From Diphasiastrum complanatum (taxonomy: Eukaryota > Streptophyta > Lycopodiopsida > Lycopodiales > Lycopodiaceae), in assembly GCA_029204225.1 (NCBI GenBank), contig CM055097.1, positions 63,733,662-63,797,661 on the forward strand: 64,000 nt of DNA, in the 5' to 3' direction. Made by a program: the position numbers and the translations under genes. The notes under the pieces are model-generated. The model saw only the letters and a program-made list of their open reading frames with translations. It was not told where the DNA came from and searched no databases. Of this stretch, positions 1 through 64,000 are shown piece after piece. Within the stretch, counting starts at the first letter, position 1; the number at the start of each line of letters is the position of its first letter.

Positions 1-516
1 GAGACCCCCTCTCTTGTGAGGGAGCTTTACTTGTAATGTCATTTGCTCTTGTTGAATAAAGAATATCCTCCACGAGTTCTTGGCATTCTTGAAGCTCCTT
101 GTTCATGACAGCTTTCTTGAGTGATTCTTTTATGAACATGCACTTCCATTTCTTGAATGTGGTTGTGGATTAGTTGTGGAATAGATTGATTTCCTGCTTT
201 CTTTCATTCTTGCAATGTGGATTAGAGTGAAATAGATTTCTTGTTTTTGTTTAAAGTAGTTTCAACATTCAAGTAAACTAAACAGGCTGAGATTGTGGTG
301 TAGATCTTGCACATTCTTGACATCTCAGTTCTTGATGTTCTTGGGCTATCCAAGAATCAAGAGATTTCTTGATCTTTGGATTGTTATTATGCTGATGGAT
401 AATTAGTTTCTTGTTTCTTGTTTCTTGTTTCAGATCTGTAGGTTAATCTGAGCGCATTGTTGTTTCTTAATGTTTAGAGTTAGTTAGAAGCAAGAACCGT
501 TGGTTATTCACTTGTA
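1..516. other. AT-rich non-coding DNA, possibly LTR-derived
   Basis: No coding frame is supported here. An AATAAAG hexamer-like signal lies at about 55-61, and a short tandem of TTTCTTG units occupies about 407-431. The stretch precedes a broken coding region and could be the end of an LTR or a 5' leader, but I see no matching second copy in the window, so this is only a guess. Confidence 0.35.
407..431. repeat. short tandem repeat of TTTCTTG
   Basis: Three and a half head-to-tail copies of the heptamer TTTCTTG can be read directly in the sequence. Confidence 0.8.
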
Positions 517-2421
517 TTGCACGGAGATCTTTTGGTGAATGGTTCACTAAACGCCATTAGATATCTGGATAACTCAGTTCTGCTAACAGATGTTTTCAAC
601 GAGCCAATGGATGAAATTTGCATTAGAGGAGGGTCTTGCTTCTTCACAGAAAGGAATCAAACCCTGGAGTTAACGAAGGATATGTATGCGGATTGCTTCA
701 AATTGCCGTCAACTGGAAGGTTCGAAAGAGTAAAAAAATTACTGATTCCTTGAAACTCACTCATTGGTTCGATTTGTCTCATGGTGAAGCAGCTATCTAT
801 CAGGATACAAAGGGATATAAGCTTACCTACTTGGAAGATTTCGGCTGTGTGGCGTTTGTAAAATGGGTTAGCGATATGGTGGTGTACACTATTATTTCCC
901 CTTCAAATCTGCAGTATTTGATACAAATTCATGAAGGTCAAGAAGTAAATTTGACAGAAATATCTTATCAGCTGTTTTTGAAAGGGATGAAAAAGCCACA
1001 ATTAGCAAGGTTGTGGGGAGCAAACATTTGGACAGCTTGTATGAGGTCAGAGAAATGATGGTGATAGAATCGAATCTGATATGGAGCAAGATCAGTTGGA
1101 TGCTACGACTACTTCGACTCTTTCATGGATTGATCATATGCTGCAAGACTCAGAGAAAGAGAAAGATCCAGCTATAGACACAACTGATACTGCGACAGTA
1201 ATCCAGCTTTCGCATGATACTAGAACGGATAAACAGGCCGATGGAGCAATGAAAGTGGACGAGGGCCAAGACTTTCAAATGCCAAAAGAGGGGTTTTTTG
1301 AATGAGGAGAATAAGGATGCAGACATTCTTTTATCTGACCATTTTCTATACCCAGCTTTGTAGAATTTATTTACTTCCACAACAGAAGTAGTAAATTCTG
1401 TACGAAAGCTACAAGAAGCAGCAGAAGAATTACAGATTCTAAGGTTCAAAACTAAGCAGCAGCAGAATACCATTGCAACTTTACGAATCGAGTCAGTGAG
1501 CTTCAAGCAGAGTTAGCTGCGAAGAAGGGCGAAATACTTGATCTAACAAAGGAAAGACTACAACAAGATTTGCTGGCCACAGAATTACAGAGAGCATATG
1601 AGGAGTTGAAATCCGAATATGTTGTTCAGAAGAATCTACTCCTACTTGAACAACAAAAGTTAGTGGTCGTCCAAACTTCTGTTGTGAAGTTGACCAAAGA
1701 AATGGATGACATCCGCCTTTGCACGGAAGTCCTTTCAGGAGGCGCCTGAGATTCAAAGAGGAAGCACTAAAGGTACAATTGGAAAATCAGAGTCTCCAGT
1801 CCTTCCTTACTTCCATTACTTCTGAAAAGGGCGGAATAAAGATAAACAAAGCTAAATTCGAAAAACATAGGGCTGAAACCATTGAATTATTTAAGACGAA
1901 AATTTTGGCATCCTTACAAAAGGAAAACGAGGCATTGTCTGCTGCTATCTTCCGAGAGGTTGAGGTAGATAATTTTTCAAGCTCTGAAGACGAAGAAGAA
2001 GCTGATTCAATAGGCAAAGGTGCAAAGGGCCTACATATTGCCTGTACCAGAGTCAATGATCATGAGCAGGTAGTGGTATTGGAGAGACAAGTACAAGGAT
2101 CTGCAACAATTGCTTGCTAGCAAGGCCGCTCAAGCTGATAAATCATATCAGACCTTGGAGTTATTGTCTGAATTCTCCATGATGGAAAGTGCTACAGAGC
2201 AAGATAGATTTTGAGATCCATCCCTGACTGAGAAAGATCACGAAGTTCCATTGGAGCAGCCGACTGCCACAGCCACCAACAAAAGGAAGATGACTAACGT
2301 GCGAGAAGTCGTGGAGCCAAACCAGATACTAGCAAAAGAAATTTTACATCTCATAAAGAAAGTCTTTCCCACAATGTTACAATTTCGAAATCTAGAGCAA
2401 TTGTGGATGTTGGAATATTAG
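517..2421 (+). pseudogene. broken gene for an acidic coiled-coil protein
   Basis: Several plus-strand frames read like one protein interrupted by frameshifts and stops. The pieces are: about 517-740, including a FTERNQTLEL stretch; a shifted frame at about 750-1030 with FDLSHGEAAIYQDTKGY; an acidic Ser/Thr-rich piece at 1081-1302; a piece at about 1302-1490 with an in-frame TAG and VRKLQEAAEELQI; a strong heptad-like helix at about 1489-1748 containing VSELQAELAAKKGEILDL; another at about 1758-2060 with an acidic SSSEDEEEAD cluster; and a last frame to the TAG at 2419-2421 with one internal TGA at about 2212. I do not recognise the family. A retrotransposon gag-like or captured host protein is possible. 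Spliced exons could explain some breaks, but stops inside helical segments favour a pseudogene. Confidence 0.5.
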
Positions 2422-3168
2422 TTTCTTCTTGAATTAAAGGTTACTTGAATGAGGAATGACATTCCATTTGGGGGGCTATCGAATTTTTAAGAATGTGGAA
2501 TAAGCTCAACCTAGAAGAACAAGGATGCTTATCCTCCTCGCCTATACTCCATCGAAAATAACAAACAGAGTAGAGCAAAACGAAAGGAACGGTTCAAACC
2601 ACCATCCATAAAGGTATAGGACAAAAAAGAATATTTTAAACAAAAAAATGACTAAACTAGTACCTACAAACAAAAGCACATTCGATTAAAAAAGCACATG
2701 ATAAAGTAAAAAGCAAAAAACAATATAAATGGTAAAAAAGCCACCAAACAAAACCAAGCAAAGAAAAGTCAGAGCTCAAAGGAGAGTAGAAACAAATACT
2801 CTATAAGAAAGAAAAGCACAGGGAGAAGCATCCAAAGAATAAAAATCAACAAAGTTAAACAAGTCACATAATTTGAGAAAAGAAAACAATCAACAAAAAA
2901 CATAATATAATAGCAAATAAAGAGAAAGAGAGGAAATCATACCTGTTACATAACAACGACAAATCCAAACCCTGTGAGAGATTTCAACTAGTTTCGTCAA
3001 TATTGGTCATAGTTGATAAAAATGCCAAATAGACATTTGAGGCCAATTTCGTATTAGACTTATAGTTTGACTTTTTAAAGTTATATAAGTTTAAAAGCAT
3101 TTAAATAAACAGTTTTGGAAAGTGTGCGAAAGTTTAGAAGTCAAGTTTGAATAGATTCAAATTTGAAT
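2422..3168. other. A-rich intergenic DNA without a gene
   Basis: From about 2,570 to 2,930 the plus strand is dominated by A and short lysine-like AAA/AAG runs, with no long open frame on either strand. I see no structured RNA or terminal repeat in it. Confidence 0.6.
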
Positions 3169-3254
3169 GTTGGGTACATTGAATCCAGTCCTAAAAATAG
3201 TAGGGTTTTTCATATTGGAAGAAAACTAAGTGGCAAGTTAGGTTTTGGAACTAC

Positions 3255-3263
3255 TATAAAAGG
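3255..3263 (+). promoter_or_regulatory. TATA box of the candidate LTR
   Basis: TATAAAAGG is a strong plant TATA-box match and lies inside the candidate LTR, about 460 bp before the primer-binding site. Promoter activity is inferred from position only. Confidence 0.4.
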
Positions 3264-3285
3264 ATGTAACTCATGGATAGAGATG

Positions 3286-3288
<3 letters not shown>

Positions 3289-3371
<83 letters not shown>

Positions 3372-3394
3372 TCACACACACACACACACACACA
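3289..3394. repeat. compound (CT)n-(CA)n microsatellite
   Basis: About 38 CT dinucleotides run from 3289 and are followed, after a short interruption at about 3365-3372, by about 11 CA units to 3394. Length variation by slippage is expected. Open frames crossing it are low-complexity artefacts. Confidence 0.95.
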
Positions 3395-3721
3395 TCTCAT
3401 TCATGCTTATACATGGTTCTCTTGGGTTCTACTATCCATTGGTGCACTATACTTGTGATATCTTGCAATTCTATGTGTAGAATGATCATTATTTGCTATT
3501 TTCAGATCCACACGTGTGAAATGTAGTAGTTTAATGTAATTGTACGGACAACAACAATACTTTATATTTTGGTTCATGTATGATCAAGATCTATTAGAGT
3601 TTGCATCTCAATCTTAGTGTAAATGCTGATTTTTCTACATTGGCAAGATTGGTGAGTTGTTTGTTTTATAACCAAAGATCATTTGTAGGTTTGGATCTTA
3701 ACGATTCTCAAATCTTTCACA

Positions 3722-3733
3722 TGGTATCAGAGC
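3722..3733 (+). promoter_or_regulatory. Copia primer-binding site
   Basis: TGGTATCAGAGC is the standard plant Ty1/Copia primer-binding site, complementary to the initiator tRNA-Met 3' or anticodon-derived primer. It fixes the plus-strand orientation of the element and the LTR/internal boundary. Confidence 0.85.
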
Positions 3734-4321
3734 TTGTGTTTCAGGTTACGAAGGAGACAATCACATCTAACAATGATTTGAAAAAGATATCAATGCTAGA
3801 TTGGATTTTACACCAAAATCGAGTTTCTTGCATATGTAGATTGGACCTTTGTAGGTCAAAACCCTATATAGAGTTATAATCTTTATCAATTCTGATTTCT
3901 CACATTTGATGTTGGATTTGACCAATTTTTGGATCATTGGGAAAGCCTAAGTGGTGGTTAATAGATTGCATATCAAGTTTTTCGCATTTGCATGTAGATT
4001 TTGAAATAATCAATTTTTTGTGATTTTGTCTAAATCCTAATTTTTTATTGGATCTCTAGATAGTGAGGTTACTGAACTTCATTTGAGTGTGTTTCAATCG
4101 TAGAAAGTGGCGAGAGTTATTAGATTGAGAATAGATCATATGTTGATCAAGATTTCATGATTCTATGTGTTGATTTGCTTGGTATAAGTGCTAGAAAAGA
4201 ATTGAGAAATTTCATATCTTTGTGATTTTCTTTTAAAAACATTTGTTGTTGTTTAAAGGAGTGCTTTGTGCATTGAAACGGGTTGAAAGAGAGGATCAAG
4301 TCATTACTACATGGCTACATC

Positions 4322-5292
4322 ATGTTGGAAGCCAATGATAGGCTTACCTCAAGTAACTATTCATTGTGGAAAGTGAGGATGGGATCACTTCTTGAGATGA
4401 ATGGTGTTTTGGATATTCTTGTAGATTTGGAGGAGAGGCCAACAACACAACAAGATAAAATGAGGTATGACAAGAGGGCTCTACACATGATAATGAAGAT
4501 GAATGTTACCAATGAGTTTCTCAAGGAAGTAGGTAAGAGTACTTCATCAAAGGATGCTTGAGATTCATTAAAGAAGCTTTATGAATCTAATTTTAACTTC
4601 TAGAGTGTTGACTCTAAGAAGACAAATCTTTTCTTGTTTGCAAAAGAATAAAGAAAAATATTTTTATTTTGAGAGTGAAAGCATTCAATGATGAATTGGC
4701 TTGCATTGATGAGAGCATTAAGGAAGGAGAGCTAGTTCAAGTTATTCTTAATGGATTGTTGGATGCTCACACTAACATTGTTCAAAGTCTTGTTATTCAA
4801 AGAACTTTGCCAAGTTTGATTGATTTTCATGAGATCTTGATCAATGAAGAATATAGTCTTCAAGCAAGAGGTGGATATTCATCAACATCTCAAGTTGGAG
4901 AGGAGGCTATGTTCATAAAGGGCAAGATAAAGTGGATGATTCTTCAAATGGCAAAAAAAAGGATAGATCAAAGCTCAAGTGCTTCTATTGTGGCATCAAA
5001 GGACACTTTGCAAGTGAGTGCTACAAGAACTAGAGAGATCAAGAAGACAAACAATGTAATTTTACTCTTGATGAGGATGGTTTGGATGTTCAAGATGCAA
5101 ATGATGATGCTTTTGTGATGTCTTCATGTATGCTTGCTAATGATGGAGATTTAGATCCATGGTGGATTAATAGTGAAGCAAGTTCACACATGACTTTTCA
5201 CAGAGTGTTTCACTTATTTGTTGGCATATGGAGATGACAAGAGGGTGATCGACATGGCCAATGATGGTGAGTGTGCAATCAAAGGAAAAGAA
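4322..5292 (+). pseudogene. Ty1/Copia gag and protease remnant
   Basis: This is the internal 5' part of the element whose primer site is at 3722. The gag start reads LTSSNYSLWKVRMGSLLE, the usual Copia capsid opening. A TGA at 4559-4561 replaces the tryptophan expected in the DAWDSLKKLYES motif. Gag resumes at about 4,660 with CIDESIKEGELVQVILNGL. A CCHC zinc knuckle, CFYCGIKGHFASEC, is at 4980-5021. The protease motif, normally WWIDSGASSHMT, reads WWINSEASSHMT at 5160-5195, so the catalytic Asp is Asn and the following Gly is Glu. The frame ends near 5,290 where the element is cut off. It is clearly dead: it has stops and a frameshift, a mutated active site, and no integrase or reverse transcriptase. 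Confidence 0.85.
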
Positions 5293-6170
5293 CAGCCAAC
5301 AATATCTTGAGTAGTCATCAATGACAGTTAAAAACATGGATGAACCTCCATTAGATTTGGTGCTAGCAATATGCACATCCGAGTGTATGAGTTCAAGAGG
5401 ATGAGATGACTTTGTGATGGAGTTATGAAACACCTTCTTATGTGCCTTGGATAAAGCACATGCTTCACAGACCTTGTCTTCCTTCCCAATTCCCAATAGA
5501 CATTGATAGGCCTGAAGCATACTCCTCCTTGATCATAGCCTCCATGGAACGAGTTGACATGTCCAAGTCTTTTGTGCCATAAAGTGAAGGTATATATCTT
5601 GCTCTTCTTGGCCAACATGACAACATTAGCATCCATAAATGCATCCAACTTATAAAGGTTGCCAAGTCTAGTGCCCTTAGCCACTATCTTACCCTTCTTC
5701 TTGATAAAACATTCATTTGAAGCAAAATCAGCATTGAAATTATTGTCTACCATTTGGCCAACACTTAAATTCTTTGTTATTGTAGGAATGTACAAAACAT
5801 CTTCTATGTTGATACCTTTGGAAGATCCTAAGCAAAGGAGGATGCTACCAACTCCTTCAATCTTGCAAGCTTCATTATTTAATGTATAGATAGATTTTAT
5901 AGGTCCATCGTAAGATAAGAGAGAAGAGAAAAACTTCCTTTTGCTAGTCATGTGTGAACTAGCACCCGAATCAATCCACCAAGGATCTTCTCCTTTGAAG
6001 CTTGTTGAAGAAAATATGGACATCATGAGGGAGTCCTCATGTGAACTCTCCTCCTCCTCCTCCTTGCTCATGTTGGCTTGGTTTTGATCTTGCTTCCTCT
6101 TGAAGCATTTTGAGGCATAATGCCCCATCTTGCTACAATACTAGCACTTCACCTTGGATTTGTCCTTCTT
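5293..6170 (-). pseudogene. Ty1/Copia protease-integrase remnant
   Basis: Reading on the minus strand, a CCHC knuckle (GHYASKC) begins near 6,145 and carries an in-frame TAG at 6141-6143. It is followed by an intact protease motif WWIDSGASSHMT (DSG codons at 5964-5972). Next come the GAG-pre-integrase motif LWHKRLGH, a frameshift around 5,520-5,560, then the integrase zinc-binding and core start with CEACALSKAHKK, LIHSDV and VIDDYSRYCW. It stops abruptly at about 5,293, where it abuts the plus-strand Copia fragment tail to tail. The rest of integrase and all of reverse transcriptase are missing. The protease is closely similar to the 5.17 kb copy, so both come from the same family. Confidence 0.85.
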
Positions 6171-6580
6171 GACTTTGTTGGTTGATGGAGATGTGTGCCA
6201 AGTCTTAAATTTGACAAGAACATTTTTTGCTCATCCATTAAATGATGATCCAAAATTTCACTTTGGTGTTTCACTAAGTAAGTTGCATATTCCTCTATAG
6301 AATCTGGAAATGCGTTCATCTGTAGAGACCATATTCTTGATAGTGCATTTGCAACCACATTATCTCTCCCCTTAAGATATTCAATATTAAAATCATAGGA
6401 TTGAACTTGTGCAAGCCATCTCTTTTGTCTGTCATTCAATTTCTTTTTGGCTCAAGAAATATTTCAGACTATGATGGCCACTTTTAATCAATAATTTAGA
6501 ACCATATAAATATTATCACAATTTCTTAAGTGCATGCACAAACATCTCCTTATCATGAGTCGGATATGATGCTTCTTTTT
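6171..6580 (-). pseudogene. Ty3/Gypsy RNase H fragment
   Basis: On the minus strand the sequence reads as the end of a Gypsy reverse transcriptase/RNase H region: a SYPTHDKEM-like start near 6,565, then LYGSKLLIKS and HHSLKYFLSQKE. A frame change follows, into RWLAQVQSYDFNIEYLKGRDNVVANALSR, the hallmark RNase H end (given here as a motif only). Stops interrupt the first half. The downstream end runs straight into Copia gag sequence at about 6,165, so two unrelated retrotransposon classes are fused. Confidence 0.85.
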
Positions 6581-6692
6581 GAGTTTCCTACTTTAGTAGG
6601 CAATGACTCTATCTGACTAACTCAAAATAGCTCCCAACCTTGTGCCACTTGGCGAAGTTACCTTTGACTCAAGCAAGGAGTAAAGAATGCTG

Positions 6693-6716
6693 AAGGTACT
6701 CGCTCTTGGTACCACT
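6693..6716 (-). promoter_or_regulatory. primer-binding-site-like 24-mer, copy 1
   Basis: The minus strand reads AGTGGTACCAAGAGCGAGTA plus CCTT, resembling the Copia TGGTATCAGAGCG primer site. The same 24 bases recur exactly at 10011-10034, followed in both places by a GGGAGTCTGTGA block on the plus strand. This suggests two internal starts of the same Copia family. Confidence 0.55.
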
Positions 6717-6719
6717 GCT

Positions 6720-7600
6720 GGGAGGAAAACAGCTCCGTTGATGGGAGTCTGTGACATCCTGTGAAAGTACAGCAAAATGGACCAAGAATAGATCCGAATC
6801 AGATCCACAAGTGTGATTGGATGTTAGATTAGATCAACCTATCAATCTACACAAGATTAGATAGCATTTAGATCAAATTTAGATGAATAAATCTAACAAG
6901 AACAATCATTATTGATCAAAACTTGTACTTGCTGGTTTCACACGTGTGAAGACCTGTCAAAGTACGGACTACCAACAAATAATGAATTACACTAAGCTTA
7001 CAAACCATTAGAAGCATAAAATCACAAGACAAATGGAAAGATTACTCAAGAAATGCACCAAAACCAAGATTTAGCTTTCTTGTCAATTATGGCCAAATGA
7101 GCCACCATATATACACAAGAGTTGATGCTTACTCAGCTGATTTGGCACGTGTGAGAGTGCCTACTCATCAAAGGATCCACCAATAATCATCAATATGGCA
7201 CATGGACCAAGTTTCCTAACTTATAGCCACCTCCCTTGATTTTAGGCAATTTTCCTAATTTATAGGGACTTGCACAAGTATCTACTACAAGTTGGATCTC
7301 ACCTACTATTGATGTTTTGACACATGTGAGAAATCCTTGGCATGTGTGAGATCACTCCTATCCATGTGAAATAGCTTCTCCTACCAATAAAATGATGCCA
7401 AGTGGCATATAGCTACAAAACTAGATTTTGGCATTTTAGCCACTAGATCTCAAATGAAATGGTATGTACAATCTATATGACTAATCTAAATGATAAATGC
7501 ATTTATTTCACACGTGGGAACAGGCTCCACACATGTCTTATGATGATATGTACTCCTCATAATGGTATTCACAAGATATGATCAAGTTAGCTTTTGCCAA
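6720..7600 (-). repeat. LTR-like non-coding block with CACGTG palindromes
   Basis: No protein frame is supported. Read on the minus strand there is a TATATA box at about 7105-7116, and the block lies between a truncated Copia integrase and a primer-site-like sequence, as an LTR would. The E-box or G-box core recurs in the block: a perfect 14-bp palindrome TTCACACGTGTGAA at about 6936, and related CACGTGTGAG or CACATGTGAG words at about 7145, 7320, 7342, 7508 and 7531. The same CACACGTGTG core is in the plus-strand LTR at about 3512. Ends are uncertain. Confidence 0.4.
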
Positions 7601-9974
7601 TTTTAACACTCCTCCTCAAAACTAACTTGATAAAAACATGATGATATTCAGATTGACTCCATGGGCTGAATTGGTCTTCTAATATGGATCCTTGCTGGTT
7701 CAAAGGTGTGAATATCAGCCAACGAGCTTTATGTCGATCCAAAATCACCATATCCATGATATTGCTTCTTTGATGTTGACTTTTTTGATGAACTTGAGAG
7801 CTTTGCACCATCCTAGCACCTCTTTCATTGATTTGTTCCATCCTTGAGTCATATGGTTGATCCAAAAGCTCCTTCTCCTTGAAAATAGCTGCAACTCCAT
7901 GATAAAATAAATAGTCCTTCTTGACTCATGAGGATCTGCCTGTCCTATTCTGCAAGTAGTTGGCTGTAGCTACTGCTTCAGCCCATAAAAATTTTAATGC
8001 CTTTGAATATGCCATCATGGATCTCGCAGCTTCCATGAGAGTCTGATTTCTCCTCTCTGCCACACCATTGTGTTGTGGTGTGTAGGCTGCAGTCTTCAAA
8101 TGAAGTATGCCTTTGCTGGTACAAAACTCTGCAAAGCATTTGGACATGTATTCCTCCTCTGTCTATTCTCAGCTACTTCACCTTCTTGTCAGTCCATTTC
8201 TCAGCCCAATACACGAACCCTGTGAATTTTTCTAGGGCCTCTGACTTGTTGTGGATAAAGTACACGGCTGCAAACTTGCTGAAGTCGTCAATGAAAGTGA
8301 TGTAGTACTTTGAACCTCCCAGGGAGACCACATCAAATGGTCCACAGATGTCAGAGTGTACCAGTTCCAAGAGTTCTTTCATTTTGAAAGAGTCCTTGGT
8401 GAATGGTATACATGACATCTTGTCTTTGTTACAGGCATCGTAGGATTTCAAGCATGTTGTCCCTTTGATATTGACACCAATGAATGCTCCGCTCCGGCTA
8501 GCATTGTATAAAACAACTGTATTCATGTGATACAGTCTCCGTTGCCATATAATATCCATCAATTCATTGATCTGGTGAGCTTGCTTTGAAGGTACTTGTA
8601 TCCTGAGGTGATACAGATATTTCTTTCGTTTTCATGTGGTGACAAGCTGAGTGGTTGCGGATTCAACCACTTCATAGGTATCGTCTTCAAAGGTGAGTGT
8701 TAGCCCTGCATCTACCATCTTAGCAACAAATAGTATGTCCTTCTGAAGAGTGGGCATGTATAGACTGTCATCGAGCCTTCTGTCTCTCCATTTGGTGCTT
8801 AACCACAGTGCTCTAGTTTCACTGACTTTGTGTCTAGAACCATCTCCCAATATTATACATCTGGAAGATTCTGATTCTTGATATTCAGTGATCATGTGTC
8901 TTGTTGCCACGAAGTGTGACGTTGTATCTCTTGTGTACTTGAGGTTGATGTCGCACAGACATCAACACACAAGTAAGCTGCTGGGTTCTTGTCGTTGTTG
9001 GCTCTGTCTTCGGCCATCTTGGAGGACTATGGTTCCTCCACGTAGGATGAGCTATTGTCGCTCTCCCGTCTGCTCTGAGCTTTCTTGTTTCTAGGATTTT
9101 GGTTGCAATCAATGGTTGTGTGACCCTTTTTGTGACAGTGGATGCACTCTATCTTTGGATTGATCCAGCACTTATCAACAGCGTGGCCTTCTCGTGTGCA
9201 CCTTGTGCAGGCCTTCTTCTCACCATTATGTTGTCTTGGTTTATTTCTGCTCTTCCATTTGCCTTCTTTGGCTCCCTTTTACTGTTGCCTTTGATCTTGT
9301 CTTTGGTCTGACTCACTCTTAGGCTTGACATTCTTCTTCTGCTTCTCTTTATTGCTGTAGAGAGCTTGATTAGAGTTATCCTTGTCATCAAGGTGATCAC
9401 GGGCTTTCACCTCTTCTCTGATTTCGATTACAACCTTCTCAAGGATCTGTGGCTCTTTAGCAAGTAATGTTTGGGTCATTTGAAACGATCTTGGTAGAGC
9501 TTGCAGCAGGTATGTGAGCTGCTTCTCTGCTGAGACCACATTCTCTATTCTAGAATTGTGTAGCAAGAGAAACAGGTCCTTCATTCTTCTGATGAAGGAA
9601 GTGAGGTCTTTACCATCCCATCTCAGATTGGTCAGCTGATTTTCGATAAGCATAATCTAGCTTTGTGATTTCGTTGGAAATCTGGTCAGCAAAGTATCCC
9701 ACATTTCCTTTGCATTGGAGAGTGTGGCTAGATCAAGTATCAAGTTGTCTTCGATGGAGGAAGATAGGACAACTACTACCTTGTCATTTCTTTCTCTCCA
9801 TTCTCGTAGCTCTTTGCCAGTGGTTGTGGGCATCTCTTCTGTGCCATCAGCCCAAGGCCATAGACCTTCTCCTTTCAGTATGAGAGAAGTATTCACCTTC
9901 CATGCTAGGAAGTTTGATCCTGAGGAGTCAAGGATCGTGCAGATCTTTGATTGAATGCTACTAATGGATGCCAT
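7601..9974 (-). pseudogene. degraded Ty1/Copia gag-protease-integrase
   Basis: This is the longest retrotransposon body in the window. Gag starts at 9974 (MASISSIQSKI, then FLAWKVNTSLILKGEGLW) and stops at about 9,657, then continues to 9,279 in another frame (IRRMKDLFLLLHNS, YLLQALPRSF). Two tandem CCHC knuckles follow at about 9,215-9,120: CTRCTREGHAVDKC and CIHCHKKGHTTIDC. The protease DSG is gone: the residues before ATRHMI read SHFV near 8,910. Later segments include ILGDGSRHKV, LYMPTLQKDIL, the GAG-pre-integrase and integrase LVHSDICGPF and FIDDFSKFAAVYF (8,173-8,562), and YTPQHNGVAERRNQTL (7,926-8,147). A two-base loss lies at the catalytic DRGGE at about 8,155. Reverse transcriptase and RNase H are absent, and 7,601-7,920 only weakly resembles coding DNA. 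Confidence 0.85.
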
Positions 9975-10010
9975 AGCCTGAAGGAATCAGGCATGGCTCT
10001 AATTTCACTA

Positions 10011-10034
10011 AAGGTACTCGCTCTTGGTACCACT
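10011..10034 (-). promoter_or_regulatory. primer-binding-site-like 24-mer, copy 2
   Basis: This lies 37 bp before the gag start codon of the minus-strand Copia element and is identical over 24 bases to 6693-6716. Position and similarity to the Copia primer site support the call. The few mismatches to the usual TGGTATCAGAGC leave some doubt. Confidence 0.6.
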
Positions 10035-10590
10035 AATGGGAGTCTGTGATGTTCTCGGCGATGAAGGTCGGATAAAGCCAACTTGGCAGGAGTAGCTACT
10101 GCTACTGACTGCGGTCTAATTCTCTTCCAAGCCCCAGATCGCTTCTGACGATCTGTTGTAAAATTAGACTTGTAAACAACAGATAATGCTGAGTAAAACA
10201 ACAGCAAAAATTTATCTACTGCTAGCATGCATTCAATATTGTAGATCATACACATCATTGAACAGATCATTGAGAAAATCGCTTCTATTATCATAACTGA
10301 ATTTACAATATTTTTCTTGAGCATTGTCTGTTTCTCAGATCAATGCATTGGCACGAGAGAGATGTTCTCTCTCACGAATAATATGACTAGCTATTGATAA
10401 TCTGTAAACTCACTCTGGAGCTATCTCAGACTTTTACAATTCTGTCTATTCTGTGTCCGTGACTTTCTGCATATCCTTCTTATGCGATCAATCCAGAGAA
10501 CTGATTAAGTTAAAAGATCTAATGAAAAAAAATGCATTGGACTTAATCAAAACTTATTCCAGTTTCCCGTCGTTGTCCTCCGTTCATTAG
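10035..10590 (-). repeat. probable 5' LTR region of the minus-strand Copia element
   Basis: It lies immediately upstream, in element orientation, of the primer site at 10011-10034 and encodes nothing convincing. The last bases before the primer site share ACAGACTCCCAT with the block next to the 6.7 kb primer site. I could not place the outer boundary or find a full second copy, so the extent is approximate. Confidence 0.35.
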
Positions 10591-10673
10591 TTGTCTTATG
10601 CCTGTTGCACAGTGCCTTCACGTTGCAGACCTTCGTATTTTGCCAAAAGACACTTTCATGACTTTAAGGGCAA

Positions 10674-10953
10674 GTGTCGCTTTTTCAAGGGCAGGTATCA
10701 CTTTTCCTCGAAAGGTGAAAAATGCGACAGTTGGCTAAAAAACTTTTCTAAGACTTTTGGAGACAATGTCGCTTTTTTTCGAAGGGTGAAAAAGCTGACT
10801 TTAGGGCAGAAACCGGTTCTAAGGCAAGTGTCGCTTTTCTAAGGGCGGGGGGCAGTGTCGCTTTTTAAAAAAAAGCCGACAGTAAGCCTAAAAACTTCTC
10901 TAAGGCATTTTAGCAAGAGTGTCGTCTTTTTTGCAAAAATGTGACAGTGTCGA
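10674..10953. repeat. cluster of TGTCGCTTTTT hairpins
   Basis: The word TGTCGCTTTTT and its complement-like partner AAAAATGCGACA alternate along this stretch. At least four imperfect hairpins can be drawn, at about 10691-10731, 10765-10799, 10853-10881 and 10918-10953, spaced 64-90 bp apart. Stems pair a T-run with an A-run and are capped by GTCGC/GCGAC-type ends. The flanks (to about 11,095) keep similar words such as TGCGAC and GCACAGTCGC. Open frames here are frameless and Lys/Phe-rich, and I reject them as genes. It could be a decayed foldback element or a hairpin-rich non-coding locus. Confidence 0.6.
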
Positions 10954-11329
10954 GAAAAATTGCCAGAGTTCTTCTCTAAGTGTTTTAAACCTAGGGATGA
11001 ATTTTTCTCATGACCCAAAAATGCGAACTGTGCGACGAAACAGTTCAAAAATGCAGACTGTGCAAAACATAGTTCAAAATGCACAGTCGCTAAGGATTCC
11101 TTAGTGTAGCTCCTATAGTGCCTTTTTGTGTCTAGTTTCTTCAAGCTATCAAAGCACCAACTGTATCGAGTTCCACTAGCAATTCATATAAGTGAAGTTT
11201 TAAGCTAAAAAACTAAAGCTTCATCACTTGTTTGACAAACAAGCAACTGACATACTCACGAAAAATCTTAGAGCAAAAGAAAAACTAAGAAAAAATGCTA
11301 AGGCTTTGAAAGATAGAAACTCTTAGTTT

Positions 11330-11555
11330 TTTCAAATGCAAGATTAAATATTTGTGAAATAATAATACTACTGAGCAAGGCATGATAAAGGTGAGCTTAC
11401 ATCGGAAAAAACCTTTAATATGACAACGATAGAGAGCATTTTGTGCTCCTCAAATGCCGGTCATTAATCTTGCGGATATAGGAGAGAGACAAACTAACAT
11501 TGACTTACGAATTGGACAAAATGAAAGCACAAAACCTCTTATTATCAGAGGAAAC
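11330..11555 (+). pseudogene. inverted stray copy of the giant gene's downstream region
   Basis: This stretch aligns by eye to the minus strand at 21,222-21,533, just beyond the giant gene, with long identical runs. Examples are a 19-base run reading CTTACGAATTGGACAAAAT and the shared GGAGAGAGACAAACT. Translation gives ERDKLTLTYELDKMKAQN, a coiled-coil-like segment, here followed by LLLSEETLTNQ, which is open for longer than in the other copy. About 112 bases present in the 21 kb copy are missing here. The two copies are in opposite orientation, about 10 kb apart. Confidence 0.65.
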
Positions 11556-11795
11556 TCTCACCAACCAAACATTGGTCAGGAAACCTACTTCCTTGAAAAA
11601 AATTATACTTGCAAGTTCTCTTCGATTGCAAAATTTGGTCACTAGAGTCTCCGCTTGTGGTTTTTGTTCCTCTTGCAAGTGTGACAACTCTACGCAATCT
11701 ATATACTTTTCAGAACATTAACGTTACGTTATCAAAAATGAATTTAGGATTTGATAAAAATAGATAACAATGTCATTTTTCAACTACTATGCATT

Positions 11796-12468
11796 CTACC
11801 TTTGGTTTTCAACAAGTGGGGCAAGAACTTCCAAGAGATTCAAGAGTTCCAACTCTCCCATTTTTTTATCACATGTAGATGATTTCCTGGTAACAGACGA
11901 TGTGATCAAACCCTTGGCAATTTTCATCTGGACCATCCTTGGAGCCATGTTTCGATTTGCTGTGATAGCTCTTTCAACCATCCTTTGAATTCTTTCCACA
12001 TCTCATTTGGATGAACCGCACCCCTACATACAACTGGTCTCTTACAACAAGTTAAGGATTCATTTCCCTTAGCAAACAAACTGAAGTCGCATTTTTTCAC
12101 TAGAGTCCCCTTGAAAAAAATGTGATGTTCTTTTTGCCCGTGTTCACAAATGTTGGACAAGCCAAGTTTATGCATTCAAACATCCCTCCACAGTAAGACA
12201 TCTAATATGTATCAAGAGACAAATTGGTCTTCTCACTCGAAGAGCTAGTAGCTGAAAGAGTGATGGACCGACCAGAATTTCTTTGTTTAAAAAAAGTACT
12301 ATCCACAAGGCCCTTTGCAATGAGTTGAACCACAAATTTTGACGAAATGCGACTATCTAATATGTAAATGACATCATTAGTTAAATCCCCAAGAATATCA
12401 ATTGGCACTCGCATGTCCTCACCACCCCCTGTGTCCACCTTAGCATAAACCGTTTGAATTGCATACAT
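11796..12468 (-). pseudogene. degraded Cys-rich, zinc-binding-like coding remnant
   Basis: Minus-strand frames read like a single protein with shifts. At 12,468-12,202 there is VYAKVDTGGGEDMRVPIDIL. Then comes YCGGMFECINLACPTF near 12,190-12,140, next KKCDFSLFAKGNESLTCC with KRPVVCRGAVHPNEMWKEF (about 12,110-11,990), then ERAITANRNMAPRMVQMKIAK (to about 11,920). The Cys/His spacing suggests a zinc-binding domain, as in many transposon-encoded proteins, but I cannot name the family. At least three frame changes and a stop separate the pieces. Confidence 0.35.
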
Positions 12469-12810
12469 TTGGCCCGCTTTTAGTAGTAGTGATGTGCTAC
12501 TTACAGTTGCCCCGCCATTTATAAAGGGTGGAGTAAGTGGTTCGGCCTCGCTACCTTCAAATCAGATTGTTGCAGCCATGTCTATAGTACACACATCAGT
12601 TCTTTCTTTACCTCAAACCAGATCTTTCTAGAACATATACAAATTACATTCAAACCAGTCCGGAATAGAGCCAACCATAAAAAACTACGATCACTGACAC
12701 TATATAACATGAACATTCACTTAGTGAATAAAGAAATTAGCTAATCTCAGAATGGGATCATATTGCATGATGGTGGCCTCAGAGGGATGTTTTCGAGAGA
12801 TAAACAAAAT

Positions 12811-13143
12811 CAAAGAAGAACAACAAAGTCACAAAAGAAAAAACTTCAAAGCCTCACGTCCAGTGTATAAATCATACCTAAAGTAAAGTAATTGATTGGC
12901 ATAGGTACCTTAAATTCACTTTCGAGATTGACATCATGCACTATTCTTGAGGAAGAGACTTGGAATGATGGAAGCTACGTTCCCAATTTGATTTGTCAAT
13001 TCAAAAGCTAGTTGAAAAGAACTTATATTATGAACACTTTTGTAGATGTTGAGAAGATTTGTAAGTGAGAACTTATACCTCACATTACTGAAAGTAAACT
13101 TCCTAGCCTGCTTGCAAGTTGTGTCATAAATCCAGACGGTTCT
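12811..13143 (-). repeat. tandem repeat copy A with coding remnant
   Basis: This is the first of two head-to-tail copies. Both start with CAAAGAAGAACAACAAAGTC and contain the GGAAGCTACGTT...CCAATTTGATTTGTCAATTC block. The minus strand reads as protein here (ARKFTFSNVRYKFSLTNLLN, then FELTNQIGNVASIIPSLF), homologous to copy B. The encoded family is unknown. It may be an upstream part of the Cys-rich remnant on the same strand. Confidence 0.6.
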
Positions 13144-13540
13144 CAAAGAAGAACAACAAAGTCAGATAAGAAAAAACTTCAATGGAATAATGGAGTTGAT
13201 GCAATAACTATTGTACCTATAGCTCACTCTCCACCACAACATAAGTAGAAGAAGAAGACCTATAGCCCTAAACCTTTCATCACGTACGATGTATAAATCA
13301 TTTGGCCTAGTTACTTTAAATTGACTAACGAGATTGAAAGACACTATTCTTGAAAAAGAGAGTTGGAATTATGGAAGCTACGTTGCCAATTTGATTTGTC
13401 AATTCAAAACAAGTTGAGAAATACTCATATTACCAACACTTTCATAGATGTTGAGAAGCTCTGTTGGTGGGAACCGAGGGATCACATTAGCGAAAGTAAA
13501 ATTCCACGCCTGCTTGTAGGTTGTGCATGGCGATCAAAAG
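13144..13540 (-). repeat. tandem repeat copy B with coding remnant
   Basis: This is the second copy. It is about 60 bp longer than copy A owing to an insert after the shared start. Its minus strand encodes the related FANVIPRFPPTELLNIYESV, followed by NQIGNVASIIPTLF in a shifted frame. Stops and shifts differ from copy A, so both copies are decaying independently. Confidence 0.6.
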
Positions 13541-14295
13541 AACAATCAAAATCTTTTCCAAAGACACCTTTGCTAGCAGAATTGGATTCGTGTGATGAGA
13601 CCGGAGGAGACAGAACAAATGAAGAGATTGAGATCAGAGTGGAACTTCACCTCCAAAAATTAATACGTTGCTTGCAAATCCCTAGCAGTGGCTGGTAACT
13701 ATCAATTGGCAACTCAATAACCAACAAAGCCAGGAAAATGTGAGAGAGCCACTTTAGGAGCACTTTAAGCGAGGACGAACTAATAAAACTGGCTGGTAAC
13801 ATAAGACCAAACAAATGTATCCTTGTGAAACGAATATCTCAAAAAAATATCTTGTGACGTGGCCATCGGTGGCCATAAAACGCCCGTAAAAAGTATTGAT
13901 GGCCATGTTATGCCCATTAAACGTACGATTATTTGGAATCGAATATTCTAACTAGTTGTTGGTTATCATTGCAACATACCGCTCTAGACATAATCAAAAA
14001 AATAAAAATGACACACGGAAGCAAAATTTTTTTATGGATGTTTTGTGGCCATTAATGATTGGGTACTAAATGTGAACATGCATGCATAATTTCGTAATGT
14101 CAAAGAAATGCATGTTCGCGTGCCGTGCAGTTTCCTTGATGTGTCTCCAAAGCAAGAGGGAGAGCTATTGTTGGCCCTGCATAACATCAACAGGTGAGGG
14201 CCCTGTATGCAAAAAGTGTGTTGAGCCCTTTCTTTTGATATATTCGCCATGCTTGGAATATTTCAACCGCAACCATCCACTTTTGTAATTTGCAG
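13541..14295. other. intergenic DNA with no recognised gene
   Basis: I see only short unsupported frames. A few GGCCAT words are clustered at about 13,860-13,905 and 14,048. The end of the stretch (AATTTGCAG at 14287-14295) looks like a splice acceptor for the following pseudogene. Confidence 0.5.
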
Positions 14296-15909
14296 GCTTA
14301 CTCGCGTGCATGTGCCACATAATATTGCGCACAATATATTCATGCTGCAAAAGTTTGGTGTTGCCAATAAAGAGATGCTCCTTAGAAGTGTTTCACCGGA
14401 AATCCGCTTGTGGATCGAGACAGAGATGCGTAGAGATCGCGTGGGATCGAGAGATTCATGGTACAATGTGCCCATGACTATTTTGGCACAATTTTTTTTG
14501 AAGGTACATTGTCTAGCGTTGTTATTTATTTTCTTAGTTGAATGCAATATCATGTTTCATTTGTGTACATTATATTGCTCTCTTGTATTTGATCTTGTAG
14601 GACGAGTTTACTTGATTGATCGCAGAGAAGACCGGAGAATTGACTGATCGGCACTCACTGCCGAAGAATATAGAATGCAGGAAAGCAAGGCAATTGAGGT
14701 ATCATTGTTCATTTGTTGTTGCAATTTTGTTAAATTGTTGGCAAATATGATGTTGTTTCACTGTGCATTTTGACTTGAAAACATGAGGCAAAGTGTTGAA
14801 CAAAGGATACATACTAGGATATATTGCAAATCCCTTGAATGGGTAGGAGTTTTTTAATGTGCTTTTTGGTATTGATTGGAATGCAAAGGGTAATGTGGTG
14901 ATAGAAGACAAATTGCAGTTGATAGCCTCATCCACGGTCAAAACATCAAGGTGAGTATTCATTATTTTGTAATCATTGAATAATTTAGTGGACATTTTTT
15001 GTCATTTGCTTGCACATTATGAACATGTCTTATTCCATGTTTTTTTTTAGTATAGGAAGGGAGAGATCCTGCGCACCTTGTCATTGGCAAAACAAGTGAG
15101 AGATGTTGCTAGCATGCCAAGTGACAACAAAGGTTTTAGAAAATTTATGGCTAAAGAGACATATTGGTTCCATATGTCACAAGAGTGCAAATCACTAGTG
15201 TCTTGTTTTGACTCGAGGCACGACATCATGCTTCGGCATGAAACTATATCGTTATTGGATCATCCTCACGTAGGTGGGATATGTGTGAGATGATGGTTCA
15301 CTCGAAGAGGTAATTAGTCTGCTTTTTCATTGGTACTCTGTCCTCCCATGTCAAAGCATCAAGAGTGTTGATGAAATTCCTACATACAGGTAACGAACTT
15401 GTCTATGTTAGTGTTTCAATGCAATGGAGCCGATGACATGTACTTGAACCGAAAGGCTGGCCATAAAGTCGACAAGTCAGCATTTCCCCTTAGATCCAAC
15501 TGGTTTTTCTATAACAACAACAAAAAATTGGCCTTGAAGGATGGAGGTGCGAGGGGGGGCAGAGTGGTCTCTAGATCTTTACAAGTGATTCTTTCTGTTG
15601 TTCAACTTCATTAACAACTTTCTTTTTGTTGTTGTTATCCAAAAATGTCATATTTGCTTTTCACCTTTTTGCAAAAATGGTTTTTGTCAATGCTTGCTCA
15701 TTTGTTCATGCAACAATTGATTTACTTATTTTCCTTTGTGCAGGTTTCTCACAAGACCATTCACGTGTAAAGGGGATGGGATCATAGACCTTTACGCTGG
15801 CACCGGGGGGCTTGTACGGACTACAAGGGAGTCAAGGAGGCATTGTTGTTGCATAAAGAGCGACTTGGAATTGTTTCGTGACTTTCTTGAGCCCATTAAT
15901 AATTCCTAG
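14296..15909 (+). pseudogene. decayed multi-exon gene ending in a methyltransferase-like motif
   Basis: Exon-like pieces are bounded by GT-AG signals. At 14,296-14,503 there is LTRVHVPHNIAHNIF and FGVANKEMLLRSVSPEIRLW. At 14,601-14,698 there is EKTGELTDRHSLPKNIECRK. A piece ending at 14,950 holds YILGYIANPLNG, a TAG, then FFNVLFGIDWNAKGNVVIED. One from 15,056 has KGEILRTLSLAKQVRDVASM. A piece at about 15,400-15,590 includes VDKSAFPLRSNWFFYNNN. The last is 15,744-15,909, with GDGIIDLYAGTGGL, CCCIKSDLELFRDFLEPI and a TAG stop. DLYAGTGG followed by an acidic SD about 20 residues on matches motif I and the adenosine-binding acid of DNA adenine/cytosine-N4-type methyltransferases. Stops at about 14,613 and 14,845 and a phase clash before the last exon indicate a pseudogene or a transposon-borne copy. 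The function is inferred from one motif. Confidence 0.45.
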
Positions 15910-16071
15910 TGCCAGTTTTAGAGAATATTTTGTCGGAACATATCACGCTTGAAACTAATAGTAATTAGCAGTTTGAGGTTGCAAAATGAATGTACGTTAC
16001 TGCCATTTGAATACATGTTATTGTCATCTTTTGTGTTGGCCAACTTTTATTACTAAACAATTTCTTTGCCC

Positions 16072-17118
<1,047 letters not shown>

Positions 17119-19164
17119 ACACACATATTTATCTAGCAGAGATTGTAGTGCTGAAAAATATCTTGCCTATATATGTCTATTGCTTTCCATTGTTTTGTTT
17201 AATGTTAGTGCTGACTAAGAAACTATCAAATTTTTGGGGCCTTTCAAGAATTGTTTTATTGTTGCTTCGTGCCAACACAACAACAATTTGGAGGTTTGAA
17301 AGTTATCTGGTTAGTATTACGACTTGGTTATGAGTTCAAAACCAAAGTAAAGATCAAACACAACTCTCTGGAATGTGGTGGCAGCTGGGAACCATGGTTC
17401 CACTAAAGCTCAAAAAATTAGCACTAGGAGCCATGGAGTGGTGTTACGACAAGGTTATGGATCTTGTTCATGCAAACCAGACCGGTGCTAACAGACAGCC
17501 CTTGTACAGCTAGTTTTGGGACCAACTAAAAAGTTGGAACTGTTTACTAAAGATATTTTTGTGGCCAAGCTACAGTTTGTCTTGAACATCTTGTGGCACA
17601 CGAGGAAATAGTATCTCACTAAACAATAGTTTCTTGTTTGATGTAAGATAGTACTCTAGATGTTCTTGTGATAACAACATCTTGGGCTCCAATCTACATA
17701 CATCCGATCACTTCAATTTGTATCTTGTACATACATTGATGATTGATAACATATTAAGAAGGAAATGTTCAATATCATACAAATGCAGTTTTTTAGTTTG
17801 GGTTTTCATGAAGCACAACTACAAAGCTTTCACTGTAGTGGCAGGTCTACAATTGCTCAGAAGTTTAATAAGCACAATAGCTGTAACATTATGTATGTTT
17901 GAGTACAAACAAAAAAGACAAATGCACTGTAGGGTCAATATAGTAAATCTTGCGTCACTAGCAACTGTATTGATCAACCGGTCAATGTTGAGCAGACATT
18001 TCCTCTGGGTCACCTGACATCAAGCATTTAAAATCCACTTGAACATAGAAATTTTTAGTACTATATTTTTATGAGCTGCGAACTTAGTTTTGATGACCAG
18101 AAGGGCCTGCTTGTTTGGTCCATGCAACATGATTTATTGGATTTGAATCTTAGCAAACTTGGAAAGCTACGATTCATCCTGAAAAAATGAAACTGTTATG
18201 TTCTCCCTTCAGAAAGTAGCAAGCTGATATAAAACAATCCAGTAATAAATTTTAATGTAGCACTACAGCTTCAACAATGGTCTTCTCCAAAGATTGTCTA
18301 CCAGCCTGCCAGTTTATGAAGAAATATATTGTGCACATGTAACTCCGCCTTGAATTCTTCTGATGACTACCAAAAATGACTCTCACATTTAGAAGAATAA
18401 CATTGTTGGCAATTACTATTCTATTGATTATTTATCTCTCTTATAAACATCGTGCATTCTTCATTGAAGTGGCTAGCAATACTACAATTGTAGGACCCAC
18501 ACATCCCATACAACTTACCTCCATGTATGTAATTATGCTATATGTATGCCAATAATGTTCAGAAAAATTGCCACTACATATCTTTCCTCTAGATGTCTAA
18601 TGCTTTCCATTGTTTTGTTTGCTTAATGTTGCCAACAAAAAAACGTGCCTAAAAAAAGCTCCCCAAATTACCAAAAAGCTCGCTAAGAAATCGCACTCTC
18701 TTCCTTTCATATAAATGTAATTAATTAGCATTTAGAAGCTCACTCACTAACTTCCTATGAAAGTAAAACTTTTTATGATTACTATTCAACAATTCAGATG
18801 ATCTTTTATTTCTTTACTCGTGCATCTCCCTTTTCATTTTTCACTATAATGAAAGCATGAATTTTGTTTTTCGCTATACGTATATTCCATGGTGTGCTCT
18901 GAATAAAACTATTTTGCTTCAAGAAGACGTGTTTCATTGTTTGAGATAGCATGCGTGAGGGAGATGGAACACACTTGAAAACACCCCATGAGGTGCAGTG
19001 AGGAGGGGCGCACCAATCACTGTGTGACATTTTGTTGCATGTCACACAATGATGGGATTAAGATTTTTCACAAAACTTGATGTGAGACAATCACTTGCCA
19101 ATGATATTCATGAGCTTTTGACTCTATTACATGTGCAACAATTGGAATGTGTTACTTCATTCGA

Positions 19165-19198
19165 ATTAAAAATGATGGGAAAACCCATCATTTTTAAT
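19165..19198. repeat. perfect 15-bp inverted repeat with AAAA loop
   Basis: ATTAAAAATGATGGG and its exact complement flank a four-base loop. It is isolated, with no T-tract or gene beside it, and could be the tip of a small foldback element. Confidence 0.8.
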
Positions 19199-19926
19199 AA
19201 AAGTAGGGATATTATTCTTTGAGAGGGCTTGAAAAACTTATGGGTCAACTAGAAGTCAATCACAATGCCAAGTTCATTGGTGAGGGCCCAAACCTTTGTA
19301 GGGGTGAAAATGTGCCTATTAATGCTAAGGGAAGGGAGTTTTGCCAGCCGGCCCCGTGCATGACGTAGAGGAGAGGCTGGGACCCGTGGAGCCTGAAAAC
19401 TGGGAGTGAGGAGTGCCGACTTGGCCATTGATTCTGGAGAGAACGGACTAGGTATTCTTGATGCGGAGGTGGGCTATCGGCTGTAGCACTCCGAGCTGCT
19501 GGAGCGGCGAGACAACAGTAGCCCACCATCGGATCACGAATACCAGACATAGTAGTTGTGATCCAACGATGCAGATTACTTGCATTTTCAAATCTCTGCT
19601 ATGACTCAGAACGTGGCTCTTCATATTTAACCGGATGATGCCATGTGTCCGATATGACTCCTCACAACTGCTATGGGAGCATGAACAGATTCTGGAGAGA
19701 ACAATAGACATTTGAAGGCCGTTCTATCACCCGGAGCATGTTCTTGAAGGCCATTCTTGACGTCAAAAACAAGCCGGGTGACGCTTCATGTGAAGAGGCC
19801 CTAATGGAAGAAGATGTAATACCTTAATAATAAAACACAAAAAAAATTGCTCCATTTGGCCACGTAAAAAGTTCAAAGCAAAAGCGATGCACCCCGCCGC
19901 CGCGTGTGAGGGATATGGCACACTTG

Positions 19927-19989
19927 GAGAGAGAGACAGAGAGAAAAGGGGAGGAAGACGAGGAGAGCGAGAGAAAGAGAGAGAGATGC
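19927..19989. repeat. GA-rich purine tract
   Basis: An imperfect (GA)n stretch with interruptions. Frames on both strands are low-complexity Arg/Glu or Ser/Leu. Confidence 0.7.
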
Positions 19990-20725
19990 TTGTACTATAC
20001 AATCAATATACATGAAGAAAAAAGCAAACAAGCAATGAAGCTGACTGGAAAGCAACTAAAAGGTTTAAAACATCGAAGCTATGAACATTGCTATCATCAC
20101 ATACAAAGCTGCTTAGGTTTTACAACACCAGAGTTTCGGTGCTCAACAATATCACCGCTGAACTGCATGGCAGCGGAAGAATATCTTCATATTACATAAT
20201 AAGAAGAAGAAGTATTATGGTTTTGACAAAAGTAGCTTCGTGTGGCATCTTAGTGATACTTTCTGTGGCAGCTTTATCTAAGAGTTTCAGAAAAACGTAA
20301 ATCTTATCTGAGCACATTTACAATCCTTCCAAATCAGAAAAGCAACGAGCTGAGTGTTAAACAGTAGGTGCTAGGTTGTGCCAATTGATGTTGCTCGGCG
20401 TGCCTTCTTTCTGCTTCGGCCCTTGGTTTTCAAGTTTGCATTTTTGAATCAGGGTTTGGCGTTTCTTGGAATATTGTTGGTGCGAGTTTCAGGAGCAACA
20501 CATGGATCGGACTCGCGGCATCCTGCATTTAGTACTTGCTCAAGTTCTGGATTTCAATCCCTTTCTGCAGAACCATAATGAAGGTTAGTTTCTTCAAGCA
20601 GTATCAGTAAGATTAATTATTTGACACTACTACCCTATTTATCATAGGTTTGTGATTTTACCTTACAGAGTCTATCAACTCCAAAAGCACGACATGTATG
20701 TCGGTAACTTGAGCAACTCTTTTAC

Positions 20726-22220
20726 TCATGGTAGTTGGAGTTGCAAGTTTTCTAGGAGGCCTTCTTTATCATTAGTTATGTAAAAGAAATTTTCAGTAGA
20801 AGGCGTATGCAATGCTTGCGGTTCATTTGCGATTCCTACTTTTTGAGCTTCTTCTCCAATGCGTGGCTCCGATTGAGCTGTCTCTGCATGGGACATTGCA
20901 AGCTTTGTCTCCTCACAATCGATTGTGTTAGTGGATTGACAGTTGCTTCCGATATATTTTTGCCTAATCCATCCTGCAATATATCTGCAGGTGCAGCTCT
21001 TTCTGTAGGACGACCGATTCAAGTCCTTTCAAGTTTTGATCATTGGATCATTCGGGATATCAAATTCAAAATGGATGATGGGAAGAGTTGTTCTTCGTTG
21101 CTAACTACTGACTCCTCCATCTAGATCTGCACGGTCCTCCTCCTCGCCAGCTTTCTTTCTTGTTCAAAGAAACCGAAGTTTACTAGCCTTCACGACGTTT
21201 ACCTCTCCCATGTTGTTAATTGTTTCCTCTGATGATAAGGTTCTGTGCTTTCATTTTGTCCAATTCGTAAGTCGATGTGAGTTTGTCTCTCTCCTGTATC
21301 CGCAAGATTAGTGACCAGCATTTGAGGGGCACGGAATGCTCTCTACCTGTGAAATTTTCTTATTTGCTTCATTCTATGGTATTGGTTGCCAGTCTTGTTC
21401 TTGCAGCGCGTCTGCTTCTTTTGCTGTCATACCTGATAATGTTGTTTGTGAGCTAGTCGTTGTATTAAAGGATTTTTCCGATGTAGGCTTACCTTTATCA
21501 TGCACTTGCTCAGTAGCTTATTTTTTCACAAATCTTTCAGCTCGCATTCTTTACCCTAGGTGACTTTGTCAAGTCTGAGTTTGGTAAAGAATTCAAACTC
21601 TTGGATTCTTTAGGGGTAGGGTGTAGTATCTGCTCTTCCCGCTGACAACACTTTAAAGTGAGTCACTCATCAAATCTAATTAGGACACGTGTAGCTAGCC
21701 TACCTAACTAACTCGATCCACATCACATCACAAATTCATCTTGGCAAAATCATGAAAGTAGATGTGGATTAGCTCGAGCTACAAATTTTAGCAAAATAAT
21801 GGAGGAAGCACCTTGAATAGATCCAATTGAGATCCAATACCAAAAACACCATCCAATTTAGTGTTCACTAGCTTTTCCTTGGCTTTGACTCCACTATAAG
21901 GCTCCATCAGCTCCTCCATGCTGTCCTATTGATTCACTATCCCAGCTCTTGCACCACTTTGCTGCTCCTGCTATTGTACCTGATAATGGTACTTGGGCTG
22001 GTAGTCGAATTAAACTTATCATGTGCTTGGTTTCTGCAAGTCTTTCAGCATCGGGAGTTCTTCATCGACACAGGAAAGTACATTTTGACCTTCAAATCAG
22101 CCTCCGCCATTTCATTTTCTACTTCATCTGCTAACGGTGATTTTGAAGCAGTAGCCAGACCAGTATTTGTTGCTGGTTTAGAGTCAACTATTCATATTCT
22201 TGCTCTATATCATTAAATTT
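20726..22220 (-). pseudogene. decayed or spliced continuation of the giant repeat gene
   Basis: After the giant gene's TAG, minus-strand coding character continues in pieces with shifts and stops: DIEQEYE, then DSKPATNTGLATASKSPLADE (the opening echoes the repeat motif ADSKSEP), then VDEELPMLKDLQKPST near 22,070-22,020. That last piece is a near copy of VDEELPELTDVQKLDT inside the gene's own C-terminal tail. Next are a pair of related blocks sharing CCATTATCAGGTA or CATTATCAGGTA (about 21,985 and 21,432), EQVHDKGKPTSEKSFNTTTS, ERDKLTSTYELDKMKAQN (21,295-21,240) and finally EETKLAMSHAETAQSEPRIG to a TGA at 20,726. A CAG|GTATGA donor-like site at 21,432 and a TTTCACAG acceptor-like site at 21,347 could bound an 86-base intron. 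I favour an old, degrading C-terminal extension, but genuine small exons cannot be excluded. Confidence 0.5.
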
Positions 22221-25200
22221 CTACAAATCTTTTGCCTTGACTCCCTCCTCACAAGGAATCTGAGTTTCATTTTTCTGTTCAATGATTAGATTTGACCCGT
22301 CTTCATCAAGGTCCATAGCATTTGAAGCCATTATTGCGTCTATCCCTTCTGTAGTTAATTCCGCCCTCTGAGCTTCTACATGCAGTTCTTGATCAATCTT
22401 TGAATCGACATGTGTGATTAGGCTGCCGCTGGAGTGAGTTGGTTCCTCAGGTTTCTGTGCATCATGAGCTTCTATATGCAGCTCTTGCTCAGTCCTTATA
22501 TCGACATGTGTGGCTGGAGTGGACTGAGGTGTTTCCTCAGTTTTCTGTGCATCATAATTTCTGAGCAAATCCTCCCCTTTGTTGGCCCCATTGGCATGGG
22601 ATTCAACTTCCTGTAGTGGAGTATTTGATTTGTCACAAGTAAGCTTTTGCAGAAGCTCTTTGGCACCTGGACTTGTCTTGTCATTGATATTGTCCTCTGC
22701 TATGCAGTTTTGTTCTTCGTTCTGTGGGAAGGATTGGAAGTCGTGTTTTTGTACCACTTCGGCATTATCATTGCCCTCCGCTATATCACTCACTTTTTCA
22801 GTTGTATCAAGTTTCTGCACATCTGTCAGCTCTGGAAGTTCTTCATCGACAATATAAGGTAGCTTTTGTACTTCAGTTGATGGCAAACTTAAAGCTGCCC
22901 CTACCAGGCACTTGGCATCTGAATGCATCAGCATTAGCTCTTCATTATGTTTGTCCTCAAGTAGTTGTACTTCTATGTCCTCCGTGAGAAGGATGTTTAA
23001 CTCTGGTATGTGTACAGGTTTTCGTACCTGTAATGGCAATTCAGAATGAAGCCCTTCTACCAGCCCTTCTTCATTATGTGCCGGTGAGATTGGTGCATCT
23101 TGATCAATTGGAACATGAGGAACTGCTTCTCTCTTTTCATCCACATTGATTGTAGCATCTGTACCTTTCTCTTCAAAAAGCTCTTCTACAAAGGATGCTC
23201 TTGTTTCTTGTTCCAGTATTTCAATAGGTTGAACAGTCTCAGTAGTGTAATAAAAATTGTCTTCCTTCAAAGGCTTGATGCATTCTTCAACTTCTTCTGT
23301 AGGATGATATGCCAGTCCTTCCTTGAGCTCAGGTTGATCTTCCATAAATATCATCTGCTCTTCTGTTGATTCCTGTGATTCCACTGCGAAGATGCTTTCT
23401 ACAAGTTCCTTTGCTATTAAAGTATCGGCTTCATTATTAGCTGTAGAGATCTCAGGCTCAAACTTTGAATCAGCATGTGTTACTGGGCTGGACCGAGGTA
23501 GCTCCTCAGCTTTGTGTACATTATAATTTTTCTGAACATCCTCCTTTTTATTGGTCTCTTCAGAAGAAGATTCAACTGATTGAAGCCCTTCGACCGGCCC
23601 TTCTTCGTTTTGTGCCAGTGACATTGCTGCATCTTCATCAATTGGACCATGATGAAGTGCTTCTCTCTTTACATCCACAGTAATTGTAGCATCTGCACCT
23701 TTCTCTTCAAAAAGCTCTTCCACAAAGGATGCTCCTGTTTCTTGTTCCGGTACTCCAATAGGTTCAACAGCCTCAGTAGTGTATCTAAAATCATCTTCCT
23801 TCAAAGGCTTGATGTATTCTTCAGCTTCTTCTGTAGGATGACATGCCAGTCTTTCCTTGAGCTCAGGTTTGTCTTCCGTTGATATCATGCTCTCTTCTGT
23901 TGATTCCTGTATTTGCACTTTGAAGATGCTTTCTTCAAGTTTCTTCGCTGTTAAAGTATCGGCTTCATTATCAGCTGTAGAGATCTCAGGCTCGAACTTT
24001 GAATCAGCATGTGCTAGTGGGCTGGACCGGGGTAGTTCCTCAGCTTTTTCTACATAATAATTTCTCTGCACATCTTCCTCTTTATCGGCCTCTTCAGAAG
24101 AAGATTCAACTGATTGAAGCCCTTCTACTGGCCATTCTTCATTATGTGTTGGTGAGCTTGGTGCATCTTCCTCAAATTGAACATGAGGAAGTGCTTTTCT
24201 CATTTTATCCACGTTAATTGTATCATCCGCACCTTTCTCTTCAAAAAGCTCTTCCACAAAGGATGCTCCTTTTTCTTGTTGTGGTATTCCAATGGGTTGA
24301 ACACTCTTGGTAATGTAATCAAAATCATCTTCCTTCAAAGGGTTGATGTATCCTTCAACTTCTTCTGTAGGCTGATAGGCCAGTCTTTCCTTGAGCTCAG
24401 GTTCCTCTTCCATCAATATTATGTGCTCTTCTGTTAATTCCTGTGATTCCACTGTGAAGATGTTTTCTATAAGTTCTTTTGCTGTTAAAGTGTCAGCCTC
24501 CTTATCAGCTGTAGATAAATCAGCCTCAGACTTTGAATCAGCATGTGCTACTGGGCTGGATCGAGATAGTTCCTGTGCTTCCCGTACTTCATAATTTCTT
24601 TGCACATCTTCTTTATTGGTCTCTTCAGAAGAAGATTCAACTGCCGGCCCTTGTTCATCATGTGCCGTTGAGATTGGTGCATCTTCATCAATTGGAACAT
24701 GAGGAAGTTCCTCTCTCTTTTCATCCATATCAATTATAGCATCTGCATCTTTCTCTTCAAAAACCTCTGCCGCAAAGGATGCCCCGATTCCTTGCCCTGG
24801 TATGCCAATATGTTGAACTGTCCCAGTAGTGTAATCAAAAGCATCGTCCTTGATGTATTCTTTAATTTCTACTGTAGGTTGATATACCAGTCTTTCCTTC
24901 AGCTCAGGTTTGTCTTCCGTCAATATAATCTGCTCTTCTGTTGATTCCTGGGATTTCACTGTGAAGATGTTTTCATTAAGTTCCATTGCTGTTAAAACAT
25001 CGGCTTCCTTGTCACTTGTAGAGAATTCAGGCTCAGACTTTGAATCAGCCGGTGCTACTGGGCTGGACTGAGGTAGTTCCTCAGCTTTGTGAACATTATA
25101 ATTTCTCTGCACATCTTGCTCTTTGTTGGCCTCGTCAGAGAAAGATTCAACTGATTGAAGCCCTTCCAACAGCCCTTCTTCATTATATGCCAGTGAGCTT

Positions 25201-28200
25201 GGTGCATCTTCATCAATTGGAACACGATGAAGTGCTTCTCCCTTTTCATCCACATTAATTGTAGCATCTGCACCTTTCTCTTCAAAAAGGACTTCCAGAA
25301 AGGATGCTCCTGTTATTTGTTCCGGTATTCCAATAGCTTGAACAATCTCAGTAGTGTAATCTAAATCATCTTCCTTCAAAGGCTTGATGTATTCTTCAAC
25401 TTCTTCTGTAGGATGATATACCAGTTTTTCCTTGAGCTCAGGTTCGTCTTCCATCAATATTATCTGCTCTTCTGTTGATTCTTGTGATTCCACTGTGAAG
25501 ATGCTTTCCTTAAGTTCCTTTCCTGTTAAGGTATCAGCTGCATTATCAGCTGTAGAAATCTTAGGCTCAAACTTTGAATCAGCACGTGCTACTGAGCTGG
25601 GTCGAGGTAGTTCCTCGGCTTTCTGTACATTATAATTTCTCTGCACATGTTCCTCTTTATTGGTCTCTTCAGAAGAAGATTCAACTAATTGAAGCCCCTC
25701 GATTGGCCCTTCTTCATTTTGTGCCCGTGAGATTGGTGCATCTTCATCAACTGGAACATGATGAAGTGCTTCTCTCTTTTCATCCACATTAATTATATCA
25801 TCTGCACCTTTCTCCTCAAAAAGGTCTTCCACAAAGGATGCTTCTGTTTCTTGTTCCGGTACTCCAATAGGTTGAACAATCTCAATAGTGTCTTCAAAGT
25901 CATCTTCCTTCCAAGGCTTGATGTATTCTTCAACTTCTTTTGTAGGATGATATGCCAGTCTTTCCTTGAGCTCAGGTTTGTCTTCTCTCAATATCATGTG
26001 TTCTTCTGTTGATTCCTGTGATTTGACTGTGAAGATGCTTTCTTTAAGTTCCTTGGCGTCAGATTGCTTATCAGCTGTAGAGAAATCAGGCTCAGACTTT
26101 GAACCAGCATGTGCTACTGGGCTGGACTGAGGTACTTCCTCGGCTTCCTGTACATTATAATTTCTCTGGACATCTTCCTCTTTATTGGTCTCTTCAGAAG
26201 AAGATTCAACTGATTGGAGCCGCCACTCTCCCGGCCGTTCTTCATTGTTTGCCAGTGAGTGTGGTGCATCTTCAGCAATTGGAACATGAGGAACTGCTTC
26301 TCTGTTCTCATCCACATTAATTGTGGCAACTAGACTTTTCTCTTCAAAAAGCTCTTCCACAAAGGATGCTTCTGTTTGTTGTTCCGGCATTTCAATAGGT
26401 TGAACAGTTCCTGTAGTGTAACCAAAATCATCTTCTTTCAAAGGCTTGACGCATTCATCAAGTTCTTCTGTAGGATGATATGCCAGTCGTCCCTTGAGCT
26501 CAGGTTTGTCTTCCATCAATATGATGTGCTCTTCTGTTGATTCCTGTGATTCCACTGCGAATATGCTTTCTTCAAGTTCCTTTGGTGTTAAATTATGGAC
26601 TTCGTTATCTGCCGTAGGGATTTCAGGCTCAGACTTTGAATCAGCATTTGCTATTGAGCTGAGCCTAGATAGTCCGTCAGCTCTCTGTACATCATAATTT
26701 CTCTGCACATCTTCCTCTTTCTTGGTCTCTTCAGAAGAAGATTCAAGTAATTGAAGCTCTTCTCCATTTTGTGCCGGTGAGATTGGCGCATCTTCATCGA
26801 TTGGAATGTGAGAACGTGCTTCTCTCTTTTCGTCCACATTAATTGTACCATGTGCATCTTTCTCTTCAAGAAGCACTTCCACAAACGATTCTCCTGTTTT
26901 TTGTTCCAGTATTCTGATAGGTTGAACAGCCTCAGTAGTGTAATCAAAATCATTTTCCTTCAAAGGCTTGATGTATTCTTCAACTTCTTCTGAAGGATCA
27001 TATGCCAGATTTTCCTTGAGCTCAGGTTTAGCTTCCTTATCAGCTGTAGAGGTCTCAGGCTCAGATTTTGAGTCGGCATGCACTACTGGGCTGGTCCGAG
27101 GTAGTTCCTCAGCTTTCTGTACATCATACTTTCTCTGCACATCTTCCTCTATATTGGTCTCTTCAGAACAAAATTCAACTGATTGAAGTCCTTCTACCAG
27201 CCCCTCTTCATTGTGTGCCAGTGAGATTGATGAATCTTCATCAATTGCAACATGAGGAAGTGCTTCTCTCATCTCATCCACATCAATTGTATCATATGCA
27301 CATTTCTCTTCAAATAACTCTTCCACAAAACATGCTCCTGTGTCTTGTTCCGGTATTCCAATCGGTTGAACAGTCTCAGTAGTACAATCAAAATCATCTT
27401 TCTTACAATTCAAAGGCTTGATGTGTTCTTCAATTTCTTCTCTACGACAATATGATGGTCTTTCCTTGGGCTCAGGTTCGTCTTCTATCAATATCATGTG
27501 CTCTTCTGTTGATTCCTGTGATTCCACTGTTATGATGTTTTCTGTATGTTCTTTTGCTGTTGAAGTGTCAGCTTGTTTAGCAGCTGTAGTGAAATCAGAC
27601 TGAGACTGTGAACCAGCATATGCTACTGGGCTGGACTGAAGTAGTTCGTGCACATCATGATTTCCCTGGACATCTTTCTCTTTATTGGTCTCTTCAGAAG
27701 AAGATTCAACTGATTGAAGCGCTTCTACCGTGCCTTCTTCATTGTTTGCAGGTGAGATTGGTGCACCTTCATCAATTAGAACATCAGGATGTTTCTCTCT
27801 CTTTTTATCCATGTCAATTGTAGCATCTGCACCTTTTTTGTCAAAAGGCTCTCCCATAAAGGGTGCTCCTGTTTCTTGTTCTGGGACTCCATTGGGTTGA
27901 ACAATCTCAGTACTAGAATCAACTTCCTTCAAATTCAAAGGCTTGATGTATTCTTCAACTTCTTCTGTAGGATGGTCTGCCAGTCTTTCCTCGAGCTCAG
28001 GTTCATCTTCAATCAATATTATGCGCTCCTCGGTTGATTCATGTGATTCCACTGTAAAGATGTTTTCTTTAAGTTCCTTAGTTGTTAAATTGTCAGCTTC
28101 CTTATCAGCTGCAGAGATTTCAGGCTCAGACTTTGAACCAGATTGTGCTCCTGGGCTGGACTGATGTTGTTCCTCAGTTTTCTGTACATAAGAATGTCTC

Positions 28201-31200
28201 TTCACATCTTCATCCTCATTGCTCTCTTCAGAAGAATATTCAGCTAATTGAGGCCCTTCTACCAGCCCTTCTTCATTATGTGCCAGTGAGATTAGTGCAT
28301 CTTCATCAATTGGAACTTGAGGAAGTTTCTCTATCTTTTCATCAAAGTCATTAGCAGCATCTGCGCCTTTCTCTTCGAAAAGCTCTTCAACGAATGATGT
28401 TCCTGTTTCTTGTTCCGGTATTCCAATAGGTTGAACAGTCTCAGTAGTGTAACAAAAATCATCTTCCTTGAAATTCAAAGGCTTGATGTATTCTTCAACT
28501 TCTTCTGTAGGACGATATTCCAGGCTTTCCTTGAGCTCAGGTTCTTCTTCCACCATGTGCTCTTCTGTTATTTCTTTTGATTCCACTGTGGAGATGTTTT
28601 CTGTGAGTTCTTTTGCTGTTAAAGTGTCAGTTTCCTTATCAGCTGTAGAGAATCCAGGCTCAGACTTTGAATCAGCATGTTCTATTGGGCTGCACCGAGG
28701 TAGTTCCTCGGCTTCCTGTACATTATTATTTATCTGCACATCTTCATCTTTATTGGTCTCTTCAGAAGAAGATTCAACTGATTGAAAGCCTTCTACCGGC
28801 CCTTCTTCATTATGTGCCGGAGACATTGGTGCATCTTCATCAATTGGAACTTGAGGAAGTTTCTCTATCTTTTCATCAAAATCAATTGTAGCATCTGCGG
28901 CTTTCTCTTCGAAAAGCTCTTTGACAAAGGATGTTCCTGTTTCTTGTTCCGGTATTCCAATAGGTTGAACAGTCTTAGTAGTGTAATCAAAATCACCTTC
29001 GGTCAAATTCAAAGGCCTGATGTATTCTTCAACTTCTTCTCTAGGACGATATTCCAGTCTTTCCTTGAGCTCAGGTTGTTCTTCCACCTTGTGCTCTTCT
29101 GTTATTTCCTGTGATTCCACTGTGAAGATGTTTCCTGTGAGTTCTTTTGCTGTTAAAGTGTCAGTTTCCTTATCAGCTGTAGAGAATCTAGGCTCGGACT
29201 TTGAATCAGCATGTGCTACTGGGCTGGACCGATGTGTTTCCTCGGCTTCCTGTACATTATAATTTCTCTGCACATCTTCATCTTTATTGGTCTTTTCAGA
29301 AGAAGATTCAGTTGATTGCCCTTCTACCGGCCCTTCTTCATTATGTGCCGGTGATATTGGTGTATCTTCATCAATTGGAACTTGAGGAAGTTTCTCTGTC
29401 TTTTCATCCACATCAATTGTAGCATCTGCCTCTTTGACAAAGGATGTTCCTGTTTCTTGTTCCGGTATTCCATTAGGTTGAGCAGTCTCAGTAGTGTAAT
29501 CAAAATCACCTTCCGTCAAATTCAAAGGCTTGATGTATTCTTCAACTTCTTCTAGAGGACGATATTCCAGTCTCTCCTTGAGCTCAGGTTCTTCTCGTAT
29601 CATGTGCTTTTCTGTTGATTCCTGTGATTCCACTGTGAAGATGTTTTCTGTGAGTTCTTTTTCTGTTAAAGTGTCAGCTTCCTTATCAGCTGTAGTGAAT
29701 CCAGGCTCGGACTTTGAATCAGAATGTGCTAATGTGCTGGACCAAACTAGTTCCTCGGCCTCCTGTACATTATAATGTCTCTGCACATCATCATCTTTGT
29801 TGGTCTCTTCAGAAGATTCAACGGATTGAAGCCCTTCTACCAGCCCTTCTTCATTATGTGCCGGTGACATTGGTTCATATTCATGAATTGGAACATGAGA
29901 AAGTTTCTCTCTCTTTTCATCCACATCAATTGTAGCATCTGCACCTTTCTCTTCAAAAAGCTCTGCCGCAAAGGATACTCCTGTTTCTTGTTCAGGTATT
30001 CCAATATGTTGAACAGTCTCATCAGTGTAATCTAAATCATCTTCCTTCAAATTCAAATGCTTGATGTATTCTTCAACTTCTTCTGTAGGATGATAGTCCT
30101 GTCTTGCCTTGAGCTGACGCTCGTCTTCCATCATGTGGTCTACTGTTGATTCCTGTGATTCCACTGTGAAGATGTCTTCTGTAAGTTCTTTTACTGTTAA
30201 AGTTTCAGTTTGCTTATCAGCTGTAGAGAATTGAGGCTCAGGCTTTGAATCCACATGTGCTACTGGGCTGGACCGAGGTAGTTCCTCGCCTTCCGGTACA
30301 TTATAATTTCTCTGCGCATCTTGATCTCTGTTGCTCTCTTCAGAAGAAAATTCAACTGATTGAAGCCCCTCTACCAGCTCTTCTTCATTATGTGCCGGTG
30401 ACATTGGTGCATCTTCCTCAATTGGAACATGAGGAAGTTCCTCTCTGTTTTCATTCACATCAATTGAAGTATCTGCACCTTTCTCTTTAAAAAGGTCTGC
30501 TGCAAAGGAGGCTCCTGTTTCTTGTTCAGGTATTCCAATACGTTGAACAGTCTCAGCGGTGTAATTAAAATCTTCCTTCAAATTCAAAGGCTTGATGTAT
30601 TCTTCAACTTCTTCTGTAGGATGATATTCCAGCCTTGCCTTGAGCTTAGGTTCGTCTTCCATCATGTGGTCTTCTATGTATTCCTGTGATTCCACTGTGA
30701 AGATGTTTTCTCTAAGTTCTTCTGCTGTTAAAGTGTCAGCTTGCTTATCAGCTGTAGAGAATCCAGGCTCAGACTTTGAATCCGCATGTGCTACTGGGCT
30801 GGACCGAGGTAGTTCCTCGGCTTCCTGTACAGTATAGTTTCTCTGCACAACTTCATCTTTGTTGGTCTCTTCAGTAGAAGACTCAACCCATTGAGGCCCT
30901 TCTGACGGCCCTTCTTCATTATGTGCCAGAGACATTGGTGCATCTTCATCAATTGGAATATGAGGATGTTTCTCTCTCTTTTCATCCACATCAATCGAAG
31001 CATCTGCACCTTTCTCTTCAAAAAGCTCTGCCGCAAAGGATACTCCTGTTTCTTGTTCAGGTATTCCAATATGTTGAACAGTCTCAGTAGTGTAATCAAA
31101 ATCATCTTCTTTCAAATCTAAAGGCTTGATGTATTCTTTGACTTCTGTAGGACAATATGCCAGTCTTTCCCTGAGCTCAGGTTCGTCTTCCATCAATATC

Positions 31201-34200
31201 ATGTGCTCTTCTGTGGATTCCTCTGATTCCACTGTGAAGATGTTTTCTGTAAGCTCTTTTGTTGTTAAATTTTCAGCTGCCTCATCAGTGGCACGGAAAT
31301 CAGGGTCAGACTCTGAATCAGCATGTGCTACTGGGCTGGACCGAGGTAACTCCTCGGCTTCCTGTACATCATAATTTCTCTGCACATCTTCCTCTTTATT
31401 GGTCTCTTCAGAGGAAGATTCAACTGATTGAAGGCCTTCTACCGGCCTTTCTTTACTATGTGCCAGTGAGATTGGTGCACCTTCATCCATTGGAACATGA
31501 GGAAGTGCTTCTCTTCTTTCATCTACATCAATTGTTGCATTTGCACCTTTCCCTTCAATAATCTCTTCCACAAAGTCTTCTCCTGTGTCTTGTTGTGGTA
31601 TTTCAATAGGTTGAATGGTCTCATTTGTGTAATCAGGATCATCTTCCTTTAAGGGCTTGATGTATTCTGCAACTTCTTCTGTAGGACAATATGCCAGTCT
31701 TTCCTTAAGCTCAAGTTCGTCTTCCATCAATGTTAGGTGCTCTTCTGTTGATACCTGTGATTCCACTATGACGATGCTTTCTTCAAGTTCCTTCGCTGTT
31801 AGAGTGTCAGCTTCCGTATCAGCTGTAGAGATCTCAGGCTCAGATTTTGAATTGGCATGCGCTACTGGGCTGTGAGTTAGTTCCTCAGCTTTCTGTACAT
31901 CATACTTTCTCTGCGCACCTTCGTCTTTTTTGGTCTCTTCAGCAGAAGTTTCCATCGATAAAAGCCCTTCTACCGGCCCCTCTTCAATTTGTGCCAGTGA
32001 GATTGGTGCATCTTCATCGATTGAAACATGAGGAATTGCTGTTCTCTTTTCATCCACATCAATTGGGGCACATGCACCTTTCTCTTCAAAACACTCTTCC
32101 ACAAAGGATGCTTCTCTGTCTTGTTCCAGTATTTCAGTAGGTGGAACAGTCTCAGTAGTGTAATTAAAATCATCTTTCTTCGAGAGCTTGATGTATTCTT
32201 CAACTTCTTCTGTAGGACGATATGCTGGTCTTTCCTCAAGCTCAGGTTCGTCTTCCATCAATATTATGCGCTCCTCTATTAATTCCTGTGATTCCACTGT
32301 AAAAATGTTGTCTTTAAGTTCCTTTGTTGTTAAATAATCAGGTTCCGTATCAGTTGTAGAGAAATCAGGCTGAGACTTTGAATCAGCATGTGCTAGTGGG
32401 CTGGACTGAGGTAGTTCCTCAACTTCCTGTACATCATAGTTTCTCTGCGCATCTTCCTCTTTATTGGTCTCTTCAGAAGACGATTCAACTGCTTGACGCC
32501 CTTCTACCGTCCCCTCTTCATTATGTGCAAGTGAGATTGGTGCATCTTCATCAATTGGAACTTGAGGAAGGTTCTCTCTCTTTTCATCCACGTCAACTAT
32601 AGCATCTGCACCTTTCTTGTCAGAAAGCTCTTCCACAAAGGATGCTTCTGTGTGTTGTTCCAGCATTCCAATAGGCTGAACAGTCTCAGAAGTGTAATCA
32701 AAATCATCTTCCTTCAAATTCAAAGGCTTAATGTATTCTTCAACTTCCTCTGTAGGACGATATTCCTGTCTCTCCTTGAGATCAGGTTCTTCTTCCACCA
32801 TGTGCTCTTCTGTTATTTCGTGTGATTTCACTGTGAAAATGTTTTCTGTTAGTTTTTTTGCTGTTAAAGTGTCAGCATCCTTATCAGCTGTAGAGAATCC
32901 AGGCTCAGACTCTGAATCAGCATGTGCTACTGGGCTGGACCGAGTTAGTTCCTTGGCTTCCTGTACGTTATAATTTCTCGGCACATCTTCATCTTTATTG
33001 GTCTCTTCAGAAGAAGATTCAACTGATTGAAGCTCTTCCACCTCCCCTTCTTCATTGTTTGCGATTGAGATTGGTGCACCTTCATCAATTGGAACATCCA
33101 AACGTTTCTCTCTGTTTTCATCCCTATCGATTGTAGCATCTGCTCCTTTTTCATCAAAAGGCTCTGGCATAAAGGGTGCTCCTGTTTCTTGTTCTGGTAC
33201 TCCAATGGGTTGGACAGTTTCAGTAGGGTAATCAGAATCTACGTCCTTCAAATTCAAAGGCTTGATGTATTCTTCAGCTTCTTCTGTTGGATGGTCTGCC
33301 AGTATTTCCTCGAGCTCAGGTTCATCTTCTATCAATATTATGCGTTCCTCTGTTGATTCCTGTGATTCCGTGTTTTCTTTAAGTTCCTGTGTTGCTAAAT
33401 TCTCAGGTTCCGTATCAGTTGTAGAGAAATCAGGCTGAGATTTGGAATCAGCATGTGGTACTGGGCTAGACCGAGGTAGTTCCTCGGCTTCCTGTACCTC
33501 ATAAGTTCTCTCCAAATCTTCCTCTTTATTGGTCTCTTCAGACGATGATTCAACTGATTGAAGCCCTTGCACCGTCCCCTCTTCATTATGTGCCAGTGAG
33601 ATTGGTGCATCTTCATCAATTGGAACTTGAGAAAGTTTCTCTCTGTTTTCATCCACATCAATTGTTGTATCTGCACGTTTCTCTTCAAAAAGCTCTTCCA
33701 CCAAGGATGCTCCTGTGTGTTGTTCTAGCATTCCAATAGGTTGAACAGTCTCAGTAGTGTAATCAAAATCATGTTCCTTGAAATTCATAGGCTTGATGTA
33801 TTCTTCAAGTTCTTCTGTAGAATGATATTCCAGTCTTTCCTTGAGCTCGGGTTGTTCTTCCACCAGGTGGTCTTCTGTTATTTCCTGTGATTCAACTGTG
33901 AAGATGTTGTCTCTTAGTTCTTTTGCTGTTAAAGTGTCAGCTTCCATATCAGCTGTAGAGAATCCAGGCTCAGGCTTTGAATCAGCATGTGCTACTGGGC
34001 TGGACCAACGTAAATCCTCGGCTTCCTGTACGTTATAATTTCTCTGCACATCTTCATCTTTATTGGTCTCTTCAGAAGAAGATTCAACTGATTGAAGCAC
34101 TTTTACCGTCCCGTCTTCATTATTTGCCGGTGAGTTTGGTGCACCTTCATCAATTGGAACATCAGGTTGTTTCTCTCTCTTTTCTTCCCTTTCAATTGTA

Positions 34201-37200
34201 GCATCCACAGCTTTTTCGTCAAAAGGCTCTCCCATAACGGGTGCTGCTGTTTCTTGTTCTGGTACTCTAATGGGTTGAACAGTCTCAGTAGTGTAATCGG
34301 AATCAACTTCCTTCAAATTCAAAGGCTCGATGTATTCTTCAATTTCTTCTGTAGGATGGTCTACCAGTCCTTCCTCGAGCTCAGGTTCATCTTCCATGAA
34401 TATTATGCGCTCCTCTGTTGATTTCTGTGATTCCAATGTCAAGATGTTTTCTTCAAGTTCCTTTGTTGTTAAATTGGCAGGTTCCATATCAGTTGTAGAG
34501 AAATCAGGCTTAAACTTCAAATCTGCATGTGCTACTGGGCTGGACCGAGGCAGTTCCTCGACTTCCTGTACATCATAATTTCTCTGCACAGCTTCCTCTT
34601 TATTGGTCTCTTCAGAAGACGATTCAGCTGATTGAAGCTCTTCTACCAATTCCTCTTCATTATGTGCCAGTGAGATTGGTGCATCTTTATCAATTGGAAC
34701 GTGAGGAAGTTTCTCTCTCTTTTCACCTATATCAATTATAGCATCTGCACCGTTCTCTTCAAAAAGCTCTTCCGCAAAGGATGCTCCTGTGTGTTGGTCC
34801 AGCATTTCAATAGGTTGAACAGTCTCAGTAGTGTAATCAAAATCATCTTCCTTGAAATTCATAGGCTTGATGTATTCCTCAACTTCTTCTGTAGGACGAT
34901 ATTCCAGACTTTCCTTGAGCTCAGGTTCTTCTTCCACCAGGTGTTCTTCTGTTATTTCCTGTGATTCCAGGTGTTCTTCTGTTAGTTCTATTGCTGTTAA
35001 AGTGTCAGCTTCCGTATCAGCTGTAGAGAATCCAGGCTCAGACTTTGAACCATCCTGTGGAACTGGGCTGGACCGAGGTACTTCCTCGGCTTCCTGTACA
35101 TCATAATTTCTCTGCAAATCTTCCTCTTTATTGGTCTCTTCAGAAGAAGATTCAACTGATTGAAGCAGTTCTAACGGCCCTTCTTCATTATGCGCCGGTG
35201 ACATTCGTGCATCTTCATCAATTGGAACGTGAGGAAGTTTATCTCTCTTTTCATCGACATCAATTATAGCATCTGCACCTTTCTCTTCCAAAAGCTCTTC
35301 CACACACGTTGCTCCTGTGTGTTGTTCCAGCATTCCAACAGGTTGAACAGTCTCAATAGTGTAATCAAAATCATCTTCCTTGAAACTCATAGGCTTGATG
35401 TTTTCTTTGACTTCTTCTGTAGGACAAACTTCCAGTCTTTCCCTAAGCTCAGGTTCTTCTTCCGTCACGTGCTCTTCTGTTAATTCGTGTAATTCCACTG
35501 TTAAGATGTTTTCTGTGAGTTCTTTTGCTGTTAAAGTGTCAACTTCCTTATCAGCTGTAGACAATCCAGGCTTGGACTTTGAATCAGCATGTGCTACTGA
35601 GCTGCACCGAGGTAGTTCCTCAGCTTCCTGGACATCATAATTTCTCGGCACATCTTGATCTTTATTGGTCTCTTTAGAAGAAGATTCAACTGATTGAAGC
35701 CCTTGTAACGCCTCTTCTTCATTATGTGCCGGTGACATTGGTGCATCTTCATCAATTGGAACATGAGGAAGCTTCTCTCTCTTTTCATCCTCATCAATTG
35801 TAGCATCTGCACCTTTTTCTTCGCCAAGCTCTTCGACAAAGGATCTTCCTGTTTCTTGTTCCGGTATTCCAACAGGTTGAACAGTCACACTAGTGTAATT
35901 AAAATGATCTTTCTTCAAATGCAAAGGCTTGATGTATTCTTGAACAACTTCTGTCGGACGATATTCCAGTCTTTCCTTGAGCTCAGGTTCTTTTTCCACT
36001 AGGTGGTCTTCTGTTATTTCCTTTGATTCCACTGTGAAGATGTTTTCTGTTGGTTCTTTTGCTGTTAAAGTGTCAGCTTCCTTATCAGCTGTAGAGAATC
36101 CAGGCTCAGATTTTGAATCAGCATGTGCTACTGGGCTGGACCGACGTAGATCCTCTGCTTCCTCTACGTTATAAGCTCTCTGCACATCTTCATCTTTATT
36201 GGTCTCTTTGGAAGAAGATTCAACTGATTGAAGTGCTTTTACCGTCCCTTCTTCATTGTTTGCCGGTGAGATTGGTGCACCTTCATCAATTGGAACATCA
36301 GGACGTTTCTCTCTCTTTTCATCCATTTCAATTAGAGCATCCACACCTTTTTCGTCAAAAGGCTCTCCCATAACGTGTCCTGCTGTTTCTTGTTCTGGTA
36401 CTCTAATGGCTTGAACAGTCTCAGTAGTGTAATCAGAATCAACTTTCTTCAAATTCAAAGGCTCGATGTATTCTTCCATTTCTTCTGTAGGATGTTCTAC
36501 CAGTCCTTCCTCGAGCTTAGGTTTCTCTTCCGTGAATATTATGCGCTCCTTTGTTGATTCCTGTGATTCTAATGTAAAGATGTTTTCTTTAAGTTCCTTT
36601 GTTTTTAAATTGGCAGGTTCCGTATCGGCTGTAGAGATATCAGGCTGAGACTTCGAATCAGCATGTGCTACTTTGCTGGACCGAGGTAGTTCCTCGACTT
36701 CCTGTACATGATAATTTCTCTGCACATCTTCCTCTTTATTGGTCTCTTCAGAATACAATTCAGCTGATTGAAGCCCTTCTACCATCCCCTCTTCATTATG
36801 TGCCAGTGAGATTGGTGCATCTTCATCACTTGGAATGTGAGGAAGTTTCTCTCTCTTTTCACCTACATCAATTATAGCATCTGCACGTTTCTCTTCAAAA
36901 AGCTCTTCCACAAAGGATGCTCCTGTGTGCTGGTCCAGCATTTCAGTAGGTTGAATAGTCTCAGTAGCGTAATCAAAATTATTTTTGAAATTCATAGGCT
37001 TGATGTATTCCTCAACTTCTTCTGTAGAACGATATTCCAGACTTGCCTTGACCTCAGGTTCTTCTTCCAACAGGTGGTCTTCTGTTATTTCCTGTGATTC
37101 TACTGTGAAGTTGTTTTCTGTTAGTTCTGTTGCTGTTAAAGTGTCAGCTTCGTTATCAGCTGTAGAGAATCCAGGCTTAGACTTTGAATCAGCATGTGCT

Positions 37201-40200
37201 ACTGGGCTGGACCGAGGTAGTTCCTCGGCTTCCTGTCCATCATAATTTCTCTGCAAATCTTCCTCTGTATTGGTCTCTTCAGAAGAAGATTCAACTGATT
37301 GAAGCAGTTCTAACGGCCCTTCTTCATTATGCGCCGGTGACATTGGTGCATCTTCATCAATTGGAACGTGAGGAAGTTTATCTCTCTTTTCATCCACATC
37401 AATTACAGCATCTGCACCTTTCTCTTCAAAAGGCTCTTCCACAAACGATTCTCCTGTGTGTTGTTCCATCATTCCAATAGGTTGAACAGTCTCAGTAGTG
37501 TAATCAAAATCATCTTCCTTGAAATTCATAGGCTTGATGTATTCTTCGACTTCTTCTGTAGGACCAACTTCCAGTCTTTCCTTGAGCTCATGTTCTTCTT
37601 CCGTCATGTGCTCTTCTGTTGATTCGTGTGACTCCACTGTGAAGATGTTTTCTGTGAGTTCTTTTGCTGTTAAAGTGTCGGCTTCATTTTCAGCTGTAGA
37701 CAATCTAGGCGCAGACTTCGAATCAGCATCGTTGAAATTCATAGGCTTGATGTATTCCTCAACTTCTTCTGTAGGACGATATTCCAGACTTTCCTTGAGC
37801 TCAGGTTCTTCTTCCACCAGGAGGTCTTCTGTTATTTCCTGTGATTCCACTGTGAAGATGTTTTCTGTTAGTTCTGTTGCTATTAAAGTGTCCGCTTCCT
37901 TATCAGCTGTAGAGAATCCAGGCTCAGACTTTGAATCAGCATGTGCTGGTGGGCTGGACCGAGGTAGTTCCTCCTCTTCCTGTACATCGTAATTTCTCTC
38001 CAAATCTTGCTCTGTATTGGTCTCTTCAGATGGAGATTCAACTGATTGAAGCAGTTCTAACGGCCTTTCTTCATTATGTGCCGGTGACATTGGTGCATCA
38101 CCAATTGGAACGTGAGAAAGTTTATCTCTCTTTTCATCCACATCAATTATAGCATCTGCACCTTTCTCTTCAAAAAGCTCTTTCACAAACGATGCTCCTG
38201 TTTGTTGTTCCAGCATTCCAACAGGTTGAACAGTCTCAGTAGTGTAATTAAAATCATCTTCCTTGAAATTTATAGGCTTGATGTACTCTTCGACTTCTTC
38301 TGTAGGACCAAATTCCAGTCTCTCGTTGAGCTCAGGTTCTTCTTTCGTCATGTGCTCTTCTGTTGATTCCTGTGATTCCACTGTGAAGATGTTTTCTGTG
38401 AGTTCTTTTGCTGTTAAAGTGTCAGCTTTCTTATCTGCTGTAGACAATCCAGCCTTAGACTTTGAATCAGCATGTGCTACTGAGCTGCACTGAGGTAGTT
38501 CCTCGTCTTCCTGTACGTTATAATTTCTCGCCACATCATCTTTATTGGTCTCTTCAGAAGAAAATTCAACTGATTGAAGCCCTTCTAACGGCCCTTCTTC
38601 ATTATGTTCTGGTGACATTGGTGCATCTTCATCAATTGAAACATGAGGAAGCTTCTCTCTGCTTTCATCCACATCGATTGTAGGATCTGGACCTTCTTCT
38701 TTGCAAAGCTCTTCGACAAAGGATCTTCCTGTTTCTTGTTCCGGTATTCCAATAAGTTGAACAGTATCAGTATTGTAATCAAAATGATCTTCCTTCAAAT
38801 GCAAGGGCTTGTTGTATTCTTCAACTTCTTCTGTTGGATGATATTCCAGTCTTTCTTTGAGCTCAGGTTGTTTTTCTACCAGGTGGTCTTCTGTTATTTC
38901 CTGTGATTGCACTGTGAAGATGTTTTCGGTTCTTCCTGTTGCTGTTAAAGTGTCAGCTTCCTTATCAGCTGTAGAGAATCCAGGATGAGACTTTGAATCA
39001 GCTTGTGCTACTGGTCTGGACCGAGGTAGTTCCTCGGCTTCCTGTACATCGTAATTTCTCTGCAAATCTTCCTCTGTATTGGTCTCTTCAGAAGGAGATT
39101 CAACTGATCGAAGCAGTTCTAATGGCCCTTCTTCATTATGTGCCGGTGACATTGGTGCATCTTCATCAATTGGAACGTGATGAAGTTTATCTCTCTTTTC
39201 ATCCACATCAATTATAGCATCTGCACCTTTCTCTTCAAAAAGCTCTTCCACATACGATGCTCCTGTTTGTTGTTCCAGCATTCCAACAGGTTGAACAGTC
39301 TCAGTAGTGTAATTAAAATCATCTTCCTTGAAATTCATAGGCTTGATGTATTCTTCGACTTCTTCTGTAGGACAAAATTCCAGTCTTTCCTTGAGCTCAG
39401 TTTCTTCTTCCGTCATGTGCTCTTCTGTTGATTCCTGTGATTCCACTGTGAAGATGTTTTCTGTGAGTTCTTTTGCTGTTAAAGGGTCAGCTTCCTTATC
39501 AGCTGTAGACAATCCAGCCTTAGACTTTGAATCAGCATGTGCTACTGAGCTGCACCGAGGTAGTTCCTCGTCTTCCTGCACGTTATAATTTCTCGCCACA
39601 TCTTCATCTTTATTGGTCTCTTCAGAAGAAGATTCAGCTGATTCAGGCCCTTCTAACGGCCCTTCTTCATTATGTGCTGGTGACATAGGTGCATCTTCAT
39701 CAATTGGAACATGAGGAAGCTTCTCTCTCTTTTCATCCACATCAATTGTAGGATCTGGACCTTCTTCTTCGCAAAGCTCTTCGACAAAGGATCTTCCTGT
39801 TTCTTGTTCCAGTATTGCAATAGGTTGAACAGTATCAGTGGTGTAATCAAAATGATCTTCCTTCAAATGCAAGGGCTTGATGTATTCTTCGACTTCTTCT
39901 GTTGGACGATATTCCAGTCTTTCTTTGAGCTCAGGTTGTTTTTCCACCAGGTGGTCTTCTGTTAATTCCTGTGATTCCTCTGTGAAGATGTTTTCTGTTA
40001 GTTCTGTTGCTGTTAAAGTGTCAGCTACCTTATCAGCTGTAGAGAATCCAGGCTCAGACTTTGAATCAGCATGTGCTACTGGGCTGGACCGAGGTAGTTC
40101 CTCGGCTTCCTGTACATCATAATTTCTCTGCAAATCTTCCTCTGTATTGGTCTCTTCAGAAGAAGATTCAATTGATTGAAGCAGTTCTAACGGCCCTTCT

Positions 40201-43200
40201 GCATTATGCGCCGGTGACATTGGTGCATCTTCATCAATTGGAACGTGAGGAGGTTTATCTCTCTTTTCATCCACATCAATTATAGCATCTGCACCTTTCT
40301 CTTCAAAAGGCTCTTCCACAAACGATTCTCCTGTGTGTTGTTCCAGCATTCCAATAGGTTGAACAGTCTCAGTAGTGTAATCAAAATCATCTTCCTTGAA
40401 ATTCATAGGCTTGATGTATTCTTCGACTTCTTCTGTAGGACCAACTTCCAGTCTTTCCTTGAGCTCATGTTCTTCTTCCGTCATGTGCTCTTCTGTTGAT
40501 TCGTGTGACTCCACTGTGAAGATGTTTTCTGTGAGTTCTTTTGCTGTTAAAGTGTCGGCTTCATTTTCAGCTGTAGACAATCTAGGCGCAGACTTCGAAT
40601 CAGCATCATTGAAATTCATAGGCTTGATGTATTCCTCAACTTCTTCTGTAGGACGATATTCCAGACTTTTCTTGAGCTCAGGTTCTTCTTCCACCAGGAG
40701 GTCTTCTGTTATTTCCTGTGATTCCACTGTGATGTTTTCTGTTAGTTCTGTTGCTATTAAAGTGTCCGCTTCCTTATCAGCTGTAGAGAATCCAGGCTCA
40801 GACTTTGAATCAGCATGTGCTAGTGGGCTGGACCGAGGTAGTTCCTCCGCTTCCTGTACATCGTAATTTCTCTCCAAATCTTCCTCTGTATTGGTCTCTT
40901 CAGAAGGAGATTCAACTGATTGAAGCAGTTCTAACGGCCTTTCTTCATTATGTGCCGGTGACATTGGTGCATCACCAATTGGAACGTGAGGAGGTTTATC
41001 TCTCTTTTCATCCACATCAATTATAGCATCTGCACCTTTCTCTTCAAAAAGCTCTTTCACAAACGATGCTCCTGTTTGTTGTTCCAGCATTCCAACAGGT
41101 TGAACAGTCTCAGTAGTGTAATTAAAATCATCTTCCTTGAAATTTATAGGCTTGATGTATTCTTCGACTTCTTCTGTAGGACCAAATTCCAGTCTTTCGT
41201 TGAGCTCAGGTTCTTCTTTCGTCATGTCCTCTTCTGTTGATTCCTGTGATTCCACTGTGAAGATGTTTTCTGTGAGTTCTTTTGCTGTGAAAGTGTCAGC
41301 TTTCTTATCAGCTGTAGACAATCCAGCCTTAGACTTTGAATCAGCATGTGCTACTGAGCTGCACTGAGGTAGTTCCTCGTCTTCCTGTACGTTATAATTT
41401 CTCGCCACATCATCTTTATTGGTCTCTTCAGAAGAAAATTCAACTGATTGAAGCCCTTCTAACGGCCCTTCTTCATTATGTTCTGGTGACATTGGTGCAT
41501 CTTCATCAATTGAAACATGAGGAAGCTTCTCTCTGCTTTCATCCACATCGATTGTAGGATCTGGACCTTCTTCTTCGCAAAGCTCTTCGACAAAGGATCT
41601 TCCTGTTTCTTGTTCCGGTATTCCAATAAGTTGAACAGTATCAGTAGTGTAATCAAAATGATCTTCCTTCAAATGCAAGGGCTTGTTGTATTCTTCAACT
41701 TCTTCTGTTGGATGATATTCCAGTCTTTCTTTGAGCTCAGGTTGATTTTCCACCAGGTGGTCTTCTGTTATTTCCTGTGATTGCACTGTGAAGATGTTTT
41801 CGGTTCTTCCTGTTGCTGTTAAAGTGTCAGCTTCCTTATCAGCTGTTGAGAATCCAGGATGAGACTTTGAATCAGCATGTGCTGCTGGTCTGGATCGAGG
41901 TAGTTCCTCGGCTTCCTGTACATCGTAATTTCTCTGCAAATCTTCCTCTGTATTGGTCTCTTCAGAAGGAGATTCAACTGATCGAAGCAGTTCTAATGGC
42001 CCTTCTTCATTATGTGCCGGTGACATTGGTGCATCTTCATCAATTCGAACGTGAGGAAGGTTATCTCTCTTTTCATCCACATCAATTATAGCATCTGCAC
42101 CTTTCTCTTCAAAAAGCTCTTCCACATATGATGCTCCTGTTTGTTGTTCCAGCATTCCAACAGGTTGAACAGTCTCTGTAGTGTAATTAAAATCATCTTC
42201 CTTGAAATTCATAGGCTTGATGTATTCTTCGACTTCTTCTGTAGGACAAAATTCCAGTCTTTCCTTGAGCTCAGGTTCTTCTTCCGTTATGTGCTCTTCT
42301 GTTGATTCCTGTGCTTCCACTGTGAAGATGTTTTCTGTGAGTTCTTTTGCTGTTAAAGTGTCAGCTTTCTTATCTGCTGTAGACAATCCAGCCTTAGACT
42401 TTGAATCAGCATGTGCTACTGAGCTGCACCGAGGTAGTTCCTCGTCTTCCTGCACGTTATAATTTCTCGCCACATCTTCATCTTTATTGGTCTCTTCAGA
42501 AGAAGATTCAGCTGATTCAGGCCCTTCTAACGGCCCTTCTTCATTATGTGCTGGTGACATTGGTGCATCTTCATCAATTGAAACATGAGGAAGCTTCTCT
42601 CTCTTTTCATCCACATCAATTGTAGGATCTGGGCCTTCTTCTTCCCAAAGCTCTTCGACAAAGGATCTTCCTGTTTCTTGTTCTGGTATTGCAATAGGTT
42701 GAACAGTATCAGTGGTGTAATCAAAATGATCTTCCTTCAAATGCAAGGGCTTGATGTATTCTTCGACTTCTTCTGTTGGACGATATTCCAGTCTTTCTTT
42801 GAGCTCAGGTTGTTTTTCCACCAGGTGGTCTTCTGTTAATTCCTGTGATTCCTCTGTGAAGATGTTTTCTGTTAGTTCTGTTACTGTTAAAGTGTCAGCT
42901 ACCTTATCAGCTGTAGAGAATCCAGGCTCAGACTTTGAATCAGCATGTGCTACTGGTTTGGACCGAGGTAGTTCCTCGGCTTCCTGTACATCGTAATTTC
43001 GCTCCAAATCTTCCACTGTATTGGTCTCTTCAGAAGGAGATTCAAATGATTGAAGCAGTTCTAACGGCCCTTCTTCATTATGTGCCGGTGACATTGGTGC
43101 ATCTTCATCAATTGGAACCCGAGGATGTTTATCTCTCTTTTCATCCACATCAATTATAGCATCTGCACCTTTCTCTTCAAAAAGCTCTTTCACAAACGAT

Positions 43201-46200
43201 GCTCCTGTTTGTTGTTCCAGCATTCTAACAGGTTGAACAGTCTCAGTAGTGTAATTAAAATCATCCTCCTTGAAGTTCATAGGCTTGATGTATTCTTCGA
43301 CTTCTTCTCTAGGACAAAATTCCAGTCTTTCCTTGAGCTCAGGTTCTTCTTCCGTCATGTGCTCTTCGGTTGATTCCTGTGATTCCACTGTAAAGATGTT
43401 TTCTGTGAGTTCTTTGTCAGCTTCCTTATCAGCTGTAGACAATCCAACCTTAGACTTTGAATCAGTCTGTGCTGGTGAGCTGCACCGAGGTAGTTCCTCG
43501 TCTTCCTGTACGTTATAATTTTTCGCCACATCTTCATCTTTATTGGTCTCTTCAGAAGAAAATTCAACTGATTGAAGCCCTTCTAACGGCCCTTCTTCAT
43601 TATGTGCTGGTGACATTGGTGCATCTTCATCAATTGAAACATGAGGAAGCTTCTCTCTCTTTTCATCCACATCAATTGTAGGATCTGGACCTTCTTCTTC
43701 GCAAAGCTCTTCGACAAACGATCTTCCTGTTTCGGGTTCCGGTATTGCAATAGGTTGAGCAGTATCAGTAGTGTAATCAAAATGATCTTCCTTCAAATGC
43801 AAGGGCTTGATGTATTCTTCAACTCCTTCTGTTGGACTATATTCCAGTCTTTCTTTGTGCTCAGGTTGTTTTTCCAGCAGGTGGCCTTCTGTTATTTTCT
43901 GTGATTCCAGTGTGAAGATGTTTTCTGTTAGTTCTTTTGCTGTTAAAGTGTCAGCTTCCTTATCAGCTGTAGAGAATCTAGGCTGAGACTTTGAATCAGC
44001 ATGTGCTAGTGGGCTGGACCGACGTACATCGTCGGCTTCCTGTACGTAATAAGCTCTCTGCACATCTTCATCTTTAATGGTCTCTTCAGAAGAAGATTCA
44101 ACTGATTGAAGCGCTTTTACTGTGCCTTCCTCATTGTTTGCCGGTGAGCCTGGTGCACTTCCATCAATTGGAACATCAGGACGTTTCGCTCTCTTTTCAT
44201 CCATTTCAATTGTAGCATCCACAGCTTTTTCGTCAAAAGGCTCTCCCATAACAGGTGCTGCTGTTTCTTGTTCTGGTACTCGAATGGGTTGCATAGTCTC
44301 AGTAGTGTAATCAGAATGAACTTCCTTCAAATTCAAAGGCTTGATGTATTCTTCAATTTCTTCTGTAAGATGTTTTGCCAGTCCTTCCTCGAGCTGAGGT
44401 TCATCTTCCATGAATATTATGCGCTTCTTTGTTGATTCATGTGATTCCAATGTAAAGATATTTTCTTTAAGTTCCTTTGTTGTTAAATTGGCAGGTTCTG
44501 TATTGTTTGTAGAGAAATTAGGCTGAGACTTTGAATCGGCATGTGCTACTGGGCTGGTCCGAGGTAGTTCCTCGACTTCCTGTACATCATAATTTCTCTG
44601 CACATCTTCCTCTGTATTTGTCTCTTCAGAAGAAGATTCAGCTGATTGAAGCCCTTCTACCATCCCCTCTTCATTATGTGCCAGTGAGATTGGTGCATCT
44701 TCATCAATTGGAACATTAGGACATTTCTCTCTCTTTTGATCTACAACAGTTATAGCTTCTGCATCTTTCTCTTCAAAACGCTCTTCCACAAAGGATGCTC
44801 CTGTGTGTTGGTCCAGCATTTCAGTAGGTTGAACAGTCTCAGTAGTGTAATCAAAATCATCTTCCTTTAAATTCATAGGCTGGATGTATTCTGCAACTTC
44901 TTCTGTAGGACGATATTCCAGATTTTCCTTGAGCTCAGGTTCTTCATCCCCCAGGTGGTCTTCTGTTGTTTCCTGTGATTCCACTGTGAAGATGTTTTCA
45001 GTTAGTTCTGTTGCTGTTAAAGTGTCGGCTTCCATATCACCTGTACAGAATCCAGGCTCAGACTTTGAATCAGCATATGTTACTGGGCTGGACCGAGGTA
45101 GTTCCTCAGCTTCCTGTACTTCATAGTTTCTCTGCAAATCTTCCTCTGTATTGGTCTCTTCAGAAGAAGATTCAACTGATTGAAGCAGTTCTAACGGCCC
45201 TTCTTCATTATGTGCCGGTGACATTGGTGTATCTTCATCTATTGGAATGTGAGGAAGTTTATCCCTCTTTTCATCCACATCAATTATGGCATCTGCATCT
45301 TTCTCTTCAAAAAGCTCTTCCACAAATGATACTCCTGTGTGTTGTTCCAGCATTCCAACAGGTTGAACAGTCTCAGTAGTGTAATCAAAATCATCTTCCT
45401 TGAAATTTATAGGCTTGATGTATTCTTCAACTTCTTCTCTATGACAAAATTCCAATCTTTCCTTGAGCTCAGGTTCTTCTTCCGGCTCTTCTGTTAATTC
45501 TTGTGATTCCACTGTGAAGATGTTTTCTGTGAGTTCTTTTGCTGTTAAAGTGTCAGCTTCCTTATCAGCTGTTGACAATGTAGGCTCAGACTTTGAATCT
45601 ACATTTGCTACAGAGGTCCACCGAGGTAGTTCCTCCGCTTCCTGTACTTTATAATTTCTCGCCACATCTTCATCTTTATTGGCCTCTTCAGAAGAAGATT
45701 CAACTGATTGAAGCGCTGCTAATGGCCCTTCCTCATTATGTGCCGGTGACATTGGCGCATCTTCATCAATTGGAACATGAGGAAGCTTCTCTCTTGTTTC
45801 ATCCACATCAATGGTAGGATCTGCACCTGCTTCTTCGCAAAAGTCTTCGACAAAGGATCTTCCTGTTTCTTGTTCCAGTATCGCATTAGGTTGAACAGTC
45901 TCATCAGTGTAATCAAAATCATCTTCCTTCAAATGCACAGGCTTGATGTATTCTTCAACTATTTCTGTAGGACGATATTCCAGTGTTTCTTTGAGCTCAG
46001 GTTGTTTCTCCACCAGGTGGTCTTCTGTTATTTGCTGTGATTCCATTGTGAAGATGTTTTCTGTTAGTTCTTTTGCTGTTAAAGTGTCAGCTTCCTTATC
46101 AGCTCTATAGAATCCAGGCTCAGACTTTGAATCAGCATGTGCTACTGGGCTGGACAGACGTAGATCCTCGGCTTCCTGTACGTTATAATTTCTCTGCACA

Positions 46201-49200
46201 TCTTTATCTTTATTGGTCTCTTCAGAAGAAGATTCAACTGATTGAAGTGCTTTTACCGTCCCTTCTTTATTGTTTGCCGTTGAGATTGCTACACCTTCAT
46301 CAATTGGAACATCAGGACATTTCTCTCTCTTTTCATCCATTTCAATTGTAGCATCCACAGCTTTTTCGTCAAAAGGCTCTCCCATAATGGGTGCTGCTGT
46401 TTCTTGTTCTGGTACTCGAATGTGTTGAAGAGTCTCAGTAGTGTAATCTGAATGAACTTCCTTCAAATTCAAAGGCTTGATGTATTCTTCAATTTCCTCT
46501 GTAGGATGGTCTACCAGTCTTTCCTCGAGCTGAGGTTCATCTTCCATGAATATTTTGCGCTCCTCTGTTGATTCCTGTGATTCCAATGTAAAGATGTTTT
46601 CTTTAAACTCCTTTGTTGTTAAACTGGCAGGTTCCGTATCAGTTGTAGAGAAATCAGGCTGAGACTTCGAATCAGCATGTGCTACTGGGCTGGAGCGAGG
46701 TAGTTTCTCGACTTCCTGTACATCATAATTTCTTTGCACCTCTTCCTCTTTATTTGTCTCTTCAGAAAACGATTCATCTGATTGAAGCCCTTCTACCATC
46801 CCCTCTTCATTATGTGCCAGTGAGATTGGTGCTTCTTTATCAATTGGAACTTGAGGAAGTTTCTCTCGCTTTTCATCCACATCAATTATAGCATCTGCAC
46901 CGTTCTCTTCAAAAAGCTCTTCGACAAAGGATGCTTCTGTGTGTTGTTCCAGTATTTCAATAGGTTGAACAGTCTCATTACTGTAATCAAAATCATCTTC
47001 CTTGAAATTCATAGGCTTGATGTATTCCTCAACTTCTTCGGTAGGACGATCATCCAGACTTCCCTTGAGCTCAGGTTCTTCTCCCACGAGGTGGTCTTCT
47101 GTTATTTCCTGTGATTCCACTGTGAAGTTGTTTTCTGTTAGTTCTTTTGCTGTTAAAGTGTCACCTTCCTTATCAGTTGTAGAGAATCCAGCCTCAGACT
47201 TTGAATCAGCATGTGCTACTGAGCTGCACTGAGGTTGTTTCTCGGCTTCCTGTATGTTATAATTTCTCGGCACATCTTCATCTTTATTGGTCTCTTCAGA
47301 GGAAGATTCAATTGATTGAAGCACTTCTAACTGCCCTTCTTCATTATGTGCCGGTGACATTGGTGAATCTTCATCTATTGGAACATGACGAAGCTTCTCT
47401 CTCTTTTCCTCCACATCAATTGCAGGATCTGCACCTTCTTCTTCGAAAAGCTCTTCGACAAAGGATGTTCCTGTTTCTTTTTCTGGTATTGCAATAGGTT
47501 GAACAGTCTCACTAGTCTCATCTTCCTTCAAATGCAAAGGCTTGATGTATTCTTCAACTTCTACTATAGGACGATATTCATGGCTTTCCTTTAGCTCAGG
47601 TTGTTTTTCCACCAGGTGGTCTTCTGTTATTTCCTGTGATTCCACTGTGAAGATGTTTTCTGTTAGTTTTTCTGCTATTAAAGTGTCAGCTTCCTTATCA
47701 GCTGTAGAGAATTCAGGCTCAGACTTTGAATCAGCATGTGCTACTGGGCTGGACCGACGTAGATCCTCGGCTTCCTGTACGTTATAATTTCTCTGCACAT
47801 CTTCATCTTTATTGGTCTCTTCAGTAGAAGATTGAACTGTTTGAAGCGCTTTTACTGTCCCTTCCTCATTGTTTGCCGGTGAGACTGGTGCACTTTCATC
47901 AATTGGAACATCAGGACGTTTCTCTCTCTTTTCATCCATTTCAACTGTAGCATCCACTGCTTTTTCGTCAAAAGGCTCTCCCATAACTGGTGGTGCTGTT
48001 TCTTGTTCTGGTACTCGAATGGGTTGAACAGTCTCAGTAGTGTAATCAGAATCAACGTCCTTCAAATTCAAAGGCTTGATGTATTCTTCAATTTCTTCTG
48101 TAGGATGGTCTACCAGTCCTTCCTCAAGTTCAGGTTCATCTCCCACGAATATTATGTGCTCCTCTGTTGATTCCTGTGATTCCAATGTAAAGATGTTTTC
48201 TTTAGCATGTGCTACTGGGCTGGACCGAGGCAGTTCCTCGACTTCCTGTACATCATAATTTCTCTGCACAGCTTCCTCTTTATTGGTCTCTTCAGAAGAC
48301 GATTCAGCTGATTGAAGCTCTTCTACCAATTCCTCTTCATTATGTGCCAGTGAGATTGGTGCATCTTTATCAATTGGAACGTGAGGAAGTTTCTCTCTCT
48401 TTTCACCTACATCAATTATAGCTTCTGGACCTTTCTCTTCAAAAAGCTCTTTCACAAAGGATGCTCCTGTGTGTTGGTCCAGCATTTCAATATGTTGAAC
48501 AGTCTGAGTAGTGTAATCAAAATCATCTTCCTTGAAATTCATAGGCTTGATGTATTCCTCAAGTTCTTCTGTAGGACGATATGCCAGACTTCCCTTGAGG
48601 TCAGGTTGCTCTTCCACCAGGTGGTCTTCTGTTATTTCCTGTGATTCCACTGTGACGATGTTTTCTGTTAGTCCTGTTGCTGTTAAAGTGTCAGCTTCGT
48701 TATCAGCTGTAGAGAATCCAGGCTCGGTCTCTGAATCAGCATGTGCTACTGGGCTGGACCGAGGTAGTTCCTCGGCTTCCTGTACATCATAATTTCTCTG
48801 CAAATCTTCCTCTGTATTGGTCTCTTCAGAAGAAGATTCAATTGATTGAAGCAGTTCTAACGGCCCTTCTGCATTATGCGCCGGTGACATTGGTGCATCT
48901 TCATCAATTGGAACGTGAGGAAGTTTATCTCTCTTTTCATCCACATCAATTATAGCATCTGCACCTTTATCTTCAGAAAGCTCGTCCACAAACAATGCTT
49001 CTGTGTGTGGTTCCAGCATTCCAATAGCTTGAACAGTCTCAGTAGTGTAATCAAAATCATCTTTCTTGAAATTCATAGGCTTGATGTAGCCTTCGACTTC
49101 TTCTGTAGGACAAAATTCCAGTCTTTCCTTGAGCTCAGGTTCTTCCGTCATGTGCCCTTCTGTTGATTCCTGTGAGATGTTTTCTGTTAGTTCTTGTGCT

Positions 49201-52200
49201 GTTAAAGTGTCGGCTTCCTTATCAGCTATAGACAATCCAGGCTCAAATTTTGAATCAGCATGTGCTACTGAGCTGCACCGAGGTAGTTCCTCGGCTTCCT
49301 GTACGTTGTTATTTCTCGGCACATCTTTATTTTTATTGGTCTCTTCAGAAGAAGATTCAGCTGATTCAGGCCCTTCTAATGGCCCTTCTTCATTTTGTGC
49401 CGGTGACAGTGGTGCATCTTCATCAATTGAAACACGAGGAATCTTCTCTCTGTTTTCATCCACATCAATTATAGCTTCTGGACCTTTTGCTTCGCAAAGC
49501 TCTTCGACAAAGGATTTTCCTGTTTCTTGTTGCGGTATTACAATAGGTTGAACAGTCTCAGTAGTGTGATCCAAATGATCTTCCTTCAAATGCAAAAGCT
49601 TGATGTATTCTTCAACTTCTTCTGTAGGACGATATTCCAGTCTTTCCTTAAACTCAGGTTGTTTTTCCACCAGGTGGTATTCTGTTATTTCCTGTGATTC
49701 CACTGTGAAGATGTTTTCTGTTAGCTTTTTTGCTGTTAAAGTGTCAGCTTCCTTATCAGCTGTAGAGAATCCAGGGTCAAACTTTGAATCAGCATGTGCG
49801 ACTGGGTTGGACCGAGGTAGTTCCTCCGCTTCCTGTACGTTATAATTTCTCGGCACATCTCCATCTTTATTGGTCTCTTCAGAAGAAGATTCAACTGTTT
49901 GGAGCCCTTCTAAGGGTCCTTCTTCATTTTGAACCGGCGGTGACATTGGTGCATCTTCAACAATTGGTACATGAGGAACTTTCTCTCTCTTTTCATCCAC
50001 ATCAATTGTAGCATCTTCGCCTTTTTCTTCGCAATGCTCTTCGACAAAGGTTGTTCCTGTTTCTTGTTCCAGTATTCGAATAGGTTGAACAGTCTCAGTA
50101 GTGTAATCAGAATGATCTTCCTTGAAATGGAAAGGCTTGATGATTTCTGCAACTTCTTCTGTAGGACAATATTCCAGTCCTTCGTTGAGCTCAGGTTCTT
50201 CTTGCATCTTGTGGTCTTCTGTTGATTCCTGTGATTCCACTGTGAAGATGTTTTCTGTGAGTTCTTTTGCTGTTAAAGTGTCAGCGTCCTTATCAGCTGT
50301 AGGAAATCCAGGCTCAGACTTCGAATCAGAATGTGCTAAGCGGCTGGACCGAAGTAGTTCCTCGGCTTCCTGTACATTATAATTTCTCTCTACATATTCA
50401 TCTTTGTTGGTCTCTTCAGAAGAAGATTCAACTGATTGAAGCCCCTCTACTGGCCCGTCTTCTTTCTGTGCCGGTGACATATGTGCATCCTCATTAAATG
50501 GAACATGAGGAAGTTTCTCTCTGTTTTCATCCACATCAATTGTGGCATCTGCACCTTTCTCTTCAAAAGGCCCAGCCGCAAAGGATATTCCTGTTTCTTG
50601 TTCAGGTATTCCAATATGTTGAACAGTCTCAGTAGCGTAATCAAAATCATCTTCTTTCAAATCTAAAGGCCTGATGGATTCTTTGATTTCTGTAGGACAA
50701 TATTCCAGTCTTTCCCTGAGATCAGGTTCGTGTTCCAACAATGTCATGTGCTCTTCTTCTGATTCCTTTGATTCGACTGTGAAGATTTTTGCTGTAAGTT
50801 CTTTTGCTTTTAAATCGTCAGCTTCCTCATCAGTGCCAGGGAAATCAGGGTCAGACTTTGAATCAGCATGTGCTTCTGGGCTGGACCGAGGTAGTTCCTC
50901 GGCTTCCTGTACATCATAATTTCTCTGCAAATCTTCCTCTGTATTGGTCTCTTCAGCAGAAGATTCAACTGATTGAAGCAGTTCTAACGGCCCTTCTTCA
51001 TTATGCGCCGGTGACATTGGTGCATCTTCATCAATTGGAACATGAGGAAGTTTATCGCTCTTTTCATCCACATCAATTATAGCATCTGTACCTTTCTCCT
51101 CAAAAAGCTCTTCTATAAACGATGTCTCTGTGTGTTGTTCCAGCATTCCAATAGGTTGAACAGTCTCAGTAGTGTAATCAAAATCATCTTCCTTGAAATT
51201 CATAGGCTTGATGTAGTCTTCAACTTCTTCTGTAGGACAAAATTCCAGTCTTTCCTTGAGCTCAGGTCCTTCCGTCATGTGCTCTTCTGTTGATTCCTGT
51301 GATTCCAATGCGAAGACGTTTTCTGTGAGTGTTTTTGCTGTTAAAGTGTCAGCTTCCTTATCAGGTGTAGAGAATCCAGGCTCAGACTTTGAATCAGCAT
51401 GTGCTACTGGGCGGGACCGAGGTAGTTCCTCGGCTTTCCGTACATCATAATTTCTCTGCAAATCTTCCTCTGTATTGGTCTCTTCAGAAGACGATTTAAC
51501 TGAGTGAAGCTTTTCTAACGGCCCTTCTTCATTATGCGCCGGTGACATTGGTGCGTCTTCATCAATTGGAATGTGAGGAAGTTTATCTCTCTTTTCATCC
51601 ACATCAATTACAGCATCTGCACCTTTCTCTTCAAAAAGCTCTTCCACAAACGATGCTTCTGTGCGTTGTTCCAGCATTCGAATAGGTTGAAGAGTCTCAG
51701 TAGTGTAATCAAAATCATCTTCCTTGAAATTCATAGGCTTGATGTAGTCTTCCACTTCTTGTGTAGGACATAATTCCAGTCTTTCCTTGAGCTCAGGTTC
51801 TTCTTTCGTCATGTGCTCTTCTGTTGATTCCTGTGATTCCACTGTGAAGATGTTTTCTGTGAGTTCTTTTGCTGTTAAAGTGTCAGCTTCCGTATCAGCT
51901 GTAGACAATCCAGGTTCAGATGTTGAATCAGGATGTGCTACTGAGCTGCACCGAGGTAGTTCCTCGGCTTCCTGTACGTTATAATTTCTCGGCACATCTT
52001 CATCTTTATTGGTCTCTTCAGAAGAAGATTCAACGGATTGAAGCCCTTCTAACGGCCCTTCTTCATTATGTGCCTCTGACATTGGTGCATCTTCATCAAT
52101 TGGAACATGAGGAGGCTTCTCTCTCTTTTCATCCACATCAATTGTAGCATCTTCACCTTTTTCTTCGCAAAGCTCTTCGACAAAGGATCTTTCTGTTTCT

Positions 52201-55200
52201 TGTTCCGGTATCGCAATAGGTTGAACAGTCTCAGTAGTGTAATCAAAATCATCTTCCTTCAAATGCAAAGGCTTGATGTATTCTTCAACTTCTTGTGTTG
52301 GACGATATTCCAGTCTTTCCTTTAACTCAGGTTGTTTTTCCACCAGTTGGTCTTCTGTTATTTGCTGTGATTCCTCTGTGAAGATGTTTTCTGTAAGTTC
52401 TTTTGCTGTTAAATTGTCAGCTTCCATATCAGATGTAGAGAATCCAGGCTCAGACTTTGAATCAGCATGTGCTACTGGGGTGGACCCAGGTAGTTCCTCG
52501 GCTTCCTGTACGTTATAATTTCTCGGCACATCTTCAGCTTTATTGGTCTCTTCAGAAGAAGATTCAACTGATTGGAGCCCTTCTAAGGGCCCTTCTTCAT
52601 TATGTTCCGGCGGTGACATTGGTGCATCTTCATCAATTGATACATGAGGAACTTTCTCGCTTTTTTCATCCACATCTATTGTAGCATCTTCGCCTGTTTC
52701 GTTGCAAAGCTCTTCGACAGCGGTTGTTCCTATTGCCTGTTCCAGTGTTCGAATAGGTTGAACAGTCTCAGTAGTGTAATCAGAATGTTCTTCCTTGAAA
52801 TGCAAAGGCTTGATGTATTCTTCAACTTCTTCTGCAGGACGACATTCCAGTCCTTCCTTGAGCTCAGGTTCTTCTTCCATAATGTGGTCTTCTGTTGATT
52901 CCTGTGATTCCACTGTGAAGATGTTTTCTGTGAGTTCTTTTGCTGTTAAAGTGTCAGCTTCCATATCAGCTCTAGAGAATACAGGCTCAGACTTTGAATC
53001 AGAATGTGCTAATGGGCTGGACCGTAGTAGTTCGTCGGCTTCCTGTACATTATAATTTCTCTCTACATCTTCATCTTTGTTGGTCTCTTCAGAAAGAGAT
53101 TCAACTGATTGAAGCCCCTCTACTGGCCCGTCTTCTTTCTGTGCCGGTGACATTTGTGCATCCTCATCAATTGGAACATGAGGAAGTTTCTCTCTGTTTT
53201 CATCCACATCAATTGTGGCATCTGCACCTTTCTCTTCAAAAAGCCCTGCCGCAAAGGATATTCCTGTTTCTTGTTTAGGTATTCCAATATGTTGAACAGT
53301 CTCATTAGCGTAACCGAAATCATCTTTTCCTTTCAAATCTAGAGGCCTGATGTATTCTTTGTCTTCGGTAGGACAATATGCCAGTCTTTCCCCGAGATCA
53401 GGTTCGTGTTCCATGAATATCATGTGCTCTTCTTTTGATTCCTCTGATTTCAATGTGAAATTGTTTTCTGTAAGTTCTTCTGCTTTTAAATCGTCAGCTT
53501 CCATATCACCTGTACAGAATCCAGGCTCAGACTTTGAATCAGCATATGTTACTGGGCTGGTCCGAGGTAGTTCCTCAGCTTCCTGTACTTCATAATTTCT
53601 CTGCAAATCTTCCTCTGTATTGGTCTCTTCAGAAGAAGATTCAACCGATTGAAGCAGTTCTAACGGCCCTTCTTCATTATGTGCCGGTGACATTGGTGTA
53701 TCCTCATCAATTGGAATGTGAGGAAGTTTATCTCTCTTTTCATCCACATCAATTATAGCATCTGCACCTTTATTTTCAAAAAGCTCTTCCACAAACGATA
53801 CTCCTGTGTGTTGTTCCAGCATTCCAACAGGTTGAACAGTCTCAGTAGTGTAATCAAAATCATCTTCCTTGAAATTCATAGGCTTGATGCATTCTTCAAC
53901 TTCTTCTCTATGACAAAATTCCAGTCTTTCCTTGAGCTCAGGTTCTTCTTCCGGCTCTTCTGTTGATTCTTGTGATTCCACTGTGAAGATGTTTTCTGTG
54001 AGTTCTTTTGCTGTTAAAGTGTCAGCTTCCTTATCAGCTGTTGACAATGTAGGCTCAGACTTTGAATCTACATTTGCTACAGAGGTGCACCGAGGTAGTT
54101 CCTCCGCTTCCTGTACTTTATAATTTCTCGGCACATCTTCATCTTTATTGGTCTCTTCAGAAGAAGATTCAACTGATTGAAGCGCTTGTAATGGCCCTTC
54201 CTCATTATGTGCCGGTGACATTGGCGCATCTTCATCAATTGGAACATGAGGAAGCTTCTCTCTTGTTTCATCCACATCAATTGTAGGATCTGCACCTTCT
54301 TCTTCGCAAAACTCTTCGACAAAGGATCTTCCTGTTTCTTGTTCCGGTATTGCATTAGGTTGAACAGTCTCATCAGTGTAATCAAAATCATCTTCCTTCA
54401 AATGCAAACGCTTGATGTATTCTTCAACTTTTTCTATAGGACGATATTCCAGTGTTTCCTTGAGCTCAGGTTGTTTTTCCACCAGGTGGTCTTCTGTTAT
54501 TTCCTGTGATTCCATTGTGAAGATGTTTTCTGTTAGTTCTTTTGCTGTTAAAGTGTCAGCTTCCTTATCAGCTGTATAGAATCCAGGCTCAGACTTTGAA
54601 TCAGCATGTGCTACTGGGCTGGACAGACCTAGATCCTTGGCTTCCTGTACGTTATAATTTCTCTGCACATCTTTATCTTTATTGGTCTCTTCAGAACAAG
54701 ATTCAACTGATTGAAGTGCTTTTACCGTCCCTTCTTTATTGTTTGCCGGTGAGATTGCTGCACCTTCATCAATTGGAACTTCAGGACGTTTCTCTCTCTT
54801 TTCATCCATTTCAATTGTAGCATCCACAGCTTTTTCGTCAAAAGGCTCTCCCATAACGGGTGCTGCTGTTTCTTGTTCTGGTACTCGAATGTGTTGAGCA
54901 GACTCAGTAGTGTAATCTGAATAAACTTCCTTCAAATTCAAAGGCTTGATGTATTCTTCAATTTCTTCTGTAGGATGGTCTACCAGTCTTTCCTCGAGCT
55001 GAGGTTCATCTTCCATGAATATTTTGCGCTCCTCTGTTGATTCCTGTGATTCCAATGTAAAGATGTTTTCTTTAAACTCCTTTGTTGTTAAACTGGCAGG
55101 TTCCGTATCAGTTGTAGAGAAATCAGGCTGAGACTTCGAATCAGCATGTGCTACTGGGCTGGAGCGAGGTAGTTCCTCGACATCCTGTACATAATTTCTT

Positions 55201-58200
55201 TGCACATCTTCGTCTTTATTTGTCTCTTCAGAAAACGATTCAGCTGATTGAAGCCCTTCTACCATCCCCTCTTCATTATGTGCCAGTGAGATTGGTGCAT
55301 CTTTATCCATTGGAACTTGAGGAAGTTTCTCTCGCTTTTCATCCACATCAATTATAGCATCTGCACCTTTCTCGTCAAAAAGCTCTTCCACAAAGGGTGC
55401 TTCTGTGTGTTGTTCCAGCATTTCAATAGGCTGAACAGTCTCAGTACTGTAATCAAAATCATCTTCCTTGAAATTCATAGGCTTGATGTATTCCTCAACT
55501 TCTTCTGTAGAACGATATTCCAGACTTCCCTTGAGCTCAGGTTCTTCTTCCACGAGGTGGTCTTCTGTTATTTCCTGTGATTCCACTGTGAAGATGTTTT
55601 CTGTTAGTTCTGTTGCTGTTAAAGTGTCAGCTTCGTTATCAGAATTTCTCTGCAAATCCTCCCCTTTATTGGTCTCTTTAGAAGAAGATTCAACTGATTG
55701 AAGCAGTTCTAACGGCCCTTCTTCATTATGCGCCGGTGACATTCGTGCATCTTCATCAATTGGAACGTGAGGAAGTTTATCTCTCTTTTCATCCACATCA
55801 ATTATAGCATCTGCACGTGTCTCTTCAAAAAGCTCTTCCACAAACGATGCTTCTGTGTATTGTTCCAGCATTCCAATAGGATGAATAGTCTCAGTAGTGT
55901 AATCAAAATTATCTTCCTTGGAATTCATAGGCTTGATGTAGTCTTCGACTTCTTTTGTAGGACAAAATTCCAGTCTTTCCTTGAGCTCAGGTTCTTCCGT
56001 CCTGTGCTCTTCTGTTGATTCCTGTGATTCCGCTGTGAAGTTGTTTTCTGTTAGTTCTTGTGCTGTTAAAGTGTCACCTTCCTTATCAGTTGTAGAGAAT
56101 CCAGGCTCAGACTTTGAATCAGCATGTGCTACTGAGCTGCACCGAGGTAGTTTCTCGGCTTCCTGTATGTTATAATTTCTCGGCACATCTTCATCTTTAT
56201 TGGTCTCTTCAGAGGAAGATTCAACCGTTTGAAGGACTTCTAACGGCCCTTCTTCATTATGTGCCGGTGACATTGGTGCATCTTCATCAATTGGAACATG
56301 ACGAAGCTTCTCTCTCTTTTCCTCCACATCAATTGCGGGATCTGCACCTTCTTCTTCGCAAAGCTGTTCGACAAAGGATGTTCCTGTTTCTTTTTCAGGT
56401 ATTGCAATAGGTTGAACAGTCTCAGTACTGTAATCAAAATCATCTTCCTTCAAATGCAATGGCTTGATGTATTCTTCAACTTCTTCTGTAGGACGATATT
56501 CCAGTCTTTCCTTTAGCTCAGGTTGTTTTTCCACCAGGTGGTCTTCTGTTATTTTCTGTGATTCCACTGTGAAGATGTTTTCTGTTAGTTTTTTTACTAT
56601 TAAAGTTGCAGCTTCCTTATCAGCTGTATAGAATTCAGGCTCAGACTTTGAATCAGCATGTGCTACTGGGTTGGACGGACGTAGATCCTCGGCTTCCTGT
56701 ACGTTATAATTTCTCTGCGCATCTTCATCTTTATTGGTCTCCTCAGAAGAAGATTGAACTGTTTGAAGCGCTTTTACTATCCGTTCCTCATTGTTTGCCG
56801 GTGAGACTGGTGCACTTTCATCAATTGGAACATCAGGACGTTTCTCTCTCTTTTCGTCCATTTCAATTGTAGCATCCACAGCTTTTTCGTCAAAAGGCTC
56901 TCCCATAACGGGTGCTGCTATTTCTTGTTCTGGTACTCTAATGGCTTGAACAGTCTCAGTAGTGTAATCAGAATCAACTTCCTTGAAATACAAAGGCTTG
57001 ATGTATTCTTCAATTTCTTCTGTTTGATTGTCTACCAGTCCTTCCTCAAGCTCAGGTTCATCTTCCACGAATATTATGTGCTCCGCTGTTGATTCCTGTG
57101 ATTCCCATGTAAAGATTTTTTCTTTAGCATGTGCTACTGGGCTGGATGGAGGTAGTTCCTCGACTTCCTGTACATCAGAATTTCTTTGCACATCTTCCTC
57201 TTTATTTGTCTCTTCAGAAGACGATTCAGCTGATGGAAGCCCTTCTACCATTCCCTCTTCATTATGTGCCAGTGAGATTGGAGCATCTTTATCTATTGGA
57301 ACGTTAGGAAATTTCTCTCTCTTTTCACCTACATCAATTATCGCTTCTGCACCTTTCTCTTCAAAAAGCTCTTCCACAAAGGATGCTCCTGTGTGTTGGT
57401 CCAGCATTTCAATATGTTGAACAGTCTGAGTAGTGTAATCAAAATCATCTTCCTTGAAATTCATAGGCTTGATGTATTCCTCAAGTTCTTCTGTAGGACG
57501 ATATTCCGGACTTTCCTTGAGGTCAGGTTTTTCTTCCACCAGGTGGTCTTCTGTTATTTCCTGTGATTCCACTGTGAAGATGTTTTCTGTTAGTCCTGTT
57601 GCTGTTAAAGTGTCAGCTCCCTTATCAGCTGTAGAGAATCCAGGCTCAGACTTTGAATCAGCATGTGCTACTGGGCTGGACCGAGGTAGTTCCTCGGCTT
57701 CCTGTACATCATAATTTCTCTGCAAGTCTTCCTCTGTATTGGTCTCTTCAGAAGAAGATTCAATTGATTGAATCAGTTCTAACGCCCCTTCTGCATTATG
57801 CGCCGGTGACATTGGTGCATCTTCATCAATTGGAACGTGAGGAAGTTTATCTCTCTTTTCATCCACATCAATTATAGCATCTGCACCTTTATCTTCAGAA
57901 AGCTCTTCCACAAACAATGCTTCTGTGTGTGGTTCCAGCATTCCAATAGCTTGAACAGTCTCAGTAGTGTAATCAAAATCATCTTTCTTGAAATTCATAG
58001 GCTTGATGTAGTCTTCGACTTCTTCTGTAGGACAAAATTCCAGTCTTTCCTTGAGCTCAGGTTCTTCCGTCATGTGCCCTTCTGTTGATGCCTGTGAGAT
58101 GTTTTCTGTTAGTTCTTTTGCTGTTAAAGTGTCAGCTTCCTTTTCAGCTATAGACAATCCAGGCTCAGACTTTGAATCAGCATGTGCTCCTGAGCTGCAC

Positions 58201-61200
58201 CGAGGTAGTTCCTCGGCTTCCTGTACGTGATAATTTCCCGGCACATCTTCATCTTTATTGGTCTCTTCAGAAGAAGATTCAGCTGATTCAGGCCCTTCTA
58301 ACGGCCCTTCTTCATTTTGTGCGGGTGACAGGGGTGCATCTTCAACAATTGAAACACGAGGAATCTTCTCTCTGTTTTCATCCACATCAATTATAGCTTC
58401 TGCACGTTTTGCTTCGCAAAGCTCTTGGACAAAGGATTTTCCAGTGTGATCCAAATGATCTTCCTTCAAATGCAAAAGCTTGATGTATTCTTCAACTTCT
58501 TCTGTAGGACGATATTCCGGTCTTTCCTTGAACTCAGGTTGTTTTTCCACGAGGTGGTCTTCTGTTATTTCCTGTGATTCCACTGTGAAGATGTTTTCTG
58601 TTAGCTTTTTTGCTGTTAAAGTGTCAGCTTCCTTATCAGCTGTAGAGAATCCAGGGTCAGACTTTGAATCAGCATGTGCTACTGGGTTGGACCAAGGTAG
58701 TTCCTCCGCTTCCTGTACGTTATAATTTCTTGGCACATCTTCATCTTTATAGGTCTCTTCAGAAGAAGATTCAACTGTTTTGAGCCCTTCTAAGGGCCCT
58801 ACTTCATTTTGTGCCGGCGGTGACATTGGTGCATCTTCAACAATTGGTACATGAGGAACTTTCTCTCTCTTTTCATCCACATCAATTGTAGCATCTTCGC
58901 CTTTTTCTTCGCAATGCTCTTCGACAAAGGTTGTTCCTGTTTCTTGTTCCAGTATTCGAATAGGTTGAACAGTCTCAGTAGTGTAATCAGAATGATCTTC
59001 CTTGAAATGCAAAGGCTTGATGATTTCTTCAACTTCTTCTGTAGGACAATATTCCAGTCCTTCGTTAAGCTCAGGTTCTTCTTGCATCTTGTGGTCTTCT
59101 GTTGATTCCTGTGATTCCACTGTGAAGATGTTTTCTGTGAGTTCTTTTGCTGTTAATGTGTCAGCGTCCTTATCAGCTGTATGAAATCCATGCTCAGACT
59201 TCGAATCAGAATGTGCTAAGCGGCTGGACCGAAGTAGCTCCTCGGCTTCCTGTACATTATAATTTCTCTCTACATCTTCATCTTTGTTGGTCTCTTCAGA
59301 AGAAGATTCAACTGATTGAAGCCCCTCTACTGGCCCGTCTTCTTTCTGTGCCGGTGACATACGTGCATCCTCATCAATTGGAACATGAGGAAGTTTCTCT
59401 TTGTTTTCATCCACATCAATTGTGGCATCTGCACCTTTCTCTTCAAAAGGCCCTGCCGCAAAGGATGTTCCTGTTTCTTGTTCAGGTATTCCTATATGTT
59501 GAACAGTCTCAGGAGCGTAATCAAAATCATCTTCTTTCAAATCTAAAGGCCTGATGGATTCTCTGACTTCTGTAGGACAATATGCCAGTCTTTCCCTGAG
59601 ATCAGGTTCGTGTTCCAACAATGTCTTGTGCTCTTCTTTTGATTCCTTTGATTCGACTGTGAAGATTTTTGCTGTAAGTTCTTTTGCTTTTAAATCGTCA
59701 GCTTCCTCATCAGTGGCAGAGAAATCAGGGTCAGACTTTAAATCAGCATGTGCTTCTGGGCTGGACCGAGGTAGTTCCTCGGCTTCCTGTACATCATAGT
59801 TTCTCTGCAAATCTTCCTCTGTATTGGTCTCTTCAGCAGAAGATTGAACTGATTGAAGCAGGTCTAACGGCCCTTCTTCATTATGCGCCGGTGACATTGG
59901 TGCATCTTCATCAATTGGAACGTGAGGAAGTTTATCTCTCTTTTCATCCACATCAATTATAGCATCTGTACCTTTCTCTGCAAAAAGCTCTTCCATAAAC
60001 GATGTCTCTGTGTGTTGTTCTAGCATCTCAATAGGTTGAACAGTGTCTGTAGTGTAATCAAAATCATCGTCCTTGAAATTCATAGGCTTGATGTATTCCT
60101 CAACTTCTTCTGTAGTAGGACGATATTCCAGACTTTCCTTGAGCTCAGGTTCTTCTTCCACCAGGAGGTCTTCTGTTATTTCCTGTGATTCCACTGTGAA
60201 GATGTTTTCTGTGAGTGCTTTTGCTGTTAAAGTGTCAGCTTCCTTATCAGGTGTAGAGAATTCTGGCTCAGACTTTGAATCAGCATGTGCTACTGGGCGG
60301 GACCGAGGTAGTTCCTCGGCTTTCTGTACATCATAATTTCTCTGCAAATCTTCCTCTGTATTGGTCTCTTCAGAAGACGATTTAACTGATTGAAGCATTT
60401 CTAACGGCCCTTCTTCATTATGCGCCGGCTTGAGGTAGTCTTCGACTTTTTCTGTAGGGCAAAATTCCAGTCTTTCCTTGAGCTCAGGTTCTTCGGTCAT
60501 GTGCTCTTCTGTTGATTCCTGTGATTCCATTGTGAAGATGTTTTCTGTGAGTTCTTTTGCTGTTAAAGTGTCAGCTTCCGTATCAGTTGTAGACAATCCA
60601 GGTTCAGATGTTGAATCAGGATGTGCTGCTGAGCTGCACCGAGGTAGTTCCTCGGCTTCCTGTACGTTATAATTTCTCGGCACATCTTCATCTTTATTGG
60701 TTTCTTCAGAAGAAGATTCAACGGATTGAAGCCCTTCTAACGGCCCTTCTTCATTATGTGCCGGTGACATTGGTGCATCTTCATCAATTGGAACATGAGG
60801 AGGTTTCTCTCTCTTTTCATCCACATCAATTGTAGCATCTGCACCTTTTCCTTCGCAAAGCTCTTCGACAAAGGATCTTTCTGTTTCTTGTTCCGGTATT
60901 GCAAGAGGTTGAACAGTCTCAGTAGTGTAATCAAAATCATCTTCCTTCAAATGCAAAGGCTTGATGTATTCTTCAACTTCTTGTGTTGGACGATATTCCA
61001 GTCTTTCCTTTAACTCAGGTTGTTTTTCCACCAGTTGGTCTTCTGTTATTTCCTGTGATTCCTCTGTGAAGATGTTTTCTGTAAGTTCTTTTGCTGTTAA
61101 ATTGTCAGCTTCCTTATCAGATGTAGAGAATCCAGGCTCAGACTTTGAATCAGCATGTGCTACTTGGGTGGACCCAGGTAGTTCCTCGGCTTCCTGTACA

Positions 61201-64000: not shown

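Follow-up and report, generated by a model that had tools for sequence, protein, structure and literature searches.

What does it mean when the minus strand of a plant contig stays open for 41.8 kb and remains open where the sequence ends? The question is raised by a window of 64,000 nucleotides from the lycopod Diphasiastrum complanatum (contig CM055097.1; by window is meant the whole stretch of DNA analysed), for which the original prediction, made from the letters alone, was a frame of more than 13,900 codons running off the window and encoding an acidic, repetitive and probably disordered product. The frame itself was readily confirmed: it comprises 13,925 codons followed by a TAG at 22221, it is unbroken up to the edge at 63998, and its 5' end lies outside the window. 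Judged from its sequence, this open frame is strongly non-random and most likely encodes, as part of a working gene, a giant acidic repeat protein that is disordered. The features on which this reading is based are the following.

22221..63998, minus strand: single open reading frame, 13,925 codons and TAG, with 0 stops in frame
23043..63995, minus strand: tandem array of 178-residue acidic units, residues 2-13652, with 84 profile matches end to end
22224..23042, minus strand: C-terminal tail of 273 residues (13653-13925), with two degenerate unit-start copies recognised by similarity to the unit
21367..22094, minus strand: decayed relic 3' of the stop, detected by blastn, with stops in all three frames

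The open frame and its repeat array

The five remaining frames of the same interval carry 438 to 1,575 stops apiece. The giant frame has none, against 837 expected under a first-order Markov model of the strand and 559 expected from its codon-position composition; the minus strand is A-rich (36.7% A), so that many stops are to be expected. The part of the predicted product that can be seen has a pI of 4.20 and a mass of 1.575 MDa; it contains 19.4% Glu and 7.8% Asp, and among its 13,925 residues there are 74 Cys and 12 Trp. With a mean H of 0.389 and a net charge of 0.183 per residue (boundary at -0.07), the chain plots well beyond the charge-hydropathy boundary, among disordered proteins, in agreement with the acidity and the probable disorder that had been proposed.

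The proposal had also been that the 41.8 kb contain neither stop nor intron. Its first half stands; the second is a reading of genomic sequence, where internal splicing would not show, and transcripts of the array may yet be spliced or prematurely polyadenylated. Polypyrimidine-AG sites number 109 in the array against 29.8 in synonymous shuffles, and AATAAA occurs 47 times against 21.6; both excesses perhaps reflect a site of one unit multiplied by repetition. Strong donor motifs were not seen in the array, where only one or two were expected (AGGTAA 0 against 2.0). Donor depletion was considered as proof of a single exon and dropped, since too few donors are expected and acceptor-like sites are in excess. 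For the large Arabidopsis protein RBB1, to which we return below, one method reported 33 poly(A) sites in coding exons where direct RNA sequencing showed none (PMC4908657), a discrepancy that calls for caution with transcript data from such A-rich genes.

The repetitive character of the product is borne out by a regular array of acidic units of 178 residues (534 bp), spanning about 77 unit-lengths. A profile made from 30 clean units gave 85 matches in the frame: the 84 of the array, between which gaps or overlaps do not exceed 4 residues, and one weak match in the tail. Unit statistics were based on the 70 of these 85 matches that are near-complete, with 15 partial rows excluded. At the protein level these units share a mean pairwise identity of 67% (51-97%), and at the DNA level one of 84% (76-98.5%), an average difference of 16%. 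Tandem Repeats Finder, whose longest period of 500 is below the length of the 534-bp unit, picked up no more than three partial arrays longer than 400 bases within it.

Two other accounts of the locus, as an artefact of assembly or as a satellite-like array kept open by its composition, would fit its tandem arrangement, its block duplications and its lack of known relatives in the collections searched. Both are very improbable: the other five frames are rich in stops, and long reads should be able to place the units because these differ as much as they do, the longest exact repeat in the array being 265 bp and no 300-mer recurring.

The history of the array is partly legible in the similarities among units. 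Mean identity is 0.847, 0.861 and 0.846 at distances of two, four and six units, and 0.836 in each case at distances of one, three and five; in the unit tree, for example, units 36, 38, 40 and 42 cluster separately from units 37, 39, 41 and 43. This alternation in identity and grouping indicates growth partly by a two-unit period. Two block duplications are also seen.

38001..43001, minus strand: recent four-unit duplication, units 36-39 (43001-40872) and units 40-43 (40127-38001), from unit identities
45132..61748, minus strand: block duplication of about 13-15 units, units 4-16 (61748-53601) and 18-31 (53060-45132), from unit identities and aligned blocks

The four unit pairs of the first are 97.9-98.5% identical in DNA, and ten unit pairs of the second are at 95-98%. 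The sequence shows that the coding region grew as 534-bp units were duplicated in tandem again and again, partly with a two-unit period, and later as a block of 4 units and one of about 15; unequal exchange would be the likely cause. The idea that the 5' edge of the array lies close to the edge of the window was dropped, as it is not clear that the first units diverge most.

The C-terminal tail had been described as unique, which is true only in part. The opening 87-88 bases of the unit recur in it twice in degenerate form (22562-22476, E 3e-10; 22467-22379, E 9e-8), and it has an internal duplication of 90-96 bp. Beyond the stop, positions 22030-22094 of the relic are 75% identical to positions 22811-22875 of the tail (E 1.7e-8), and the relic repeats itself, 21914-22014 against 21367-21469, with 67% identity across 104 bases, the two stretches being offset by about 545 bp. 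It was detected by blastn only; with the whole frame as query, tblastn at default settings gave no match in the adjoining 22 kb at E up to 1. The simplest reading, on these similarities, is that the relic would be what is left, after decay, of a 3' part of this gene or array. Its stops in every one of the three minus-strand frames imply that sequence of this kind decays when it is not kept.

One of two inverted copies, 11335-11555 on the plus strand and 21222-21548 on the minus strand, lies inside the decayed flank past the giant frame; the two are 85-90% identical in two pieces and represent a partial duplication. A direct repeat of about 228 bp (12896-13123 and 13302-13525, 80% identity) and (CT)n microsatellites at 3289-3373 (42.5 copies) and 16075-16170 (48 copies) were also observed. 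Broken pieces of copia-type retrotransposons occupy 5328-9986 on the minus strand (Pol_BBD E 1.9e-20, Retrotran_gag_2 E 3.4e-9, with weaker gag_pre-integrs and integrase core), and the plus strand has a weak DUF4219 match at 4277-4558. The retrotransposon domains are consistent with plant DNA, though they are no proof of it. Overlapping open frames with coiled-coil-like sequence lie at 484-2117 on the plus strand; three pieces of these were scanned, and none matched a Pfam family above the cut-off.

Probable selection on the frame and on charge

The stops that the array should have gathered can be estimated from the tree of its units. Parsimony places 1,946 substitutions on this tree, from which about 62 stops would be expected and none is seen; the indels that it places between units, about 35 events, each involve whole codons, as the continuous frame entails. 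Neutral simulations on the same tree (100 runs for each of three transition weights, in a model without indels or gene conversion) gave means of 219, 183 and 139 stops in the 70 units, and at least 69 stops in each of the 300 runs. An earlier estimate of 116 expected stops was discarded in favour of tree parsimony and simulation, as it counted shared changes many times. The same holds over short times: 16 young unit pairs, hand-picked from the four-unit and block duplications, differ by 271 changes, with 0 stops against 9.0 expected. The absence of stops against all three expectations argues that the frame has been kept, and lately too. Gene conversion, which lies outside the simulated model, can also remove stops, by copying.

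The residues themselves tell another story. Over all unit pairs pN/pS is 0.89, ranging from 0.57 to 1.68 by 12-codon window, and the median dN/dS is 0.87, with values below 1 in 71% of pairs. In the 16 young pairs, replacement changes number 194 and silent ones 77; their ratio of 2.52 compares with an expected 2.50 when transitions are weighted; with transitions unweighted, pN/pS is 0.68. Such near-neutral ratios mean that the residues carry little sign of function.

These observations bear on a recently silenced gene or pseudogene, in which the frame was kept until lately, the 3' end decayed and expression was lost. Such a history would account for the near-neutral replacement in the youngest pairs and for the decayed relatives of the tail past the stop, where the 3' end of an older and longer gene may have been lost. 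It is nevertheless unlikely, given that the youngest pairs chosen contain none of the 9.0 stops expected and that no frameshift has entered 41.8 kb of the giant frame.

What appears to be maintained beside the frame is charge. At acidic consensus positions, changes to the other acid are more frequent than expected (206 against 121), while changes to neutral (352 against 503) and to basic residues (134 against 178) are rarer, so that total loss of acid amounts to 486 against 681; these and the following counts are of cells and not of independent events, as related units share changes. Neutral positions became acidic in 151 cells against 91 expected and basic in 156 against 145, and basic positions became neutral in 186 against 111 and another basic residue in 17 against 59. 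Changes from basic to acidic, on the other hand, are rarer than expected (32 against 46), which counts against selection on charge. The net charge per unit is -32.2 (s.d. 4.1). Hydrophobic character is found at 18 unit positions in at least 95% of units, and acidic character at 27 positions in at least 90%. Phosphorylation of the CK2 type was considered as a special feature and dropped, as CK2-like sites number 568 against about 547 from composition. Taken as a whole, the pattern fits a coding gene selected for an open frame and negative charge, and not for exact sequence.

Relatives, and likeness to known giant proteins

Homology was searched in Pfam, PDB, and bacterial, archaeal, viral and phage collections; the results are therefore silent on plant relatives. 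The original view that the product has no recognised domain was upheld by Pfam scans of two 12-kb end pieces and of 35 of the 70 near-complete units: the 3' and 5' pieces gave sub-threshold matches only (E 0.022-0.49), as did the units, where five families each matched a single unit (best E 0.011). A profile search of PDB with an E limit of 1 found no relative, nor did a search of the phage collection with a single unit as query. In bacterial and archaeal genomes 312 stretches fitted the pattern, and in IMG/VR 178, none of which was confirmed as a relative. Rfam at gathering score and a tRNA search gave no match in the whole window. In the literature, no title among the best matches listed concerns such a plant gene.

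A likeness in manner of working, as an acidic, proline-containing disordered chain, links the giant product to the titin PEVK or poly-E region; P, E, V and K together make up 38% of its residues. Titin PEVK modules are about 28 residues long, unlike the 178-residue unit, and the giant frame is not a member of the titin family; immunoglobulin and fibronectin type III domains, which are found in titin, had no Pfam match in the two 12-kb end pieces or the 35 units. Poly-E peptides of titin are reported to compact with pH (PMC9495361).

Likeness is also found among land-plant predictions, from which the kind of protein is already known. One passage of PMC6681478 lists acidic entries from Punica granatum (PKI66547.1, 11,234 aa, pI 3.87), Sphagnum (9,126 aa, pI 4.05), Selaginella (8,462 aa, pI 4.02) and Gossypium arboreum ('titin-like', 7,209 aa, pI 4.21), with a second 'titin-like' acidic cotton prediction of 7,181 aa, as well as entries from Helianthus (12,581 aa, pI 11.75) and Pyrus (11,880 aa, pI 5.37). 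Like the giant frame, the giant acidic land-plant predictions are very long, acidic or titin-like by name, and without assigned function. The yardstick of about 5,000 residues against which the frame had been measured does not survive this comparison, as land-plant predictions run from 7,000 to 12,600 residues. With 13,925 codons the giant frame exceeds every land-plant entry in that passage, and it is still incomplete; several algal entries are longer, up to 22,244 residues (PMC6681478), and later genomes may contain longer land-plant proteins. With 13,925 residues and a pI of 4.20, it agrees in length and pI with a descriptive class of giant acidic plant proteins (more than 7,000 residues, pI near 4).

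Among characterised proteins, the closest analogue, set beside the giant product by description, may be RBB1 (REGULATOR OF BULB BIOGENESIS1, At5g40450). It is a large plant-specific protein of 2,890 aa without conserved domain, found soluble in the cytosol and in the membrane fraction, which affects vacuole shape, as described for Arabidopsis only (PMC4411111); it is also one of only two proteins common to all four osmotic-stress phosphoproteomes compared in PMC6117580. Both proteins are very large and without recognised domain. They differ in that RBB1 has 2,890 residues against at least 13,925, and the word 'repeat' is absent from the main text of PMC4411111. Could the locus be an RBB1 orthologue, its acidic middle inflated by tandem repeats, with the RBB1 ends beyond the window or in 3' exons? 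The reported orthologues are very large, plant-specific, domainless and divergent in sequence, and about 40 database matches fall only within a 75-residue C-terminal region; yet they reach only 3,715 aa (PMC4411111). The acidic 'titin-like' cotton predictions of PMC6681478 would add to the case, if the guess that they are RBB1 is right. On the other side, short motif patterns of the RBB1 C-terminus, one of them from a printed phosphopeptide, which are weak queries, gave nothing convincing in six frames. Orthology with RBB1 is thus possible but doubtful.

A probable giant polyanion and its meaning

We favour, with a probability of roughly 60%, the reading in which the locus is the 3' part of a nuclear gene whose array grew by duplication and which encodes a giant disordered polyanion under selection for frame and charge. 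Selection would hold the frame open and the chain at about -32 charges per unit, with the residue sequence drifting almost freely, as the statistical pattern suggests. With hydrophobic and acidic positions loosely kept at a fixed spacing, the product could serve as a multivalent scaffold or an entropic spacer, and the trait under selection would probably be the length and charge of the chain and not a fold. By analogy with RBB1, the leading guess as to role, and a weak one, would be a cytosolic scaffold of membranes or of the vacuole. More tentative is the fuller proposal of a working land-plant protein of more than 1.57 MDa in which selection would see only the open frame, negative charge and length, and whose length would vary between individuals by unit exchange.

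If expressed, the protein would be among the longest reported from land plants, with its coding array taking up 41.8 kb or more in what appears to be one exon. It would offer a clean natural case of selection acting on frame and charge and little on sequence, in which the evolution of protein length by exchange of repeat units would be directly testable between individuals and sister species.
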